The notes beneath the pieces are model-generated. The model ran no database searches. It worked only from the letters and a program-made list of their open reading frames with translations, and was not told the origin of the DNA. A stretch of 64,000 nt of DNA from a virus. The DNA is taken from positions 1 to 64,000 of the IMG/VR virus record IMGVR_UViG_3300013132_005564; one strand, written 5' to 3'. This document shows, in pieces, positions 1 to 64,000 of the stretch; the first letter of the stretch is position 1, and the number at the start of each line of letters is the position of its first letter. Made by a program: the position numbers and the translations under genes.

Positions 1-291
1 CGCGGCGTTGTTCAGATTTGCCGTCGCGGCCGCCGCGAGTGACCCGATCGCCCTCGAAACGTAGGCCCTTGAGCCTCCCTCCTCGAAGAAGGTCTGGAGC
101 GTTTGGTGGACGTATCCACTAGATGTGTAGCCCCCGTAGATGTCCTCGAATTGGTCGAGGCTCTGAACCAGGAACGCAGATCCCTCTGGTCCGCGGGTTG
201 TCACACCGGCGACGAAGAGCGTTGAAGTTGGCGAGATTGTCAGCGTTGACGGACCGGTGACTACCGATGTCGTTAGGATTACTCCAGGCAT
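1..291 (-). CDS. Tail sheath protein, N-terminal part (runs off the left edge)
   Basis: Ninety-seven N-terminal residues are present; the rest lies beyond base 1. The start is ATG at 289-291, preceded in reading direction by GGAGG. The sequence opens MPGVILTTSVVTGP and continues with VAGVTTRGPEGSAFLVQS, then a segment on being drawn to a gene-specific length (YGGYTSSGYVHQTLQTFFEEG) and GSRAYVSRA. This pattern (small beta-rich start, VAG-x-T-x-RGP, FEEGGSRAYVSR) is typical of contractile tail sheath proteins, which polymerise around the tail tube and contract on infection. It is the last gene visible in the minus-strand neck and tail cluster, as expected for a sheath gene downstream of tail terminator genes. 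It is the main evidence for a myovirus morphotype. Confidence 0.88.
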   Translation of the reverse strand, partial: MPGVILTTSVVTGPSTLTISPTSTLFVAGVTTRGPEGSAFLVQSLDQFEDIYGGYTSSGYVHQTLQTFFEEGGSRAYVSRAIGSLAAAATANLNNAA

Positions 292-370
292 TTACGATCC
301 TCCGATGCGGGGGTTTTGTTCACTACGAATAATAGCATTCGGACTGCTTTGTAAGTTACACGTTTTGAAA

Positions 371-820
371 TTAGCCATTTTTATGGTCGCTGGGCGCCGC
401 TGGCCGGACCGCGTCCGACGGGGAATCGACTCCGATTTCTGAAGAGGTTGGTTTATCCAGTGCCTCGCCTGTCGCCGCTGCCTTTCGCGGCGACTCAACT
501 GCTGGCCGCTTGTCAGAAACGACGGGGGCAACAGAGGCCTCTTCCGAGGGCTTGGATTTTGGGGCAGCCTTCTTCTTGGGCGTCTCGTTTCCGCCCTCGC
601 CCGTTTGTGCGCCGTTCAATTCTAGGAGAGAACCCCTGGAGATGGCCTTTTTGACGGAGCTGCACGATTTGACGACGTATGCCCTATCCCCGGGCAGGAG
701 CCAGTCGCCATCGTCGCTGGCGAGCACCGCCGTAGAAGTGCGGTTGATCACCAGCACATGGCCTGGTTCGGCGGGGAGGCTGTCACCGTCCGCATCGTTT
801 AGCAAGATGAATTTTTTCAT
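371..820 (-). CDS. Hypothetical 149-residue protein with Lys/Pro/Ala-rich C-terminus
   Basis: Starts at ATG 818-820 with GGAGGA five bases upstream. The first 65 residues look folded (MKKFILLNDADGDSLPAEPG, then HVLVINRTSTAVLASDDGDWLLPG), with short beta-like stretches. From about residue 75 the chain is low complexity, rich in Lys, Pro, Ala and Ser, and probably disordered. It lies directly between the tail terminator-like gene and the tail sheath, so a small virion or tail-assembly role is likely. I do not recognise a family. A homologous overlapping minus frame starting near base 531 is a shadow. Confidence 0.7.
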   Translation of the reverse strand: MKKFILLNDADGDSLPAEPGHVLVINRTSTAVLASDDGDWLLPGDRAYVVKSCSSVKKAISRGSLLELNGAQTGEGGNETPKKKAAPKSKPSEEASVAPVVSDKRPAVESPRKAAATGEALDKPTSSEIGVDSPSDAVRPAAPSDHKNG

Positions 821-1447
821 TTAGTCCTCCGGGTCGGGAATTCCGTCCTCCAATTTTACACTGTCAACACCCAAGTCAAACTCTTGGAAGTCTGCGAGCT
901 TCTCTCGGACTATCGGCTCCTCTATCTTGAGTTCGTAGCCGACGTAGGCGCCCGCCAGGTACCTGTCCCCCTTGAGGAGCGTGAGCTCCGAGTACTCCTC
1001 CGTTATGGTCGACTCCTCGACCCTCGCCTGTCGGTCCGGGTTGCGTCTTTTCAGGCACGGGTGATCCATCAGCGCCGACCTGACGACCACTATCAGCCTG
1101 TCCCTCATCGTGGTCACGGATTTCTCCCCCTCCGTGCGCGCCCATGCGTAGGTCCTCATGTTGTAGGAAACCTCGTACTCCGGGTCTCCGTGTCTCATGT
1201 GACCCACCCTCGTGAAACCGCGACCGGATAACGAGACGGTGATTATCGTCGGCCAGACGTCCATCGTCGCCGGTTCGTAGTCCAGGTACTCGGCCGGGTC
1301 GGGAATTTCGTCGTTCGAAGCCCCCCAGTAGTTCCTGTACTTCACGAGCCTCTTCGGAACCTCCACCTTCAGGTAGTCGTTGACGAACTGCTTTGCGAAC
1401 TGAGGCCCGTACATCGCCTCGAAATTTCCGACCGGGACGGGGCTCAC
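821..1447 (-). CDS. Tail terminator / neck-like protein
   Basis: A 208-residue protein starting with GTG (1445-1447) that overlaps the stop of the preceding gene (GTGA), so translation is probably coupled. It contains a central beta-rich region with WPTIITVSLSGRGFTRVGH, then YEVSYNMRTYAWARTEG and TTMRDRLIVVVRSALMDHP. That mix of strands and one helix, in a 200-residue protein just before the sheath, resembles tail terminator or tail-tube completion proteins, which cap the growing tail and connect it to the head. No catalytic motif is seen. The position (connector, tail completion, this gene, then sheath) is the main support; the sequence alone would only give hypothetical. Confidence 0.6.
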   Translation of the reverse strand: MSPVPVGNFEAMYGPQFAKQFVNDYLKVEVPKRLVKYRNYWGASNDEIPDPAEYLDYEPATMDVWPTIITVSLSGRGFTRVGHMRHGDPEYEVSYNMRTYAWARTEGEKSVTTMRDRLIVVVRSALMDHPCLKRRNPDRQARVEESTITEEYSELTLLKGDRYLAGAYVGYELKIEEPIVREKLADFQEFDLGVDSVKLEDGIPDPED

Positions 1448-2157
1448 CTGAGATCAAACCCAACCGCGGACCTGCCGACGGATATCTTCGCCACGACTCC
1501 CGCTGCGGCGGCGGCGAAGCCGGGTCTCTCGAACACGAGCCTGCGCATCGGCATCCTCGTCGTCCCGTACTGGTGCCACGTCGAGTACCTGACCTTGTTG
1601 CCGAACTCTACGGAGTCGTTCGTTATTTTGTCTTCCCTGAGTCCGACGGTGAGACTCTGGAACAAATTTCCGGTCCTCTGCATCGTGGGCTTGCCGGGGT
1701 ATCTCAGCGCCTTCCAGGCTCCGTACGAGGGACTCAACGGGGCCCACCCCCCCGATGGCAGGCCGTTGCTGGTGAAGTTCTCCGCGAACATCGCCGCGAC
1801 CATCGGTTTGAGAACGGCGACCGCCGGCGGAATGCACACCTTGGCGCGACCGTAAATCGTCGACAACAGGGAGTAGGTGCCCGCGAAGTGCGTGGCTCCC
1901 TCCGCTCGGTCACCCATGCCGTCGCCCATCCTGTGTATTTTGCTCTCGAGCCTTTTCACGGCGGCGACGGTCCTGAGGTAGCTCTTGTGGTTGACCTTTA
2001 CGTCTATGCCGAGACTGACCCCCTTGCCCCTGGAGCCGGAGGTCCGGACGAAGTCGCGGCCGGTCGTGTCGATCGGGGCCGCCGCCCTTACCTTATCTCC
2101 GGTGCTCTTGCGAGTCCTTTTTATCTGCCTTCTCTCGGGAAACAGTTCGTCCTGCAT
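1444..2157 (-). CDS. Phage virion morphogenesis / tail completion protein (gpS/gpG-like)
   Basis: A 237-residue protein. ATG at 2155-2157 overlaps the stop of the upstream connector gene (TAATG). After a basic N-terminus, residues about 110-215 show the layout of the phage virion morphogenesis family (Mu gpG, P2 gpS): MFAENFTSNGLPSGGWAPLS, then YPGKPTMQRTGNLFQSLTVG and VRYSTWHQYGTTRMPMRRLV. The W-x-P-L, a Q/R-x-TG-x-L-x-x-S-L stretch and the H-x-Y/F-G-x-x-x-x-P-x-R motif are characteristic. These proteins complete or stabilise the tail so that it can join the capsid. Context supports this: connector upstream and terminator-like gene downstream. Confidence 0.82.
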   Translation of the reverse strand: MQDELFPERRQIKRTRKSTGDKVRAAAPIDTTGRDFVRTSGSRGKGVSLGIDVKVNHKSYLRTVAAVKRLESKIHRMGDGMGDRAEGATHFAGTYSLLSTIYGRAKVCIPPAVAVLKPMVAAMFAENFTSNGLPSGGWAPLSPSYGAWKALRYPGKPTMQRTGNLFQSLTVGLREDKITNDSVEFGNKVRYSTWHQYGTTRMPMRRLVFERPGFAAAAAGVVAKISVGRSAVGFDLR

Positions 2158-3020
2158 TATCTGGCGATCCTCCTGCGCTTCAGGCTCTTGAGCGCCATGA
2201 GTTCCTTCTCGAGGAATCCCGTCTCAAGGGTTGACACCCCGCGCGTGGTCAGGTCCTTCACGCCAACGGTGTCGTCGTGCATGTTCTGCATCTCCCTGGT
2301 CGCGGCCCTCAGGATCATGAGCTTCAGGACCTTGAGCTGCGACCCGTCGAGGCCGCCCGAGTACTCGACCGTGAGCACGTCGTTGGGGAAGGCTGCGTAC
2401 ACCTCCAGACCCCACGGAAGGACCTTGTAGTCGGAGCCGGTCGCCTCGGCGGAGCCGCCGCTGGCGTAGGTCTGTCCTGACACGTCGTGCTTAACGGTGA
2501 AGGTCGTTTCGGTGACGGAGAGTATCTGCTTGTTCTGCAGGTTGAAATTGCTCGGGCTCGCCCCGTGGATCCTGAGGTACTGGCCGACCACGAAGTCGTT
2601 GTTGGCGACGTAGACGACGTTCGCCCCGCTGACAGATGCACCGGTGATCGTGGCGTTCCTTCGCATCGCCTCGCCCAGGTTCCTGGGTTCCATTGACGAG
2701 TTGCGGATGCCGACGCGCGTCACAGAAACGACCGGGGTGTTCCGCAGGGCGATCATTATCGGACCCCCGACCATGTGACGGATCGGATCGTTCGTTGTGT
2801 CGAGACTCCTGTCGTACATGTACCCGGACTCGCTCGGAACGCCGAACTCGTACGACGAAGTAACGTGGTCCTCGACGAACTCGTCCACGGACACCGGGCG
2901 ACCGAGGTACACCTCTAGCTCGCCCTGCAGGCCCTCGAGGATCATCTCCGCGGCGTCGGTCTGCCTGTTCGTCAGGCTGATGTCCATGAAAGTTCTCAGC
3001 TCGGCGACCGAAACCAACAT
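2157..3020 (-). CDS. Head-tail connector / adaptor protein with a beta-rich insertion
   Basis: A 287-residue protein starting at ATG 3018-3020. The N-terminus (SVAELRTFMDISLTNRQTDA, then GLQGELEVYLGRPV) has the helical form of gp6/gp15-like head-tail adaptors, which sit under the portal ring. The C-terminus returns to a helical connector-like form (LKLMILRAATREMQNMHDD). Between about residues 105 and 175 there is an inserted beta-rich stretch (VYVANNDFVVGQYLRIHG and SVTETTFTVKHDVSG) that makes the protein longer than most adaptors, which are usually 100-200 residues. The insertion may be an exposed domain. It is followed at a one-base overlap by the tail completion gene. Confidence 0.68.
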   Translation of the reverse strand: MLVSVAELRTFMDISLTNRQTDAAEMILEGLQGELEVYLGRPVSVDEFVEDHVTSSYEFGVPSESGYMYDRSLDTTNDPIRHMVGGPIMIALRNTPVVSVTRVGIRNSSMEPRNLGEAMRRNATITGASVSGANVVYVANNDFVVGQYLRIHGASPSNFNLQNKQILSVTETTFTVKHDVSGQTYASGGSAEATGSDYKVLPWGLEVYAAFPNDVLTVEYSGGLDGSQLKVLKLMILRAATREMQNMHDDTVGVKDLTTRGVSTLETGFLEKELMALKSLKRRRIAR

Positions 3021-3029
3021 CTCAGCCTC

Positions 3030-3407
3030 TTACTCTCTGCCGCGCAGGCGCCTCAGAGCTTCCCTGGCGGCGTTGCCGGTTGTCCCGCCGCGGTTTCTCC
3101 TGCCGGCTGCGGACAGCGCATCTGCCAACCTGTTGGTGATGGACCGTATTGCCCTGCGTATCAATCCGGGCCTAGCCGTTTGCTCCGCGGGCGTGGCCGG
3201 CTCGGGGATGACCGCCTCGGCCGCCCGGGGCGCGTAAGTTGACGGGGTGTCGTCCGCCCTCACCGGTGGCATTGGGAAGGGGTCCGGCAAAGTTGACGGG
3301 AGGATGACGCCGTTCGCCCTCATTTCGGCGAGCACCCTTCGCATCATCTGCGCAAGTTGTCTCTGGGCCGTCGGACTGCCAGCCCAAAGAACGAGTTTTG
3401 GCGCCAT
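3030..3407 (-). CDS. Hypothetical basic protein, 125 residues
   Basis: Starts at ATG 3405-3407 with GGAGG six bases upstream, so expression is likely. The N-terminal 35 residues form a possible amphipathic helix (SPTAQRQLAQMMRRVLAEMR). The middle is Pro/Ala-rich (residues about 40-80), and the C-terminus is Arg-rich with another probable helix (LIRRAIRSITNRLADALSAA). Composition suggests a small structural or nucleic-acid-contacting protein, but I recognise no family. It stands between the second ParB-like gene and the head-tail connector, at the junction of the accessory triad and the neck genes. Confidence 0.6.
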   Translation of the reverse strand: MAPKLVLWAGSPTAQRQLAQMMRRVLAEMRANGVILPSTLPDPFPMPPVRADDTPSTYAPRAAEAVIPEPATPAEQTARPGLIRRAIRSITNRLADALSAAGRRNRGGTTGNAAREALRRLRGRE

Positions 3408-3469
3408 TGCGACCTCCGGTTATGCGACTACGAGAATTTTACAACGTACTCGCCCCCGGACAGGGAGGA

Positions 3470-4021
3470 TCATCCGTCGGCGTTCGGCGGTCTCTCGATC
3501 TTCGGCCGTTCGTCCTGCTTGGCCTCTATCGGGACCCACGCCCTCGAGTAGGTGTGGTCGGAGACCTTCCTCATCTTTATCAAGGAGCCGTCTATGAGGA
3601 CTTGGAATTCTTCCGCGGTCATTCCCAGCGTTGACATCAGCGAGTTGGCGTCGTACACCCCGGAACTGATTATCGTCCTGACGAGTCTCGACAGCCTCGC
3701 GTTCAATATCTCCCCCCTCGCCCTGTTCAGCGTCACGTGCATGACCATCGCCTCTATTTCCGAGATGTTCGGCAGGACCACGGTCGGGACGAAGCGCGCG
3801 TCCACGAGCAAATTCCTGTTGGCGGAGGCCAGGGCGACCCTCTCGTGCCCGTCGACGATTCGCAGCCCCTCGCTGCCGAAGGCGACGATCGGGTGCAGCC
3901 ATCCGTACCGACTCAATGAAGTGGCGAGAAGCCTCAGGTCCGGTTTCACTATGTACGTTGACCTCCACTCAGACGCTTGAAGCTCGTCCACGTCCACCAG
4001 TCTCGTGTTGTTACCGGTCAC
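3470..4021 (-). CDS. ParB-like (IbrB-type) protein, second copy
   Basis: A 183-residue protein starting with GTG (4019-4021), with GGAGGG five bases upstream, and overlapping the end of the PAPS-reductase-like gene by 11 bases. It shows the ParB/Srx-like fold: a SLSRYGWLHPIVAFG stretch followed by IVDGHERVALASA (DGHER at residues 57-61, the usual G-x-H/E-R loop). It lacks a long C-terminal DNA-binding or dimerisation region, so a plasmid-partition role is unlikely. Such stand-alone ParB-like proteins next to PAPS-reductase-like proteins resemble the IbrB/IbrA pair and related phage modules, whose biochemical role is poorly known. A role in nucleotide or DNA-end chemistry is possible. Confidence 0.78.
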   Translation of the reverse strand: MTGNNTRLVDVDELQASEWRSTYIVKPDLRLLATSLSRYGWLHPIVAFGSEGLRIVDGHERVALASANRNLLVDARFVPTVVLPNISEIEAMVMHVTLNRARGEILNARLSRLVRTIISSGVYDANSLMSTLGMTAEEFQVLIDGSLIKMRKVSDHTYSRAWVPIEAKQDERPKIERPPNADG

Positions 4022-5144
4022 TTTCGCCCTCCTCGTTTTCCCTCATGGATATCCCGTACGCCTTTGTGCCCGGGCCCATCGGAGTGGGCGAGACGGCGGC
4101 GAATTCGTTCAGCAGCAAAATCCTGATCAACCAATGAATTGGGTAGCTTTTGGGGTCGTTGTTCATCTTCATCCTGAACTTGGCGCAGTACGCCATGGCG
4201 TACTGTCTGTGTGATTCGTCGATCATGTTGTCGTCTATGCACGCCCTGACGCCGTCCCATCCGTACCTGGAGTAATCCATGATCAATTTCTCCACGTCGT
4301 AGTCGACCCAGAGCCTCCTCTGGGCGTCGATCATCGGCCAGACCCTTTGGAGTTGGTCGAAGAAGAAAGGCTCGGTGGCCAGGAGATCCTTCATCCTCCT
4401 GGCGGCGGTGGAGTAGAGCGGCGACCCGACGCGTGTGTTGGACCCGGTCATCGCGGCGACGTCGTAGTACTCGCAGTATCTCGCGCCGTGCTCATCCACG
4501 ATGAACTTGAGGACGTCGTCGGTCGTCCAGTCGTAAATGACCTTCGCCAACCTCAGCGGGAGGTTCCTCGGGGCCCTGTACGGCACCACGATGTAATTCT
4601 CGTGCAACTTCTGCACGAGGGATCTGTACCTGACCATCGATTCGTTGGCCCGCACCCCCGTTATGAACGCCGTGCGACCCTTTTTTCCCTGCATTGTCCA
4701 GTGGTCCATGTCGCCCATGTCCTCTTCTCTGCTAAGACCGAAGGACTCGGCGTTTATGGCGAAGGGCGGCATCGGGCGAACGAGCCTGCCCTCGTCCTCT
4801 CGTTGCTTTGACCAGGCCATCTCGGTCGTTCGCTTGCCCATCGACCAAACTTCCATCCCGACCGACAGGCAGTACCACTCCATGTCTACCCAGTCGTAAT
4901 CCCGAACCTCCTCCACGAAATCAATGACCATCGGGCTCACTACCTCGTCGTCCCTGAAGATCGTCTTGACCGGCCCCAACCCCCTCTCCTCGTGAACTTC
5001 TTTCGCCAAATAAAGCACCGCCGTCGAGTCCTTGCCGCCGGAAAATTGGACGCACACCGTGTCGAAGGTGTCGTAGACGTGCCTTATCCTTTTTCTGGCC
5101 GCGTCCACGCAGCTCATGTCGAGATAAAGGCGTTTTCGCGGCAT
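4011..5144 (-). CDS. PAPS reductase-like (IbrA-type) PP-loop protein
   Basis: A 377-residue protein. I start it at ATG 5142-5144, which overlaps the stop of the upstream ParB-like gene by one base (TGATG); the open frame extends 34 codons further, but only as a shadow. The N-terminal domain has the PP-loop ATP-binding motif VCVQFSGGKDSTAVLYLA (SGGKDST at residues 35-41) of adenylyl/phosphosulfate reductases and related adenylating enzymes. Later motifs include GVRANESMVRYRS and WTTDDVLKFIVDEHG. The length and the C-terminal extension fit IbrA-like proteins better than true PAPS reductases, which usually end in a Cys-containing tail. It is sandwiched between two ParB-like genes with overlaps. 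Substrate is unknown; adenylation or thiol transfer is inferred from the PP-loop. Confidence 0.85.
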   Translation of the reverse strand: MPRKRLYLDMSCVDAARKRIRHVYDTFDTVCVQFSGGKDSTAVLYLAKEVHEERGLGPVKTIFRDDEVVSPMVIDFVEEVRDYDWVDMEWYCLSVGMEVWSMGKRTTEMAWSKQREDEGRLVRPMPPFAINAESFGLSREEDMGDMDHWTMQGKKGRTAFITGVRANESMVRYRSLVQKLHENYIVVPYRAPRNLPLRLAKVIYDWTTDDVLKFIVDEHGARYCEYYDVAAMTGSNTRVGSPLYSTAARRMKDLLATEPFFFDQLQRVWPMIDAQRRLWVDYDVEKLIMDYSRYGWDGVRACIDDNMIDESHRQYAMAYCAKFRMKMNNDPKSYPIHWLIRILLLNEFAAVSPTPMGPGTKAYGISMRENEEGESDR

Positions 5145-5941
5145 CAGAACTCGGCGTTGGTGTCTATGAAGTCGATCAACTTTGACGCCGTCGTCTCCCC
5201 GACGTACGCGGGATCGTTCCTGAGGTACCTGATGAAGTCGTACCATCTCTTCTGCTGAACGGCGTTGTCGAACACGAGCGTGTACTGCACTATCGCCCTC
5301 TCCCCGCCCCTGACGCCGACCGCCGTGCTCCCCCTCGTGATCGCCTCCTCCTTGTCGACCGAGTCCGTCGCGACGTAGTCAATTTCGTCATTTTCGTTTT
5401 TCGTCTCGACGATCCGTTCGTCGTCTGCGACCTGGAACGGGTTGACTATCACCGCGGGCGTGTAGCCTCCCCTGTTGTCGTTTCTGTCGTTGACGATGAT
5501 GTCCGTTGTCAGCGAGGCGATCTCGAACTCGTCCCAACCGAGGCCGAGCAGCAGGTCCTGATACTCGGAGGAGATCTCCGACATGAGGTCGAGCACGACC
5601 TGCTGGTCTGTGTTGCCGAGCTCGGTCGTCCTGTTGTCGGCGAGCGCGAAGGCGTGGCCACGGTTCTCGTCCACGTCGTAGACGATCGCCGCTATTTTTG
5701 TCCATCCGAGTTTCTTCGCCGCTATCAGCTGGTGGTTGCCGGCTATGACGGAGAACTTGCCGTCGCTTGACGGCATCACGACTATTGGTTTTATCTGCCC
5801 GAACTCCCTGTAAGATGCGACGATTGACTCGACGTTGCCGATGCGCGGGTTTTTCTCCAGCGGCTTGAGGAGGTCAATGTCCATCGCCAGCCCGGCTATC
5901 GAGGAATGTATTTCCCCTGCGCCGCTCGACCCGTCGCTCAC
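5144..5941 (-). CDS. ParB-like (IbrB-type) protein, first copy
   Basis: A 265-residue protein starting with GTG (5939-5941) in a GTGA overlap with the upstream gene. Residues about 18-120 are a ParB-like nuclease-fold domain: DLLKPLEKNPRIGNVESI, REFGQIKPIVVM, then VIAGNHQLIAAKKLGW (GNHQ at 68-71) and FALADNRTTELGNTD. The C-terminal 100 residues (FDNAVQQKRWYDFIRYLRND) are not typical of partition ParB but are seen in phage ParB-like proteins that partner with nucleotide-modifying enzymes. It is followed at one base by the PP-loop protein and then by a second ParB-like gene, so the three are almost certainly translated together. Confidence 0.82.
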   Translation of the reverse strand: MSDGSSGAGEIHSSIAGLAMDIDLLKPLEKNPRIGNVESIVASYREFGQIKPIVVMPSSDGKFSVIAGNHQLIAAKKLGWTKIAAIVYDVDENRGHAFALADNRTTELGNTDQQVVLDLMSEISSEYQDLLLGLGWDEFEIASLTTDIIVNDRNDNRGGYTPAVIVNPFQVADDERIVETKNENDEIDYVATDSVDKEEAITRGSTAVGVRGGERAIVQYTLVFDNAVQQKRWYDFIRYLRNDPAYVGETTASKLIDFIDTNAEF

Positions 5942-6276
5942 ACCTGGGCCCTCACGTTTGCGTTCAGTGTCCTCAGCGCGTCAATGGACGTCCTCAAAGA
6001 CAAAAGCTTCTCTCTCTTCGCTTTGACCAGCGCCTCGGAGATCTTGTAGTCGTAGTTCTCGTCGTTCATTTGGTAGTCGGCCCAGGCCTCGCGCTCCTTG
6101 ATTGAGCCCTTGGCTGCGAGATAGGACTTGGCCCAGTCGGCCTTGTACTTCGCCTCCTTCTTGGCGGCGTCGGTGGATAGGGTCTCGAACGCCTCGGTCT
6201 CGCTCTCGAGCAAATCCATGAGGCGCAACAGCTCCTCCTCAACCTCAACCTGACTAATCGGGGTACTGCGAGTCAC
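5938..6276 (-). CDS. Hypothetical helical protein between RuvC-like and ParB-like genes
   Basis: About 112 residues. I choose GTG at 6274-6276 because AAGGAAGG stands five bases upstream; an in-frame TTG at 6298-6300 would add eight residues. The chain is almost wholly alpha-helical and charged (EVEEELLRLMDLLESETEAF, then AKYKADWAKSYLAAKGS and ISEALVKAKREKLLSLRTS), suggesting a coiled coil. Similar small helical proteins stand beside recombination genes in many actinophages, but their function is not established. It overlaps the end of the RuvC-like gene by 23 bases. Confidence 0.7.
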   Translation of the reverse strand: MTRSTPISQVEVEEELLRLMDLLESETEAFETLSTDAAKKEAKYKADWAKSYLAAKGSIKEREAWADYQMNDENYDYKISEALVKAKREKLLSLRTSIDALRTLNANVRAQV

Positions 6277-6814
6277 TGCACCTTCCTTCGTAGTTGTCAA
6301 CGGGCGACCAGTCGACTCCGTCGGCGACGGCTCGGCTTGCCTCGGGCCAATCGTATCTTGCTTCGCCCTGCCTAATCAATGCCATTTCCTCCAGTATCCA
6401 TGCGTCGCACATGTCGTCGGCGCCGGGACCGACCCACGCAATCCCCGTCCTGGCCGAGACGGCGGAAACGACCTCGCTCTTTGAGGAGTTGCCCTTTCCC
6501 GTGGCAAATTTGGCCCTCGTCGTCGGCGCCACCTCGACGAAAGGTATGTTGGCGGAGCAGAGGACGTACCTCACGACCCCGCCGAGCTCGCCGATTGAGA
6601 ACGCCTGGCCCGAACGAGCGGCGAACGCGTAGCCCTCCAGGACGACCGCGGTCACGCGGTGAAAACGGACGAGCTCCATCACGGCGGTTGATATGTCGAT
6701 GAGCCTCTGCGTGCCCCTGCTCTTCGGGATTATTGCGCCCCGGGAATCTCGCACCGACCACCCCGTGGACGAGAGGGACAAATCCAGCCCCATGAAGATT
6801 ATTTCTTTTGTCAC
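6254..6814 (-). CDS. RuvC-like Holliday junction resolvase
   Basis: A 186-residue protein starting at GTG 6812-6814. It has the RNase H-like fold and acidic residues of RuvC-type nucleases: GLDLSLSSTGWSV (D11), VTAVVLEGYAF (E60), and GADDMCDAWILEE near the end (D134 and D137). Length matches RuvC/phage resolvases (150-190 residues). It would cut branched DNA intermediates arising in replication and recombination, so that concatemers can be packaged. It lies downstream of an HNH nuclease, a Rad52-like annealing protein and a PD-(D/E)XK nuclease in the same orientation. A promoter-like element and a GC-rich hairpin precede it. Confidence 0.85.
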   Translation of the reverse strand: MTKEIIFMGLDLSLSSTGWSVRDSRGAIIPKSRGTQRLIDISTAVMELVRFHRVTAVVLEGYAFAARSGQAFSIGELGGVVRYVLCSANIPFVEVAPTTRAKFATGKGNSSKSEVVSAVSARTGIAWVGPGADDMCDAWILEEMALIRQGEARYDWPEASRAVADGVDWSPVDNYEGRCSDSQYPD

Positions 6815-6842
6815 GAACGAAAACTACCGCGCTTGGCGGGCT

Positions 6843-6870
6843 GTCCCCGGGGCCTGCACTCCCCGGGGAC
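6843..6870 (-). other. GC-rich perfect hairpin in the leader of the RuvC-like gene
   Basis: A 10-base stem (6843-6852 pairs with 6861-6870, GTCCCCGGGG against CCCCGGGGAC) with an 8-base loop. It lies in the 184-base gap between the HNH gene stop and the RuvC-like start. No T-run follows on the minus strand, so a classical intrinsic terminator is not supported; an attenuator, RNA-stability element or processing site is possible. Confidence 0.5.
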
Positions 6871-6953
6871 GCGGCGCCCGATGGGGGCCTAACCCGTCGC
6901 GGATTCAACCGCCAGAACGGATCACCCCCTCCCTTGTCGAGTTACCTGCCACG

Positions 6954-6981
6954 ATTGTATCTTCATAGCTAATACTGAAAA
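6954..6981 (-). promoter_or_regulatory. Candidate promoter for the RuvC-like/ParB-like genes
   Basis: On the minus strand TTTTCA (6976-6981) and TACAAT (6954-6959) are separated by 16 bases in an AT-rich island (about 6945-7010) of otherwise GC-rich DNA. It would give a leader of about 130 bases that includes the GC-rich hairpin. No transcript evidence is available. Confidence 0.35.
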
Positions 6982-6998
6982 GGGTAATAGTTATGCGA

Positions 6999-7403
6999 TT
7001 ACGTTTTTTTCCAGCTCTCAACCGAAAGACCCAATTCAAAGGCTTTTTGCGGATATTTTCCGATTCTTTCGTGACACGGCCTGCACACGGCCATGAGATT
7101 TTTCTCTTCGAGTATCGAGCCTCCCTGCGATCTGCGCACGAGCTCGTGGACGTCCTGCGCTGGTTTGCGGATGTACGTGATCCTGCCGTCATCCCTGGCG
7201 AACACGGGGCACGCCTCGCACCATTTTCTCTCCGTCAGAATCCTTCGGACGACGGCCCGTCGCTCGACGTAGATCGACTCAGTTTTTTTGGAGCGACTCC
7301 TGAGTTTTGTTCTCTTCTTCGGGGGCGCCGAGTCTTTCGAACGCCCAGACTCCGTTGAGCGCTTTGTAGAGCGCTTCATCGGCCGGCGTCGTCTCAATGT
7401 CAT
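6999..7403 (-). CDS. HNH endonuclease
   Basis: A 134-residue protein. Its core is DVHELVRRSQGGSILEEKNL followed by MAVCRPCHERIG, with an earlier KWCEACPVF, giving two Cys-x2-Cys pairs for zinc and the H-N-H residues of the McrA-like fold. The N-terminal 40 residues are very basic and low complexity. ATG at 7401-7403 is used here, but ATG at 7377-7379 is equally possible; either start lies within the end of the upstream gene. Phage HNH proteins near the terminase often nick DNA during packaging, though this one is grouped with recombination genes and could be an independent homing-type enzyme. Confidence 0.82.
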   Translation of the reverse strand: MTLRRRRPMKRSTKRSTESGRSKDSAPPKKRTKLRSRSKKTESIYVERRAVVRRILTERKWCEACPVFARDDGRITYIRKPAQDVHELVRRSQGGSILEEKNLMAVCRPCHERIGKYPQKAFELGLSVESWKKT

Positions 7404-7827
7404 ACCTCAAAAGATACGTCCTGTGGGCCTCTATGGCGTCACGGCACATCTCGTAGAGATTCTCCCGGTCGGCGCCGGTCGCCCTTTGCAGCGAGATCAT
7501 GCCGGCGACGTCGGAGACGCGCTTGACGACGTAGAACTTGAAGCGATCGGCCTTGGCGATTTTGCTCTCGTAGTACATCTTCGCCTCCACCCCCAGCCTC
7601 ACGCCGTCCTCGCCGAGGCTCAGGTACCTCTTGTCGTCGGCGATCATGTCCTGCGTCAGGCCCTCGATCTGCCGGTTCAAATTATCCAGCAGGGCGTTGA
7701 GCGCCCTCATCCACCTGTCCAGGTTCTGCGACTGGCAGAGGAACTGCTTGTGCTCGTCCGACGCCTTGTTCTTGACTTCCTGCGCCACCATGTGCGCGAA
7801 GGCGTCGTCGCTTATGTAATGGTTCAT
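7279..7827 (-). CDS. Hypothetical helical protein of the recombination block
   Basis: A 182-residue protein. I start it at ATG 7825-7827, a four-base overlap with the upstream nuclease gene (ATGA); the longer open frame upstream is a shadow. The sequence is mostly helical and charged (NHYISDDAFAHMVAQEVKNK, DRWMRALNALLDNLNRQIEG, KMYYESKIAKADRFKFYVV). I recognise no catalytic motif. Its tight coupling to the PD-(D/E)XK nuclease suggests a partner or accessory role in DNA processing. Confidence 0.72.
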   Translation of the reverse strand: MNHYISDDAFAHMVAQEVKNKASDEHKQFLCQSQNLDRWMRALNALLDNLNRQIEGLTQDMIADDKRYLSLGEDGVRLGVEAKMYYESKIAKADRFKFYVVKRVSDVAGMISLQRATGADRENLYEMCRDAIEAHRTYLLRYDIETTPADEALYKALNGVWAFERLGAPEEENKTQESLQKN

Positions 7828-8612
7828 TTTTTTTCCTTCTTCCAATACTCGCATATCGTATCCTTGAAGAAGCACCAGTTGCAAAGCTTCGTCGGTTTCG
7901 CCGGCCAGTTGTTGTCGTTGAACGACGCGACGATGGCGTCGTAGGTCTCGGTTATGAGCCTGTGCACTTCGTCCAGTTTCGATTGGTTCACGAGCCTGAT
8001 GAACCGCTTGCCGTCCTTGAGGTACAGGAGCTCTACCGAGCCGATCGGGTGCTCGGACGCCTCCGAGAGTAGCGTCGCGTAGATCATCAGCTGTATGAAC
8101 TTGTCGTCGACGTACGGCTCGCGCGGCGTCTTGCCGGTCTTGTAGTCGGATATGCGAACCATCCCGTCGTCGACGAACCACCTGTCGATGAAGCCCTTCA
8201 CCCTGACGCCACCCACCTTGCCGTCAAGCTCCGTTTCCACGCCGCCGACCGTTATGTCCGATGGCTGCTCGACCCTGAATATGTTCTCCAGGCACCACCA
8301 CGCCGACCACCTGAATTTTTGGGCTTCCCTCTCGGGCACGACGCCCTTTATCCGGTCCGCCCACTTTCCCTCGGACCACACGGACGTGCTGAGCGACCTG
8401 AGCGATGTCGCGGTCCTCTGATCGGGGTCCAGCGACCCGTAGAACGACTCAAGGACGTCGTGGACGAAGTTCCCCAGCAGGGTCGCCTGCGTCGGGGGCT
8501 CCTGCATCTGGTTGACGCGGGAGTACTTGTACTTCAGCGGACACTGCGAATACGTCGCCAGCGACGATGGCGAGACGTACTCGGGTAGCACGTATGGGAG
8601 AGGGTCCGACAC
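7824..8612 (-). CDS. PD-(D/E)XK nuclease with Cys set for an Fe-S cluster (Cas4/RecB-like)
   Basis: A 262-residue protein starting with GTG (8610-8612). Motifs in order are SPSSLATYSQCPLKYKYSR (C24), LLGNFVHDVLE (H51), VKGFIDRW (D143), ISDYKTGK (D156, K158) and a C-terminal KLCNWCFFKDTICEYW (C244, C247, C254). One early Cys plus three late Cys is the arrangement that binds a 4Fe-4S cluster in Cas4/AddB-type exonucleases. The protein probably resects DNA ends to give single strands for the Rad52-like annealing protein encoded just upstream, so the two would form a single-strand-annealing recombination pair. Confidence 0.88.
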   Translation of the reverse strand: MSDPLPYVLPEYVSPSSLATYSQCPLKYKYSRVNQMQEPPTQATLLGNFVHDVLESFYGSLDPDQRTATSLRSLSTSVWSEGKWADRIKGVVPEREAQKFRWSAWWCLENIFRVEQPSDITVGGVETELDGKVGGVRVKGFIDRWFVDDGMVRISDYKTGKTPREPYVDDKFIQLMIYATLLSEASEHPIGSVELLYLKDGKRFIRLVNQSKLDEVHRLITETYDAIVASFNDNNWPAKPTKLCNWCFFKDTICEYWKKEKK

Positions 8613-8618
8613 GGGGCC

Positions 8619-9260
8619 CTACTCGGACTTGATGCGATTCACCTCGGCGACGATGAACTCGAGGTCATCCACCGACACCGAGTCGATCGACTTCGGCACG
8701 GGCTCCCCCTTCGTCCGCTCGTTCCAACGCTCGCGCATCTTGTTCTTTTGGTCGGCGTCGAGGTTTTTCGCAAGGGAAACGAAGGAGTTCCACAGGGAAA
8801 CTTTGTTGTCCTGGACGGATTCCGCCTCAATGTATTGCTCGGCCTCGATGGCGTCGTCGCTGCGGGCCAGATACAAACCGACGCCGAGGGTTTGAGCGGC
8901 TTTTTTCAGGGCGTCGGAGATGGCGCCCTTGAATTCGTCGCCCAGGTCCAAAATCTGCCCCTGCTTGGTTCGCTTGATCTTTTGCCCGCCGAACCCGTCG
9001 CGCGAGATCGTCTGGAACTCCGTCATGAAATACTCGATGCGAACGTGAGCGACGACGAAGTCGGGATCGGCGGCGTCTCGCTCGCAACGAACGATCGTAA
9101 AAGACCATTTATCGACGCCGAGAACCTTGTTGAGCCTGTTGATCACCTCGCTCACGGGGATGTAGGTGAGCGCCGTGCCACCCTTGGTGACGGTCCTCTC
9201 CATCTCCTGCGGGAAGTTCTCCGCGAGGGCGTTGTACAGATTGCTGCTTTGCCCGTTCAT
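8619..9260 (-). CDS. Rad52/Rad22-family single-strand annealing protein
   Basis: A 213-residue protein. ATG at 9258-9260 overlaps the stop of the upstream gene (ATGA); a longer open frame reaching base 9656 is a shadow. The N-terminal domain has the Rad52/22 signature: ALTYIPVSEVINRLNKVLG, VDKWSFTIVRCER, and a late ILDLGDEFKGAISDALKKAA followed by QTLGVGLYL. Such proteins anneal complementary single strands during recombination-dependent phage replication. The C-terminal third is acidic and probably mediates protein contacts. It is followed by the PD-(D/E)XK nuclease gene, its likely partner. Confidence 0.88.
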   Translation of the reverse strand: MNGQSSNLYNALAENFPQEMERTVTKGGTALTYIPVSEVINRLNKVLGVDKWSFTIVRCERDAADPDFVVAHVRIEYFMTEFQTISRDGFGGQKIKRTKQGQILDLGDEFKGAISDALKKAAQTLGVGLYLARSDDAIEAEQYIEAESVQDNKVSLWNSFVSLAKNLDADQKNKMRERWNERTKGEPVPKSIDSVSVDDLEFIVAEVNRIKSE

Positions 9261-9772
9261 TCCTTTGGCCTCCTGACGATGACGCTGGTTTTGCTTTCCT
9301 CGGACACCTCGCAGTACTCGTCTGCGGTCACGCCGATCCCCGAGAGCGCCTTCACCCTCCAGTACGACGGCTGCAGGTACTTCAGCATTTCCCTGCCGAC
9401 CGTTTCGGGCGTCGCCGCGACCTCGCCCGTGTCGAGGTCCGTGGAGAGTTGGACGATTCGCCTCGACACCACGTCGGCGAGCTCGTCGTGCTTCCACGAC
9501 TTCCTGTCGTAGGAGGTCTTCTTCTCGAGCTTCGTTCCGTCGGCGAGGACGATCTCGGGGAGGTCGGCCATCTTTTCGGCGACTATCGCCACCGAGGAGT
9601 CGTACAGCACCGACACCTCGAGCTTGAGGCGGTTGAGCTCGGACAGGTCCGAGCACGCCGATTCAACGGTCACGGAATCGTTGGCCAGGCTCTTCGTCTC
9701 CGCGTCTATCGCCATCAGCCTGCCGATGACCTCGTTCACGAGCGACGCAATCTTGCTGGTCTCGTTGGGCAT
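9257..9772 (-). CDS. Hypothetical protein between terminase and Rad52-like gene
   Basis: A 171-residue protein starting at ATG 9770-9772. The first 75 residues are helical and charged (KIASLVNEVIGRLMAIDAET and SDLSELNRLKLEVSVLYDS); the rest contains GTKLEKKTSYDRKSWKHDEL and YWRVKALSGIGVTADEYCEV. The KK-x-S-x-DRKSW-x-HDEL stretch recalls small actinophage proteins encoded beside annealing proteins, with no known function. The four-base overlap with the Rad52-like gene suggests it belongs to the recombination block. Confidence 0.75.
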   Translation of the reverse strand: MPNETSKIASLVNEVIGRLMAIDAETKSLANDSVTVESACSDLSELNRLKLEVSVLYDSSVAIVAEKMADLPEIVLADGTKLEKKTSYDRKSWKHDELADVVSRRIVQLSTDLDTGEVAATPETVGREMLKYLQPSYWRVKALSGIGVTADEYCEVSEESKTSVIVRRPKE

Positions 9773-9798
9773 GTGTTACTTACTCCTCGCTAGGTAGT

Positions 9799-11112
9799 TC
9801 ACACGAGGATAGTGGCGGCCCTCCTAAATGGCAAGCCCAAACCTGCCAGGAACATGTATGCGCCGACGGCGGAGTCAACCTGGTCGTCGTGAACCTTGGC
9901 CTCGGGAAAGGACGAGAACTCGTCAAGCCAGTCGGTCATCCAGGGCGCCCTGATGACCCTGACGTTCCCGTTGGCGGCGGCGGCGGAGAACGGTCTCGCC
10001 CTCGTCACCTTGTCCCCGGTGGACCTTATTCCCATGAAGTCGTACCCTGGAACGACGTACCTCGAGTACTGGTCGACGAGCGCCTTGCCGGAGGAACCCG
10101 GCTCCTGCTCCATTCGAACGGACACGGCGGGCCCGTCCTCGGAGGCGGTTTGCGCAACCAGCTGCTCAACCTTGTCGCCCTTCACCCTCGCCCTCTTCAC
10201 GTCGAGCACGTAGGCGACCCCGTCCTCGAATAGCATGAGGGTTCCGACAGTCCAGTCCGGGTCGGGGTTCGATCCGCTCGGCTCGGTCGCGGCCAAGTCC
10301 CAAAATCTCACGGCCCTCGCCGTCGGGCCCATCTTGGGGACCTCGCTGGAGTCAATCACCACGAACGACGTCCTGTCGAACATCGTTCCGAGCGTCGTCG
10401 CCCACCAGTCGCCTTCCTCCAGCCTTCTCCTCTCGAGCGGGTCCAGCGCGGCGAGGGCTATGCGATAGGAGTCGGCGTCAATCCCCGGGTTGTCGGTCAG
10501 CTTCGAGGGCACGAACACCCTCCCCGCATCCGTCCCCTCGACGATGAACCTCTGTCTCACCCAGTTGGGGGCGGGGTTGGAGGCCGCCCTCATCCTCAAC
10601 GGCACCAGGGAGAGGGGGCCCGTTGACGGTCTCCTGAGACGGGAGAACAGGTAGCGGTAGTCGTTCTCCCTTATCTCGGTGACCTCGTCCATGCCTATGA
10701 ACTGGAACTCCGAGCCTTTGTATCGCAGGTAATCGTTCTGGTTGTTGAGGTATCCGAACGATATTCTCGCCCCCGACGGGAAGGTGGCCACGTAGGTGTT
10801 GTTGTTCCAGTGCACGTTGTCGTGCGCGGCTATCCAGCCACGGAACCTGTCCATGAGCGCCCCCGGAAGCGACAGGTCGGCGAAGGTCCGCCTGAACAGG
10901 ATCGCCGAGTAGCCGGGCACGTCGAGGTATTGCATGGCCGACATCAGCAGCGCGGATGATTTGCCGCCTCCCGCCGCGCCCCCGAAGAGCCCCTCGAGGC
11001 AGTTGGTCCTGAGGAAAACCTTCTGCGTCAGCGAAGGCTCCTCAGGGCAGAACATGGGTTTTATCGGCTGGAGCCACTCCAGCACCTTCTCCCAATTGAC
11101 TTCTTCCATCAT
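9799..11112 (-). CDS. terL: Terminase large subunit
   Basis: A 437-residue packaging ATPase-nuclease. The ATPase domain has Walker A GLFGGAAGGGKSSALL (residues about 42-55), an adjacent ILFRRTFADL and Walker B FQFIGMDEVTE (D142, E143). The C-terminal RNase H-like nuclease has AVRFWDLAAT (D272), RMEQEPGSSGKALV (E335) and KVHDDQVDSAVGAY (D410, D413). It pumps DNA through the portal and cuts the concatemer. Two adjacent ATGs (11107-11112) can serve as start, with GGAG just upstream. The gene faces away from the portal gene, which is unusual for the terL-portal order. No small terminase is recognised in the window. Confidence 0.95.
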   Translation of the reverse strand: MMEEVNWEKVLEWLQPIKPMFCPEEPSLTQKVFLRTNCLEGLFGGAAGGGKSSALLMSAMQYLDVPGYSAILFRRTFADLSLPGALMDRFRGWIAAHDNVHWNNNTYVATFPSGARISFGYLNNQNDYLRYKGSEFQFIGMDEVTEIRENDYRYLFSRLRRPSTGPLSLVPLRMRAASNPAPNWVRQRFIVEGTDAGRVFVPSKLTDNPGIDADSYRIALAALDPLERRRLEEGDWWATTLGTMFDRTSFVVIDSSEVPKMGPTARAVRFWDLAATEPSGSNPDPDWTVGTLMLFEDGVAYVLDVKRARVKGDKVEQLVAQTASEDGPAVSVRMEQEPGSSGKALVDQYSRYVVPGYDFMGIRSTGDKVTRARPFSAAAANGNVRVIRAPWMTDWLDEFSSFPEAKVHDDQVDSAVGAYMFLAGLGLPFRRAATILV

Positions 11113-11137
11113 CGCTCCGAGCTCGTCCGGGTACTAC

Positions 11138-11143
11138 ATTATA
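11138..11143 (-). promoter_or_regulatory. Candidate -10 element for the terminase-led operon
   Basis: A perfect TATAAT read on the minus strand (11138-11143), about 26 bases before the terminase start, in the divergent terL/right-arm gap. No good -35 box is seen at the usual distance. Confidence 0.35.
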
Positions 11144-11177
11144 GGTGTCGGCACAAATTCCAGGACGTAAATCCGCC

Positions 11178-11357
11178 ATGAACAAATTCCAAGTAGCTCT
11201 TCAGAAGATGGCCACGAGACAATCAGTCGCTAACTTGCTGATGTCTTCATTTATACTGTTTACGGCAATAGGAACCTTCTTGATCAACCCACCGCTCGGC
11301 CTCATCGTATTCGGGGTCACTGCGGGGGCGGTCGGCTATCTGCTCGGCAAGGAGTAA
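11178..11357 (+). CDS. Small membrane protein (two transmembrane segments)
   Basis: A 59-residue protein. I use ATG at 11178; an in-frame GTG at 11145 would add 11 residues. Two hydrophobic segments are clear: SVANLLMSSFILFTAIGTFL (residues about 16-35) and LGLIVFGVTAGAVGYLLG (about 39-57), separated by a short NPP turn. The size and hairpin layout resemble small phage holin-like proteins, but no lysis gene is nearby, so this is only one option. It is the first gene of the right arm and ends nine bases before the portal start. Confidence 0.68.
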   Translation: MNKFQVALQKMATRQSVANLLMSSFILFTAIGTFLINPPLGLIVFGVTAGAVGYLLGKE

Positions 11358-11366
11358 TCGTAGAAA

Positions 11367-13586
11367 ATGGCGTGGAACTCCCGAACCAACAAGAACCTCG
11401 GAACCGACGGGACAAAGGCGCTGAATCCTGGCGCCCCGGTGGCCTACAACCCATCGCAGGTCGGCAGGCCGTACAGGGACTCGTGGGACATCGAGCGCGC
11501 ATACCGCGAGGGATTTCAGAAGGTCACCTGGGTGAATCGTTGCATCGACGCGATTTCCGGGAACCAATCTCGCCTGCCCATGATCCTGCGGGAGGACAAC
11601 AACCCATCGGGGAGGGTGGTCAGGAAGACGGACAGGAAGATACTGGACATCTTCAACACCAAGGCGAACATGGGGGAGAACTCGTTCGTGTTCCGCTACA
11701 GGTTGTCGTCGCAACTGCTCATGTCGTCGCGCGGGGCCTTCATCGAGAAGATCAGGGGGCGCAACGGCGAGTTGATCGCCCTCCAGTTGCTGCCACCCCA
11801 GCACACCGCCCCGATACCCGACCCGAAGAAGTTCGTGTCCGGCTTCGAGGTGGACATGCGCAACGGAACCAAGGTGACGCTGAAACCGGACGACGTGGTT
11901 TGGATCAGGAAGCCGCACCCTCTCGACCCGTACCTGTCGCTGACGCCCATGGAGTCCGCCGGCATAGCCATAGAGATAGAGAATCTCTCCAAGCTCTACA
12001 ACAGGAACTTCCTGCTCAACGACGGTAGGCCGGGCGGCCTGCTGGTCGTCAGGGGCGAGATAGACGACGACGACAAGGACGAGTTGCGCAACCGGTTCAG
12101 GGGCAACGTCGCGAGGGCTGGGGCCGTGACCGTGTTGTCCTCGGACGAGGGCGTCGACTTCGTGGACACCGGACAGAGCCCGAGGGACGCGAACTACGTG
12201 CAGATGCGCCAGATACAGAAGGAGGAGATTCTCGCCGCCTTCGGAGTCCCCGAGTCCGTGATCGGCAACGCCGCCGGCCGGACGTTCGCCAACGCCGCCG
12301 AGGAGCACAAGGTCTTCTGGAACGAGACGATGCTCCCGCACCTCGAGACGATCGCTCGCGCCCTCGACGAGCTCGACGACGAGTACTACATCGACTTCGA
12401 CGTTACCGACGTCCCCGTCCTGGTGCTCTACAAACAGGAGCGAGACAGGTACCTGATGAGCGAGTACCAGACCGGCCTGATCAGCGGCAACGAGTACAGG
12501 GAGGGCGCGGGGCGCAAGGTGATCGACTCCGAGCTGATGAACGCCATGCTCGCCAACCCGAACCTGACGCCGATCGGGTACACGAACAAGAAGTTCGTCC
12601 AGCAGCAGATGGGCATTCCGGGGATGGGCGGCGCGCCTGCGCCCGCAGGGGCACCAGGCGGACCGATGATTCCCGGCATGGGGCAAATTCCGCCGGTTCC
12701 CGGCGCCCCGGCAGTCGAGGGCGTCGCACCCGCCCCGCAGGAGGGCATGACGGCGGCGCTGCAGGCGGAGGATGTCGCGGCCGCGCAAGCCGGGCAGATG
12801 GGACAGGCGTCGGCGTTCGGGAACCAGGTGACCACCAAATCGCTCTGGGACGAGTGGGACGAGAAGGCGGAGAACTCGCTTGACAGGTGGACCGAGATAC
12901 TGGACTCCTCGCTCGAGCGTTTCGTGGAGCGTCAGCAGAGGGTGATACTCGAGAAGGCCGCCGGCTCAAAATCCAGGAAGGCGCTGGAGGCGGGGAGCCT
13001 CGACTACGAGAGCATCTTCGACCAGAGGATATGGGACAAGCAGCTGGCCGAGGACATGCGCCCGATCCTCAGCGGGATAATGAACGACGCCGCCACGCTC
13101 GTCTCCCAGGAGGTCGGAATGCAGGGCGAAATAGACGAGAAAGAGGCGGCGGAGCACCTGAGGGACCAAGTCGAGAGATTCCAGCAGATTAACGCCACCA
13201 CCGCCAAGGAGATAGAAGGCGCCGTGCTGATATCCATGTCGCTCGGCGAGGAGGAGGACAAAATGGGGATGCTCAAGGCCGCCCTGCTCGCGATATTCGT
13301 CAATTTGCTGAGCAAGCGAAAGAGAAAGATTGCCGAGCACGAGTCGCACGCCGCGTACAACGCAGGATCGTTCTACGCCGGTCGTTCGGTCGGCGCCGCG
13401 ACCAAGACGTGGGTCTCCGAGAAGGATGCGAAGGTGAGACCGGAGCACGCGGGTCTCCACGGCGAAACCGTGGCCATCTACGAGCCGTTCGTTGTCGCAG
13501 GGCAGCAGATCATGTACCCAGGTGATCCGACCGCCCCGATAAATCTGACCATGAATTGCAGGTGCAAGGTGAGGTTCGGATTCTGA
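11367..13586 (+). CDS. Portal protein fused to a MuF-like minor head domain
   Basis: A 739-residue fusion. Residues about 40-420 are an HK97-type portal: WVNRCIDAISGNQSRLPMI, SSQLLMSSRGAFIEKI, DVVWIRKPHPLDPYLSL, then RQIQKEEILAAFGVPESVIG and FWNETMLPHLETIA. A Pro/Gly/Ala-rich linker (about 430-485) joins it to a helical C-terminal part ending in the MuF signature (KTWVSEKDAKVRPEHAGLHG, then MNCRCKVRFGF). Portals form the ring for DNA entry; MuF-like domains are minor head proteins, usually separate genes, often ejected with DNA. Start ATG 11367 with AAGGAG 13 bases upstream. Confidence 0.93.
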   Translation: MAWNSRTNKNLGTDGTKALNPGAPVAYNPSQVGRPYRDSWDIERAYREGFQKVTWVNRCIDAISGNQSRLPMILREDNNPSGRVVRKTDRKILDIFNTKANMGENSFVFRYRLSSQLLMSSRGAFIEKIRGRNGELIALQLLPPQHTAPIPDPKKFVSGFEVDMRNGTKVTLKPDDVVWIRKPHPLDPYLSLTPMESAGIAIEIENLSKLYNRNFLLNDGRPGGLLVVRGEIDDDDKDELRNRFRGNVARAGAVTVLSSDEGVDFVDTGQSPRDANYVQMRQIQKEEILAAFGVPESVIGNAAGRTFANAAEEHKVFWNETMLPHLETIARALDELDDEYYIDFDVTDVPVLVLYKQERDRYLMSEYQTGLISGNEYREGAGRKVIDSELMNAMLANPNLTPIGYTNKKFVQQQMGIPGMGGAPAPAGAPGGPMIPGMGQIPPVPGAPAVEGVAPAPQEGMTAALQAEDVAAAQAGQMGQASAFGNQVTTKSLWDEWDEKAENSLDRWTEILDSSLERFVERQQRVILEKAAGSKSRKALEAGSLDYESIFDQRIWDKQLAEDMRPILSGIMNDAATLVSQEVGMQGEIDEKEAAEHLRDQVERFQQINATTAKEIEGAVLISMSLGEEEDKMGMLKAALLAIFVNLLSKRKRKIAEHESHAAYNAGSFYAGRSVGAATKTWVSEKDAKVRPEHAGLHGETVAIYEPFVVAGQQIMYPGDPTAPINLTMNCRCKVRFGF

Positions 13587-13591
13587 TTTAG

Positions 13592-13633
13592 TAAACCTTG
13601 ACGGGTTTATATAAACGGAATACTTAAACCTTG
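13592..13633 (+). promoter_or_regulatory. Palindrome and direct repeats upstream of the protease polyprotein
   Basis: The 57-base gap holds a perfect 12-base palindrome GTTTATATAAAC (13605-13616) flanked by two copies of TAAACCTTG (13592-13600 and 13625-13633, 33 bases apart). A TTGACG (13598-13603) could act as a -35 box, though the matching -10 (TACTTA, 13621-13626) is poor. The layout looks like an operator or activator site; function is inferred. Confidence 0.45.
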
Positions 13634-13643
13634 CGCCACCGAG

Positions 13644-16600
13644 ATGAATCGTCGTTTATTATTGACCGAGGACATGATGAACCAACAAGTTTTTGAGGAC
13701 GAGGACTACCTCTACAAGTCCCTCAACGGCCAGATCAACGTCGATGAGGCGCAGGGTATCGTTGAGGCCTTCGTCGCCGGCGTCGGCAACAAGGACTCCG
13801 TGGGTGACATCTGTCTGCCGGGGTGCTTCACGTCCTCCCTCAAGCGCAGGAAGCCGCGCGTCGTCTGGGGCCATGACTGGAACTCCCCGATCGGCAAGGT
13901 CCTCGAGATCTACGAGGTCGGGCCGAACGATCCGCGCCTACCGGCAAAGATGCGCAAGGCGGGCATAGGTGGCCTCTACGCGAGGGTGCAGTTCAATCTG
14001 AAGGCGGAGAAGGGCAGGGAGGCTTTCGCCAACGTTTCGTTCTTCGGCATGGAGCAGGAGTGGTCCATCGGTTACAAGACCCTGGACGCGGTGTTCGACC
14101 CGGTTCAGACCGCCAATCTCCTGAAGGAAGTGGAGCTCTACGAGGTGTCGCCGGTTCTGCACGGAGCGAACCAGCTGACGGGGACGATATCGATCAAGGC
14201 CGACGAGGCCGAGACGCAGATCAAGGAAGGGAAGGGTCCTTGCTGGCCTGGATACAAACAAGTCGGCATGAAGAAGGGCAAGCGCGGGGGGATGGTCCCC
14301 AACTGCGTGCCCGTCGATGGCAAATCGCTCGAGGACGAGTGTTGCCCTGAAGAAAAAGCGGCCGACAAACCGGCCCTGCGTGATCCCAAGGGCGGACTCA
14401 CGGCGGCCGGTCGGGCCCACTTCAAGCGCACCGAGGGTGCGAATCTGAAACCGGGCGTCAGGGGCGCGGCCGACACGCCGGAGAAAATGCGCAGGAAGGG
14501 TTCGTTCCTCACCCGCTTCTTCACCAACCCGAGTGGTCCGATGAAGAAGCCGAACGGAAAACCCACGAGACTCGCCCTTTCGGCGGCGGCGTGGGGGGAG
14601 CCGGTGCCGCAGAACGCGTCGGACGCATCCGCGTTGGCGGCGAAGGGTCGTCGTCTGCTGGAGAGATACGAGAACTCAAAGAAGAAGAAGAAGGACGACG
14701 AGGATTCGATCGAGAACAAGAACCACGTCGCGGCGATCTACGCGGCCGCGAGCGCCCCGCAAAACGAGACGTTCGGGAGGGCATCGCAGCTGACCAGGGC
14801 GTTGGCCGCGAGGTTCGGCGGCCCGGTGAGGTTGGTGACGGCGGACAACGACATAGCGATCTTCGAGATGGGCGCGGGTCAGTCGACGGAGACGATGAGG
14901 GTCGCCTACCACTACGACGGGGATGAGTTCATGATCGGCACGGCTCAGCAGGTGAAGCCAGAGACCGTCTACATCCCGATAAACCAGACGACTTCCGGGC
15001 AGACCGTAGGCGGAGTCACCGCCGGCATATCCGCGCAGCACGGGCACCACGCCGGACACCAGGGTCATTGCTGCCCTGGGTGCGGACACGGTGGGAGTTG
15101 CGACGCTTCCGTCGCCCTCTCGCCGGGCGATGACCCGAGGATTGCGTTCGTAAAACTCAAGTCCCTGGGCGACCAGCTGAATTTCAAGGTGGTCCCGACC
15201 GACGGGGGATTCATACTGGAGGGGTTCGGCCTCCTCAACGAGGAATCCCAGGATTTCGTGGCGAAGAAGGTCGCCGAGGACATGGAGAAAAAGTTCCTGA
15301 ATCCGATCGGGAACGTTTCCCGAAGGAGCCTTGGCGTCCCCGACATCAGAGGATTCGTCCGTGGTTTCAACGTGGACATGAACCCGCTCACCGCGAGGGA
15401 CGCCGACCTCGACAGGCTGGTCCTGGAGGGCAACCCGCTCATCAACATGGGCCGCGGCATCCCCGACCCCACGCCTTTCGGTTCGGCCAACAGACCGTCT
15501 TTTGATCTGCCCGCCGCACGCGGGGACTTGGATCTCGGCGCCCCGAGGATGATGCCCGCCGTGCCCGACGTGCCGCGAAGGGAACCCGAGGAGGTCCCCG
15601 AGCCCGTCAAGCCAAAGGCGCCGCCGGTCAGGCCTCCGCGCAGGGAGCCGTCAAGGCCCGAGAGGGAACCGACAAAGCCGCCAGTCCCCGTCCCGACGAG
15701 ACCCGAGAGGGAACCGGCAAGGCCGAACACCCCGGTTCCGGTTCCGGTTCCGGTGCCAACGAGACCCAGGGAACCGGTCCCGATCGGCGAGGCGAGCAAC
15801 GACAATTTCGCCATAGCGGCCATGGGCGGCGGAAAGCGCACGCCCAAGCAGATAGCCGAGGCGCTGGCGAGCGTCGATTCCGAAAAACGCGAGAGCAGGC
15901 AATCAAGGATGATCCGTCTGCGCGACAGCGGGTTCGACGAGATGCGACGCCTCATGCTCCTCGACGGACCGGATGCCGGAATGGCCGATCCGAACAGGAA
16001 CGGACGCCGTGGACGCGCCGTGCGAATCGATTCTGACGAAACGCTCGAGGAAGTTCTCAGGAGAAGAAGAAGCGGACAAGACATCTCGGACATGACGGAG
16101 GACATTGACCTGCCGAATCCTGGAGACCGTTCCCTCACGGACCCAACCCCTGGGGATGCAGGAATGGCGGGTCGCCCTAGAACGAGGGAGGAAAGCGCTG
16201 ATCTTGGGAGAAAGATCTGGTTGGCAAGGACTCACGACAGGCTTTCGTTGGAGGAGGCTGGCCGTCGCCACGGAGTCTCAAGAGAGGAGGCCCGTCAACT
16301 TGAGCTGAGGCACCAGAAGTACCTGCGAGATCTCGGTGTCGACCATCCGAACAGGGTTGGCAGAGCGACGATCGACGACGCAAACAGTGGTCTGACCGAC
16401 GCCGAGGCCGACCTTCTCCGCAGGCGCCTTGACGGCGAGATGCTCGAGGAGGCCGCCGAGCGACTTGGCACAGACAGGTTTGCCGTGAGAAGGATGGAAC
16501 AGCTTGCTCTCGCAAAACTCAGGAACAGAATAGTGCAAGGTGACGCCGACGCTGGCATGGCCAGGGGCGATGGAGGCAGGGCGGTAGAAGCCGACCGCCC

Positions 16601-19600
16601 AAAAGCGTCACGGGTCGCAAGACCCGAAAGCCCGGGAAAGCGAAGAATAAATAAGGTTGACCCGACCTTCAGCCAGATCTACGAGTCGCTGAGGGATTCC
16701 GGCCCGGACGGGCTCACCGCACCCCAGAGATTGCGCGTGGCGGCGATGATCCGTCTGCGTGACTCCATCAACAACAAGATAACGGCGATGCGGGTCGCCG
16801 GATCCAGGAGGCGCACGTCCCATCTTGGACCGGAAATACAGGAGCTAAACGACGGGATCAAGGGGGCGCGGGAGACGGCCGCCGAGGTCGCCAGAGTCGT
16901 CGTCGGATCAAAAGACGACTTCCTCAATTCCGCCATAAAAACCGCCAACTCAAAACAGGACGACGACCTCGACGCGTCGCTCAATTTCAGGTCGTTCGAC
17001 GCCCTGTCGGACGCCGGCGGAGACGTCGCCAAGGCGTCGCGAATCCTCGGCATGGACGGGGATGTTGTGCTTCTTCGGGCGGCGGCGCACTCAATGAGGC
17101 TGGCCGCCTCCGCTGGACCGGCAAGGCGGCGCATCGCGAGACTCTCCGAGAAACTCAGGCACAAGCTCACCTCTGCAGAGTCCGTCACGCTGAGGATGTG
17201 GATCAACGGAGCCTCGGACTCAGACATAATCGACAGGTTCCCGGCGTTTGCCGACGAGAGGGCCGTCGTCGCCCAGAGGATAAACGCGTTGAGGAAAATA
17301 GGAATAGATCCGACCTCGCCCGAGATGCTGTCCGAGGTCAAGTCCGGAAGGATCTTCTACGACGAGTTCGGTCTCTTCGCCGAGTTGGTGGACGACGCAG
17401 GGCAAACGACGCTGAACCGCCTGGGGGACGGACCGATGGGCGGAATGAACAAGGGCGTCCGTCGCGTGGTGTCCGCCGATTTCGGCGACGGGAGGCGCGA
17501 CTACGCCGTCACGAGGACGATTTCGCGCGACAGGGCCAGCTACGGAGACGAGCTCGTGATGCTGGTTCCGATCAACGGCGACGACGAAGCGACCGTGTCC
17601 ACGCTCATTGGCAGGGCGCTACTCGGGGGTGACTTGCGGGCCTCCAGCGTGGAGTTCCCCGCCGTGATCCGAAGCTCACGCGGGAGGGTTGTCGGGGTGA
17701 CCGACGCATCGGGGAGGAACGTCCCCCTGTTCGGAGAGAGGTCCATAAACGCCTCCCAAGCCCTGGTGGCGACCGAGTCGGCCGCGGCGGAGGAGAGGGC
17801 GTCCGAGCTGATCAAATCAATACGCGACAACGACTCCGCGTCGAGGATAAAGATGGACCAGGACGTGGAGGTCGCCGGAAGGCGCTCGACCAGCCTGAGG
17901 CTGGCCCTCGATCACCTCCTGCAGACCGGGGATTGGATCGGTGGCGACCTCGGCGTGACCGGCCGCGTGCCGGACAGGGACGTGATGTTCTCGTTCGGAC
18001 TGGACGCCGACGACGACGGGAGCCCGATCGTCCCCAACAACTCAACCCAGGACGAGTTCAACGCGAGGGCGGTCTCCGATTTCCTCAGCGACAAACCGGG
18101 CGCGACCGAAGGGGAGATCGACGACTACCTGTCTCGCGTCAACGCGTCGAGGATCGCGCAGGTCAAGAGAAAGGCCGAACTCGCGGCGAAGGAATCGGAT
18201 CGTCTCCGTCACATCAGGGACTCCGCGGAGGAACGCCGTTTGCAAAGAGTGATCGACCTGGAGACGCTCGACCAGAGAATCGCAGAATCGCTCGCGGAGG
18301 AGACGCGGTTCATCTCGTCGCTGAGCGGGGAACAACTCTCCCAGCTGTCGAGGGGCCAGGGCGGGTTTGCGTATGTCGTCCACAAGGGACCGGACAGGCT
18401 CAAGGACGGAGTCCTCGACCCGAGCAAGTCGGCTGGCGTGGACAGGTCGGTCGCCGAGGTCGCTGGCCAGGGCGACACCCGCGGAGCGAACAGGCAGTAC
18501 ATCCAGCGCTTCGTGCAGTCCTACGACAACAAGAGACAAATGGTCTCCTCCGCCGACGACATGATGGCGAGGATTTCGCGCGGAGAACGACAGCTGACCG
18601 TGGACCAGTCGATAAGAAGGTCGCTGAAGGCCGCGTCCCCGCTGATCGCGAGAATCGCCTCCGACTCGGGTTTCCTCAACCTCGACGAGCTCCCAGAGCA
18701 GAAAATTTCCGAGGTCATCAGGGATTTGACGAGGTTCTCCGAATCCCAGCGGGACGACCTCGCGCGCTACGAGGGGATCATGGGGGCCATACGGCGGTAC
18801 GGCGGCACGAACGCCGACCAGCTCCTGTCGGCGGAGGCCGACCCGATCTCGGCCCTGAGCTCACTGAACTTCTATGGCAGGTACGCCGACGCCGACCTGC
18901 CGCGTGACGTCGTGCAGTTTGAGGATGGTTTCGTTGACAACCTGACGAGGAGGTGGAATCCGACCGACGAGGAAATGCTGGAACGCTGGAACGGGTTGGG
19001 CGGAATCCGCGGCGGTGCGTTCGTGGTCCACGGCAAGAGGGATTCCCAGATAGTCAGCGGAGGCCTGCTCGGTCCAACGTCGGAGGCCCAGATAATTTCG
19101 CCACTGAAGCCGTTGGTCGGGTTCTCCACCCCCGTGAGATTGTACGGACAACGGCAGGACGACGACCCGGAGTCCCTAATCCCGATGCTCGGCCCGGCGC
19201 TCGCCGCGAGGGCGATAAAGATGCACAAGAGGGACGGCGAGATAGACATCGAGAGACTGCTCATCGACCCGGACCTAGCTCCAGACGGCTTCGTCGGTTA
19301 CCCCGACGGCGCCTCCGCCGGAATGGCTTCCGCGGACACGACGGACGACGAGTCCCGGACGTACTCGGACTATCGGAATTCGTTGACGCCCCGAGGAAAA
19401 TTGTTCGACGCGCGACTGAGCGGCCTACTACGGGAAGACGTCAATTTCGATCAAATGATCTTCAACGAGGACGACGCGAATTTCTTCAGAAAAACTTACT
19501 CGGAATTAGTTGAGGACAGAAAGAATCCCAGCGAAGCGGACATCTTGAGGCTCGAGGCGCTGATCGACCGCGCCGAGGCCTTCTATCTCCCGTTCCGTCG

Positions 19601-22600
19601 CTCGACGATGCCACACGAGCTCGAGGCCTCCGGGGCGACGGTGCTGGACATCATGGACGCCCCCGACGACGGTTCGCTCAACGAAAAAATAACGGGTTCG
19701 ACGAAGTTCGTGGCCCCGAGGGAGATTGAGTCGTTGCGAGGGAACAGGAGGTTGCGCGAGCAACTCGTCGGAGTGCCGTTCTTGAATCGGACGCCCGTGT
19801 CCTTTCATTCCTCCCCCACGGGCACCGTCCCCTACATTGCGGTCAGGATAGGCAGAAAGACTTCGGACCTTGACGGCGACACTGAGTTCCACCCAGCATC
19901 CGTGATGAGGTACGTTGCGCTCACGGGGGACGGTCCGGTCAACTGGAATCACCCAAGCATGGCGCAGCCCAACAGGGCCAACGACTGGACGCCCGAGATG
20001 CTCGGGAAGCCTTTCCGCCTGCCCGACGCCGAGGCGGACTTTCATTTGTCCAGGAGGCGGACGATGGACAGGAACCTCTCGCACGTCGGCGACTCGCCCC
20101 AGAAGGTGGTGCTCGGGCTGCGCAGGAGGTACGGACTCCTGAACCCCGACATAGAACAAAACAGACTCTGGTACGACACCGGCGGGTGGCTGGTGAGTCT
20201 CGGGGCGTCTGGGAGTGAACGATTTGCCAAGCAGGGTGCGGCGCTGCCGGGTCGCGAATTCCTCACCGTGACGGAGATGACCCAGCCGAGGCAGCTGGAA
20301 GAGCTGGTGAAAAAGGCAAACGAGGCGGGGAAACCCCTCCTCCTCGAGGTGATGCAGGACATTCGCCCGATTGGAAACAACCTGCGTTCCGAGAAAATTA
20401 TGGACGACATCAGGATGGCGCGCCCCCATCCGAAGACCCTTGACCACGAATACCATCCGCTGATGATTTCGAAACCGAGAATCATCAGGGGTTACGGAAA
20501 CGGCTGGCCGTCCAGTGACGACTTCCAGCCCGACGAAGAAGGTCCAGCCTTCGTCGCCGGCCGGGATGCGCTGACAGGCAGGGAGATTCGCGTCCCACTG
20601 AGACAGGTTCTGATGAGCCACTCACCACCGTCCCGCGAGAGGGGGGAGTTCGATGCGATCGCCTTCGGTCGTTTCGGTTTCTCGACAGAATCGGGACCGA
20701 TGGTGACAGACCGGGCAACCGAGGCCGACTCCGTCAGCGCCGGGATGTCGGGGGACGACCGGTGGAAACCGACGCCAAGCTACGGTGAAGGCAGGCGGCC
20801 AAAGTTCATATACACCGTCGTCGACGCCGTGCTCGGGGACGACAACAGACTTGATCAGTACGGGGTCGTCCGGATCGACGCGGCCTATGTTGCCGCCGGT
20901 CGTATTCCTACGAGGTACATGCTGGACACTATCTACGCGTTGCAGAGCCTGGACGCATCGATCGGTGCGCCGTACGACCACGGGTACCACTTCCTCAGGT
21001 TCGTGTACCCGAGCTCCGGGCCGACAGAAGGACTCAAGAGCGACGCGGTCAGGATGATACTCGATCCCACCATCGTCTTCGGACGGTGGAACCCTGACGA
21101 GAAGCGACTCTACATCCTTGCGCGAGAACCAGACATGTCGGGGGATTGGAACGTCGCGCTGTATCCCCTCGACGATTTTCCCACGGGACCCAACAAATAC
21201 GACTGGACTCGCCGAGAACTGATAGAGCACCCAGACGTGACAAGCGGAACTCTGTCAACGTACGTTCTCGGCAGGGAAATGGGCCCTGACGGCAAGTGGC
21301 GCCAGAGGGTTTTCAACACGAGCCGGATGAAAGCGGACACTGGCCCGATGGACGAGGTTTTCCCGATCGGACCGTTGAGCGTCCCGGACCGCGTCGCTAC
21401 CTGGAGCGACGGGCCGACGCCCGAGACGGAGCCGTCCGACGCTCCGAGAATCAAACCAACGGACCCCGCACCGTCAACCGAACCGCGGACGCCGAGGAAG
21501 CGACCCGCCGCGCCCTCTTTCTCCGGGGCAAAGGACGTCCCGACCGAAACCGACGACACGGTCATCGAGGACATGGAGGCTCCGCGACCGGAGGCTTTCG
21601 TTGGCGACGAGCCGACCACAATGCCCGTTGATCCCAAGAAGGTCAAGGAGGCGGAGATCGTCGACAAAACAAAAACCCCGCTGCCCACGGCCCGCGACGT
21701 GGCGATAGGCCTTGCGGCCAACGATCCCGTCGTGATCGAGGCGCGAAGGAACGACGAGGCCAAGTGGTGGCAGAAGCTCAAGCAGAAATTGCTGAGGACA
21801 AAAATACTCAAGACCTGGAACCCCGAGACCAACGAAATCAAGGACGAGAACGACAACGCTGTGCTCAACCCAGTCACGGGCAGGAAGCAGTACCGATTGC
21901 CGTTCAGGGCGGCGTGGAAGCCGTGGGGCAACCCGATCGCCGCAGACGGAACCGAGAGCGACGAGCTCGGGTTCAAGGGCTCGATGGACCTCGCCGGAGG
22001 GTGGCGGGACATTTTCAAAATCATGTCGCGCAAGCGTCTTGCGTTCGTCGACATAGAGACGACCGGAATAGTGGACGACAGGACCGGTGGTCCAGTGCAG
22101 ATCGCCGTCCACGTCGTGGAGCCGGGCGGGGACTGGAACAACCCGAAAATAATCAACGTCTACATTCGACCAGAAGAGGAACTCTCGGACTGGGCCAGGG
22201 ACAACCTGAAAGTCAAGATCGGCGACAAGACAATCCCGATACAGGAGGCGCTGGCTTCGCACCCCGAGATCTTCGTGTCAAAGGAGGAGGCGCGCAAAAT
22301 TTTGGCGGAAGCGGTCGGCAACGACTCCGTGATCATATCGCACAACTGGCGCTCGTTCGACTCGCGGGTATGGAACGACGTGATGGGCGACCATCCCACC
22401 GAGGGATGGGTGGACACCCTTGCGCTGGCCAATTGGTTGTTCGCCGTGGACAAGGAGAGGTTCGGCGTCATGGCCAAACAGCTGAAGGAAGCCCTCGGTG
22501 CTGCCGGCGACTCCAAGGTTGCCCGCAACGCGGCCTACGACCGCCTGTCGACACCTTTCGTCGCATGGCTCAAGAAGGCCGTGAAGATTGACAAGCCGGG

Positions 22601-25600
22601 TGGCAAGTCGTGGGGCAAGAGGTTCCAGGAGAGGATACACGCGATCGACAGGCTTTACCGTTTCGCCACCGGACCGCTGTGGTACAAGGAGAGGTTGTCC
22701 GTAAACGGCAACTGGTGGCCGGATCCGTATGCCTCGACCAAGAACGAGGCGCTCGCCCTGTACTTCGGTCACCCCATCCTCAAGGCTCACGACGCAAACG
22801 CCGACATAGAGGCGACGCGCAGGAACCTGCTCGCCATGATAGAGCTCGGCGACAAGTGGGGCGCGGCGAGGTTCATGTTCGACAGGGACTCAAATGACCT
22901 GCTCGTCAGCAAGGAGGACGAAACGTGGGCGCTGAACTACAGTGCCTGGAAGCAAGCCCATCAGGGGATCGGTGCCCCCACCGAGAACTTGTTCGCTCCG
23001 AGGGACACCAGTGCGCCGGGCGACGCGCCGTCACCATCGGACGGAACCCGTCGTCCGGACGCCCCGGGTGGATCACCGGACGAACCGACAACCCCGAGCG
23101 AACCCTCAGCCCCCGGCGGGGGAGACAGGCCACCGGGCGGTCCTAGACCGCCCAGACCACCGGGGGCGACTCCGCGCGGCCCGACACCGGACCCGGACAG
23201 GGTGCCGAGCGGCTCCTATGGGAACGGCGTCCGGATCTACAAGGGGATCGGCGGAAAGTACGTGGAGATGAACTCGATTGCCCCGGCCACCGACGCGGAA
23301 ACGGCAGCTTTTTTTGTGGCGAACTTGTTCGTTGCCCGCCAGGACGGCATAGGTTTCCAGTTCACATACGGAGTCGCTCCAGACGGAACCCCGAGGACGT
23401 ACAGGCTCCTGTCGATCGAGGTTGTCCCCAAGCCCGGTTTGACACCGGAGGAGGCGAGGAGGGCAGGCATCGGTGGGTTCGTGATCCTCGGGTTGGACGC
23501 CGCCGACGGAAGACAAAAGACGTTCGACTTTGATTTGGTCAACCTCAGGGACAGGGCCTTCACGTCGGAACCCGGATTCACGAAAGTGCCTTTGCCGACC
23601 GACGTGTACGGGGGGAAGGATGAGATGAGCCTCACCAAGGACCAGTACGTCGATCTCTCCAGAAGACGCAGGTTCAACAACGACAACCGGACGACGGACG
23701 GACCCATGGCCGGTATGTCTGGTCTGACGAACAGGGACGGGTACTCCGATTCTCCGTCCTACTGGAGAGTGACCGAGCAGGACGTGGAGGCGGACCGCCT
23801 GAGCGACGCAGGTCTCGCGGAAAGACTCAGGTCCGACAAGGTGAGACTGGAGAATCTCATAAACCTCGGCCCGTCGGGCAACTCAGACGCGTCCAGCGTC
23901 CTCGACTCGATAGCGGCGACGCAGAGGGTGATGAGGATCAGATCCAACCAGGGCCCCGACCACAACGGAATATCCGTGACCAAGGCCGACTCCGACTACT
24001 CGCTCTCGGGCGACTTCGTCGGGGCCCCGGGCACCCTCGGTTCCACATATTCACTGCCGGCGAACCCGACCGAGCTGAGGCGCGAGCTCAGAAGGAACGC
24101 CGATCTATCCGTGAACCTAAACATGGCGCTGCTGTCGGACGGGCCGGGCAGGGCGCTGGACAGGCTCGCACGCATCTCGAGAATTCCGAGGGGGGAGATC
24201 GTCGCCCGACTGACCTCGCACGACTACGGAACGTACGCAGATGCGGCTTCCGAAAGGATATTCATGTCCGTGGCGGACGGTGTTCGTCGGGGCGAGAACA
24301 CCCCGTCATCTCTCGGGTTGCTGGTCGATCCAGCACTCGATCTCCAGCCCGCCTCCGCAGCCGTCGTCGCCTCGTCGCGGGCGATGGGCCTCAACGTTCA
24401 CGGAACTCCAGAGATGATGGTCGGAGATAGGGACAGATACGGAGCGGTGGAGCTGATTGATCTGCTGGCCGATTTCAACGAGACCGTCGGGGACCTCTTC
24501 TCGCTGGCGTCCACAAGCAACGAGACGGACCCACGGTTCAGGGTCAGGTCCAGGGTGATGAGAGGGAAACTTGCAGAGATCGCAAGGGAGGTCGGCAACC
24601 GTCACCATCGCTCGCTGGGCGCAGGCACCGATTCGTTGCAGGCGGGCGCGCAGGCCGGCATGGGCAACCCGGACCCCGACCTGCGCCGCTTGATGAGCGA
24701 GTTCGTGCGAATGGCCCCCTCCATGAATTTCGAGTCCGTCACGGACGCAGGGTTCGACGAGGATTGGAAGCGTCTCTCCGACCAGGTAATCGACGACTTC
24801 GTACGGCGGCCGGGCCGGGGAACGGAGCAGGCGTTCTCCTCGTTCGGCGATGCGCTGAAAGGCAGGGCGAGCGTTGTCGGTCGGACGATCGACCGAATAA
24901 TCGACCCGAGCAAAGCCCCCATCCCGGCGAATTCCCCATTGGGACGCGAGGTGGTCAAGTCCACCGCGAAGATCCTCGCACTCATCTACGACCTGAGGTT
25001 CGGATCGACGGACATGCTCGGACTTCTGGCTTCCACGCCAGGGGCGGGCCCGGGCTCCGGAACCAGCGGGCTGGACGTTACCTACAAGATGATTGATTCC
25101 GGCGCCGCCGCGCTGTTCGCCAGGGGCGGCCGAAAGGCGCTGGTCGCGTATCTGGTGGAGGCCGTGAGCCTTGGTCTGGTGCCTGCCGGCAGGGCCATGG
25201 GGATTCTTGACAGGCTGTCCCCCTCCCCCGGGACCGCGGCGATATCCTCGGGAGCCGAGGCAGCCATGGGTCGGTCGGGCGGTTCCTCGCCGTTCGGCGA
25301 CGCCGACGGAATACCGATACTGAGCGGATCAAAGTGGCTCGACGCGAGGCTGCACGCCATATACGGCTCGGTGGAATACGAGAAAGTTGCCAGAGGCATA
25401 GGCGAGCGTTTCGCCGACCTTGCCTCGCGAGACTGGGACAACCCGACCGACGACGATCTCGTTGACATCCATCATTACTCGCAGATGGTTCAACACGACG
25501 ATTTGATAGAGCGCTTCACCATGACGGGTGGCGGCGCCGCCCCGAGAGGGGGAACGACCGACACTTTTTACGCTGGGCGGAGCGGCTTGGACGTCACCAT

Positions 25601-26756
25601 CGACAAGGTGTCCGCTCTTGCCGAGGTTTCCCCGGAGAGGGTCGACGAGTTGATGTGGCGCGGCGCGCAGGTTTCACAAATAAGGAGGCTCGCCGCAATG
25701 GATCCCTTCTCGAGGGCGGAGGAGCTGAACTCCGTGCGCAGGAAGCGCGCTCTCGCCAGGCAGCTTGCCGGCACAAGCGGCGGACCGATCGGCACAGACG
25801 GGTTCTCGTCCCTCAATTTCTCCGGGAGGACGCAGCAAGAGGACTCCTTCCTTGATGAGGCACTGGCGCAGGCGCTCGACCAGGAAACGCTCTTCCTCGG
25901 CTTGATAAACGACATGAAGAGAGACGGCGGATCCGACGCTGGGATGGCCAAGCGGAATTTCGTTCCGCAGAGGTACGACATCAAACCGGTCAAGGACGGA
26001 TTCGTTATCATCGACATGAGCAACAGGAACGCGGTATCGAGCCGCGTGTTCAAGAGCAGGAGGCGCGCCCTCGACGGGGCCCGCAGAATGGACGTCGGCG
26101 ACAGCCGCTTTGACCCGTTCGGTCCCGAGACGCCCGACGGCGCGCCTGCGACAATCGCCGAATCGTTCGCAAATGATCCGAGGACGGCCAGGATCTTCCA
26201 GTCTCAATCGGGGGCCTCGCGGGCCCGCCTCGAAACGGACAGCAAGATCTCGTCCGACGAGAGCGGGTTACCGAGCAGACTGACCCTGTCTGGGCCGCGC
26301 GGACCGGCGGAGATCACCAAGGAGTTCGCAGCCGGGACTTTGAGGATGTTCGACAACGGGGCTTCCTCAATCCCCAATCCTTCACCGGAGGAGGCCTCGA
26401 CGACGAGATTGATCTCCGGCTACGTCTCCACAAACGCAATGATCGAGACCGTGCTCGGGAGGCTCGACACGATCGCGCGAATGAGTCGCTCGAGGATTGA
26501 CGAGTCGGCCGAGGAAATTGAAATGATGGTCGTTTTCCTCGGGAGGATGCAGAAGCGCAGGAATTACTTCTACAACCAGTTGATTGACAGACTCGGCGAC
26601 GACAATCCGACCACCGCAACAATAAACAAGTGGCACGACGAAAGGGCCGGCATCGGGCGCGAGTCGTCGCAAATTGGGGACGGCGGGCTTCCGCGCTACG
26701 TCCTGCCAGAGGGATTGACCGACGGAATGAGTTTCAAATCACTGTCAATTGTTTAG
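13644..26756 (+). CDS. Giant polyvalent polyprotein with N-terminal HK97-type prohead protease
   Basis: A 4370-residue protein. Residues 30-180 are an HK97-type (S78/U35) prohead protease with catalytic H77 (VVWGHDWN) and S141 (EWSIGYK). Then come a GPCWPGYKQVGMKKGKRGG Cys module, a DUF6321-like stretch (GLTAAGRAHFKRTEGANLKP), a His/Cys-rich stretch (466-487), the shared DADLDR...GRGIPDPTP module (586-612), a Pro-rich linker, sigma-region-4-like HTH (845-970), long uncharacterised regions and a DEDDh exonuclease (about 2795-3065). AGM/AAM motifs have their Met at 727, 780, 841, 972, 1894, 2368, 3358, 3673, 3875 and 4101, mostly in linkers. ATG 13644 is assumed; ATGs at 13674 or 13677 are better placed behind GAGG. 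Prohead proteases are normally 150-250 residues, so this fusion is exceptional. Confidence 0.88.
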   Translation: MNRRLLLTEDMMNQQVFEDEDYLYKSLNGQINVDEAQGIVEAFVAGVGNKDSVGDICLPGCFTSSLKRRKPRVVWGHDWNSPIGKVLEIYEVGPNDPRLPAKMRKAGIGGLYARVQFNLKAEKGREAFANVSFFGMEQEWSIGYKTLDAVFDPVQTANLLKEVELYEVSPVLHGANQLTGTISIKADEAETQIKEGKGPCWPGYKQVGMKKGKRGGMVPNCVPVDGKSLEDECCPEEKAADKPALRDPKGGLTAAGRAHFKRTEGANLKPGVRGAADTPEKMRRKGSFLTRFFTNPSGPMKKPNGKPTRLALSAAAWGEPVPQNASDASALAAKGRRLLERYENSKKKKKDDEDSIENKNHVAAIYAAASAPQNETFGRASQLTRALAARFGGPVRLVTADNDIAIFEMGAGQSTETMRVAYHYDGDEFMIGTAQQVKPETVYIPINQTTSGQTVGGVTAGISAQHGHHAGHQGHCCPGCGHGGSCDASVALSPGDDPRIAFVKLKSLGDQLNFKVVPTDGGFILEGFGLLNEESQDFVAKKVAEDMEKKFLNPIGNVSRRSLGVPDIRGFVRGFNVDMNPLTARDADLDRLVLEGNPLINMGRGIPDPTPFGSANRPSFDLPAARGDLDLGAPRMMPAVPDVPRREPEEVPEPVKPKAPPVRPPRREPSRPEREPTKPPVPVPTRPEREPARPNTPVPVPVPVPTRPREPVPIGEASNDNFAIAAMGGGKRTPKQIAEALASVDSEKRESRQSRMIRLRDSGFDEMRRLMLLDGPDAGMADPNRNGRRGRAVRIDSDETLEEVLRRRRSGQDISDMTEDIDLPNPGDRSLTDPTPGDAGMAGRPRTREESADLGRKIWLARTHDRLSLEEAGRRHGVSREEARQLELRHQKYLRDLGVDHPNRVGRATIDDANSGLTDAEADLLRRRLDGEMLEEAAERLGTDRFAVRRMEQLALAKLRNRIVQGDADAGMARGDGGRAVEADRPKASRVARPESPGKRRINKVDPTFSQIYESLRDSGPDGLTAPQRLRVAAMIRLRDSINNKITAMRVAGSRRRTSHLGPEIQELNDGIKGARETAAEVARVVVGSKDDFLNSAIKTANSKQDDDLDASLNFRSFDALSDAGGDVAKASRILGMDGDVVLLRAAAHSMRLAASAGPARRRIARLSEKLRHKLTSAESVTLRMWINGASDSDIIDRFPAFADERAVVAQRINALRKIGIDPTSPEMLSEVKSGRIFYDEFGLFAELVDDAGQTTLNRLGDGPMGGMNKGVRRVVSADFGDGRRDYAVTRTISRDRASYGDELVMLVPINGDDEATVSTLIGRALLGGDLRASSVEFPAVIRSSRGRVVGVTDASGRNVPLFGERSINASQALVATESAAAEERASELIKSIRDNDSASRIKMDQDVEVAGRRSTSLRLALDHLLQTGDWIGGDLGVTGRVPDRDVMFSFGLDADDDGSPIVPNNSTQDEFNARAVSDFLSDKPGATEGEIDDYLSRVNASRIAQVKRKAELAAKESDRLRHIRDSAEERRLQRVIDLETLDQRIAESLAEETRFISSLSGEQLSQLSRGQGGFAYVVHKGPDRLKDGVLDPSKSAGVDRSVAEVAGQGDTRGANRQYIQRFVQSYDNKRQMVSSADDMMARISRGERQLTVDQSIRRSLKAASPLIARIASDSGFLNLDELPEQKISEVIRDLTRFSESQRDDLARYEGIMGAIRRYGGTNADQLLSAEADPISALSSLNFYGRYADADLPRDVVQFEDGFVDNLTRRWNPTDEEMLERWNGLGGIRGGAFVVHGKRDSQIVSGGLLGPTSEAQIISPLKPLVGFSTPVRLYGQRQDDDPESLIPMLGPALAARAIKMHKRDGEIDIERLLIDPDLAPDGFVGYPDGASAGMASADTTDDESRTYSDYRNSLTPRGKLFDARLSGLLREDVNFDQMIFNEDDANFFRKTYSELVEDRKNPSEADILRLEALIDRAEAFYLPFRRSTMPHELEASGATVLDIMDAPDDGSLNEKITGSTKFVAPREIESLRGNRRLREQLVGVPFLNRTPVSFHSSPTGTVPYIAVRIGRKTSDLDGDTEFHPASVMRYVALTGDGPVNWNHPSMAQPNRANDWTPEMLGKPFRLPDAEADFHLSRRRTMDRNLSHVGDSPQKVVLGLRRRYGLLNPDIEQNRLWYDTGGWLVSLGASGSERFAKQGAALPGREFLTVTEMTQPRQLEELVKKANEAGKPLLLEVMQDIRPIGNNLRSEKIMDDIRMARPHPKTLDHEYHPLMISKPRIIRGYGNGWPSSDDFQPDEEGPAFVAGRDALTGREIRVPLRQVLMSHSPPSRERGEFDAIAFGRFGFSTESGPMVTDRATEADSVSAGMSGDDRWKPTPSYGEGRRPKFIYTVVDAVLGDDNRLDQYGVVRIDAAYVAAGRIPTRYMLDTIYALQSLDASIGAPYDHGYHFLRFVYPSSGPTEGLKSDAVRMILDPTIVFGRWNPDEKRLYILAREPDMSGDWNVALYPLDDFPTGPNKYDWTRRELIEHPDVTSGTLSTYVLGREMGPDGKWRQRVFNTSRMKADTGPMDEVFPIGPLSVPDRVATWSDGPTPETEPSDAPRIKPTDPAPSTEPRTPRKRPAAPSFSGAKDVPTETDDTVIEDMEAPRPEAFVGDEPTTMPVDPKKVKEAEIVDKTKTPLPTARDVAIGLAANDPVVIEARRNDEAKWWQKLKQKLLRTKILKTWNPETNEIKDENDNAVLNPVTGRKQYRLPFRAAWKPWGNPIAADGTESDELGFKGSMDLAGGWRDIFKIMSRKRLAFVDIETTGIVDDRTGGPVQIAVHVVEPGGDWNNPKIINVYIRPEEELSDWARDNLKVKIGDKTIPIQEALASHPEIFVSKEEARKILAEAVGNDSVIISHNWRSFDSRVWNDVMGDHPTEGWVDTLALANWLFAVDKERFGVMAKQLKEALGAAGDSKVARNAAYDRLSTPFVAWLKKAVKIDKPGGKSWGKRFQERIHAIDRLYRFATGPLWYKERLSVNGNWWPDPYASTKNEALALYFGHPILKAHDANADIEATRRNLLAMIELGDKWGAARFMFDRDSNDLLVSKEDETWALNYSAWKQAHQGIGAPTENLFAPRDTSAPGDAPSPSDGTRRPDAPGGSPDEPTTPSEPSAPGGGDRPPGGPRPPRPPGATPRGPTPDPDRVPSGSYGNGVRIYKGIGGKYVEMNSIAPATDAETAAFFVANLFVARQDGIGFQFTYGVAPDGTPRTYRLLSIEVVPKPGLTPEEARRAGIGGFVILGLDAADGRQKTFDFDLVNLRDRAFTSEPGFTKVPLPTDVYGGKDEMSLTKDQYVDLSRRRRFNNDNRTTDGPMAGMSGLTNRDGYSDSPSYWRVTEQDVEADRLSDAGLAERLRSDKVRLENLINLGPSGNSDASSVLDSIAATQRVMRIRSNQGPDHNGISVTKADSDYSLSGDFVGAPGTLGSTYSLPANPTELRRELRRNADLSVNLNMALLSDGPGRALDRLARISRIPRGEIVARLTSHDYGTYADAASERIFMSVADGVRRGENTPSSLGLLVDPALDLQPASAAVVASSRAMGLNVHGTPEMMVGDRDRYGAVELIDLLADFNETVGDLFSLASTSNETDPRFRVRSRVMRGKLAEIAREVGNRHHRSLGAGTDSLQAGAQAGMGNPDPDLRRLMSEFVRMAPSMNFESVTDAGFDEDWKRLSDQVIDDFVRRPGRGTEQAFSSFGDALKGRASVVGRTIDRIIDPSKAPIPANSPLGREVVKSTAKILALIYDLRFGSTDMLGLLASTPGAGPGSGTSGLDVTYKMIDSGAAALFARGGRKALVAYLVEAVSLGLVPAGRAMGILDRLSPSPGTAAISSGAEAAMGRSGGSSPFGDADGIPILSGSKWLDARLHAIYGSVEYEKVARGIGERFADLASRDWDNPTDDDLVDIHHYSQMVQHDDLIERFTMTGGGAAPRGGTTDTFYAGRSGLDVTIDKVSALAEVSPERVDELMWRGAQVSQIRRLAAMDPFSRAEELNSVRRKRALARQLAGTSGGPIGTDGFSSLNFSGRTQQEDSFLDEALAQALDQETLFLGLINDMKRDGGSDAGMAKRNFVPQRYDIKPVKDGFVIIDMSNRNAVSSRVFKSRRRALDGARRMDVGDSRFDPFGPETPDGAPATIAESFANDPRTARIFQSQSGASRARLETDSKISSDESGLPSRLTLSGPRGPAEITKEFAAGTLRMFDNGASSIPNPSPEEASTTRLISGYVSTNAMIETVLGRLDTIARMSRSRIDESAEEIEMMVVFLGRMQKRRNYFYNQLIDRLGDDNPTTATINKWHDERAGIGRESSQIGDGGLPRYVLPEGLTDGMSFKSLSIV
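15399..15476 (+). other. Shared DxDxD...GRGxPDPTP module, copy 1
   Basis: Encodes DADLDRLVLEG then NPLINMGRGIPDPTP (residues 586-611). Related copies begin near 27161 (short), 30935, 41998 (short), 47845, 54172 and 60730. The acidic D-x-D-x-D/DG start resembles a calcium-binding loop; the tail GRGxPDPTPG is specific to this phage set. It precedes the first AAM motif in most proteins. Confidence 0.7.
16167..16550 (+). other. Sigma-70 region-4-like double helix-turn-helix segment
   Basis: Residues about 842-970 of the protease polyprotein. The second half reads LTDAEADLLRRRLDGEMLEE, then AAERLGTDRFAVRRMEQLAL and AKLRNRI. It matches the region-4 pattern (L-x-x-x-E-x-x-x-L-x-x-R-x-x-x-x-x-x-LEE-x-A-x-x-LG-x-x-x-x-x-VR-x-x-E-x-x-A-x-x-KLR). 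The first half (RLSLEEAGRRHGVSREEARQ) is a second, weaker HTH. AGM motifs at 16164 and 16557 bound the segment exactly. Confidence 0.6.
18360..19270 (+). other. Paralogous VHxG...LDP...GFS module, copy 1
   Basis: Two landmarks about 640 bases apart: GFAYVVHKGPDRLKDGVLDP and later GGAFVVHGKRDSQIVSGG leading to LKPLVGFSTPVRLYG and LGPALAARAIKMHKRDGEID. The same pair, in the same order and spacing, ends the 3764-residue protein (46639-47520). Function is unknown. Confidence 0.6.
22038..22870 (+). other. DEDDh 3'-5' exonuclease domain inside the polyprotein
   Basis: Residues about 2799-3075. Exo I is LAFVDIETTG (D2803, E2805), Exo II is ISHNWRSFDSRVW (H2900, D2906) and Exo III is KAHDANADIEATRRN (H3049, D3054). 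This is the DnaQ/RNase T-like arrangement. The insertion between Exo II and Exo III is longer than in stand-alone enzymes. The domain is preceded by a Lys/Trp-rich stretch and followed by a Pro-rich linker. Confidence 0.85.
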
Positions 26757-26793
26757 CTAATGTCAACTTGCACTTCCTTCATTGGTAGTGCTC

Positions 26794-26799
26794 TACAAT
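26794..26799 (+). promoter_or_regulatory. Candidate -10 element before the tandem-repeat protein
   Basis: TACAAT in the 53-base gap after the 4370-residue protein; a TTGCAC (26768-26773) lies 20 bases upstream, longer than the usual spacer. Weak evidence. Confidence 0.2.
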
Positions 26800-26809
26800 G
26801 GGAGGCGCC

Positions 26810-28603
26810 ATGAAAATTTTGCGGAATCAGGACACCAAGTCGGCGACGTCAGAATACGTCCTATCGCTCGCAGAGCTCCAGGAACTGGAGGAAAACGAGC
26901 CGGATGACGACCTCCTGCTCCCGGTCCCGAAGGGGGACCGGTTCTACGCCAAGCAAGCCATTGACGACGTCCTCTCCGGTTACATGATGAGTTCCAGCGC
27001 CGTCTACGACGGCATAATCATCCACGACGCAAAGACGATCGGCCCAGAACTGGCAAAGGACTTGCGGGATGCGCTGGTCTTCGTCTGGGAGCAAAAGGCC
27101 CTCGGGGCCACCATCGGCGGCGGCAAGCCGTCGGGTGGCGGCTCCGCCGAAGACATGATCGACAGGGACGGGGACGGATACATTTACGACGGAACCCCGC
27201 AGGAGCAAAGAGTTCCGTACAAGCGCCGCGACGGCAAACCGGTCGGCGGGGGTGCTCCTGAGGGGATGGAGGCGCGACGCAGGCAGTTCGTGCGTGGCGA
27301 GGCCGCCAGGCAGGGCGTGCAACTAAACCGGGGCCCGAAACGATCGGAGCAGGAGAGAAGATTCAGGACCGAGGCGAGAGCGCGATTCGACAGGATAGCG
27401 CTCGAGGGTGAGGGATTCATTCCCGCCGACAGAATAGAAGCGGGAGATAAGCGCAATTTCGAGAACCGCATGGGTGACGTCAACGCGGGAAGAGTCGACG
27501 ATCAGGGCAGAAGCGGTTTCGGTTACGGTGGGGAGCCAGCTCCGTTCAATCCGGGACAGCGAGGCAAAAGACCCGACACCTCCTTCCAGGACAACGAGGA
27601 CGCCCGCAACCAAGGCAAGCGCCCCGCCGGCAGGCCCGTGGACAGGCTGCCCGGTGCAGGCGGACCAAGCGGGAGTCTCAACCCCGGACAACGAGGGGCC
27701 AGACCCGACACGTCCAATCAACGAGCGGAAGACGCTCGCAATCAAGGCAAGCGCCCCGCCGGGAGACCGGTCGACAGACTGCCAGGAGCGGGCGGTCCCG
27801 GCTACGACGAATCTTTCGGTAGAAACGAAAGTCGTCGTCAGCAGGGAATGCGTCCCGCGGACACCTCGAATCAGAGAGCGGAAACGGCTCGTCAAGCTGG
27901 GTCTCGTCCGCAAAGACCGGTCGACAGGCTTGGTGCGGCAGGTGGCCCCGGTTACGACGAATCTTCCAATAGAGCTGAGTCCGCCAGGATGCAGGGAATG
28001 CGTCCTGCCGATACCTCTTCGCAGAGGGCGGAAAGCGCAAGACAAGGCGCCGCTCGTCCGCAAAGACCGGTGGATCGTCTGACTGGTCCCGGTTACGACG
28101 AATCTTCCAATAGAGCCGAGTCGGCGAGAATGGGTAGGTCTCGTCCGGCCGACACTTCTTCTCAGCGGGCGGAAAGCACTAGGCAAAATCGCTCACGCCC
28201 ACAGGGTCCTGCCGACAGAATTTCTGGCCCCGGTTACGACGAATCTTCCAATAGAGCCGAAGACTCGAGAATGCAGGGTCGTCGCCCGACGGACACCTCC
28301 AACCAAAGGGCCGAGTCATCCAGACAAGGAGCGTCGCGCCCGAATCGCCCAGTAGACAGACTTGGCGGATCCGGAAATCGCAGGGCCGACGGATCTAGCA
28401 ACGCGGCCGAACGAAACAGAATGAATAGATCTCGTCCGGCGGACCGTTCTTCGCAACGAAACGAAGACGCTAGACAGGGACGCGCCGCTTCGGGAACGAG
28501 GAACGCCCAGCAGAGACCGCCCGACAGGATCGACACCTCGGGCAACAGATCTCGTAGATTCGGCAGAGGGCAAAGCGACTACCTATACGGTGGCGACGCG
28601 TAA
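26810..28603 (+). CDS. Arg/Pro-rich tandem-repeat protein with DxDGDG element
   Basis: About 597 residues. ATG at 26810 is preferred to ATG at 26798 because GGGAGG stands four bases before it. The N-terminal 100 residues look folded (LSLAELQELEENEPDDDLLL). They lead to KALGATIGGGKPS and then DRDGDGYIYDGTPQEQ, a short form of the module shared with the giant proteins. From residue about 245 to the end the chain is disordered and built of some seven imperfect units of 39-50 residues, each with a core such as RPADTSSQRAESARQ and PQRPVDRL; three units open with GPGYDESSNRAE. Composition (Arg, Pro, Gln, Ser) suggests DNA or capsid-interior contacts. A scaffold or internal head protein is possible, but I recognise no family. 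Confidence 0.8.
   Translation: MKILRNQDTKSATSEYVLSLAELQELEENEPDDDLLLPVPKGDRFYAKQAIDDVLSGYMMSSSAVYDGIIIHDAKTIGPELAKDLRDALVFVWEQKALGATIGGGKPSGGGSAEDMIDRDGDGYIYDGTPQEQRVPYKRRDGKPVGGGAPEGMEARRRQFVRGEAARQGVQLNRGPKRSEQERRFRTEARARFDRIALEGEGFIPADRIEAGDKRNFENRMGDVNAGRVDDQGRSGFGYGGEPAPFNPGQRGKRPDTSFQDNEDARNQGKRPAGRPVDRLPGAGGPSGSLNPGQRGARPDTSNQRAEDARNQGKRPAGRPVDRLPGAGGPGYDESFGRNESRRQQGMRPADTSNQRAETARQAGSRPQRPVDRLGAAGGPGYDESSNRAESARMQGMRPADTSSQRAESARQGAARPQRPVDRLTGPGYDESSNRAESARMGRSRPADTSSQRAESTRQNRSRPQGPADRISGPGYDESSNRAEDSRMQGRRPTDTSNQRAESSRQGASRPNRPVDRLGGSGNRRADGSSNAAERNRMNRSRPADRSSQRNEDARQGRAASGTRNAQQRPPDRIDTSGNRSRRFGRGQSDYLYGGDA
27547..28540 (+). repeat. Tandem repeats in the Arg/Pro-rich protein
   Basis: Seven imperfect units. 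GGxTACGACGAATCTT-like starts occur at 27801, 27951, 28092 and 28233, spaced 150, 141 and 141 bases, and two earlier units start NPGQRG (about 27547 and 27679). Bases are nearly identical over about 25 positions in the last three units, implying recent duplication or gene conversion. Confidence 0.8.
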
Positions 28604-28615
28604 ACGAGCGAGTCA

Positions 28616-28819
28616 ATGAACGGCAGACCAAGCGGCGGGTACACCCGCGGGAACCGTGTTATGGGTTATGATAAACCTACACAAAATAACGCAGTCAAAT
28701 TGAAATATCACTGCATTGCGACGGGCGAGAAACGCCAGTTTCCGTGCGGCAGTTGCGTCAACCACAAGGGTTGCCTGGCGACGACGATGCAATACAAGGA
28801 GCGAAAACATGGAACCTGA
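28616..28819 (+). CDS. Small Cys-rich protein (zinc-ribbon-like)
   Basis: A 67-residue open frame ending at TGA 28817-28819, overlapping the start of the next gene by 11 bases. The C-terminal half reads KYHCIATGEKRQFPCGSCVN then HKGCLATTMQYKERK, giving Cys residues in a C-x11-C-x2-C-x5-C layout that could bind zinc. The ribosome site is weak (GAGCGAG), and an internal ATG at 28661 is possible. The coding potential is moderate because the 5' half is unremarkable. It may serve to couple translation of the acidic protein that follows. Confidence 0.5.
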   Translation: MNGRPSGGYTRGNRVMGYDKPTQNNAVKLKYHCIATGEKRQFPCGSCVNHKGCLATTMQYKERKHGT

Positions 28820-30821
28820 GACCGGAGCACCAACCGTAAAGATCGGCGACGACGGTCAGGTCTTGCAGTGCGCCAAGGGTGCCGAGACGGCTGCCTGCGG
28901 CTACAAGGCCGGTGACGCCGTTTGCGCGGCGTGCGGCGCCACGGCGGTCGAGGTGAAGATGTACGGCGAAGACGGTGCCGACGGAATGATGTGCAAGGCG
29001 ACCGGCGAGACGGTGATGGAACCCTGCGCCGAGTGCAAGGGCGACTGCTCCGCGATGGCCTTCAAGGGCGAAATGCCCGCCCAGTTGCTCGAAAGATTCA
29101 AGAAGAAGAAGAAGACGGGTGGCAAGAATCCGTTCGCCGAGGAAGACGAGGAAGACGAGGAAGACGAGGAGATGTCGGAGAAGGGCGAAATGCCCGCCCA
29201 GTTGCTCGAAAGATTCAAGAAGAAGAAGAAGACGGGTGGCAAGAATCCGTTCGCCGAGGAAGACGAGGAAGACGAGGAGATGTCGGAAAAGGTCGCCATG
29301 TACGGCGCCCCGCCGGCGAGAGCCTATGGCGACTTCTCTGACGACGAGGAGCTGGGAATCGTGCAGGAAGCCGACACGGAGGACGACGAGGAGCTCGACA
29401 TTGAGGAGCCGGAAATGGAAGATCCCGACGAGGAGGTCTCCGGGTCGTACAGCAAAGGTGTTGGCGGACGACGGAGGGTGCCGGTAAGACCACGACGGAC
29501 GAAGGGTGCCTACACCGGCGACCCCATGGACGACGAGGATTACGACGACGAGGAAGAGGAGGGGATGGAGGAGCTGTCCCTTGACGAAGAAATGGACGAA
29601 CCAGGCGAAGTCGAAATGCAGGAAGACATGGAGAGATCGGGTTACATGTACCGAAAGTCGGACTATGCGAACCTGAGGCTCGCAACGATGGGCTTCAAGC
29701 AGGGCGAGATGGGGACCAACCCGTTCGTGTGCGCAATCGAGAGGAAGCTGTACCCCGCCAACTCTCCCGTGTGCGAGAACTGCCCCGGTGGTTGCGTGAA
29801 GGAGGGCGACATGCCCGCGCTCCTGGAGATGGAGGGCGTCGCCGAGGACATGTTCAGCGGCAAGGTCCTTGACTCGGGTTACTCGGACAAAGCCGACATC
29901 TTCGTCGTCGACGTGGAACGCAAGGACGGAAAGCCGGTGGAGGTGTTCTTCGACGGCACGACCGGAGAGTGCTACGGATGGCACATGCTCAACGACGAAG
30001 TCCTGAACGTGAAGTCTGGATTCCGCCCGAGCGAGATGATCGGGTTCTCGGAGGCTGCGCAGATAGCCACCAAGAGCATCAACGGCGACGTCGTGTCCGT
30101 CGAGGCAGATCTCTTCGAGGGTTTCGACAGCTACGCAGTCGAGATAGAGGGCGTGGACGGCAAGTCGTACGACGTGTTCGTGTCCCTTGACGGCGACATT
30201 CTCGGATACGACACCTACACGCAGCAGGAGGCCTTCGCCATTGAGTCCGAGGCCGCCGAGATAGCCCTCAAGCGCGCCTACGGCGACGACGTCAGGAAGC
30301 AGATGGCCGAGCGCGGCGACGCCATGGAGGACGGGGAGATGCCCATCGCAAACGACTCGGACCTGAGGAACGCCGTGATGTCGTGGCCGAGGTCCAAGAA
30401 GCGCACCGAGGCGAAGGAGCACATCATGGCGAGGGCCAGGGTCCTCGGTCTCGAAAAGTCGCTCCCAGACGAGTGGTTGCAGGAGAAGAAGCAGAACGAG
30501 GAGGCGAAGGGGGACGCCAACTTCCTCTCGAGTCTTGCCGAGTTCGAGCTGATCACCGAGGAGATCAAGTCGTCCAACTCCGAAGAGGATGAGGCCGAGC
30601 TGTACTTCAAGCGGATGTTCAGCGACGAGCAGCGCGAGGACGAGGCCAAGAAGGGCAACGCCCTACCCGACGGCTCGTACCCGATAGTCAACGAGACTGA
30701 CCTCAAGAACGCGATCCAGGCGTACGGCAGGGCCAAGGACAAGGACAAGGCCAGGGCCCACATCGTCAAGCGCGCCAAGTCCCTCGGCAAAGAGGATTTG
30801 ATTCCGGAAAACTGGAACTAA
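28809..30821 (+). CDS. Acidic head-associated protein with duplicated segments and DUF6582-like repeats
   Basis: A 670-residue acidic protein starting at ATG 28809 with AAGGAG eight bases upstream. Residues 10-80 are Cys-rich (LQCAKGAETAACGYKAGDAV, then CAACGATAVE and EPCAECKGDC), probably a zinc-binding region. Residues about 86-165 hold two exact copies of a block with GEMPAQLLERFKKKKKTGGK and acidic tails. After an Asp/Glu-rich stretch comes another Cys pair (SPVCENCPGGC), then two PepSY-like regions (YSDKADIFVVDVERKDGKPV; FDSYAVEIEGVDGKSYDVFV). The C-terminus has two copies of a DUF6582-like motif (IANDSDLRNAVMSW; IVNETDLKNAIQAYGRAKDK then IVKRAKSLGKEDLIPENW). DUF6582-like tails occur in phage head-associated proteins. 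A scaffolding or head role is inferred from acidity and location. Confidence 0.8.
   Translation: MEPETGAPTVKIGDDGQVLQCAKGAETAACGYKAGDAVCAACGATAVEVKMYGEDGADGMMCKATGETVMEPCAECKGDCSAMAFKGEMPAQLLERFKKKKKTGGKNPFAEEDEEDEEDEEMSEKGEMPAQLLERFKKKKKTGGKNPFAEEDEEDEEMSEKVAMYGAPPARAYGDFSDDEELGIVQEADTEDDEELDIEEPEMEDPDEEVSGSYSKGVGGRRRVPVRPRRTKGAYTGDPMDDEDYDDEEEEGMEELSLDEEMDEPGEVEMQEDMERSGYMYRKSDYANLRLATMGFKQGEMGTNPFVCAIERKLYPANSPVCENCPGGCVKEGDMPALLEMEGVAEDMFSGKVLDSGYSDKADIFVVDVERKDGKPVEVFFDGTTGECYGWHMLNDEVLNVKSGFRPSEMIGFSEAAQIATKSINGDVVSVEADLFEGFDSYAVEIEGVDGKSYDVFVSLDGDILGYDTYTQQEAFAIESEAAEIALKRAYGDDVRKQMAERGDAMEDGEMPIANDSDLRNAVMSWPRSKKRTEAKEHIMARARVLGLEKSLPDEWLQEKKQNEEAKGDANFLSSLAEFELITEEIKSSNSEEDEAELYFKRMFSDEQREDEAKKGNALPDGSYPIVNETDLKNAIQAYGRAKDKDKARAHIVKRAKSLGKEDLIPENWN
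29064..29277 (+). repeat. Recent tandem duplication inside the acidic protein
   Basis: Bases 29064-29160 and 29181-29277 are identical over about 97 positions (period 117 bases, 39 codons). The acidic tail of each copy also carries a 9-base slippage repeat (GGAAGACGA), three units in the first copy and two in the second. Confidence 0.85.
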
Positions 30822-30832
30822 GGGGGATCGAG

Positions 30833-33800
30833 GTGACTCGCCTCGAACGACACCTGACCAAAAGCCCGGGTGAGAAGTCGCTCGGACCGACCATCGGTGG
30901 TGCACCGAGGAACCTGAATCCGTTCACTGCAAGGGACGCCGACCTGGACCTGGTGGTCCTTGAGGACATCGAGACGATCAACTTCGGTCGAGGCGTCCCG
31001 GACCCGACACCCGGCGGAGCCGCGGAGACGCCGTCTGCGCCAAGATTGAGATCGTCCCTCTACGCGAACGACGAAAATTTCGCCGTCGCGGCGATGTCCG
31101 GCCCGGATCGTCGCCGGAGTTTCAGTGAGGAGAAAGACCCAAGCGACATGAGCAATCCGGACGGTCACTTCCCGCGAGAATCCGGACCGATGTGGAAAGA
31201 CACGAATTTCACGGCCCTGAACCTCGCGCCGAGGACGCGGAGAGGCGCCAGCCCGGCTTCGGTGAACACGTATCTCCACGCCGAATGGACCGAGCCGTAC
31301 TGGGACGCCGTCAGGGACGACACGGGGATATGGAACTCCCCGCCACCGCCCGAGATGGAGGTCGAGCGCGCCATCTACGACGCCATGAAGAGAGAGACGA
31401 TAGATGTCGGCGGGTACAACGTTCCGTTCCCCAGGCATCCGAAGGAATCCGACTACCACCAGGAGACCGACTCGACGGGTGCCACCTTCACGCACCTCCG
31501 TGCCACGCGAAGTTTCCCCTTCCGCGACAGGGAGAACTCAAGGTGGACGGACGGACACCCGTTGTACCACGCGACACCGACCGGCTCGTTGCCGAAGATA
31601 CTCGCGGAGGGGCTGGTCGCAAGCGCCGAGCGTCAGTTGTGGTTCGGGGCGTCACCGACGGTGTGGAACGAGCAGTTCCCGCACAACGCCCCCCTTCGGC
31701 TGAAGTCACCGGTCAAGGGAATGTCGTTCCTGCGGATCAGCCCGACCGACGCAATGAACGAAAGGCTCTCCCTCCTCGCAAGGGTGAGCGATGTCGATCG
31801 AGCCACGCTTCCCGGCCATCTGGCGATCGATTCGGCTGGAAATCCAATCGGGCCCAGGGATTCCAGGACGCAACGGGCGGTTGGCCTCTACGGCGACGCC
31901 CTATTTTTTGACGACGTCAAGATACCGGGAGAGAACATCGAGGTCCTGAACCAGAACGGAGAATGGATCCCGTTGTACAAAACGGACCTTTCGGACGTGG
32001 TTTTTGACCCCTCGGACGGCGCCGACGCGGGCATGGGCAACGAAGGCGGCCCGAAAGGGAAAAGGATTTTCAGCAGGTTGTTTCGCGCGAGGGACCGCGG
32101 TGATTCGCAACCACCGCAGGAAGTCGTCCCGACGCCAAAAAGTTGGAAGAGCAACTACTCGAATTCTTACGGGGGAGACGAGTTTGTCAAGGGGGAACAG
32201 AGGCTGGAGAGAATAAAGCAGCAGGGTTTGGCCGCATCGGGCGAGTGGAGAAAGATCCACAACGACCACTACGACTGGTGGGCCTTCCCGATAGACCGAG
32301 GAAGCGCGTCGTTCGGCGAGACCTTCAACGTGGCGGGCGATCCGCTCGAGAGACTGAAGAAGGACCCGGAATTCCTCAGCAGCCTGGCCAAAATCATGGA
32401 GGTGCAGGCGGCCGCCCTCGGCTGGTCCCTCTACGAGGGCAAGTATTTCGACCGGCTGGATTGGGACAAGGGTCAGGATTGGAACATGGCCTACCCGACC
32501 AGACTTTGGAAAATGACCAGATCCGCCCAGATCTTCGGCCTTGAGCGGGAGTTCGAGTCTCTGCTGGACCTCCAGGAGTCCCTCGAGGCGGGGGGGATCG
32601 TGTTCGGCAACCATCGCTCCTACTGGGACAACCCGGGGACGGTGGACGACGTACCCTCGCTCGGAAAATCGTGGACGGAGAGGGAGGATGAACGAAAGAA
32701 AACACAAACGGCGAGTGGCGCCGCCAGCTGGACCAGCCCGTACCGTTCGCAGCCCGAGTATCCCAAGCAGGGTTCCGACGATTCGCAAATGACGCTCCTG
32801 GAGGAGGATCGGGCGTGGGACGCCTATGACAACTACGAACCTCCGGTCTTCCCGGTCGTGTCCGACGCCGAGGAGCTGGCCGACATCCTGTCGGAACCTG
32901 ACGAGGTGATCGAGTTCGGTTACCCGTACGAGCGAATAGACAAAGAAACGAGACAGCTGATCGCCGACGACATCTTCTTCGCCGTCTCCCTGTTGATGGA
33001 CGGAGAGTTCCCCGACGAGGAGTTCACGGACAGGCTGGAGTCCGCCGAACAGATGAGGCGATACGCGGACGAGCAGGAGGGTCTGTACCCGGACGACGGG
33101 GACATCCTGTACGCCCTGGCCGACGCGCTGGAGAACCCCGTCTCGTTGTACGAGGACGCCGTCTACGAATCAACCGACGGCGAGGCCGGGATGGGGCGCA
33201 AGCCGTCGCCCGAGGTGCGGGCACTCGTCGAACGGGTGGCGGAGATGCACAACGGGGGGAAAAGCGCCACGCAAATCGCCGAGGAGTTGGGGATCACGCG
33301 CTACAGGGTGCACAATTACCGAACGATTGCGAGACGACGGGGATTGCTGACTTCACCCCGTCAACGCACCGCGGCAGAAATGAATGAGTTGATTGGCGAG
33401 GCTACGAGGTTGTACAACGAGGGGAAAACCCGGCCGGAAATGGCGAGGGAAATGAATCTTCCCGTGAGCACGATCAACAACCTTCTGCAACGAGCAAACG
33501 AGCGCAAGCTACTTCGCAACTACAACCCTCGAGGGTCCGGAAACTTCAAGAGAACCCTCAGAACCCCCGGAAACATCGCCGCCGCCGCCGACAAGTACAG
33601 GCAGGGAAAGACGACAGCTCAGATCGCCGAAGAACTTGCGTTGACGGAAAGCTCCGTTATCAAACTAATTGGGGAGGCGAGACGCCTGGGGCTGGACGCG
33701 GGACCCCGTCGCTATCGAACTTCGCCCGAGCTTGAGGAACTGATGCTGGAGGTGGCGATCAAGTACGAGGAAGGAAAGCTAATGCGCGAAATTGCGCAGG

Positions 33801-36124
33801 AACTGGACGCCGATGAAACTACTGTCCAAAATCTGGCAAACAGGGCCGCGCAACTGGGTTTGATTCGGAGGGACAGAGTAGAGAGAGCGGGCGACGCCTC
33901 CGATGAATTGACGAAACAGATCATGGCCAAGCTCAGGGAGGGCAAGAGCCAGCGACAAATCGCGCGGGAACTGAACGTTCCCTACCATCGGGTCAACAAC
34001 TTGATCAAGAGGGCCAGACGGGTTCTTGCTCCAGACCCAAGAAAGGCCAGGTTGAGGAACTCATCCGAGTCCCTCGGGGACTCGGGAGCCCCCGACGGCG
34101 AGGCGGGGATGTCCTCCCGAAAAATCCCCAAATTCAACGGAGGCCACAGCAGCAGGGGGAGGGGGACCCCGTCGGGTGACGGCAAGGACCAGGCGATGAG
34201 GGATGTGGCAGACAGCGCCATAGTTGAGTTGGCGAACGACGAGAGGAGCAGTTCGCGTACGACGCTGGAGACGCTCGGGTCGTACCGGGCCGGGAGCATG
34301 GTCGTGATGCTGGCGAGAAACGGGGAGCTCCGAGGCCTTCCACTGAGGGACGAAACCATCCAGGCAATAACGAACGCCCACGAAGACGGTGCAACGTTCG
34401 TCGTTGGGGACATGCCGGGCGTGGATTCGCAGTTCGTGGACTATTTGGAGAAAATCGGGGCCGACTACACGATCTACCATGCGGGGAGTTCGCCGAGGTT
34501 CAGTCCGCAACCGCCCGACGCGCTCGGGGACGCGCCACCCGAACTCCTGGCGCGCGCGACCGACGACGAGGCGCAGCTAAACGTCCTGTACTCGGTACCC
34601 GGGGTCGCGGCAAGCGTCAGGATGAGGAGCACCGACGGTGCGCCCGTCGCCCCGGGCAAGAACGCAATCATGAAGCCGTACCTTCTGGCTCCGCACATAG
34701 ACGTGAACGATTTGGACGCGTCGGACCCGGCAATCCAGTCCCTTTCGCCGGCACTGAAGGCCGCCGGGTTGGGATCCTACGAAGTCACCGGGCACTCGTC
34801 CCCGAAGGTCCAGGGACCGGTGGTGAAGGAGTTCGCGGACAGGCTGATAGGTCCCAGTGCCGTCGCCAACGCCGTGCTCGGAACGTTCCCGACCGCGGAC
34901 GAGATGCTGACGATATACGCAGTAAACGCACTCATCAGGGCGAGGGCGGAGTACCTTTCCGACTCCGTCCTCGACGCGGACCAGGTAAACGAGGCAATCC
35001 TGTTCGGAAGAGTCCTTCAATTACCCCGGAACCTGTGGGAGAAATCGCGGCTCGACCGCTCCGTATACCTCGACCCGTTCTCCTACTTCGGCGGCAAGTC
35101 CAACTTCCTCAAGGCCGTGATCGACGCGTTGCCGGAACGGGTCAGATCCGGGCTGGCCTTCTCCCCCGCCGCGGAGAGGATACCCGGCGTCACCTATCAG
35201 GACCGGTCCTGGGGGGACACCTCGCACTTCGAGAGCATCATAATCAGGGAAGACGACGACCTCTCCAGGAGGTTCGCCCCCATGGTCAGGAATCAGGCGA
35301 AAATAGTGGTGGACCACGCCAGGCGACACGACGAGCTGACGAAGAAGTGGGCGCAAACCGCCTACGACCTGATGAAGGAGGCTGGCCTGACGGACGCAGA
35401 GGTGGCTTTCGTTATCAACGAACACTGGACGAAGGCATCGAGGTTCAAACTCGCCACGGTGCAACCGGGGAGCGTGCTGGGTCACGCGGCGAGGTTGGGC
35501 GTGAAGGCGTTCTCCTCGAGGTACTCGCCGATAAACAGGGCCGTCACCAAGCGCATAGAAAGCGTCCAATCCGGGGGCCTCCGCGAGGAAGAGGATTTCG
35601 GCCTGCACGAGTTCTTCCACCACTACCTGGGCCAGGGTTTCACCAGGCACGGGGAGTACGTAGCGTTCAGGGGTCCGGCCGATCTGATCGATTCCTACCA
35701 CGGGCACATGCAGTGGGCCTGGAACGACACCGGTCAGCTTGGGATGTTCGTCTCCAGGGTCATGACGCAGGAGTTCGGCCGCGACGAACAGCCCGGCGAG
35801 TCGGTCGCCGTTTCGTCGCGCGTACTCTTTGACACCATCGGCAGGGCCATCTACGACAGACTTAAGGAGATGCTCTCTTCGGCCGAGGACAGGCGAAAAA
35901 TAATGGATCAGGTCTTCCCAGAATTCCACGGGTTGCCCAGCGAGGACGAGGCGAAGATCAAGGAGCTGATCCGAAGGCAGTTCGCGGTCAGGGACTTGAG
36001 CACCCGCCAGTTTGCGGATAACATGCCCATACTCAGACTGCTCACGGCGCAGGACTTGCTGGTGCCGAAGGCGTACTGGCCCTACGGGGGCGAAACCAGG
36101 ATAATCGGAGGGAGCAAACAATGA
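30833..36124 (+). CDS. Polyvalent protein with ART-like stretch, HTH array, SLOG-like fold and zincin motif
   Basis: A 1763-residue protein starting with GTG 30833 (GGGGG upstream). Order: SLGPTIGG plus the DADLD...GRGVPDPTPG module (30-65); NFAVAAMS (AAM, Met 88); a stretch with HPLYHATPTGSLPKILAEGL and FFDDVKIPGENIEVL, resembling ADP-ribosyltransferase-like folds (about 240-385); AGM at 401; a region with HNDHYDWWAFPIDRG (about 475); AGM at 787; five resolvase-type HTH repeats (788-1090); AGM at 1093; a Rossmann/SLOG-like segment (SMVVMLARNGELRGLPL, TFVVGDMPGVDSQFVDYLEK, about 1150-1220); and an HEFFHHYLG motif (H1592) in a long C-terminal domain. Each AGM motif lies at a domain edge. The set of domains matches phage polyvalent proteins. 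Confidence 0.85.
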   Translation: MTRLERHLTKSPGEKSLGPTIGGAPRNLNPFTARDADLDLVVLEDIETINFGRGVPDPTPGGAAETPSAPRLRSSLYANDENFAVAAMSGPDRRRSFSEEKDPSDMSNPDGHFPRESGPMWKDTNFTALNLAPRTRRGASPASVNTYLHAEWTEPYWDAVRDDTGIWNSPPPPEMEVERAIYDAMKRETIDVGGYNVPFPRHPKESDYHQETDSTGATFTHLRATRSFPFRDRENSRWTDGHPLYHATPTGSLPKILAEGLVASAERQLWFGASPTVWNEQFPHNAPLRLKSPVKGMSFLRISPTDAMNERLSLLARVSDVDRATLPGHLAIDSAGNPIGPRDSRTQRAVGLYGDALFFDDVKIPGENIEVLNQNGEWIPLYKTDLSDVVFDPSDGADAGMGNEGGPKGKRIFSRLFRARDRGDSQPPQEVVPTPKSWKSNYSNSYGGDEFVKGEQRLERIKQQGLAASGEWRKIHNDHYDWWAFPIDRGSASFGETFNVAGDPLERLKKDPEFLSSLAKIMEVQAAALGWSLYEGKYFDRLDWDKGQDWNMAYPTRLWKMTRSAQIFGLEREFESLLDLQESLEAGGIVFGNHRSYWDNPGTVDDVPSLGKSWTEREDERKKTQTASGAASWTSPYRSQPEYPKQGSDDSQMTLLEEDRAWDAYDNYEPPVFPVVSDAEELADILSEPDEVIEFGYPYERIDKETRQLIADDIFFAVSLLMDGEFPDEEFTDRLESAEQMRRYADEQEGLYPDDGDILYALADALENPVSLYEDAVYESTDGEAGMGRKPSPEVRALVERVAEMHNGGKSATQIAEELGITRYRVHNYRTIARRRGLLTSPRQRTAAEMNELIGEATRLYNEGKTRPEMAREMNLPVSTINNLLQRANERKLLRNYNPRGSGNFKRTLRTPGNIAAAADKYRQGKTTAQIAEELALTESSVIKLIGEARRLGLDAGPRRYRTSPELEELMLEVAIKYEEGKLMREIAQELDADETTVQNLANRAAQLGLIRRDRVERAGDASDELTKQIMAKLREGKSQRQIARELNVPYHRVNNLIKRARRVLAPDPRKARLRNSSESLGDSGAPDGEAGMSSRKIPKFNGGHSSRGRGTPSGDGKDQAMRDVADSAIVELANDERSSSRTTLETLGSYRAGSMVVMLARNGELRGLPLRDETIQAITNAHEDGATFVVGDMPGVDSQFVDYLEKIGADYTIYHAGSSPRFSPQPPDALGDAPPELLARATDDEAQLNVLYSVPGVAASVRMRSTDGAPVAPGKNAIMKPYLLAPHIDVNDLDASDPAIQSLSPALKAAGLGSYEVTGHSSPKVQGPVVKEFADRLIGPSAVANAVLGTFPTADEMLTIYAVNALIRARAEYLSDSVLDADQVNEAILFGRVLQLPRNLWEKSRLDRSVYLDPFSYFGGKSNFLKAVIDALPERVRSGLAFSPAAERIPGVTYQDRSWGDTSHFESIIIREDDDLSRRFAPMVRNQAKIVVDHARRHDELTKKWAQTAYDLMKEAGLTDAEVAFVINEHWTKASRFKLATVQPGSVLGHAARLGVKAFSSRYSPINRAVTKRIESVQSGGLREEEDFGLHEFFHHYLGQGFTRHGEYVAFRGPADLIDSYHGHMQWAWNDTGQLGMFVSRVMTQEFGRDEQPGESVAVSSRVLFDTIGRAIYDRLKEMLSSAEDRRKIMDQVFPEFHGLPSEDEAKIKELIRRQFAVRDLSTRQFADNMPILRLLTAQDLLVPKAYWPYGGETRIIGGSKQ
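31552..31965 (+). other. Possible ADP-ribosyltransferase-like domain
   Basis: Residues about 240-378 of the 1763-residue protein. HPLYHATPTGSLPKILAEGL resembles the first-strand H/R and following I-x-x-x-GL of ART-like folds; the end ALFFDDVKIPGENIEVL resembles the closing strand. The expected central S-x-T/Y and E motifs are not certain. Alternative: an unrelated alpha/beta domain. Confidence 0.4.
33194..34100 (+). other. Array of five helix-turn-helix domains bounded by AGM motifs
   Basis: Five HTH units 60-70 residues apart: KSATQIAEELGITRYRVHNY, KTRPEMAREMNLPVSTINNL, KTTAQIAEELALTESSVIKL, KLMREIAQELDADETTVQNL and KSQRQIARELNVPYHRVNNL. Each shows the A-x-E-L-x-turn-x-V/I recognition helix of resolvase-type HTH. 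AGM motifs at 33191 and 34109 enclose the array. Confidence 0.85.
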
Positions 36125-36312
36125 ACCAGAACAACAAACGAGACGACATGCCGATCCTGAGGGTCGTCGACTCCGACTCCAAGCTGGAATCCATCGGGGT
36201 GGCCCTGGCGGCGGCGGCGACCGAGGAAGCGGAGTCGCTGGCCGAAGCGCAGGAGGAATGGGACGAGATGGTCAGGACAAGGAGCGGAACCGCCGTGCGT
36301 GCCAGTAGCTAA
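36121..36312 (+). CDS. Small acidic helical protein, 63 residues
   Basis: ATG at 36121 overlaps the stop of the 1763-residue protein (ATGA), with GGAGGGAG eight bases upstream. The middle is a long Ala/Glu helix (IGVALAAAATEEAESLAEAQ). No family is recognised. The coupling suggests it is made in step with the upstream protein. A chaperone or scaffold peptide is possible. Confidence 0.62.
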   Translation: MNQNNKRDDMPILRVVDSDSKLESIGVALAAAATEEAESLAEAQEEWDEMVRTRSGTAVRASS

Positions 36313-36324
36313 GAAATATACGTC

Positions 36325-36330
36325 TATAAT
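36325..36330 (+). promoter_or_regulatory. Candidate promoter (-10 element) before the 3764-residue protein
   Basis: Perfect TATAAT in an AT-rich 68-base gap (36313-36380), 51 bases before the chosen start. No convincing -35 box at 15-19 bases upstream. This is one of the few non-coding gaps in the right arm. Confidence 0.4.
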
Positions 36331-36380
36331 TGTTTGATGATTGTCACGTTCCGCCCCCCGGAACAGAGGGTTTAGGACAG

Positions 36381-39300
36381 ATGTCGCCGATTTCGTCAAG
36401 TTTTCCGCTCAACGCAAGGCTCGTCGCCAAGCACGACAGACGCTCACTGTACGCGCTCAAGGACGGACGCCTGGCCTTCGTGGACCACGCCACGAACAGG
36501 GTGTTCTTCGACGGCGGCAGGGACGCGGGCGGCAGGACGTACGGCAGCGGGCACAACGCGGCGTGGGCCGACTCGAGGATCGACTCGATCACCCGAGCGG
36601 GCGGATCCAGCGCGTTCTTCTCGTTCAAGGCCGCAAAGTTCGGGCAGACGGCGATGCCGGTGGGCGAACCGGTGGACGAGGAACCGATGGAGGACACTCC
36701 GTTCAACAGGGCGCGCAGGTTCATACCGAAGGAATTTCTAGAGTGGTCCGCCAACTACAAACCGGGGGACGCGCTCCCGGTGATGCCCCCCGGCTACGAC
36801 AAGGCGGATCACCTGGACAAGCACCCGGCGAACACCGACAACTACGCGCAGGCGGGGTTCTCCGTCGACGACGTCGTCGTTGCCTCCCTCAGGGCGATGG
36901 GCATGCCGGAAGTCAACCCAGAACTGGCCTTCATGCCCGAGCCAGGCGAGACAGAGACGAAGGGCTTGCCTCCGCTCGAGGTCAAGGGGATCCTGGGCAG
37001 GGAGATCAGGGACATGGCGCGCAACATCGCCGACTCAATACTCACCGCGAGGGGGTTGTGGAAGGACTCGCTCAACAAGATACGCTGCGGCTCGGGACCG
37101 AACGCCAACAGGTTCACCGACATATTCGGCACGGGCTGCGACGTCCCCGGGTCGGGGGTGGCGGGCAACGTCGTCGGGGCGGTCCGGGGAGCGGTTGATT
37201 TGCCGGGTCCGGCCGACGAGATCTTCGGTAGGGTCGAGGGGACGAGGGAGAAACTCGCCGATGTCGTGGAAGGTTCCGATCTTGCGGCGACCCGCGGCAG
37301 CCTGAGATCGCTCCTTGACAGGGCGTCTACTCGGGCACGCGGCGGCGACACGCCACACATAATCGGCGACAACCCGATGGACGATCACGACCCGATGGCG
37401 GGGATGGATCGGACCGGGGCAAGGTACTCGGACAGGACGAAGGGCGGCGGGATCCGGGCGTTGGTGAGTCGCAACATCCGAAAGATGCGAACGAAACGCG
37501 AGGAGAAGAGGTACGACGACGCCGCGCAGAACTACGCGAAGTGGCAGAGCTCAGACGACTACAGGTCGTGGGTCGCGGGCCTCGGGAGGGAACCGACGGC
37601 GCCGGAGAAGCTGGACAGGTTCGCCCAGTGGTCCGGCCTGAACCCGTCGCGCGTCGCGCGGAACCCGGACGGAAGCCCGGTGATGATCGACACCGGGAGG
37701 GTCGACGCCGCAGGCAACCCGATCATGGCCCTCAAGATGGAGGGCGACTCGTCCCCGCACAGCTTCATGGGCATCAACGACATCGCCGCGGGCACCGGCG
37801 GGAAGACGATGTTCGAGGCCCTCGTCGAACAGGCGCTTGACCCGGTCCACGGGGGTGGTCGCCTCGGCATGAGCGACAGGGAAAAGGCGAAAATGAAGAA
37901 GCAGGTTGAGGAGCGTCTCGAGGAGGTCGTGGCCCAGATGATCCACGCCGCCACCAGCAAGGGCGGTCCGCTGATGATCGAGCAGGTGCAACCGGACGGA
38001 ACCGTCAGGCGCGTGCCCAACCCCGACCCCGAGGTGAGGGCGAGGGCCGTGACGGCGATGCCTGGTTACCTGAGGCTCAAGGGCGTGGAATTTGCCGGCG
38101 GCGATCTGGCCAACGCGGTGATGGTAACGAGCGTCAACGGTTTCGTGCAGGATCCAAGAGATTTCGCCGGGGGGGAGCGGGTGCCGTTGCTGGACGAATT
38201 TGGCATACCGAGGGTCGACTCGGCTGGCATGCCCATGTACAGACCGCTGAACCTGTCGGGTGATCTCTCGGCACAGCAACGAGGGTTTGCGATGCAAACA
38301 GGTGTCTATCCCGAGTGGCTCATATCCGGGGATTCAACACCGTTCCACTTCCAGATATCGATAGACCCGCATTTTCTGACCAGCGAGAGGTACAGGGGGG
38401 AGGTTGCAAGGGAGTTCGGCGCCCACCACCTCGGGATGGAGCCCTCCTCGAAGGCCTTCCTCGCGCACACCCTCGACCACGAGTTTAACCACGTGGACGA
38501 TTTCGCGCACCGCTTGTCGCAGAGGCTCGGCTACACCAGCGAGTCGGAGTTCCGCATGAGGTTGCTGGACCAGTGGGACCCCATAAGCCAGGCCTACATG
38601 AGCGTCAGGGCGGGCAACGAGTTCGTTGAAGTACCCGGCGGCATCAGGCCGACCAGCGTCAGGGCCGGAACCATCGACCTGCGCGCCGACGCCAAACCGG
38701 GAACCTTCCTGCGATCCCAGATAGACGAACTGGACCGCATACTCAACCACCCCGACACGACGACCGTGACGACCGCAGTCAAGCAGCAAGCGCTGTGGAT
38801 GTTCTACATGAACAATCTGAGGTTCGACGAGGGCATCGCGTCGGCGTACGCCAGGTTCTCGATGGACCAGGGGATGAACAAGAAGACCGTGGCGGAGAGA
38901 CTCGAGACGATACGTGAGAACCTGGCAGCGCGCGGATACTCGGAGGAGACGGGAGTCCCACGTATGAAGTTTTGGGACGACATGCTGGACACGCCGACCG
39001 GGGTGTGGAACCCGTCCACGGGCAGATTTGATTTCTCGGCAGGACCGTTCCCCGCGAACCTTTCCGGCATGAGCCCGCGCGGCCAGGCCCGCCTCGACAA
39101 CGCCGCCTCGAACCTGATCTACGGGTACATCGGCGGCACGTACGCCGGTACCCACGACTTCGAGTTCGTGGCGGAGCTGAGGACGCAACTCAACAGGCCC
39201 GGGGCGCTCAAGGACATCAGGGAAATGCTCGCCGACACCGAGAGGAACCCGTACGGGGTCACCGAGGAGGAGTTCTTCACCACCCTCGCGAAGTTCGTCG

Positions 39301-42300
39301 GTCAGGAGGAGGTCTACAGGTTGCACGGCAGGTCGGACCTCGCAAGGAGGTTCGAGGACGTCTACCCGACACCGCCACCCGGCGGCGGGGCGGGCGGGGG
39401 CGGAAGCCCGCCCACGCCACCCAGACCGCCCGGGGGAGGACTCGGCCCAGGTGTGCCGTCGTCGCCGAGACCACCGAGGGCGGACGATCCCGACGTGCCC
39501 TCGGACGCTCCACCCGCCCCGGACGGGGGATGGCTGAGGGGCTCCGCAACGAGGACTACGGCTCCCGACGGCGGAAGGTTGAGGGGTTCGGCGACCAGGC
39601 CGCCGGCTTCGAGTCCGGACGAACCCGGAGACCCCGGTGAACCTCCGGCGTCCCCGCGGTTGCGCGGGACCGCAACCAGGCCGACGATTCCGATGCGTCC
39701 GTCGGACGAAGATTCCGAAGCTCCCGGCGACGCCCCGGAGCCCGGGGCTCCGTCGAGGGTCCGTGGCACGGGAGTCAGGAGACCGACCAGGCCGAAGACC
39801 GACGACGATCGCGTGGAGACGACCGACGACGATCTCATAGAGCCGACGATCAGACCCGAAACCGACGCGGACCGAGTGTCGCCCGAAAGACGGAGGGCCG
39901 ACACGGCACGGGAACGAAGGCGCCGCGAGGTCATGGGCGACGATGACGGCGACGACACGCCGACATCGGTGAGCGACCTGCTCGACGAAGGCAGGATGTG
40001 GGTCGGCGACACGCGGGATGAAAAACTCGGGAGAAGAAACACCTTCGTGGTGGAACCAGCGCGCAAATGGTATGGCGACGACGAAGAAACGTTCAGGGCG
40101 ATCGTTGGTCCGGACGATCTGGGCGAGAGACAAACCAAGCTGGATCTCGAGAGGAGAAGGGACGTCTTGCGTGAGTTGCTCGCCGACGTCCCCGCGGGAA
40201 CGCGAGACGAGGAATGGAATCAAAAAGAAAGAATGTTGGACCTTGCGCTCGGTGAAATCTACGCGCAGGAAAATACTCTTGGGTTGCCAGGACCAGAACG
40301 AATCAGCTACGAGGATGCGGTCAGGAAGAGGAACGCCCCGGCCAACGAGATGGCCGAGCGACGCGAATTGTTCACCGCCGAAGAATTCGACCAACTGGCG
40401 GAGACTGCGGTGCAACGAATCGAAAAAGGAAGACGAGGAAGCGATCTCGACCTTACTTCGCGTGAAACCATTAGGGAAATTCGCTCGGGCGCCAAGAAAC
40501 GTCAGTGGGCCATGAGAAGGCACGCCCAGTCGAAAGACCCACAGGAGCGAAGGGGCATGGACATCTTGAGGGCCGCCCAGGAACTAACACTGATGAACGA
40601 TTTGGGCGACGTGGATGATCGCCTCATGGACGAAGGACTGAAAGACTTGTCGGAACTCGCCGAACTCAACGGAACTCCCCTGTATAACGTTGGTGGCAGA
40701 AGCTTCACCCTGGAATCCTTGCTCCCCGACTGGAAACGGGACGGGACCGGATCCGCCGATCTCACCGACGCCGCGAGTCGCCTGGCGGCCCTGAACGAAA
40801 AGGGCCTGGTGTTCGGGGTTTTCACGGAGGAGGACGCGGACGATCTACTCACTCTCAGGGGGGCCAAACCCGACGCACCATCGTTCTCGGTGAGGGACGA
40901 GGCCGAATTGCCCAGGCAGAGGATCGGCGGCGACGGTGCCGATGCCGGCATGGCTGGCGGCGACAGATCCAGCAGGTGGAGCGTCGGCGTAGGAAAGAGC
41001 AGGGACGACGCCCAACGAAGAACCGACGATTTGGTCGACTACCTAGCCGAGGGGGACGGGGCGTATCAGACGCCCGAATGGTCGCGGAGTCAGGCTCAGG
41101 CGGCGAGGAACCAGGCCTACAAACAAAGACAGCGACGAGACAATCTGATCAGGAACCTGGAAGGCATTCGTAACGGAACAATCAATCTACCGGCGAACCG
41201 GCGCGAGCGATCGATCGAGGATCTACAGATCCAACTAGCCGACGCCGAGGCGAAGATACTCCAGCACGAAACGGCGGCGAGGCTGCTCGACCAGCACGCG
41301 GCGAACATAGACGACAGAGTTCGAGTGGACTCCCTCAGAACGCAAGTCGATTCGGATTTGGGACTTGACAACTTGAACCCGGTGAGCTCGCGCACATTCG
41401 GGGACGTCGACGGAATTCTCGGAATAGACGACGGAATGTTGATGGATGGCACGTTTGACGCCAGTGCCGGCATGGCGAGCGGCAACAGATCCAGCTCCCT
41501 CGGGAGGATCGCGAGGGGGAGCTTGAGGGACCGGGCGATGGCCAAGCTGCTCGACAAGGTCCTGGACAGGACCGGCGCGGACGAGGACACCAGGGATAAG
41601 GTGAAGATCGGCGTCGGGCTGGCGACGGCGTTCAGCGCGGGTGGGCCGGCCGGCGCGGCCACCTACGTGGCCGTCGAGGCCGCGAGGAGGGGTGGCAGGG
41701 ACCTCGCCGAGTTCACCATAGGCGAGTTGCTGAAGCGCGGCAAGATCGACGACGAGCAGGCCCGCAAGGCCATGGCCGCCGTGGACCGGATAGCCCCCGA
41801 TGGTCTGCCGGACGACGCGAAGAGGCGGCTCGGCAGGGCCTTCTCGGAGGCGGCCGACCTCTTCAACGAGAGAATAAACACCCCCGAAAACAGGAGAAGG
41901 CTCGCCGAGATGGGCGAGAACGTCGTTGATTCGGCGAGGCAGCGAGCCCGGGACCTGGGTGGGAGAGTCAGAAGACGGCGCGATTCCGACTCGCCGTTTG
42001 ACGCCGATCCTGACGGATTGATTTACGAAGGGCCGAGGTTTGACGACGGACCGAACGCCGGGATGGCGCTTTACAGGCAGCAGAACGTCGTCACAACGAC
42101 GAACGACCCGCCGACCTCAATGAACCCGGGAACGATAACGAGGGACGGAGGATTCCAGGCTAACACGTTTGATTTCGCAACTTACGAATTCGACGGGCCC
42201 GACGGCACGGAACGAATAATCTTCGAGGACCCGAATCTCGTCAACATGGACGATCCTTCAATTCGGGTCATCCCGAGAAATCCGTACGTGATCACCGGGG

Positions 42301-45300
42301 CCGACGAGTTGAGCGAAGAGGGTCGGAGCTTGGCGCGCAGGTACCATCTCGCAAAGGCCGGTTTGAGGGAGAGGAACCGTCTCGATGGCGTGAAGGACCA
42401 TTACGATGTTGACGGCTACGTCGATTCCCTGCTCTACAGGGCCTCAATGGGTGACCCGGAAGCCGAAGCGCTGATTGCTGAGTTGTCGGATCTTGGCGAG
42501 CAAATTCGGGAAGAGGCCAGGGCGCGGAGAATAGCGAAAGACCTAGGGGAGGCATTCGGAGAACAAGCCCAGTCGGAGATAGACAGGTCCAGGGGTGCCG
42601 CGACGCTGAAGGCTCTGACACCCGATAAATTGGCCCTGGTCCACGAGACGAAATACGAACCAAGAGTTCTCCCCGACGGCACCCTGGAGATCCGGCCGTT
42701 GGCCGATTTTCCGACGAACCCGCCTTCCGAAGATCTCGACAACATGGACGGGAAACCGACCTACCCGAACGTAAACTACCCGCGTCACACCGTGCACTTT
42801 GGGGTTGGCGGGTTGGCCAGTGGCCACGTTCAAAGACAGAGCCCCAAGGACATTGACCCGAACCAACGGGTGTGGGTGGTGGTGACCAATTTCAGTGAGG
42901 CCATGGATGCGAATCCCGGTTCCGTCGAAACGATGCTTCTGGAAGACACGAGTCTCACCCCGAGAGCCGGGGAGGGACTGAGATTTCCCCCGGGGACCTT
43001 CAGGATCGTGGAACTCACGGGGGACAAGAAGGCGGATGCCGCCACGATAGACGGGGCGATTCTGGAGGTCGGCGGAACCCCACTCCCGGAAACCATGGAC
43101 TATTCAACGTACGGCGGCCCGGCCAGGTCCCGGAGGATATCTCAAATGGCCGCCGAGTTGGGTTTCCCCGCCGAGCTGGATTCCACGCATCCGAGCTCCC
43201 TAGGCCATCGGGGCTCAATGGTTATGGGCAATTTCACCTCTCGGGCCAATGCTTACGCAACGGAATTGCCGATCGACGAAGAATCGCTCTCGATGCTCAG
43301 CGACAACAGTCTCGAGCGAATGAGCACCTCCACGCACACGTACGGCGGCGGGGTCGTTCGCTACGTGAATGATGGGGACAGGTCCATCGAACTTTTCCCG
43401 CCGGACCTACAGGAGCGAATCGACCAGGGGCTCATCAGCCCGCGCGACGCACAAAGAGAACTAATTGGCAGAGTCGAAGCCCGCAAGGCGGCACGCGCTC
43501 AATCCGCCGACGGGGCGAGCGCCGGCATGGCGAGGGGGGCGAGCGAGGAGATCTTCCTGCGACCCGACGGAACCTTCGACGTCGGCCCGGACACGGGTGG
43601 TCGCTCCGCCCTGCGACCGAGTCTCATCGACGACGAAGTCGCGGAACAGGCCATGGTCCAGGCGAGGCGGGAGGTGGTCAGCGAGGTTCTCGACAACCCG
43701 TTCGCTACCGACGGAGACTTCGGGCGCGCCTCACAGGCGATCGATCTGATGGAGGATGCGATCGGCGCGGACGCGGCCGAGCGGCTCAGGAACAGACTCG
43801 CGAGGGCTCAGGCGAGGCGAGACAGAAACATTCCCCAAATGTTGCCGGAAAAGAAACCGTACATGATCAGGCCCCCGCAACTTGGCGACGACTCGTTCGG
43901 GAATCGCGGCCGCAACGACGAAGTGGCGCGCGCCATGTCGCGCCCCGACGACCCGAGGAATCCGCCTCGCGCAGCCACGGCGAGATTGGCGCGCATGGAC
44001 ACCACCAACTCGTCAGTCGCGAGGGACATAACTTACGATCCGCAAAACGGAGACCTCACGGTCACCTACAACGACGACAGGGTCGTCACGTTCGCGGACG
44101 TGCCGTACGAGCGCGTGCGCAGGGCGGGTTTCGACGACCTGCCGGACGACCTGATCAGCGAACTGGAGAACGAACAGAACCAGATGCGCACCAGGCCAAT
44201 CGGCAGGATGTCCGACGGCAACCGGGCCCGCAGGAACGTCTCGGGCCCGAGACGATTGCTCTCCGAGGGGAACTTCCGATCCAACGAACGACGGCAACCG
44301 CCCGGCGCTGAGCAGTTTGACGACGGACCGTCGGCCGGCATGGGCCGAACGTACGAAACCCTGGTCGGCACGCACGCGAACGTCGTCTCCAGAAAACGAG
44401 ACGAGATAGCGAGGGCTCAACAAACGCTCGTCGGGATACGCACCCGCAGGAACGGGGGTTTGGTGACCAGGGAGGAGGCCGTGGCGGTCGCCGCCGCGTT
44501 CGAGGACCTGTTCTCCGGGGACATGAGGGTGCAGAACAATTTTGAGGGGAGGCTGAGAACGGAGTTGCTCAGCAACGGTCGCACCATGGTCAGGTTGGAT
44601 GCGCAAGTGAACTGGGACGAGATGGTCCAGGTCCAGGACCTGACGAGCATCCCCATAACCATGCAGATAAAGTCCGCCGACGGCAAAACGATTTACGGGT
44701 ACGCCTCGAGGAGGCTGGAGATAGGCGAGGACGGAATCGAGGTCCATCACGGTTCCCTCACCATCACGCCGGAGTTCCGCGGCATGGGGATAGCCAGCGA
44801 GTTCAACGCAAGGAACGAGAACATCTACAAAGCCCTCGGGGTCAGGAGCATAACGACCAGCGGATCCTCCTCCTCGGTTACGAGCACAAACAACCCGTTC
44901 GAGCACCAGGTGATCGGAACCGGCGCAACCCACTGGGCCCGCAACGGGTTCACCTGGAGGTATGATTACGCGAAACAAAAATTCATCGGAATCATAGACT
45001 CGGCATTGTCGGAGAAGCCGGGAATCTTCTCGGACGAGGAGAGGCAGAGGATATCCTCCCTGTACAAGAGGGGCCGATCCGGGGAGTTTCAGACGTCGGC
45101 GACCGCGGAAGAGCTGGTTGATTTTGAGGCCGCCGACAGATTGTTCGCCGAGGAAGGCGTGATCATCGAGTACAGGAGGGACCTGGCGCCCGCCGAGATT
45201 GCTGCTCCGAAACCTTCGAGACTCACCAGGATCGCCGACAGGCTCGGCCGGCGCTCCCGAAACCGGCGCGACGAAACGGACGGTTCGTCGTTCGGGCCGG

Positions 45301-47675
45301 CTCCCTGGGACCCGGATGCCGAGCTGGAGGAGGCGCTTGATGACAGGCGGGCCCGCCAAATCGCGGAGTCGCTGGCGGCGCTCGAGCGCCCGGATTGGAT
45401 CAGGGATTGGGACCCGGAAGCCGAAGCGGCGGAGACGAGGAGGGCTAGGTCGGCGGCGGAGGGACCGAACGCCGCCATGAGGGGGAGACGAGGCGGCGAC
45501 GCTGAAGCAGGGATGAGTGGTCTTGGCTTGCCCGAGGGCGAGGCGTTGGGGGCTGCGATGGACGAATTGAAGGATCTTAAGGTCACCCCGGAAATGATCG
45601 AGGAATCACGCAAACGGAGGAGAAAACGCAGCAGAGAAGCGCTCCTCGCCGATCCAGAACGCAGAGAAACACTGAAGCGCGTTCTTGGTGGTCGCGATCC
45701 TCTCAATCTCGACACCGATCAGATCGATGCTCCTAGACCGATTCTCAGAAGAACGAGGCGTGGAACGGAGGGAAGACTGAGGGGGGATCTAGGATACGAA
45801 GAATTGCCAGACTACGACCCCTTCAAGGAGCCGAATGGACGGTGGACCTTTGAATCGGACGGTAAGACGTGGCAGTGGAACGGCTCCGAATGGATAGATA
45901 TGACAAACCCACAAACGGAGACTTCTTCAAGGCTTCGCGGCACGGGAACCAGAAGATCGGGCGGCGACGCTGAAGCAGGGATGGGTGGTGGGGGCACCGA
46001 CAAACCGGTGGTCCGCACCGACGGGGAGGGAAGACCGCTCACTAGCGCTGCTTCCCCGCAACGGAGCGGAACGGCGACGGAAAACTACGAGGCGAACGTT
46101 CGGGGGATAGAGGACGACTCCCGATTAGTCCAATCGGAAATTGACGCCTTGGAGGCTGCGATAGCCCAGGCCGAGGCCACGGGGGAATGGAGGGGAGCCG
46201 ACTTCGGCGTCACTTTCCGGGACGTGGAACCGGAGGCGATGCCCACCCAGGCATACCTGACCAGGACTGCGGGCGGAACGAAGAATCCAAGAAACCTGAG
46301 CGCCGAAGAAACGAAACAAAACGACGCAATATCCAGGGCAAAAACGCGACTGGCGACGGCCAAAAAAGAGCAAGAGAGACTCGCTCGCGTGGCGACGGAC
46401 AAACGAACGCGCAGGGAACAGAACGTTCTCGACCTAGAGGACATCCCGGCGGAAGAGCTAGAACAACTCGTGGCCGAGGCGGAGGACATCAAGCGAGCCG
46501 TCGCGCAAAGAAACGAAGCTAGGGACAAACTCAGAAGCGACCCGAGATTCGCCGATTTGGACTGGGACCAACGAAACGTCGCCATAGACGCCGAATTGGA
46601 CCGAATGGGAATGCCCGACCCGCTATCCCCCGGGGCAGGAGAACGAGCGGCCATGCACGTGGGCACCGACACGCTCGAGAACGGCGTCTTGGACCCGGGT
46701 TTTACGGCCGGCGACGAAACGATGGCCGACGGGGGCGGCAACACCGGCTTGCTGAATCAAAACCAGATTCGCAACGTCCAACGACAAAGAGAAGAAACGG
46801 CGGGAAAACTCAAAGCGGCGGAACGCATAGTTGAGGAACTCAAATCCGGCACCACGACGATAACCCCACGAGACAAGACCGAAGCCGATTTGCTCAACGG
46901 ACTGACCAGTTCAACTAAATTTTCCGCCGGTCAATCTATGGATCTCGCCACGGCCAACCCGCGCGTCGATGCGGCGACCTTGTCGGGCAGAATCGCCGAG
47001 TTGCTGCGGGCCTCAATCGAAAGAGATGGCGCGTCATTGGCTAGACAGGATGCGATTCTGAAAAGGATCAGCGAAAGTCCCAAGTTCGGATACGTCAGCG
47101 CCTATCCGCTAAGACCGGAAGGAACGGTGACGGAAGGATACTTCGGTAGAAACTCGGGCAAGAAGGTTCCGGGGAACATCGGAACCTTCCTCACGGAAGT
47201 CGAGCGAAACGATCGCTTCCAGAGGACGCCCGACGGTTTCGTCAACGTGAAGGATAGACCCATGCTGTATCGCTGGCAGAACACGATAAGGGGAACCCAG
47301 TGGCTGGTGGTCGGAGGCGACGACACCGTCGTACGCGGATTCGGCAATAGCCCGGGTGACGAAGCCCAGATCCTCGGAATCAACAAACCCGTTTTCGGTT
47401 TCTCCTTTGGCAAGGCGTCGGCCGCCAACTACAGAACCGTGCTCAGCGACATAGGCATGGCCCTAGCCGCAAGAGCGGTATCGCTAAGGAGAAGCGGCGA
47501 AGAGGTCACCCCTGAATCCGTGATGCAGGCGCGCAGGAAAGTGGAGTCGTCAAGGATAATCATGCTGGCGAGAGGCGGAGCAACGATCGATGAGATAGCC
47601 CAAAAAACCGGACGAAGCTATCAATTCGTGAGCGAGTTGCTCAGGCTCGCCGGAGTCGAGGGCGGGCCCGCATGA
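36381..47675 (+). CDS. Giant polyvalent protein with zincin, KTSC-like and GNAT-like domains
   Basis: A 3764-residue protein. I choose ATG 36381 (AGGA just upstream); the open frame extends to a TTG at 36330 in the promoter region. Order: Cys module IRCGSGPNANRFTDIFGTGC (about 232); AGM (Met 342); zincin-like AHTLDHEFNHVDDF (HEFNH; first His about residue 700); Pro/Gly linkers with RLRGTATRP-type repeats (about 1010-1150); AGM at 1524 and 1698; a hydrophobic stretch and short DADPDGLIYEG; AGM 1895; a region with LALVHETKY; AGM 2383; KTSC-like stretch; AGM 2654; GNAT-like fold; AAM 3033, AGM 3045 and 3201; a coiled coil; the paralogous VHxG...GFS module; and a C-terminal HTH (ATIDEIAQKTGRSYQFVSEL). 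Many AGM sites separate different domain types. Confidence 0.85.
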   Translation: MSPISSSFPLNARLVAKHDRRSLYALKDGRLAFVDHATNRVFFDGGRDAGGRTYGSGHNAAWADSRIDSITRAGGSSAFFSFKAAKFGQTAMPVGEPVDEEPMEDTPFNRARRFIPKEFLEWSANYKPGDALPVMPPGYDKADHLDKHPANTDNYAQAGFSVDDVVVASLRAMGMPEVNPELAFMPEPGETETKGLPPLEVKGILGREIRDMARNIADSILTARGLWKDSLNKIRCGSGPNANRFTDIFGTGCDVPGSGVAGNVVGAVRGAVDLPGPADEIFGRVEGTREKLADVVEGSDLAATRGSLRSLLDRASTRARGGDTPHIIGDNPMDDHDPMAGMDRTGARYSDRTKGGGIRALVSRNIRKMRTKREEKRYDDAAQNYAKWQSSDDYRSWVAGLGREPTAPEKLDRFAQWSGLNPSRVARNPDGSPVMIDTGRVDAAGNPIMALKMEGDSSPHSFMGINDIAAGTGGKTMFEALVEQALDPVHGGGRLGMSDREKAKMKKQVEERLEEVVAQMIHAATSKGGPLMIEQVQPDGTVRRVPNPDPEVRARAVTAMPGYLRLKGVEFAGGDLANAVMVTSVNGFVQDPRDFAGGERVPLLDEFGIPRVDSAGMPMYRPLNLSGDLSAQQRGFAMQTGVYPEWLISGDSTPFHFQISIDPHFLTSERYRGEVAREFGAHHLGMEPSSKAFLAHTLDHEFNHVDDFAHRLSQRLGYTSESEFRMRLLDQWDPISQAYMSVRAGNEFVEVPGGIRPTSVRAGTIDLRADAKPGTFLRSQIDELDRILNHPDTTTVTTAVKQQALWMFYMNNLRFDEGIASAYARFSMDQGMNKKTVAERLETIRENLAARGYSEETGVPRMKFWDDMLDTPTGVWNPSTGRFDFSAGPFPANLSGMSPRGQARLDNAASNLIYGYIGGTYAGTHDFEFVAELRTQLNRPGALKDIREMLADTERNPYGVTEEEFFTTLAKFVGQEEVYRLHGRSDLARRFEDVYPTPPPGGGAGGGGSPPTPPRPPGGGLGPGVPSSPRPPRADDPDVPSDAPPAPDGGWLRGSATRTTAPDGGRLRGSATRPPASSPDEPGDPGEPPASPRLRGTATRPTIPMRPSDEDSEAPGDAPEPGAPSRVRGTGVRRPTRPKTDDDRVETTDDDLIEPTIRPETDADRVSPERRRADTARERRRREVMGDDDGDDTPTSVSDLLDEGRMWVGDTRDEKLGRRNTFVVEPARKWYGDDEETFRAIVGPDDLGERQTKLDLERRRDVLRELLADVPAGTRDEEWNQKERMLDLALGEIYAQENTLGLPGPERISYEDAVRKRNAPANEMAERRELFTAEEFDQLAETAVQRIEKGRRGSDLDLTSRETIREIRSGAKKRQWAMRRHAQSKDPQERRGMDILRAAQELTLMNDLGDVDDRLMDEGLKDLSELAELNGTPLYNVGGRSFTLESLLPDWKRDGTGSADLTDAASRLAALNEKGLVFGVFTEEDADDLLTLRGAKPDAPSFSVRDEAELPRQRIGGDGADAGMAGGDRSSRWSVGVGKSRDDAQRRTDDLVDYLAEGDGAYQTPEWSRSQAQAARNQAYKQRQRRDNLIRNLEGIRNGTINLPANRRERSIEDLQIQLADAEAKILQHETAARLLDQHAANIDDRVRVDSLRTQVDSDLGLDNLNPVSSRTFGDVDGILGIDDGMLMDGTFDASAGMASGNRSSSLGRIARGSLRDRAMAKLLDKVLDRTGADEDTRDKVKIGVGLATAFSAGGPAGAATYVAVEAARRGGRDLAEFTIGELLKRGKIDDEQARKAMAAVDRIAPDGLPDDAKRRLGRAFSEAADLFNERINTPENRRRLAEMGENVVDSARQRARDLGGRVRRRRDSDSPFDADPDGLIYEGPRFDDGPNAGMALYRQQNVVTTTNDPPTSMNPGTITRDGGFQANTFDFATYEFDGPDGTERIIFEDPNLVNMDDPSIRVIPRNPYVITGADELSEEGRSLARRYHLAKAGLRERNRLDGVKDHYDVDGYVDSLLYRASMGDPEAEALIAELSDLGEQIREEARARRIAKDLGEAFGEQAQSEIDRSRGAATLKALTPDKLALVHETKYEPRVLPDGTLEIRPLADFPTNPPSEDLDNMDGKPTYPNVNYPRHTVHFGVGGLASGHVQRQSPKDIDPNQRVWVVVTNFSEAMDANPGSVETMLLEDTSLTPRAGEGLRFPPGTFRIVELTGDKKADAATIDGAILEVGGTPLPETMDYSTYGGPARSRRISQMAAELGFPAELDSTHPSSLGHRGSMVMGNFTSRANAYATELPIDEESLSMLSDNSLERMSTSTHTYGGGVVRYVNDGDRSIELFPPDLQERIDQGLISPRDAQRELIGRVEARKAARAQSADGASAGMARGASEEIFLRPDGTFDVGPDTGGRSALRPSLIDDEVAEQAMVQARREVVSEVLDNPFATDGDFGRASQAIDLMEDAIGADAAERLRNRLARAQARRDRNIPQMLPEKKPYMIRPPQLGDDSFGNRGRNDEVARAMSRPDDPRNPPRAATARLARMDTTNSSVARDITYDPQNGDLTVTYNDDRVVTFADVPYERVRRAGFDDLPDDLISELENEQNQMRTRPIGRMSDGNRARRNVSGPRRLLSEGNFRSNERRQPPGAEQFDDGPSAGMGRTYETLVGTHANVVSRKRDEIARAQQTLVGIRTRRNGGLVTREEAVAVAAAFEDLFSGDMRVQNNFEGRLRTELLSNGRTMVRLDAQVNWDEMVQVQDLTSIPITMQIKSADGKTIYGYASRRLEIGEDGIEVHHGSLTITPEFRGMGIASEFNARNENIYKALGVRSITTSGSSSSVTSTNNPFEHQVIGTGATHWARNGFTWRYDYAKQKFIGIIDSALSEKPGIFSDEERQRISSLYKRGRSGEFQTSATAEELVDFEAADRLFAEEGVIIEYRRDLAPAEIAAPKPSRLTRIADRLGRRSRNRRDETDGSSFGPAPWDPDAELEEALDDRRARQIAESLAALERPDWIRDWDPEAEAAETRRARSAAEGPNAAMRGRRGGDAEAGMSGLGLPEGEALGAAMDELKDLKVTPEMIEESRKRRRKRSREALLADPERRETLKRVLGGRDPLNLDTDQIDAPRPILRRTRRGTEGRLRGDLGYEELPDYDPFKEPNGRWTFESDGKTWQWNGSEWIDMTNPQTETSSRLRGTGTRRSGGDAEAGMGGGGTDKPVVRTDGEGRPLTSAASPQRSGTATENYEANVRGIEDDSRLVQSEIDALEAAIAQAEATGEWRGADFGVTFRDVEPEAMPTQAYLTRTAGGTKNPRNLSAEETKQNDAISRAKTRLATAKKEQERLARVATDKRTRREQNVLDLEDIPAEELEQLVAEAEDIKRAVAQRNEARDKLRSDPRFADLDWDQRNVAIDAELDRMGMPDPLSPGAGERAAMHVGTDTLENGVLDPGFTAGDETMADGGGNTGLLNQNQIRNVQRQREETAGKLKAAERIVEELKSGTTTITPRDKTEADLLNGLTSSTKFSAGQSMDLATANPRVDAATLSGRIAELLRASIERDGASLARQDAILKRISESPKFGYVSAYPLRPEGTVTEGYFGRNSGKKVPGNIGTFLTEVERNDRFQRTPDGFVNVKDRPMLYRWQNTIRGTQWLVVGGDDTVVRGFGNSPGDEAQILGINKPVFGFSFGKASAANYRTVLSDIGMALAARAVSLRRSGEEVTPESVMQARRKVESSRIIMLARGGATIDEIAQKTGRSYQFVSELLRLAGVEGGPA
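38440..38540 (+). other. Zincin-like metallopeptidase motif
   Basis: FLAHTLDHEFNHVDDFAHRL encodes HEFNH (first His codon at 38478). H-E-x-x-H binds zinc and provides the catalytic Glu in zincin metallopeptidases. A third ligand is not assigned with confidence. Confidence 0.6.
43990..44130 (+). other. KTSC-like domain
   Basis: NSSVARDITYDPQNGDLTVT then VVTFADVPYERVRRA follows the KTSC pattern (S-x-x-I-x-x-x-x-Y-D-x-x-x-x-x-L-x-V-x-F, then Y-x-x-V-P-x-x-V). Bounded by AGM motifs at 43527 and 44340. Confidence 0.55.
44640..44970 (+). other. GNAT-like acetyltransferase fold
   Basis: HHGSLTITPEFRGMGIASEF (strand, then R-G-x-G-I-A in the acetyl-CoA loop), YKALGVRSITTSGSSS and THWARNGFTWRYDY match GNAT motifs A and B as seen in phage polyvalent proteins. 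The R/Q-x-x-G-x-G/A loop is RGMGIA. Substrate is unknown. Confidence 0.6.
45492..45983 (+). repeat. Identical 24-base repeat encoding the AGM linker
   Basis: Bases 45492-45515 and 45960-45983 are identical and encode GGDAEAGM. The bases around them differ. Exact DNA identity of a linker between non-identical domains suggests a copied or recombined module boundary. Confidence 0.8.
46639..47520 (+). other. Paralogous VHxG...LDP...GFS module, copy 2
   Basis: AAMHVGTDTLENGVLDPGF is followed about 640 bases later by TQWLVVGGDDTVVRGFGNSP, INKPVFGFSFG and DIGMALAARAVSLRRSGEEV. This repeats the order found at 18360-19270 in the 4370-residue protein. Confidence 0.6.
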
Positions 47676-50425
47676 CTCGCAGAAGGATAGGTTCCAAGCG
47701 CACGAGCCGAGACTCATTCGTCGACGACAAGACCGACGCTGCCCTTTTTTCGGTATCGGAGCTCGCCGAAACCGTGAGGACGAAGGTCATGCGACCGATC
47801 GGCGCCGGTCCGCTTCCGCCACCCCATCTGGTGAGAAACGCGGACTCCGACCCGTTCATATACGAGGGAATACCGTGGATCAATAGAGGACGAGGCATCA
47901 TCGATCCGACCCCGGGCAACTTGCAACCACTCAACAGAAGGCTGAGGAGGGAGGCGCGCGCAAGCATGGGCTCGCCGAGCAGGAGCAGCACCTTCCGCAC
48001 CAACGCCAGAATCACCTACGGCGATTCGGACTCTCCGCTCGCCGCGATGTCGTGGGGCGAGATATCCACCCGTCAGGGGAACATAATAAACGCCGAGGAC
48101 TCGCGTCAAGCCGTCAAGAAGGCCGAGACCAGGGTGGACGCGGTTCTGGGCAACAGGCCGGCGACCATGGCCGAAGCCGTGAGGAATCTCAAGCGTCTCG
48201 AGACGATAACGAACGGTGGGGCGCCGAACGGTCGAAACTTCCTGCTGGATCTCCCCTACTTCGAGGCTCAGATGCAACCGGAACTGACGACGCTCAGCCC
48301 GCGTTTCGCGGGTGACGCCACGCAGATGTCGCCGTACGACTACGGCATCTACTACGCCCTCGCGGGGAACATGATCGATTTTCCGGAGGCCTTCGAGAAC
48401 GTCCATCTGGTGATGGCGACGGACAACAACCCCGACATCAAGGGCGATGACGACGGGGTCGGAGGAAGCGCCATGGTTTTCCCGATCTACACGGCGCTAA
48501 AGCCCCAGGCGCTTGAAGACAGGAGAGTCGGGGACATGGATGCCAGGTCCTCCCTAGGCGTAAAGGACATGTCCAAAATCGGCGTCGCTTTCTTCGGCAA
48601 CGACGCAACCGCCTCGGGCGGGAGAATACCCGCGGTCATCCTGATGCCGATAAACAGGTCGCCAGAGCAGCAGAAGGCGACGTTCACTCCGACTGGTTTG
48701 ATCGCGGCGTTCGGCACCTTCTTGTCGCAGGCGCTCGGTGTGCAGGCGCAAGCCCCCGAGATTCCTCTACCCACTCCGGAGGACACGGTGGACAGGTACC
48801 TGGACATGCTCAGGGACTGGACGAGGATATTCAAGAAAACCGGGTCGGTGCCGAGGTTCCTGATGGACGGAGTCGCCTCGAACGTGATCATGGGATACCT
48901 GCTGGAGGCCGAACAGCTGGAGGAGAGGATCTCCCAACTGAAGCAGGTGACGGGAGAAGGGGACTCGCAGGTGCGCCTGCAAATGGTCAGGGACCTGGAG
49001 GACCGGCTCGACAAGATAAACGACGAGGCGAGGCAGGCCTACGCCTACGCCGTTGCGCTCCACGAGGTTGGCCACGTCCTCGACTACGTCGGTTCCTACA
49101 AATCCTCGTCCGCGTACGCAAACGCGACGAGGGCGGCGTCGTTCGGATTGAACTCAAGCATAGAATCCACGAGGGACATCGTCGCCCTGCGAGCCTTCAG
49201 CGCGGGGGTGGTCCACCCGGCGACGCGGGACATGACGCAGGCGATGTCCAGAAAGTTCATGAAGGACACGCTCACCGGGGTCCTGAGGAACGAGGACGTG
49301 CGCAACCGCATTCCGGAGATGATTGACGACATCCAGAAAATCGTGGACTCCCTGAACGCCAACCACCAATCGATCACCCAGCTCGTACCAGGCGGCGCGA
49401 CGCAAGACGTGAATGCGTGGGCGGAGGACCTGCTCAACCGTGACACGGCGACGATAGGCACCTCCACCGCCCAGGAGATAGTCCGGCCCATCATCAGCGG
49501 CGGATGGGTTCCCAATGCCCTCATTGCCAACCCGAGCCGCCTCGAGTCGCTGGCGGACTCGTCCATGGACGAAATCAAGGCGCTGGGTGCCGAGAGCGAG
49601 CTCCTGAAAGTGAAACCCCTCGGAATCACCGCGTACGACCTATACAAGTCAAACGTGGAACGAATAATCAAGCCGCTGGAGGAAAAAATAGCCAGACTAC
49701 CGAGCCCTGTCGGCAGGAGCTTGGCCAAGGCCGTGGTCTCGGCGGTCGTCCACGAGGCGTACGTCAAGATGCTGCAGGGTGCGATGGAGAGCCTCGCCGA
49801 GACGCATCGGGATGCGGAGGCGAACGCCCAGTCGTACTCGTACCTGCGCTCCTGGATCAACCAGCAGACGATTGACATGGCGAATTTCCCCTTCGGCGGG
49901 CAGCGCAAGCTGATAACCGACATGTCAGCGTCCAACCCCGCCGCGGTCAGCGAGTTCATGACGCTGTACGGCACGACCCAGGGCAAGCCGTGGTTCGACG
50001 ACCAGGGCAATTTCAGCGACACCAAGTACCTTCAGTACATATTCTCCAACCTGACCCAACCGAAGGGCGTTGACATAATGACCGCCATGAAAATGGTGAA
50101 TTCGTGGTTCACCGAGAGCGAGACGAACGGTTGGAAAGGCCTGCCCGACGATCTGATTCAGCTGGTGCGAGAGGCGGTTCCGCACATCACCGAATACGCG
50201 GGACCAGCCGACTACAACCATGTTGTCCCCCTGCCCGTCGGGGAGTTCGCCAGCAACAAGGAGACCTACGCCGAGCTACACCCGATAATGCTCATGAAAC
50301 TCGAGAATCTGATGCGCCTGCTCTCGGAGCAGGAGCGCGAGGCGGTCGAGAAGCTCCACCAAGCGATGATAGACGCCGCCAGAGGACTGATAAAATCTCA
50401 GTACAGACCTGGAGGCAGGCCGTGA
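47672..50425 (+). CDS. Polyvalent-type protein with HExxH zincin motif
   Basis: A 917-residue protein. ATG 47672 overlaps the stop of the giant protein (ATGA). The N-terminus carries LPPPHLVRNADSDPFIYEG, then IPWINRGRGIIDPTPG (about residues 48-85), nearly identical to the 1827-residue protein. A SPLAAMSWGE motif (AAM, Met 126) follows. A central domain ends with AYAVALHEVGHVLDYVG (HEVGH, His 464), a zincin signature; further helical regions follow (SLAKAVVSAVVHEAYVKMLQ). The protein could be a peptidase that is ejected or acts in head maturation. It contains only one AAM site, unlike the longer proteins. Confidence 0.82.
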   Translation: MTRRRIGSKRTSRDSFVDDKTDAALFSVSELAETVRTKVMRPIGAGPLPPPHLVRNADSDPFIYEGIPWINRGRGIIDPTPGNLQPLNRRLRREARASMGSPSRSSTFRTNARITYGDSDSPLAAMSWGEISTRQGNIINAEDSRQAVKKAETRVDAVLGNRPATMAEAVRNLKRLETITNGGAPNGRNFLLDLPYFEAQMQPELTTLSPRFAGDATQMSPYDYGIYYALAGNMIDFPEAFENVHLVMATDNNPDIKGDDDGVGGSAMVFPIYTALKPQALEDRRVGDMDARSSLGVKDMSKIGVAFFGNDATASGGRIPAVILMPINRSPEQQKATFTPTGLIAAFGTFLSQALGVQAQAPEIPLPTPEDTVDRYLDMLRDWTRIFKKTGSVPRFLMDGVASNVIMGYLLEAEQLEERISQLKQVTGEGDSQVRLQMVRDLEDRLDKINDEARQAYAYAVALHEVGHVLDYVGSYKSSSAYANATRAASFGLNSSIESTRDIVALRAFSAGVVHPATRDMTQAMSRKFMKDTLTGVLRNEDVRNRIPEMIDDIQKIVDSLNANHQSITQLVPGGATQDVNAWAEDLLNRDTATIGTSTAQEIVRPIISGGWVPNALIANPSRLESLADSSMDEIKALGAESELLKVKPLGITAYDLYKSNVERIIKPLEEKIARLPSPVGRSLAKAVVSAVVHEAYVKMLQGAMESLAETHRDAEANAQSYSYLRSWINQQTIDMANFPFGGQRKLITDMSASNPAAVSEFMTLYGTTQGKPWFDDQGNFSDTKYLQYIFSNLTQPKGVDIMTAMKMVNSWFTESETNGWKGLPDDLIQLVREAVPHITEYAGPADYNHVVPLPVGEFASNKETYAELHPIMLMKLENLMRLLSEQEREAVEKLHQAMIDAARGLIKSQYRPGGRP

Positions 50426-50808
50426 ATGACGAAAATTTGTTAGCAATAACCACCGAGGTCGGCCACATGACGGCAGACCAGAAACGACAGATGCTGGGCC
50501 TGGACGGCGCTACGGCGGAGCAGATCGTCAAGCCGGCGGGCGAGGAGGACGTTTTCTACGTGACCGAGTCCAACCCCGGGGCGAAAAACATGGTCAGGTC
50601 AATGCGGGAGGGCATGGTCAGGGCTGGTCGCACCCCGGAGCAGAGAATGGCCATCATGTCCGCCGTCATTCCGTCAATAGCGAAGGCCCACGCCTCGCCG
50701 AGCAAGCCGATCGACACATACTCAACCGACGAGTTGGCAGAGGAGTCGGGAATGAAGATAAGGCAAATCCAGCAAAAACTCGCGGAGATGATCAAACGTG
50801 CAAAGTAA
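50422..50808 (+). CDS. Hypothetical protein with possible C-terminal HTH
   Basis: A 128-residue protein starting with GTG 50422, with GGAGG seven bases upstream and a GTGA overlap with the previous stop. Residues include EVGHMTADQKRQMLGLDGAT then AEQIVKPAGEEDVFYVTE. The last 35 residues (YSTDELAEESGMKIRQIQQK, then LAEMIKRAK) could form a helix-turn-helix. No known family is recognised. An open frame from 50104 is a shadow upstream of this start. Confidence 0.7.
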   Translation: MNDENLLAITTEVGHMTADQKRQMLGLDGATAEQIVKPAGEEDVFYVTESNPGAKNMVRSMREGMVRAGRTPEQRMAIMSAVIPSIAKAHASPSKPIDTYSTDELAEESGMKIRQIQQKLAEMIKRAK

Positions 50809-51373
50809 CCAAACTCACAACAAGGCCGACCCGCTCGGCGGGATAGTTCCACAGGAGCTCGTCACCGGGGACATCATGCGCGGGTACGGTCCGCGGCGAG
50901 GAAACCTGGAGCGCTTGCTTCGCTACTGGCGTCCGATAATGAAAAAGCCGGGCGGGTTCCGCAGGTGCAGGGTCATCCTCGCGGATCATCCGGAGCTTTA
51001 CCCCCTGAACAACATATGCGCATGGCTGCACCACGAGACGACCGGACTGTGGCCCAACGAGGGCTGCCACCACCCCGGCATGAAAAACTGCAGGAGGAAG
51101 ATGCGCGGCGTCGTGAACGGCTCGCTTTGGAGCGATGCCGATTTTGACGACCGCATCAGGAAGCTGACCAGCAGGGCGGCGAAGAAGAAGGACCTCAGGT
51201 CAAGCGGAGGCATAGACGCAGCGCCCCCGTACGAACCGTTCGTGCCCGTCATCACCGACGACGACTGGGACCACGCCTGGAAGGTAATGGACGACTTCGT
51301 GAAGATGGAGACCAAGTTCGTCGCATTCGTTTGCGACGACAACAACTGGGAGATGTTTGATTCGGATGTCTGA
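50798..51373 (+). CDS. Hypothetical protein with His/Cys-rich segment
   Basis: A 191-residue protein starting with GTG 50798 (GGAG ten bases upstream), overlapping the previous gene by 11 bases. Residues 40-105 read RLLRYWRPIMKKPGGFRRCR, HPELYPLNNICAWLHHETTG then LWPNEGCHHPGMKNCRRKM. Similar R-Y-W-x-G-x-x-x-RC...C-x-x-x-H-x-x-x-TG segments occur in phage head-region proteins of Actinobacteria. The Cys and His residues could bind a metal. The C-terminal 50 residues are acidic. Function is unknown. Confidence 0.75.
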   Translation: MQSNQTHNKADPLGGIVPQELVTGDIMRGYGPRRGNLERLLRYWRPIMKKPGGFRRCRVILADHPELYPLNNICAWLHHETTGLWPNEGCHHPGMKNCRRKMRGVVNGSLWSDADFDDRIRKLTSRAAKKKDLRSSGGIDAAPPYEPFVPVITDDDWDHAWKVMDDFVKMETKFVAFVCDDNNWEMFDSDV

Positions 51374-53456
51374 GGCGACGGAAACGATCGAGTGCTGCCC
51401 GAAATCCGGCGTGGTGGTGAGGACGGTGCTCCCGTCCACGGCCATTTCCAGGAACAACGTCTCGGCGCTCCCCCTGTCCGTGACCACGAGCAAGCAGAAC
51501 GCCGTCGAATTCAAATGCATACAGATGGCGAAATTCGGGCCAGAGGCGATAAGGGAGGGGTCCGAAGTTCGTTTCAAGGTTGGCCTGGTCGGGAGTCAAA
51601 CCGTTGTGGGCCGGGCGACGCAGGCGTTGGCCTCGGCGCTCACGCCGGGAAACATGTCCGTCGTCAGGAATCCCGGTAGGTCCGCCCTATGGTCAGCCGC
51701 CACGCCTGGCGGCGGGTCGGCACTGAGCGGCGTGGCGAATCCGCTGGCCAGGGCAGCCGCGGCGTCGGTGCCCAAGCCGGAGAGGGGTTTCAGGTGCCCG
51801 GAGGGGTTTCAGTTCGGTGGGCAGTTCACCGACAAGTATTTCTCCACGTGCGGGAAGAAGCTCTTCGCCCTCGCCTTGTCCCTACTGACTCGGGGCAGGA
51901 ACATCGAGGATCTCGTCGGAACCCGTTTGCCGCGACCGATAAGGGTATCCGGAACATCGGTGGTTCCGAGGGGGGAAATCGGCCAGTTGACTTTCGTCAG
52001 GGACCCGAACATAGAAATACCAAAGGTCGGGAGTCGCAACTTCGGTGCGTACAGGGAGGCGATCAGGAACGTCTCCTCGGAAATGGGCAAGTTTGACGAA
52101 ACGGTTTCTCGGTTGGTCAGGAGGGACGGGGTCGTGTTGACCCCGCTCGTTTCCCCGTCCGTGTTGCGAACCGTGCCAGACAATAGGAACATGGAGGGGG
52201 CGGCTTACGTCTCCTACGTGAAGAAGCCGCAGCAGATAGGGGGCAAAGAGCTCGGCATGTTTTCCAACAGCGGAATTGATGCGTTGGTGTACGTGCTCCC
52301 GAACGGCGGAACTCTGACGCTGAGAAAGACGAGGAACCTGAGCAACGGCGAGAGACGCAAACTCGGAAAACTCGTCGCACACGCCGAGGGAATGACCAAC
52401 TCCAACGACCCGGCGGCCCGCATAGAGCACATAGCGTCGGAGATGGACGGACCCGTCTCCTACGAGCAGGCTTTCGGGGACCTCAAATCCCCGAACGACA
52501 TGGTCACCGTGTCCGACCCGAAAACCAAGAAGCAGCGACAGGTCAGACGCTGGTACAGGGACTCATTCATGCTTGACGCACGCTCGAGTCAGGTCGGCTC
52601 CCGCGAGACGCAGATCGAGGACGAGGCCGGGATGATCGACGACCTGCGGTCGGCGATATCTCTCGTCAACGGCGGCGGGCAGATCGGCAACGTCTCCCCC
52701 GAACTCAGAATTCCAGCTCTAGAGATGAGCAGGTTCGCCGAGACCCGGAGGGTCAACAACAGGACGACGACCTACAAGCTCGGCAGGGATTCCATCAGCG
52801 CCATTTCGCCGTCACTGACGCACGAACACCTCGGCGTGATGACCGCAGCGGAGGTCCAGTCCCAGCTCGGCGCCCTAGCTCCGAGCGTTTGGTTTGCGGG
52901 GTCCGGCATCAGGCGACCGTACTTGATCTCGTACCCGACGGACTCGGACTCCATGGGTCGTCTCGCGAGGAACACGGGGCTGGACCTGGCGGATCCCGAG
53001 GACATGACGCGGCTGATGATCGCCGACCTACTGACCGACGTGATTGACCGGAATCCGTCAAACCTCTACACGGTCGGCGAGTACAGCAACAGGCGGACCT
53101 TCGGCGGTCCTGTCGCTTCGTCCGGCGGGGCGGGCCTGCTGCGCTCTGAGCTGCAGGGGAGGGTGGACCTGTCAAGGATCGCGCTCATGGCCGAGCTAGA
53201 GACTTCAATGTACAGGGAGTTCTTCATGAAGCTGAGGAAGGAGCAGAAGCGTCGCGCGTTGGCGTTGCTCGAGGAGATGCTCCAACGGGCCAGGATGTTC
53301 AGTTTCACGGAGTTCAAGAGAAGAATGTCCATCGACGGGAAGATGAGCGTTGCCGAACGCATCCACATGGACATAGTCGGCGCGATCTTTGATAACAGGT
53401 TGAGCACGCTTGAGGGTTCTTTGAAATTCCTAAGGAACGTGATCAATGGAATCTGA
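51366..53456 (+). CDS. Large hypothetical virion-type protein with RCPxGxxFGGQFTDxxxxxC module
   Basis: About 696 residues. I start at ATG 51366, which overlaps the previous stop; an upstream TTG (51357) adds three residues. At about residue 140 it has GFRCPEGFQFGGQFTDKYFS then TCGKKLF, a Cys module also seen in shorter form in the 3764-residue protein. A central region carries MEGAAYVSYVKKPQQIGG and LVYVLPNGGTLTLRKTRNLS. The C-terminus is helical and charged (MKLRKEQKRRALALLEEMLQ). An EDEAGMIDD sequence near base 52632 resembles the AGM linker but is not at an obvious domain edge. It has no DxDxD module. Probably a virion protein of the same set; no enzyme motif is found. Confidence 0.78.
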   Translation: MSEATETIECCPKSGVVVRTVLPSTAISRNNVSALPLSVTTSKQNAVEFKCIQMAKFGPEAIREGSEVRFKVGLVGSQTVVGRATQALASALTPGNMSVVRNPGRSALWSAATPGGGSALSGVANPLARAAAASVPKPERGFRCPEGFQFGGQFTDKYFSTCGKKLFALALSLLTRGRNIEDLVGTRLPRPIRVSGTSVVPRGEIGQLTFVRDPNIEIPKVGSRNFGAYREAIRNVSSEMGKFDETVSRLVRRDGVVLTPLVSPSVLRTVPDNRNMEGAAYVSYVKKPQQIGGKELGMFSNSGIDALVYVLPNGGTLTLRKTRNLSNGERRKLGKLVAHAEGMTNSNDPAARIEHIASEMDGPVSYEQAFGDLKSPNDMVTVSDPKTKKQRQVRRWYRDSFMLDARSSQVGSRETQIEDEAGMIDDLRSAISLVNGGGQIGNVSPELRIPALEMSRFAETRRVNNRTTTYKLGRDSISAISPSLTHEHLGVMTAAEVQSQLGALAPSVWFAGSGIRRPYLISYPTDSDSMGRLARNTGLDLADPEDMTRLMIADLLTDVIDRNPSNLYTVGEYSNRRTFGGPVASSGGAGLLRSELQGRVDLSRIALMAELETSMYREFFMKLRKEQKRRALALLEEMLQRARMFSFTEFKRRMSIDGKMSVAERIHMDIVGAIFDNRLSTLEGSLKFLRNVINGI

Positions 53457-56400
53457 CTCAACCTTCTCCAAGGTCGTTGACTCGGAAACCGGGACGACCT
53501 TCGCCGTGCTCGTGGCGTCGTCTGACGGGATTACGGCTCACGGTTCCATGAAACAGGGGGTGGAGTGGGCGACGTGGGTGAACAGGGGCGAGAAGTCAAT
53601 GGCCCGGATCGTTCGCTCGCTGGACCCCTCGCTGGAGATCACCAAGTTCGTCCCACTCAACGAGGAGAACATTCTCCTGAAGTCGTCGTCCTTCGGCACC
53701 ACGACCGCAAAGGAGCTGAGGGTGCATCTCGAGAGAAAATCGCTGGGCGAGGACCTGACGAAGGCCGCGGATCCCACCAACCCGCCCCAAAAAACGAACC
53801 CCGAGGGGGTGGATGAGCACCAGCCGGAACCGGAGTACGAGTCGCTCAGTTCCTGGATGATGTCGGACGTGGCGGTCAGCGAGTTTGACGTGCAGATAAA
53901 GCAGACGGCCGTGCACTTCAAGGCAATGCAGTTCATGCGAAACAGGAGGTTCTCGTCTTTCCTGTTGTCGGTTAAACAGACGAACGCGTCGCTCGTGAAC
54001 GGTAGTTGGGCGACGCGCCCGTCCCTCGCCCCCGCCATGGGCGACGTGCTCAATTCGTACGACCGAAAGACGAAGTTGCACGCCTCGGAGTCGCTCGGGT
54101 TGTCTGGGTACTTCAACAAGGCCTTGCCGATCGGCATGCGACAGCTGCCGCCGCCGCACCTCGTCAGAAACGCAGACAACGACGCCTACATCTACGAGGG
54201 AATCCCGTGGATCAACAGGGGCCGCGGGATACTCGATCCCACACCTGGCAACGCCGCCAGCGCCATCAGGAGTGGGGTCAGGGCCTTCGGCGGGAGAATG
54301 ACCGACATAGTCGACAGGACGAACAGGATTTCAAGACTGACCCGGAACGACGCCGAGAGGATGCGTCGTCTCGATCTGGTGCCGGCATCCAACGACATCG
54401 CCTCGTTGCTGCCGCAGGGCGAGGAAACTAGAGCCGCCATGGGCAGGATGCGCAGGAGACTGGCCAGTCTCGCTGACTCCGTCGCGCCGTCCGAAAGGAC
54501 GAGGGGGGACGGCGAAGAGGTCCTGACGAGAAGGCAGGCGAGGCGCAACGAAGAGGCCCTCGCGAGGGCCGGAATCAACCCCAGCGCAACAAGCTCACCC
54601 GACGAAGAGACCGCATCCGCCGGCATGAGGAAGGTGACCGGCGACGATCCGCAGGTGCCCGAAGTCGTCAATCTTTCCGAGAGAAGAAACGCGCAACCCG
54701 ACACGGAACTGACCGGGCTCGAAGAGACGGAATCCGGCAGGGTCGAGAGAGGCGCAAAACCCAGGTCCGACGGCAACGGGATGCTGAAGAACCTCCTGTC
54801 GAGACTCTCGAGGGGGTCAAAGCGAATCAATTCAGCAGATTCGCCCAACCCGCCAGAACTGGATGAGAGCGACGATTTGCCCGACTACGACGGTCCGCAG
54901 GTCGTGAAAGTATCCGATGATCCATGGCAAATGGATCCGGCGACGAGGGACATGCTTTTGGCGGCACTGAAGGACGCCGTTCCGGCGGGGACGTACGCCA
55001 CCTTCAGCTCGAGATTCGGGGAGGACGACCTGGACTGGCCCAATTTTTCGCCATCCGAGCAGTCGTCGCTGTTGCGCGAGCTGGGGTACCGCCGCGACGA
55101 ATTGCTCGACATCGTAACGGAGCTGATGACTCCCGAGTTTTCGGCAGACAAGGACTACAGAAGCGACGGGGTCGTCACCCCGGAATCGGTCATTGAGGCG
55201 ATCCGGAATGACTTCGTGTCGTTGAGGTCGGGCGGAGTGAACCTGTACGCCGACGTGATGGCGCTCGTGGCGATCAACGACATCCTCTCCTCGAAGGACC
55301 ACGAAACAGAGGCAAGGGCGTCCGCATGGAGGATGATTGACAACAGGAACAGGAGCGTCGTGTCCAGGAGGGCGGACATTCAGCGCAGGGACGTGAGGGA
55401 GGCGAGCTCCAGCAGAATTTCTGGGCCGGTCGGAGAAAGGACCGTGATCTCACAAACGGGGGGTCGGGGGTCCGACTCTTCGGTCCGCCGGGTCGCCCTC
55501 AGCAAGCTGAACCCGAGGGTTCTGGTCCTTGCCACGGTTCCCGTCGCCCCCGGCAGGTTGCTGAGCGACTACTCGGACGAAGAAAGGGCCGCGCTGCTCT
55601 CCAGCGCGACGCAGATGAGGGCTTCGATAGCCGAGCACCTCGCGAGGAAGATGGGTCTGCCGAGCGACACAGAACTATCCGAGGACGTCATAGCGAACTG
55701 GATGGCCAACAACTCGGACACGGACGGGTCAAAAATAGGCGTGTTCGCCCACAACCTCATCGTCCTCGACGATCTCGCAATCGCAGTCAATTCTGGCAAG
55801 CCGGGGAACGACGAATGGAACGCCCTGACCATGCCCGCGAGAGACAAGATAATCAGCAACGCAAACGTCGGATCGCGACCCGAGGTCGCAAAGACCAACC
55901 AAAGCCAGCGACGCCGCGGGCGGCCGACGAAATCGCCGGCTCCGCCACTTCCGCCGACCCCGCCAAACCAGACACCGCCGCAAACACCGGCAGGTCGCAC
56001 GCGCCCGCAGATCGGAATGACTCCGCCGAAGAACCGGATCGCCGACTGGCAAGACCCAACGCAGCCGGTCCCGGAAACGGTGGACGCCTCAACGCAGATG
56101 GTCACGATCGCCGGCGAGGACGGAGCGGAGAAGCAGGTCTTGCTCAGCTCCCTCGGCAGGCCGAACCAGTATGACTTCTCCAACACCGTTTCGGTCAAGG
56201 GGATTTCGTACGTAATGGAGAACCAGACCGGCCTGTACAGGGACCCGGTGACCGGGTTGTTCCTCGACGACTACAGCGGCATCCCGATAACCCTCGGCAA
56301 AACGGTCCCCCGGCCCAGGGAACTGGAACAGGTGAACCAGAAGAGGGGCGCACCGACGGTCAGCTACCCATCCATCCAATTGTCCGAAAAAAACAGCCAA

Positions 56401-58929
56401 AGCAGGGCGGGCCTAAATGGCGAAATGACCATGTTGGAGGCGTTCGCGCAGGTTTTTGGTTTGGACAAGGGGGACGCCGAGTCGCTGAAGCGCACCAAGC
56501 TATTCCTCGCCCCAGGCGTGTCGCCAGGGACGTCCATGGAAACGTTCCGTCAGGCGGCGCTCCTGTTCCTGATGACGAAACTCACCGGCGACGACATACC
56601 GAAAGGCGAGAGGCCCAACATCATGTTCCTCGACGTCGTAGACATCCCGGAAGGCTCGGACCTCATCGAGTCCTACCTGAGGCACGTAGGACGGGAGGAA
56701 GTCGCCGCGGCGTACGTCGCCGGGGGCAGGGATCCAAATTTCCTTGAAATAGACAGCACAAATGGGGACAATGCAAGGCAGGCGGCGAACCTAACGGCTC
56801 AACAGATCGCCCCGCCGCACTTGGCGGCTGCGACGAAAAAGCGCGACCGGTGGTCCAGGCACAGAACCCTCAACCACATCTTCGGCAGGGGCGAGAACGA
56901 TGATGACGCGCTGGTACCGGGCCTCTCCGAGACCGACAAGCCTCGGGTCGGAAAATTCATCTACGTGTTCCAGAACCCCAGTCGTTTCTCCACCGACGGC
57001 TACTCATACGCCAGGAACAACGATCAAAGCTCGACCGTCAACAGGATCGCAACAAAGGTGAACAAGGCAATACTGACCGACGATCCAAACGACTGGTTCG
57101 AGGCATTCGATGAGGTGGTCAGCGCCTACACGGCGACCCTCAGAAAGAGAGACGCCGCGCTGAGTGCGTGGAGGGGGGCCGCCGGGAGCGACACGAGGAG
57201 CAACAGGCCACGCAGAGAATTCGTGCTCATGGGCGAGATGGCGGAATCGCTCGAGACCATCCTCGCCGAGGTCTTCAGTCCGAACATGCACAAGGTGGAG
57301 AATGCTCTCCGCCTGAAGAAGTCGACAAGCGCCAAATACCAAAACTACATGGGCAACCTCAGGCGCACGAGCAGGACGGACAATCTGCGAAACGTGACAA
57401 TGCTCGATGACAGCGAGCTCGCGCCGCCAACCAACGCCGACGGGTCGCCCGCGGCCAGCAGGGGCCCGGGTGACATCATCGGAATGGTTGAAGCGCACCA
57501 GGCACTCGGTTTCGTCCCGCACGTGCCGATGGACGTCACGCCGACCAGCGACTACGCGCTGGTGGAGCTGAGCGACCGATCAATAGAGACATTGGCGGTC
57601 GCCCACGTCGCAATGGATACGTTGCTCGACCCCGAAACGGGCCAGCCGGTTTTCGAAGTCTACACCGACGTAGGTGGTCGCGTAAGCCGCGAGGATAGCG
57701 GTAGGAGGCGTTTCGCCCTGCACAACGCCCTGTACCATCTCGCCGGCTGGAAGGGTCGTCCGTTGTTGGTCACGGAGGACGAGTTTCAGAAGATTGTCGG
57801 ATCCAGTCAGGTGCCGAACCAGACGGAAAACGTGGATCGCCAGAGGCACGTCCCGGTCGGCTACCTCATAAGGAGGGGCATCTCGCAAGCGAAGTCCGGG
57901 AAGAGCACCCACCAGATGGCGCGCGAGCTCATATCTGGCACGCTCTACATTCCCCTTGAGGGTGGTGACGCGGGCGGGAAGGGCCTCAATTTTGCCAGAC
58001 CCAACCAGGGGATGACCAGTTTCGGGGGCACCGACCCGATGGGGGACATAATCCTTGCGGCCATACCCTCCACCGCCAGGGTCGCGTCAAGAACGCAAAT
58101 GGGGAGACTCCAAGATCAGTTGATGGACATGTACATGCATTTCTTCGACAACATCTCGCACTACTCGGGCATCGAAAAGACCATGCCGATAGACCTCGAC
58201 GCGGACAACGACCCCGACTGGAGCCACGACAACCGGGTCAACCCGTACTGGAGAAGCAACAGGGAAAACGCCGCCGCCGCCTACTACGTTCCGTGGGGAG
58301 GTATCGCGTCGCCGGGCAGATCGGGTGTAGCCCCCGTGAACAATGTAGGAGCAGTCGACGCATCGGATCCCGAGGCGCTCAGGGATCTCGCAAGAATGGT
58401 CATGGCCGCCGCCGCGCAGGGAACCTACGGAGAAGCCGAACGGGTGGAGGGGGATCCGCTGGGTGGGGGCGAGTGGTGGAACATGACAAGGGCCCAGGTG
58501 TTCGGATGGATGGTCCAAATGGAGATCCTCAAGTCAATGGAGATCGCGGCACTCAAGGCGGCCGGAAAGGTCCCGTGGAACGAGAAGATAGCCAACCTCG
58601 TGAGAGCCCAGGAAATCCTGTCGTTCCGGGGGGACGAGCTCATCCAAGGCATAATTTTCGGAATCGACGCCTACGGAGCAGACATAGACACGCCGACGAC
58701 CAACAACGCAGTTCTCCTGCGGGGCGGCAACCTCGGCAACCACTTGATGATCCTGAACCGAACCGCGATCGTCTTCATGGAACAACCCGTCACGCAAACG
58801 GGCGAACAGGAAGTGGTAGACGGCATCCGAAATCCTCTCGCGCGCGATCCAAAAGACCCGAGCAGGGTCTGGAACCCCTGGACAAATCAGTTCATAAAAG
58901 ACCCCGATTACAATGGGGGTGATAAATGA
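53446..58929 (+). CDS. Large polyvalent-type protein, 1827 residues, no recognised enzyme domain
   Basis: ATG 53446 overlaps the previous stop by 11 bases, with AAGGA ten bases upstream. Residues 1-200 look folded (TTFAVLVASSDGITAHGSMK; FDVQIKQTAVHFKAMQFMRN). Then LPPPHLVRNADNDAYIYEG with IPWINRGRGILDPTPGN (about 230-270) repeats the module of the 917-residue protein. AAM (Met 332) and AGM (Met 394) follow in a low-complexity stretch. After a Pro-rich linker near residue 850, the remaining 950 residues form folded regions I do not recognise (IMFLDVVDIPEGSDLIESYL; SDYALVELSDRSIETLAVAH; KSMEIAALKAAGKVPWNEKI). It is the longest protein here with only two linker motifs, so its C-terminal part may be one large product. 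Confidence 0.8.
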   Translation: MESDSTFSKVVDSETGTTFAVLVASSDGITAHGSMKQGVEWATWVNRGEKSMARIVRSLDPSLEITKFVPLNEENILLKSSSFGTTTAKELRVHLERKSLGEDLTKAADPTNPPQKTNPEGVDEHQPEPEYESLSSWMMSDVAVSEFDVQIKQTAVHFKAMQFMRNRRFSSFLLSVKQTNASLVNGSWATRPSLAPAMGDVLNSYDRKTKLHASESLGLSGYFNKALPIGMRQLPPPHLVRNADNDAYIYEGIPWINRGRGILDPTPGNAASAIRSGVRAFGGRMTDIVDRTNRISRLTRNDAERMRRLDLVPASNDIASLLPQGEETRAAMGRMRRRLASLADSVAPSERTRGDGEEVLTRRQARRNEEALARAGINPSATSSPDEETASAGMRKVTGDDPQVPEVVNLSERRNAQPDTELTGLEETESGRVERGAKPRSDGNGMLKNLLSRLSRGSKRINSADSPNPPELDESDDLPDYDGPQVVKVSDDPWQMDPATRDMLLAALKDAVPAGTYATFSSRFGEDDLDWPNFSPSEQSSLLRELGYRRDELLDIVTELMTPEFSADKDYRSDGVVTPESVIEAIRNDFVSLRSGGVNLYADVMALVAINDILSSKDHETEARASAWRMIDNRNRSVVSRRADIQRRDVREASSSRISGPVGERTVISQTGGRGSDSSVRRVALSKLNPRVLVLATVPVAPGRLLSDYSDEERAALLSSATQMRASIAEHLARKMGLPSDTELSEDVIANWMANNSDTDGSKIGVFAHNLIVLDDLAIAVNSGKPGNDEWNALTMPARDKIISNANVGSRPEVAKTNQSQRRRGRPTKSPAPPLPPTPPNQTPPQTPAGRTRPQIGMTPPKNRIADWQDPTQPVPETVDASTQMVTIAGEDGAEKQVLLSSLGRPNQYDFSNTVSVKGISYVMENQTGLYRDPVTGLFLDDYSGIPITLGKTVPRPRELEQVNQKRGAPTVSYPSIQLSEKNSQSRAGLNGEMTMLEAFAQVFGLDKGDAESLKRTKLFLAPGVSPGTSMETFRQAALLFLMTKLTGDDIPKGERPNIMFLDVVDIPEGSDLIESYLRHVGREEVAAAYVAGGRDPNFLEIDSTNGDNARQAANLTAQQIAPPHLAAATKKRDRWSRHRTLNHIFGRGENDDDALVPGLSETDKPRVGKFIYVFQNPSRFSTDGYSYARNNDQSSTVNRIATKVNKAILTDDPNDWFEAFDEVVSAYTATLRKRDAALSAWRGAAGSDTRSNRPRREFVLMGEMAESLETILAEVFSPNMHKVENALRLKKSTSAKYQNYMGNLRRTSRTDNLRNVTMLDDSELAPPTNADGSPAASRGPGDIIGMVEAHQALGFVPHVPMDVTPTSDYALVELSDRSIETLAVAHVAMDTLLDPETGQPVFEVYTDVGGRVSREDSGRRRFALHNALYHLAGWKGRPLLVTEDEFQKIVGSSQVPNQTENVDRQRHVPVGYLIRRGISQAKSGKSTHQMARELISGTLYIPLEGGDAGGKGLNFARPNQGMTSFGGTDPMGDIILAAIPSTARVASRTQMGRLQDQLMDMYMHFFDNISHYSGIEKTMPIDLDADNDPDWSHDNRVNPYWRSNRENAAAAYYVPWGGIASPGRSGVAPVNNVGAVDASDPEALRDLARMVMAAAAQGTYGEAERVEGDPLGGGEWWNMTRAQVFGWMVQMEILKSMEIAALKAAGKVPWNEKIANLVRAQEILSFRGDELIQGIIFGIDAYGADIDTPTTNNAVLLRGGNLGNHLMILNRTAIVFMEQPVTQTGEQEVVDGIRNPLARDPKDPSRVWNPWTNQFIKDPDYNGGDK

Positions 58930-59345
58930 TGTCGGACTCGGTCAATCAACTCACCCCGCTTGAGGTATCCGAGTACGTGGACGAGTACTCGGCGGTTGCC
59001 GAGATAGCAAAGTACCCGCCGTTCAGTCTGCCTCGGTCACCGAGGGAGTCCGAATTCCTGCTCGACTTATCCCGCGAGTTCGACGCGTTCGTCAACGGCG
59101 ACAAACCGTACGACTCCTACCAGTCCGTCCTTGACGAGTACGAGCCGGAGTTGGTGAGGGCGAGGGCGTGGAAGTCTTTGGGTTACGATCCGGTGCGCGC
59201 AACACGGGAGGCGATCAAGAAGGAGCTGGAGGAAACCGGGCTGGACCCGAAACACATGCCATACCGGACAGACAACGTGTTCGACTCCCAAGCAAAGGTT
59301 TTCGTAATTTTCGCAGAAAAAATCGTTCCCTGGGAGTTCCTGTGA
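58926..59345 (+). CDS. Hypothetical acidic protein, 139 residues
   Basis: ATG at 58926 overlaps the previous stop (ATGA); a second ATG follows at once (58929). GGGGG lies just upstream. Largely helical and acidic (TPLEVSEYVDEYSAVAEIAK; ESEFLLDLSREFDAFVNGDK; VRATREAIKKELEETGLDPK). No family is recognised. Coupled to both neighbours, so part of the same transcript. Confidence 0.7.
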   Translation: MMSDSVNQLTPLEVSEYVDEYSAVAEIAKYPPFSLPRSPRESEFLLDLSREFDAFVNGDKPYDSYQSVLDEYEPELVRARAWKSLGYDPVRATREAIKKELEETGLDPKHMPYRTDNVFDSQAKVFVIFAEKIVPWEFL

Positions 59346-60265
59346 AGGAGGAGGCCGGCAAGCAGGACGCGCTCAAGATAGCCAGGTACATGGGTTGCCG
59401 TGGCGCGCATCAGAACGACAAGGGCGAGTGGTTGCCGTGCGCTGACCCGGAGACGCTTGCGCGCCTTTCTTCGGCGGCGGAGGAGGACGAATGGCTGAAT
59501 CGTTACGAGAAGGACGTGTACACGGGCAACTCGTCCGCTGGCGGGCCGGCGACGAACGTCGACATGAACGGCAGGAAGAAGAGGGGGGTCAGACCGTTTG
59601 ACGTAGAGCCACCGGCGTTCGGCGAGAACAAGTCGGCGAACAACTACACCAAGCCAAAACTGAGAGAGGGCATAAAGAAGCGGATCATGGCCGGCTCGCA
59701 AGGCGGCAAGCCCGGGCAGTGGTCGGCGAGGAAAGCGCAGCTCGTGGCGCAGGAGTACAAGAAACGCGGCGGCGGCTACAGGGGGAAGAAGAGCAAGAAG
59801 CAACGCTCGCTCTCCAAGTGGACCAAGGAAAAGTGGACGACATCGGACGGTAAGCCGGCGATCCGCCAGGGTGGCACGAGGCGCTACCTTCCCGCCAAGG
59901 CCTGGTCCAAGCTGACCCCGTCCCAACGAGCAGCCACGAACAAAAAGAAGCGCGAGGGAAGCAAGAGGGGCAGGCAGTTCGTCGACAACACGCAGGCGGC
60001 GGCGAGGGCGAGAAAGACCTCCACAAAAGGACACACGCCGGTCATCGTTTACAAGTCGCTCGTCATGCAACGATTCGTCGAATCGGAGGGCAGGGGCCCA
60101 GGTCCGAGGAGGAAGAAGAGGGGCAAGCGTTGGGAAAAGCTCGCCGAACGAGGCCCGAGACAGATCGTTTCCACTCCCAATCTCGGTTTGACCTCAAAGA
60201 ACCTAAACGATGTTTCTCTTGAAATAAAACAACTGTTGACGGTTTCCAGGTTTTTGAAGCAGTAA
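59342..60265 (+). CDS. DUF5872-like basic protein with GCxG...PC module
   Basis: A 307-residue protein. I use GTG 59342 in a GTGA overlap with the previous stop and GGGAG five bases upstream; the longer open frame from 59168 is a shadow. The N-terminus has ARYMGCRGAHQNDKGEWLPC, a module also present at the start of the next protein. Residues about 110-225 follow a DUF5872-like pattern: GKPGQWSARKAQLVAQEYKK, KSKKQRSLSKWTKEKWTTSD, RYLPAKAWSKLTPSQRAATN and GRQFVDNTQAAARARK. The protein is very basic, which suits DNA contact inside the head. Function of the family is unknown. Confidence 0.8.
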   Translation: MKEEAGKQDALKIARYMGCRGAHQNDKGEWLPCADPETLARLSSAAEEDEWLNRYEKDVYTGNSSAGGPATNVDMNGRKKRGVRPFDVEPPAFGENKSANNYTKPKLREGIKKRIMAGSQGGKPGQWSARKAQLVAQEYKKRGGGYRGKKSKKQRSLSKWTKEKWTTSDGKPAIRQGGTRRYLPAKAWSKLTPSQRAATNKKKREGSKRGRQFVDNTQAAARARKTSTKGHTPVIVYKSLVMQRFVESEGRGPGPRRKKRGKRWEKLAERGPRQIVSTPNLGLTSKNLNDVSLEIKQLLTVSRFLKQ

Positions 60266-60282
60266 CATCAGCCCATCCGGGT

Positions 60283-60309
60283 TTGAAGTATTCTTGTCGG
60301 TACTATAAG
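60283..60309 (+). promoter_or_regulatory. Candidate promoter before the last large gene
   Basis: TTGAAG (60283-60288) and TATAAG (60304-60309) with a 15-base spacer, in the 75-base gap. The short spacer makes this tentative. Confidence 0.3.
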
Positions 60310-60340
60310 CGCGTTTCGGCGACGACCAGAACGGAAGACG

Positions 60341-63300
60341 ATGGACGAATCAATTCAGCCTGGGGATTGCTGTCCGTTGTCTGACGATGACATAGAAACA
60401 AAGGACGTCTCGTTCGGTCCGCGAATGGTGAGGCCGGACAGTTTTGATGCATACGTTGACAAGGAATCAGCCAGGGCCAGGGCGAGGATGCTCGGTTGCA
60501 TCGGCATCAGGCAATACGGTTCAACCAATGGCGGGACGGTGTGGATGCCGTGCAGCAACGAGTCCGACTACAGACGGGTGACGGGCACCAACTTCTCGGG
60601 TCGCAGGCAGAGGCGAAGAATGCTGAAGGCCGAGCTGGGAGAAGGCATCTCGAAGAAGGCGCTCGGTGCGACCATAGGCATGGTTGGCGGAAGAGTCAAC
60701 ACGAACCCGGCAACGGCCATAGACGCCGACCTTGACGGATTGGTTCTGGAGGGTCTGCCATTCATCAATCTCGGTAGGGGCGTGCCGGACCCGACGCCTG
60801 GCGGCACAAACGAGCTGTTGCCGAACGCAGACAACAGGAATTTCGCCATGGCGGCAATGTCGAATCGCAGGGGGCCGAGGATCTCGCCCCCCGGCGAAAT
60901 TGAGCTTTCCAGGGATGGCGACGACTCCGCTTCGCCCGCGACGAGGATGCCCAGCCAGAGGGCAACGCGCTCCAGAAAGAGGGAGACGACTTTCGCCGAT
61001 GTGGACACAGACAGGTTTGACGAACTGATAGCGAGGATTGCGGACGACGTTGCGAGTTCAGAGGTGGCCGCGGATGTCTCCTCGGACGAAGCTGTCGGCA
61101 AGTTGCTTGACGACGTCAGGGGCATCGCATCTTCGGTGGCGGAGGTTGTTGACGGGCACATTGACTCCCGTCCCCGAAGGAGCACGTCGACAAGGGACGC
61201 GGCCGAGGAGACCTCAACGCGAATCACGGCGAAGGCCATTGGGACCGTGATGGAGATCTCCAACAACCCGACGCAGTCGCTATCGGAAAACGAGAATCTC
61301 ACGAGGCTCGTGACCTCATCCATAATCGAGCGTGGCGCCGCGGAAGTGGCGTCGTTGACCGGGAAACCTGGGATATGGGCATTCCTGGTGCAGGCGATGA
61401 TCGGCGGCGCCTACGCCACCCAGAGGGCCTGGGAGTTGCTTGCCAGAATTTTCGGCGTGGAGAACAACACCGGTTGGGTTCCAGAACCGACAGGCAGGTT
61501 CGCCGAGGCGCTCGCCCCCAGCCTCGCAAACGAGCGGAAGAAAGCCGCCAGAAGTCGAGCCCTTGACTCCTCCGGGAGGGCCATTGACGCACTGCGCCAG
61601 GCTGGATTCGCGATATCGGACGCATCCGAGGTTCCGGCGATAGCGGACGACATGGCCTCGGCGCTGGATTCCCCGGAGCTGATTGAGTTGCCGGGCGACA
61701 AGAAACCCGGGCCGGCGCCGACGCTTGACGCTCTCGACGAAATAATCCAGAGGATCAACGCGACGACCGGCAAGACCAGGCCGCGGGGCGCGCGCAAGCC
61801 CTCGTACTCCAAGTACAGGGGGACGAGCGAGGAAATACTTCGAAACAGGATGGACATAGCGGGCGTGCCGAGCGGCATAGACGATGTGTACCGCACCAAC
61901 TCGGTTGACGTCCCGACGGACAACGAGCGACTGGCAGCCAAGCTGATCTCTACGCCGGGACGAAATGGCCAAGGCGCGCTCAACGCGGAACTTCTCTACA
62001 GGGCGCTCTCGGACAGATCGGCCCTCAGGTCGTACGTGTCGCCCGTTGATTCACCCTTCGTGGCGCAACTCGCGACGCTGATAGAGGAGGGGAGGCTGCC
62101 ACGTCTCGCCGACGCCCTGCTGGAAATGTCGCCGCAGACGGTGGAAAATTTCCTGGCCGTTCCGCCGCGACCAATCATCTCTGCGGCGAGGGCCGCGCGC
62201 AAGACTCTTCGCCCGTCCGGGTCGTGGATGGCGAGAATATCCAACGACCCCTTTGAGACCGCCTTCCACATGTTGAGGGCCAAGGACTACCACCTTTCTT
62301 CCATATTCTCCGGCGCCGACAGCGGAAAGCTCACGGATGCCGTAGACGAGCTGGTCGGCAACAACGTATCCGAGACGGCAGCGATATTCGGGTCCTTGGT
62401 CGCCTTGAACAAGGAAAGGCTCGCGGAGGCGTACGACGGATCGCAGAGCGTCGCCCAAGGCGGCAACCGCCTGCTCAGGACCGCGAGGAACCTGATCGCG
62501 TCGGCCACCGAGAACGACAGCGTGTGGGCGGCGACCCGGGACTCAATCTCCGACGTCACTGCGGCGATGCTCGGCGGGGACTCCGCCGATGCGGCGATGT
62601 CCCGGCAGGTGGTCAGGTTCGGGAGCAACTACCCGAGGCACAGGAGGAAGACGGGGGACTGGTCGCCGATCGCCAACAAGATAAGAGACGGGGTCAAGGC
62701 CTACAGGGCAAGGTACGGTCCGATTGCGTCAAACTCCGCGGATCTCAGTCGCTTCGTGAATTTTTCCTACCCCGAGCTCTTGAGCGAGGCCTCCGAACTG
62801 ATCGATTTGATGAAGGAGAAGGTCGAGTTCGGGTCCCTAAAGTTCGAGGACTACGCGCGCAACGGGTGGATAAACCGGGACACGGCGGAGCTCGACGTTG
62901 ACGAGTTTGACCCGACGAACCTGGAGACGATCTTCGACAAGGGTTCGCAGATGGGTCTCTTCAAGTCGATCGGCGTGGTCCTCGTGGCTGCGTCAAGGGT
63001 GGCCCCGTCGCGCGACGAGAGGGAGGCCGTCCTCGACCTGATGGATGAGGTCAACGAATGGACGTTCACCGCCCTGCCCCTCTACTCGGAGCCGCGGTCG
63101 GTGACCGACAGGCGCCGCGGGATATTCCCGTCGTCCGCATCGGCCGACGCAGGAATGACCGTCAACAGGCCCGTGCCCGACGACGTCCGGCAAACACTGA
63201 TGTCCCTCACTCGCCCGTACGACTCAGGACAGACGCAGGGTCTGCCGACGATCAGGATGCAGAGGAAGCTCGTCGAGAAGGCCAATGAGCTCATGAGGAA

Positions 63301-64000
63301 CGACCTACCGGACGACCTTGCGCAGAGAATGGCCGCGAGCCCGAACGGGCCGACGATAGACATCTCCGAGCTGTTCCTCGGCACGGCGGAACAATTCCGC
63401 TGGGACCAGGCGACGATCGCCTCGTTCTACGAGGAAGTGGCCGAGATGATGAACAGGATGGTCCAGGAGGTGCCCGATGCGAAGAGGCGCCAGAAACTTG
63501 CGGACATGTTCACTGGGGCGCTCGAGGACATAGCCGACAACATGGACAACGAGAACACCGAGTTCTTCGACAGGGTCGGGGACATCCCTTCACGAACGGT
63601 CGGACGACTCTCGCGGAGGGCGTCCAGGTCTCAGGTCGCCGAGGATACGGCAGACGCCGGAATGACGGTGAACAGGGGCGTGCCGGAGGACGTGCGCGAG
63701 ACGCTGATGAGTCGCCAGAGCCCGCTCGGGTCGGGAGAAAAACTCGGGCTGCCAGAGCGCAGAATTTCTCGGAAGCTTACCGAGGTTGCCAACGACATTT
63801 TTGCGGCGGATCGCATTGCGAACGACTCGCCGCTGCCATCCCCCGGCATCGCCGAAGTGTTCTTCAACACGGCAGGTCAACTGAGGTGGGACCGACCGAC
63901 GACCGAGTCCTTCTTTGAGGACGTTCGGCGCATGATGAACCAAATGGTCTCGGAGATCCCGGATTCGACGCGCAGGAACAGGCTGGCGGACGTCTTCTCC
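60341..64000 (+). CDS. Polyvalent-type protein, N-terminal 1220 residues (runs off the right edge)
   Basis: Open from ATG 60341 to the window end with no stop. Order: CCPLSD...; ARARARMLGCIGIRQYGSTN with VWMPCSNESDYRRV (Cys module, about residues 45-80); KALGATIGMVGGRVN; DADLDGLVLEGLPFINLGRG then VPDPTPGG (about 130-155); NFAMAAMSNRR (AAM, Met 173); a long helical region; and two copies of a 169-residue repeat starting at AGM Met 939 and 1108. Copies open DAGMTVNRPVPDDVRQTLMS and DAGMTVNRGVPEDVRETLMS. The second copy is cut by the window edge. No enzyme motif is seen. Its layout repeats that of the 1763-residue protein (module, AAM, AGM). Confidence 0.83.
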   Translation, partial: MDESIQPGDCCPLSDDDIETKDVSFGPRMVRPDSFDAYVDKESARARARMLGCIGIRQYGSTNGGTVWMPCSNESDYRRVTGTNFSGRRQRRRMLKAELGEGISKKALGATIGMVGGRVNTNPATAIDADLDGLVLEGLPFINLGRGVPDPTPGGTNELLPNADNRNFAMAAMSNRRGPRISPPGEIELSRDGDDSASPATRMPSQRATRSRKRETTFADVDTDRFDELIARIADDVASSEVAADVSSDEAVGKLLDDVRGIASSVAEVVDGHIDSRPRRSTSTRDAAEETSTRITAKAIGTVMEISNNPTQSLSENENLTRLVTSSIIERGAAEVASLTGKPGIWAFLVQAMIGGAYATQRAWELLARIFGVENNTGWVPEPTGRFAEALAPSLANERKKAARSRALDSSGRAIDALRQAGFAISDASEVPAIADDMASALDSPELIELPGDKKPGPAPTLDALDEIIQRINATTGKTRPRGARKPSYSKYRGTSEEILRNRMDIAGVPSGIDDVYRTNSVDVPTDNERLAAKLISTPGRNGQGALNAELLYRALSDRSALRSYVSPVDSPFVAQLATLIEEGRLPRLADALLEMSPQTVENFLAVPPRPIISAARAARKTLRPSGSWMARISNDPFETAFHMLRAKDYHLSSIFSGADSGKLTDAVDELVGNNVSETAAIFGSLVALNKERLAEAYDGSQSVAQGGNRLLRTARNLIASATENDSVWAATRDSISDVTAAMLGGDSADAAMSRQVVRFGSNYPRHRRKTGDWSPIANKIRDGVKAYRARYGPIASNSADLSRFVNFSYPELLSEASELIDLMKEKVEFGSLKFEDYARNGWINRDTAELDVDEFDPTNLETIFDKGSQMGLFKSIGVVLVAASRVAPSRDEREAVLDLMDEVNEWTFTALPLYSEPRSVTDRRRGIFPSSASADAGMTVNRPVPDDVRQTLMSLTRPYDSGQTQGLPTIRMQRKLVEKANELMRNDLPDDLAQRMAASPNGPTIDISELFLGTAEQFRWDQATIASFYEEVAEMMNRMVQEVPDAKRRQKLADMFTGALEDIADNMDNENTEFFDRVGDIPSRTVGRLSRRASRSQVAEDTADAGMTVNRGVPEDVRETLMSRQSPLGSGEKLGLPERRISRKLTEVANDIFAADRIANDSPLPSPGIAEVFFNTAGQLRWDRPTTESFFEDVRRMMNQMVSEIPDSTRRNRLADVFS
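63146..64000 (+). repeat. Tandem 169-residue protein repeat starting with AGM
   Basis: Period 507 bases (Met codons at 63155 and 63662). Conserved parts: T-V-N-R-x-V-P-x-D-V-R-x-T-L-M-S, GLPxxRxxRKLxExAN, IxELF/VFF-x-TAxQxRWD and MMNxMVxEVP/IP. The bases differ at many positions, so this is an older duplication than the ones in the acidic protein. Confidence 0.82.

Follow-up and report, generated by a model that had tools for sequence, protein, structure and literature searches.

Introduction

The HK97 protease cuts the delta domain of the capsid protein, and phiKZ and T4 undergo a prohead-protease maturation like that of phage SPN3US. In SPN3US, the prohead protease gp245 cleaves at A-X-E followed by Ser (PMC10052503). 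Polyvalent proteins combine 2-15 domains per protein; in the available passages of their description, release of the domains by embedded peptidases was proposed and compared with RNA-virus polyproteins (Iyer et al. 2017, PMC5512222). The text on crAss-like phage cargo proteins describes no cleavage site and contains no proteoly- or cleav- words (PMC10172136).

Here, we analysed positions 1-64,000 of IMGVR_UViG_3300013132_005564 (this whole 64,000-nucleotide stretch is the window), which come from an uncultured lake-type phage, together with relatives drawn from IMG/VR. The giant proteins of this phage resemble virion-cargo polyvalent proteins, with packaging and injection putative: each polypeptide carries multiple distinct domains, the genes lie between portal-MuF and the major head protein among structural genes, and a zincin-like metallopeptidase, a hub domain of that class, is recognised by its HExGH motif only.

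Results

A short motif is enriched in the giant proteins

The features of the window are collected in Table 1. Domains found in the giant ORFs are S78, DUF6321, sigma-r4, an HTH array, KTSC-like, NUDIX, Zeta_toxin and a weak RNase_H-like match; a Pfam search of single modules gave mostly no match. Most giant proteins have a common EF-hand-like element upstream of the first site.

The sequence-only reading had listed 22 AGM and seven AAM motifs as candidate cleavage sites, and the Met codons of all 29 are where it placed them and in frame. AGM occurred 32 times in the '+' strand proteins vs 5.1 times in composition shuffles (maximum 12, n = 200), and AGM[AGS] 25 times on the contig vs 1.3 expected (composition shuffles, maximum 5). 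In the '+' strand proteins, AGL, AGI and AGV were at chance level by the same shuffles. The listed sites are thus real, but the list was incomplete, with at least 10 further sites overlooked or beyond the window. Overlooked variants are GGM at 17445, AGM at 38229 and 52632 and AAM at 62597; beyond the window, the 5330-aa protein has sites at aa 1234, 1435, 2079, 2683, 3351, 4374, 4550, 4704 and 5011. The motif is broader than AGM: Met has two small residues before it and one after, and the residue at M-3 depends on the lineage. Some matches are unconserved, namely aa 1234 of the 5330-aa protein and the AAM at 54439, which is present but weak (absent in three of four relatives, with TASM there in one). 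AGM counts in L055/L060 reflect a low-complexity Gly-Met tract within one protein and were set aside.

Table 1. Features of the window (all on the + strand)
Feature	Position	Remarks
Portal protein fused to MuF	11367..13586	Pfam PF04860 1.4e-50, PF04233 9e-10
Giant protein 1, 4370 aa	13644..26756	N-terminal S78 protease, DUF6321, element, then site-separated modules
Peptidase_S78 prohead protease domain	13746..14201	PF04586 7e-11; phrog_80 7e-28
EF-hand-like N-terminal element	15396..15479	giant protein 1; DADLDRLVLEGNPLINMGRGIPDPTPF
Site NFAIAAM-G	15816..15827	first past element (giant protein 1)
Site DGPDAGM-A	15975..15986	in relatives, exact point of module gain/loss
Site GDAGM-A	16158..16169	
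Site DADAGM-A	16551..16562	relatives: DGPSGAM
Site DGPMGGM-N	17439..17450	overlooked earlier
Site DGASAGM-A	19317..19328	homology breakpoint
Site DSVSAGM-S	20739..20750	
Site DGPMAGM-S	23709..23720	
Site GAQAGM-G	24654..24665	
Site SGAEAAM-G	25260..25271	kept in G002
Site GGSDAGM-A	25938..25949	
Repeat-rich protein, 601 aa	26798..28603	KALGATIGG...DMIDRDGDGYIYDGTP element at 27098-27208
Acidic protein, 701 aa	28716..30821	kept in several giant-bearing lineages
HTH-array giant protein, 1763 aa	30833..36124	
N-terminal element of HTH-array protein	30872..31018	KSLGPTIGG...DADLDLVVLEDIETINFGRGVPDPTPG
Site NFAVAAM-S	31088..31099	
Site DGADAGM-G	32027..32038	
Site DGEAGM-G	33185..33196	left end of HTH array
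Site DGEAGM-S	34103..34114	right end of HTH array
Giant protein, 3781 aa	36330..47675	KTSC-like module; TTG start, N-terminus uncertain
Site DPMAGM-D	37398..37409	
Possible site VDSAGM-P	38223..38234	Pro after Met
Site DGADAGM-A	40944..40955	
Site DASAGM-A	41466..41477	
Site DGPNAGM-A	42057..42068	directly 3' of element-like stretch FDADPDGLIYEG
Site DGASAGM-A	43521..43532	
Site DGPSAGM-G	44334..44345	exact start of 93% identical block in relative L114
Site EGPNAAM-R	45471..45482	
Site DAEAGM-S	45507..45518	
Site DAEAGM-G	45975..45986	start of 96% identical block in L114
Zincin-like protein, 917 aa	47672..50425	element, single site, HExGH; no clear internal site
Zincin protein N-terminal element	47822..47923	
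Site DSPLAAM-S	48041..48052	zincin protein; orthologues DGPMAAM / DGPFGSM
HEVGH metal-binding motif	49061..49075	
699-aa protein	51357..53456	kept by giant-bearing phages and by some relatives; EDEAGM at 52632 a possible site
Giant protein, 1827 aa	53446..58929	element at 54154-54255
Weak site ETRAAM-G	54433..54444	PTASM in G036; missing in three relatives
Site TASAGM-R	54619..54630	
Giant protein, 5330 aa	60341..64000, on to contig 76333	NUDIX module, Zeta_toxin-like C-terminus
N-terminal element of 5330-aa protein	60656..60805	
Site NFAMAAM-S	60851..60862	
Site SADAAM-S	62591..62602	overlooked earlier; orthologous site in all relatives
Site SADAGM-T	63149..63160	
Site TADAGM-T	63656..63667	

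Met followed by Ala, Ser or Gly is a common start context, and internal translation starts could yield separate module proteins from one ORF, an alternative already raised with the motif list. Shine-Dalgarno pairing at the sites was no better than after synonymous recoding (-3.34 vs -3.80 kcal/mol, with 96% of shuffles stronger); it resembled that of other internal ATGs (-3.68 kcal/mol), whereas real starts average -5.27. The GTG/TTG equivalents (AGV, AGL) show no excess, the residues preceding Met are kept as amino acids with varied codons, and Phe or Leu occupies the Met position in G024 and G040. The Shine-Dalgarno tests and the Phe/Leu lineages exclude internal starts for practical purposes; we leave them almost no probability.

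Sites mark module boundaries

Of 197 homology breakpoints, 40 lay no more than 10 aa from a site, compared with an expected 5.6%. L011 and L012 differ by the loss of one module, bounded exactly by two sites, and the G006 counterpart of the 5330-aa protein is reduced to 564 aa, with both ends kept and one site between them. In the segment modelled with AlphaFold, all four sites lie in linkers with pLDDT<50 that flank a folded bundle. The proposal that the sites at 16164 and 16557 bound a whole domain agrees with this model, where a compact HTH bundle lies between two disordered linkers; likewise, 43530-44342, between two sites, contains the KTSC match. In a separate model (54118-55350), itself of low confidence, the site at 54625 is in a low-confidence stretch.

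The coincidence with breakpoints could also be explained if the motif were an inert linker, left over from module shuffling and without recognised function; conservation among relatives bears on this.

Sites are conserved as protein and change in concert

In five phages with copies of the ~5.3k-aa protein 44-55% identical to that of the window, we compared ten orthologous junctions. Identity was 0.92 at M-2 (Ala) and 0.96 at Met, but only 0.19-0.32 from M-3 to M-9. This alignment had been suggested as a check on the cleavage-site idea, which it supports: the motif is kept, the flanking linker is not, and the motif co-varies genome-wide by lineage.

Dispersed sites share one consensus per lineage: [DSN]AGM in the window phage and EAGM, PTASM, GL(T/S)GAM, VxGxM, G(M/L)RS or RxGF(A/S)S in others. 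The lineage consensuses came from a k-mer search, after the fact, with counts of 28 vs 0.49 (EAGM, G035), 7 vs 0.01 (PTASM, G036), 10 vs 0.18 (LxGAM, G038), 10 vs 0.16 (GMRS, G006) and 8 vs 0.24 (GFSS, G024); those of G040 and G037 are loose. The M-3 residue differs by genome (chi-square p 4e-31), although p-values here are indicative because sequences and breakpoints are not independent. Codons at the sites are as diverse as elsewhere in the genome. Selection thus acts on the protein rather than through DNA copying, and gene conversion or DNA-level repeats are ruled out as the cause of the alike copies. In an inert linker, Ala and Met at orthologous junctions should drift with the residues around them, and the consensus should not shift in concert among copies whose likeness is due neither to DNA homology nor to gene conversion. 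The conservation and the concerted lineage change thus make inert linkers, the other alternative of the sequence-only reading, unlikely. Concerted change of all copies in each lineage is how sites cut by a phage's own protease should behave.

Two candidate proteases

The S78 domain is intact, and in 70 relatives its His77 and Ser141 hardly vary. However, aa 20-187 are identical in G000 and G035 although their M-3 preference differs, so that in this comparison S78 does not change in step with the site consensus. More widely, the domain has hardly changed among phages whose consensuses differ considerably, or in site-less relatives. S78-bearing relatives without giant proteins are also without sites, zincins and elements. 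The major capsid protein has no AGM, and its N-terminal arm (NGANM) is off the lineage consensus. The original proposal was that the prohead protease cleaves at the motif; the homologue comparison supports cleavage sites, but S78 is not established as the enzyme, given its near-constancy across differing consensuses and a capsid protein without the motif.

The HExGH protein at 47672..50425 evolves fast and co-occurs with the sites, and HExGH is kept in five orthologues. It has no Pfam match and is therefore assigned as zincin-like by motif only; it is a candidate processing protease. We consider the chances of S78 and of the co-occurring zincin being the cutting enzyme to be about even.

The lack of S78 co-variation would also fit motifs that are short linear binding sites, uncut, for a trans-acting partner such as a capsid or packaging protein holding each module. 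Concerted lineage-specific change requires merely a trans-acting recogniser, not a protease, and the EF-hand-like N-terminal elements likewise vary by lineage without an obvious cut. Against this, small-small-Met-small looks more like a protease site than a binding peptide, the sites are at module boundaries in disordered linkers, and proteases are encoded at the same loci. Overall, we regard uncut binding sites as improbable.

Distribution

The S78 domain has matches in Gordonia, Brevibacterium and other named phages. Among named phages, neither the N-terminus of the ~5.3k-aa protein nor the 699-aa protein had a match, and the stretch examined of Gordonia phage GMA6 contains no giant ORF. A genome-contig scan gave one match, a 12-kb contig of a Phycisphaerae MAG that carries the element and GLASR/GMRS sites; this is too weak as evidence of the host.

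Discussion

We think it probable that the giant proteins are virion-cargo polyproteins cut at the motif by a phage protease, with site and protease co-evolving. Each would consist of a conserved N-terminal part, usually with the EF-hand-like element, a first site, and then folded modules parted by copies of the site. A phage-encoded protease, present or packaged with the giant proteins, would cut the unstructured linkers, most likely directly C-terminal to the Met: P1 would be this Met, P1' Ala, Ser or Gly, P3 a small residue and P2 either small or any residue. The modules would thereby be released ahead of their delivery into the host or in the course of it. Co-evolution of site and protease specificity would account for one consensus per lineage that differs between lineages. 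If every listed site were cut, the six precursors would give ~45 products, a larger number than the 25 or more first proposed.

More tentatively, in this tailed-phage family the injected cargo may be organised as RNA-virus-like polyproteins: many effector modules would be linked in a few giant precursors with a common loading element, and a dedicated, fast-evolving zincin would release them, capsid maturation being left to S78. The site consensus of the zincin would drift in concert across ~30-45 sites. We hold this fuller version to be possible but doubtful.

That giant phage cargo proteins release their domains is an earlier proposal, for which the available passages give no known sites. The sites described here are specified to the residue, their lineage differences are predictable and they mark module ends, which makes the processing hypothesis directly testable. 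They also give exact boundaries for dozens of phage modules without known function, and a natural example in which one recogniser evolves together with ~30-45 sites.

As in HK97, the prohead protease domain is of the S78 (U35) family with His and Ser intact; unlike in HK97, the capsid protein is without a site of the motif. As in SPN3US, there is an assemblin-type protease (PF04586, phrog_80) with intact catalytic residues, a short motif of the P3-x-P1 type followed by a small P1', and many predicted substrates sharing it; in SPN3US these are many internal head proteins, several with multiple cut positions (PMC10052503). There, mostly N-terminal propeptides are removed from ordinary proteins and P1 is Glu (PMC10052503), whereas here the predicted P1 is Met (or Phe/Leu), the sites part whole modules, the consensus differs between close relatives and either S78 (HK97 type) or a zincin is the candidate protease. 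Neither a motif site in the capsid protein nor an S78 domain changing in step with the consensus was found. The giant proteins are very large, like the cargo proteins of crAss-like phages, which are stored in the capsid and ejected (PMC10172136). With polyvalent proteins, as described in the available passages of PMC5512222, they share very large multidomain architecture, a place among head genes, and zincin-like HExxH and DNA-binding domains. Assemblin-like peptidases are there 'always' C-terminal, whereas S78 is N-terminal here; and those passages give no cleavage motif, whereas six proteins of this phage have both a common N-terminal element and one recurrent site specific to the lineage.

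Sites and locus

All 29 AGM and AAM Met codons picked out in the sequence-only reading are in frame. AGM occurred 32 times against 5.1 in shuffles and AGM[AGS] 25 times against 1.3; AGL, AGI and AGV, compared with shuffles in the same way, were at chance level. Two further sites lie at 17445 (GGM) and 62597 (AAM), and the 5330-aa protein has nine more outside the window. With every clear site in use, about 45 products are predicted from the six precursors, above the 25 or more that the reading expected. The first sites after the EF-hand-like element described below (Met at 15822, 31094, 60857 and 48047) form a sub-class with a hydrophobic M-3, three residues before the Met (NFA[IVM]AAM, DGPMAAM), in contrast to later sites, where it is acidic or polar; their cutting may differ in efficiency or in timing relative to the others.

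The contig totals 84,498 bases (IMG/VR virus), the window being its first 64 kb. The terminase gene is followed by a portal-MuF gene and then by large plus-strand ORFs of 4370, 601, 701, 1763, 3781, 917, 699, 1827, 365 and 5330 aa, the last preceding the major head protein; from this gene position we infer that the giant proteins are located in the virion. PAPS reductase-like and ParB-like genes lie close to the terminase. Relatives are, like this phage, enriched in repeat-rich proteins.

Features of the locus and their coordinates
Feature	Position	Strand	Remark
PAPS reductase-like, ParB-like	window 4011-5246, 5144-5941	minus	
Terminase	9799-11112	minus	
Element copies	window 15396-15479, 27098-27208, 30872-31018, 47822-47923, 54154-54255, 60656-60805		
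Repeat-rich protein 1	window 26798-28603		probably disordered; RPVDRL / PGYDESSNRAE-type repeats
Zeta_toxin-like kinase	L010:5374-6330 (contig 75374-76330)		C-terminal in 5330-aa protein; PF06414, 7.8e-21
Major head protein	contig 76665-78011		
Repeat-rich protein 2	L010:8157-10394 (contig 78157-80394)		probably disordered

Conservation and lineage-specific consensuses

Relatives were gathered by scans with the S78 (prohead protease) region and then with the conserved 699-aa protein; phages from the latter were covered wholly or for the greater part. We aligned the 5.3k-aa protein across the window phage (G000) and G035, G031, G033 and G036 (44-55% identity to G000). As expected of cleavage sites, the motif was kept and its neighbouring linker was not: mean pairwise identity at ten orthologous junctions was 0.96 at the Met, 0.92 at M-2 and 0.51 at M+1, against 0.19-0.32 from M-3 to M-9. 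At most sites of each genome, M-3 carries D/S/N in G000, T (usually after Pro) in G036, and predominantly E in G035 and G033 (M-3 versus genome, genome-wide chi-square p 4e-31).

Among S78-region matches, close relatives (L011-L013) share the window's motif, whereas the more distant L021/G006 and L022 have GGMRS instead. Elsewhere the consensus is EAGM[SA] (G035, G031, G033), PTASM (G036), GL[TS]GAM (G038), VxGxM[AGS] (G037), RGLxS (G040) or RxG[FLM][AS]S (G024). The motif was not found in relatives with S78 but without giant proteins. Codons at sites are as varied as elsewhere in the genome. Because one lineage signature recurs at non-homologous places with varied codons, the pattern argues for a recogniser that acts in trans on the protein sequence, for which a protease fits best.

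Modules, proposed cargo and the N-terminal element

Sites coincide with module boundaries. In local alignments of giant proteins, 40/197 breakpoints fell no more than 10 aa from the Met of a site (5.6% expected); between G000 and its relative G001, for example, one block ends 4 aa past Met780 and another begins 6 aa ahead of it. The module between L011 sites 765 and 892 is exactly missing in L012, and in the related L114, 93-96% identical blocks start at AGMGRTYETL and GGDAEAGMSR. An AlphaFold model of giant protein 1 (aa 768-1299; four sequences) gave a helical HTH bundle at residues 80-198, mostly pLDDT 70-83, whereas every site (13, 74, 205 and 501) lay in a stretch scoring under 50; the model's low mean confidence of 54 supports a statement on disorder only.

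Most modules had no Pfam match. Those recognisable (among them an HTH bundle, an HTH array, a KTSC-like module, a Zeta_toxin-like kinase and, in the stretch preceding it, a NUDIX domain) are in keeping with injected host-takeover cargo. The G006 counterpart of the 5330-aa protein has only 564 aa, with conserved N-terminal and Zeta_toxin-like C-terminal parts around one GMRS; cargo thus seems to have been inserted between conserved ends.

Most giant proteins carry one N-terminally placed element copy (LGxTIGG...DADxDGxVxEG...PDPTPG or DMIDRDGDGxIxDGTP), mostly just ahead of the first site. Its form differs by lineage, as the site consensus does: DADLDGLVLEG..(I)N.GRG[VI]PDPTPG in the window phage, FDP.A.DGDGDGxVQEGTPFERP in G024 and LDPKKRRDVDGDGMIFDGTWREMP in G040. 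It is probably a common loading or docking signal, the likeliest reading; the N-terminal rule has exceptions, since the sole copy found in the G000 3781-aa protein is internal, near 42000. A 12 kb contig from a Phycisphaerae MAG (L171) has the same locus type, with element FDPDARDADLDMLVQEGTAWERP and sites GLASR / GMRS; it could point to a host, or it may simply be a stray contig of phage DNA.

Candidate enzymes and probable scissile bond

The sequence-only reading had, as its simplest model, assigned cutting to the prohead protease. S78 (PF04586; phrog_80) indeed heads giant protein 1 with His77 and Ser141 kept, yet aa 20-187 show zero differences between G000 and G035 despite their different M-3 preference, and the capsid protein has no site of the giant-protein motif. 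S78 also changes slowly across lineages with different consensuses and occurs in phages without sites. A recent exchange of the terminase-portal-S78 block could also explain the mismatch, since G000 and G035 share 92-96% DNA identity there against about 69-73% in the 699-aa and 5.3k cargo genes. The other candidate is the 917-aa protein: an element, one site (DGPMAAM/DSPLAAM), then a zincin-like HExGH protein without clear internal sites, syntenic in close relatives and retaining HExGH down to 31-51% identity. HExxH proteins co-occur with sites and elements and are hardly seen in site-less relatives; because zincins are common polyvalent cargo (PMC5512222), this is only suggestive of a zincin recogniser. 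We consider the two candidates about equal.

Position M-1 is unconstrained in G037 (A, R, V, K, Q, S), whereas M-2 is mostly Gly and the position following Met mostly small, giving small-x-Met / small, in the same register as the SPN3US gp245 site, A-X-E / S (PMC10052503). Cleavage is accordingly predicted after Met, a cut before it being less probable.

Follow-up and report, generated by a model that had tools for sequence, protein, structure and literature searches.

An array of five helix-turn-helix domains as a probable released cassette of motif-joined cargo polyproteins in an uncultured tailed phage

In a phage protein of 1763 residues, a row of helix-turn-helix (HTH) domains is located between two copies of the sequence DGEAGM. 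This raises the question whether the segment is a domain of a giant protein or a protein of its own, which is cut out at the two motifs, and by which enzyme this would be done. The window analyzed here, a stretch of 64,000 bases, comprises bases 1-64000 of a virus record of 84,498 bases, which is an uncultured metagenomic contig. A preliminary description of the window had proposed that the segment consists of five resolvase-type HTH domains and nothing else, and that it might be released as a DNA-binding protein of 34 kDa, which could enter the host with the genome or coat packaged DNA.

Five tri-helical HTH units in a row were indeed found by Pfam, AlphaFold2 (AF2) and structural matches. 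In Pfam scans many overlapping HTH families matched the same segment (HTH_23 2.6e-17, Sigma70_r4_2 4.7e-17, HTH_7/resolvase 7e-8). Structure prediction, which had been suggested as a check, gave five tri-helical HTHs in an AF2 model of residues 720-1156 (helices at 74-116, 128-171, 193-232, 246-288 and 294-346 in model numbering), with blocks mostly at pLDDT 75-88 and both DGEAGM motifs in linker stretches with pLDDT <50. Because the alignment contained 3 sequences and the whole-model pTM was 0.24, the individual HTH units of the model are believable and their mutual arrangement is not. Structural matches of single HTHs were to the DNA-binding domain of DeoR (7bhy, Z 9.1, 1.9 Å over 52 aa), to SorC, LsrR and LuxR-type domains and to the Tn3 resolvase (Z ~6). 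The assignment as HTH therefore holds, but the term resolvase-type is not specific, as DeoR/SorC or LuxR-like domains fit equally well or better. No resolvase catalytic domain was identified beside the array, where the listed Pfam and PHROG matches are HTH_7 and HTH-only recombinase stretches. For the whole five-HTH array no credible PDB match was obtained (best Foldseek E 0.033), only single-domain matches.

The segment, first given as 33191-34111, is bounded by the two DGEAGM motifs, but its start moves to 33194, since counting from 33191 takes in the last codon (Met) of the first motif. It holds almost nothing other than the five HTHs, except for a probably disordered tail of 23 residues (1071-1093) that ends in the second AGM motif. 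A molecular mass of 34.4 kDa was computed, in agreement with the earlier value, together with a pI of 10.2 and a net charge of +16; the pI of the three neighboring units in the same protein is 4.4-5.9. Relatives of the array were found from an alignment query only in G003, G010 and L172, and no close relatives were found in annotated phages or in a single-sequence scan of viral contigs.

The 1763-residue protein, here called polyprotein 2, had no match in annotated phages. It consists of unit 1 (with a tag of about 50 residues shared with other cargo proteins), unit 2, the HTH unit and unit 4 (with a zincin-like HEFFH motif). It is encoded by one of four giant ORFs (4370, 1763, 3781 and 5330 aa) that are located between the portal-MuF protein and the HK97-type capsid protein (record 76665-78011). 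Polyprotein 1 shows a mix of domains of the polyvalent type (S78, DUF6321, sigma70_r4 and exonuclease), and HTHs, NUDIX and zeta-toxin domains are found elsewhere. Two features of polyvalent proteins are present, namely several unrelated domains per chain and a location of the cargo ORFs among virion genes, with the portal upstream, the capsid protein downstream and the terminase on the minus strand. A host search of GTDB genome contigs identified no relative of the portal.

Several further observations were made in this region (coordinates of the main features are listed in Table 1). A Rad52-like protein and the terminase large subunit (8619-9656 and 9799-11112) lie on the minus strand and are thus transcribed away from the structural genes. 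The 701-aa ORF (28716-30821) contains a 117-bp unit in 1.8 copies at 100% identity (29064-29278), with a GAGGAAGAC run; this repeat is a recent tandem duplication. The 191-aa protein (50798-51373), which is without Pfam match, has a HHETTGLWPNEGCHHP segment that is strongly conserved in ten genomes. The 365-aa ORF (59168-60265, DUF3721/DUF5872-like) is separate here and its homologous region lies within a giant ORF in G017 and G018. A NUDIX and a zeta-toxin/AAA_33-like kinase domain form the last two units of polyprotein 4 (record 74444-76333, L003:10453-12330), and such units are parted by NAGM, EAGM, DSGAM or SGSM in five genomes.

Table 1. Coordinates of the cargo ORFs, the HTH unit, junction motifs and associated elements in the window.
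Feature	Position	Strand	Remarks
Portal-MuF fusion protein	11367..13586	+	upstream of cargo region
Polyprotein 1, 4370 aa	13644..26756	+	8 AGM motifs; N-terminal S78 prohead protease
Peptidase_S78 domain, candidate processing enzyme	13746..14201	+	residues 35-186 of polyprotein 1
Shared ~50-aa element, polyprotein 1	15345..15497	+	residues 568-618
Sigma-70 region 4-like domain	16389..16526	+	inside unit 3 of polyprotein 1
Polyprotein 2, 1763 aa	30833..36124	+	GTG start; HTH unit is third of four units
Shared ~50-aa element, polyprotein 2	30881..31033	+	residues 17-67
Further AGM junction in polyprotein 2	32027..32035	+	DGAD-AGM-G, residues 399-401
AGM junction motif 5' of HTH unit	33185..33193	+	DGE-AGM-G, residues 785-787
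HTH-array unit	33194..34111	+	residues 788-1093 of 1763-aa protein; Pfam, AF2, structural matches, sequence composition
HTH 1	33215..33358	+	residues 795-842; AF2
HTH 2	33386..33532	+	residues 852-900; AF2
HTH 3	33566..33715	+	residues 912-961; AF2
HTH 4	33737..33886	+	residues 969-1018; AF2
HTH 5	33896..34042	+	residues 1022-1070; AF2
AGM junction motif 3' of HTH unit	34103..34111	+	DGE-AGM-S, residues 1091-1093
HEFFH zincin-like motif, polyprotein 2 unit 4	35606..35620	+	residues 1592-1596
Polyprotein 3, 3781 aa	36330..47675	+	9 AGM motifs
HEFNH zincin-like motif, polyprotein 3 unit 3	38478		residue 717; similar motifs in G003, G006
Shared ~50-aa element, 917-aa protein	47792..47923	+	residues 41-84
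Shared ~50-aa element, 1827-aa protein	54127..54258	+	residues 228-271
Polyprotein 4 start, 5330 aa	60341..64000	+	10 AGM motifs; runs to record position 76333, past window
Shared ~50-aa element, polyprotein 4	60659..60814	+	residues 107-158

The motif that flanks the HTH unit recurs throughout the four giant proteins, in which AGM was counted 30 times compared with a mean of 3.6 (maximum 13) in 2000 shuffles. For the stricter pattern [DESN]AGM[ASG] the count was 23 compared with 0.26 expected (maximum 3). The four polyproteins comprise about 34 units, of which the HTH array is one. All 13 domains or tags that were checked, including the S78 protease, DUF6321, sigma-70 region 4, exonuclease, HTH array, KTSC, NUDIX and zeta toxin, lay each within one inter-motif unit. 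As in viral polyproteins, modular units with a conserved junction motif are present. Disorder propensity was higher at the motifs than at other Met residues in five of five genomes, and the linkers around the motifs were of low confidence in two AF2 models, made from shallow alignments of 3 and 5 sequences. Some AGM sequences are not junctions, such as GAGMF inside the NUDIX region of G003 and G006.

A portal search for relatives resulted in 80 loci, and the larger records were then examined in pieces. All motif-bearing records are uncultured metagenomic contigs, and several of the genomes are closely related and not independent. The AGM dialect is common to phages whose portals are identical at about 91% or more, and more distant relatives have the same layout of giant ORFs and another spelling of the motif. 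The dialects are (D/E)AGM, DSGxM (G010), P(S/T/V/A)GxM (G009 and G011-G013) and (I/V/L)(S/T)GxM (G014, G017, G018 and many partial loci), in which the next residue is usually S, A or G. AGM was counted 28, 29 and 25 times in G000, G003 and G006, DSGxM 30 times in G010, P[STVA]GxM 15, 7 and 8 times in G011, G012 and G013, and [IVL][STVA]GxM 16, 15 and 18 times in G014, G017 and G018, with the other dialects near zero in each genome; as the patterns were derived from the sequences later counted, these numbers are descriptive. By these counts each genome uses one dialect almost exclusively. All spellings can be described together as [S/T/V/E/D/N]-[G/A]-x-M with a small residue after Met; the register of AGM against SGxM is taken from our own alignment and is supported by GPEAGM opposite GPVGSM.

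Unlike the pattern counts, the position of the junctions in MAFFT alignments is an independent test. In these alignments junctions correspond between dialects far above chance: 8 of 30 coincided within 3 columns between G000 and G010 and 6 of 30 between G000 and G011, where randomly chosen residues would give about 0.3 and randomly chosen Mets 0.5-0.7. Within the same dialect, G000 and G006 shared 21 of 30. Many junctions have no cross-dialect alignment and some units have no orthologues.

The comparison also indicates gain, loss and duplication of units as well as their transfer from one polyprotein to another. Units are homologous one to one across dialects, with similar lengths, and some of them have homologues in other phages that belong to a different polyprotein. 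Tandem duplication is seen in this phage, where units 2 and 3 of polyprotein 4 are copies of each other, and in G017, where VSGKM separates two adjacent copies of a G000 unit. In G018 residue 2888 is the end of a junction, and the region homologous to the last G000 unit begins at residue 2890. The HTH unit contains four HTHs in G003, five here and six in G010, where it is flanked by DSGRM and ETGRM, and in G003 two extra units are inserted after the HTH unit, one of which is a second HTH array.

The most likely agent for the predicted cutting of the junctions would be the S78 prohead protease. A Peptidase_S78 domain (Pfam E 7e-11, phrog_80 1.3e-26), related to annotated capsid maturation proteases of actinophages, heads polyprotein 1 and was present in 22 of the 23 relatives searched. 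In G014, G017 and G018 it is encoded by a separate ORF of about 780-820 aa, and therefore would act in trans. Position 81 of S78 is S in the acidic-motif dialects (7/7) and E in the Pro/hydrophobic dialects (24/24), and it is located near a GHDWN segment, which we take to hold the catalytic His. This covariation with the dialect is suggestive and amounts phylogenetically to about one event. Between phages of the AGM and DSGxM dialects the S78 domain has an identity of 91%, so that little has changed for a shift in specificity. AGM is absent from the major capsid protein, the expected substrate of S78, which has a conserved GRNGANM instead. In T4, phiKZ and SPN3US, the characterized prohead proteases cleave behind Glu and not at G-x-M (PMC5694885).

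Cleavage by a different enzyme, either a zincin-like cargo unit (HEFFH, HEFNH) or an unrecognized cysteine protease, is considered doubtful. HExxH motifs are conserved in polyproteins 2 and 3 of G000, G003 and G006 and in polyprotein 2 of G010, and embedded metallopeptidases are the favored releasing enzymes in polyvalent proteins (PMC5512222). In addition, the motif resembles the AG-X and GG-X sites of the maturation proteases of poxviruses, adenoviruses and asfarviruses, and Ala-Gly-X sites are used in the processing of vaccinia core proteins (PMC4837287). However, an HMM search identified the zincin-bearing unit of polyprotein 2 only in G000, G003, G006 and G010 and not in the motif-bearing G011, G014, G017 and G018. 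The zincin was rejected as general junction enzyme, since it was not found in all motif-bearing genomes, whereas S78 is the only recognized protease that was found in all of those compared. The Pfam scans listed no cysteine-protease family. For cleavage by S78 or another protease, the obvious options for the scissile bond would be that between Met and A/S/G, or the Gly-Met bond, which would resemble the Ala-Gly-X sites of vaccinia.

The cargo proteins share a second element of about 50 aa, NPxTARDADLDxxVLE...INxGRGVPDPTPxG or, in a shorter form, TARDADLD...LEG...INxGRGVPDPTPxG, which occurs once each in five proteins that are otherwise unrelated; polyprotein 3 gave no detectable copy. The polyprotein 2 copy is directly followed by the junction motif in G010 and G011. 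By analogy with the capsid-targeting sequences of T4 and P1 (PMC5694885, PMC9024508), the element is a candidate head-targeting tag. It bears on a further explanation, in which the motif would serve for linear binding or as a spacer between domains, for example for packing on a scaffold or capsid, and the HTH array would remain a domain of the whole 190 kDa protein. Giant proteins can be packaged, as described for the 250 kDa DarB of phage P1 (PMC9024508), but this explanation is improbable: the separate element is available as targeting tag, the motifs are located between units and not at termini (the last motif is 269-670 aa from the C-terminus), and a protease accounts better for the strict Met with a small residue after it and for the joint respelling of 15-30 sites in each genome.

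In another explanation AGM would be an internal translation start (GAGG-5 nt-ATG) or a remnant of gene fusion, and the HTH protein would be made by internal initiation. The DNA at the motifs before and after the HTH unit (GAGGCCGGGATG and GAGGCGGGGATG) can be read as Shine-Dalgarno (SD) sequence plus ATG, and the residue after the motif is usually A, S or G, like protein N-termini. This explanation is very unlikely, as the Ala and Gly codons of the motif vary over all four synonyms, SD scores were lower than or similar to those of control Mets in G000, G010 and G011, and no complete stand-alone gene for a single downstream unit was found in relatives. Internal ribosome-binding sites at AGM were rejected on the codon variety and the SD scores; a mild excess of the scores in G003 and G006 is explained by a Glu codon that is common before AGM there. 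As codons vary and an SD pattern is missing, selection on the motif is concluded from the sequences to act at the protein level. Because of this conservation as protein, the position at junctions, the disordered flanks and the concerted, lineage-specific spelling, release of the HTH array as a basic protein of 34 kDa is the best reading. What stands of the release proposed in the preliminary description is that the HTH array behaves as a cassette of its own, with a motif resembling a protease site at either end, at which cleavage is predicted; the wider set of about 34 units and the change of spelling between relatives are not part of that description.

Taken together, it is probable that the giant ORFs encode motif-joined cargo polyproteins, cut most likely by S78, and that the HTH unit is one of the released cassettes. 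Four giant proteins would be translated from the structural gene region as independently folded units on disordered linkers, each linker with a short cleavage motif, in this clade (D/E/S/N)-A-G-M followed by A, S or G. During head assembly, a phage protease, most likely S78 as first unit of polyprotein 1, would cut the linkers and free about 30 proteins, among them the basic five-HTH protein. The products may be packaged in the head and ejected into the host, as suggested by where the genes lie (portal, S78 protease, cargo ORFs, major capsid protein) and by known phages in which internal head proteins are processed and packaged. The five-HTH protein would then bind the packaged or newly injected phage genome or the host DNA early in infection, and control transcription or mask the DNA. 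The chances of this early DNA-binding role are judged to be about even, as the protein is basic, varies in HTH number and belongs to a cargo set with a sigma-70 region 4-like unit, which was found in 7 of 8 motif-bearing genomes. A structural role in the head is possible.

The closest known class are the polyvalent proteins (PMC5512222), which are likewise large multidomain chains of unrelated domains in portal-terminase phages. They combine peptidase, nucleic-acid-binding and effector-like domains, and it is predicted that they are packaged, cut by peptidases within the chain and injected; some contain assemblin-like peptidases at their C-termini. Here, in contrast, there are four giant ORFs per genome, about 30 recurring motifs with genome-specific spelling and S78 at the N-terminus of the first ORF; neither a recurring junction motif nor its genome-specific spelling in four giant ORFs per phage is described in the accessible part of PMC5512222. 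T4 gp21, phiKZ gp175 and SPN3US gp245 are likewise head proteases with a short-motif specificity that mature many head proteins, and the internal proteins of T4 lose a targeting sequence at their N-terminus (PMC5694885, PMC10052503). However, these enzymes cleave behind Glu (A-X-E in SPN3US), in most cases to trim a propeptide off a protein that has its own gene, whereas the cuts proposed here would be at G-x-M or A-G-M and would free many products from polyproteins.

DarB and DdrB of phage P1 are likewise very large packaged polyvalent proteins, of which DarB has a 30-residue N-terminal capsid-targeting sequence and DdrB is proteolytically processed; in the accessible parts of these sources (PMC9024508, PMC5512222) no repeated-motif polyprotein is described and no such HTH array is mentioned. 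Precursors of poxviruses, asfarviruses and adenoviruses are likewise cut at short Gly-containing motifs (AG-X, GG-X) during virion assembly (PMC4837287), but those viruses are unrelated and use cysteine proteases, none of which was recognized here, so that the likeness is an analogy only. The actinophages GMA6, Gray, DalanDe, Cantare and Gilgamesh likewise have the portal, large ORFs, S78 (about 33-41% identical) and the capsid protein in one region, and no junction motif was evident in these cultured phages. Gp48 of the Streptomyces phage Gilgamesh (L168:5979-19853), with 4624 aa between portal and protease and without evident junction motif, is a cultured system for comparison. In the open-licence literature, no description of such a phage polyprotein system, or of the term 'phage polyprotein', was found.

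About as likely as not is the broader proposal, namely that a group of tailed phages makes much of its head cargo as true polyproteins with about 30 sites, one protease with a jointly drifting code (AGM, DSGxM, PVGxM, ISGxM) and exchangeable effector and DNA-binding cassettes, including an HTH array that is released into the virion for injection. If true, a DNA phage would use a polyprotein strategy like that of RNA viruses for proteins probably carried in its head. The junction motif would then be a direct parts list, by which unknown phage proteins could be divided into exact units and expressed singly. The dialects would form a natural series for the joint change of a protease and dozens of its sites, and the exchange of cassettes would show how phages might assemble their injected cargo.
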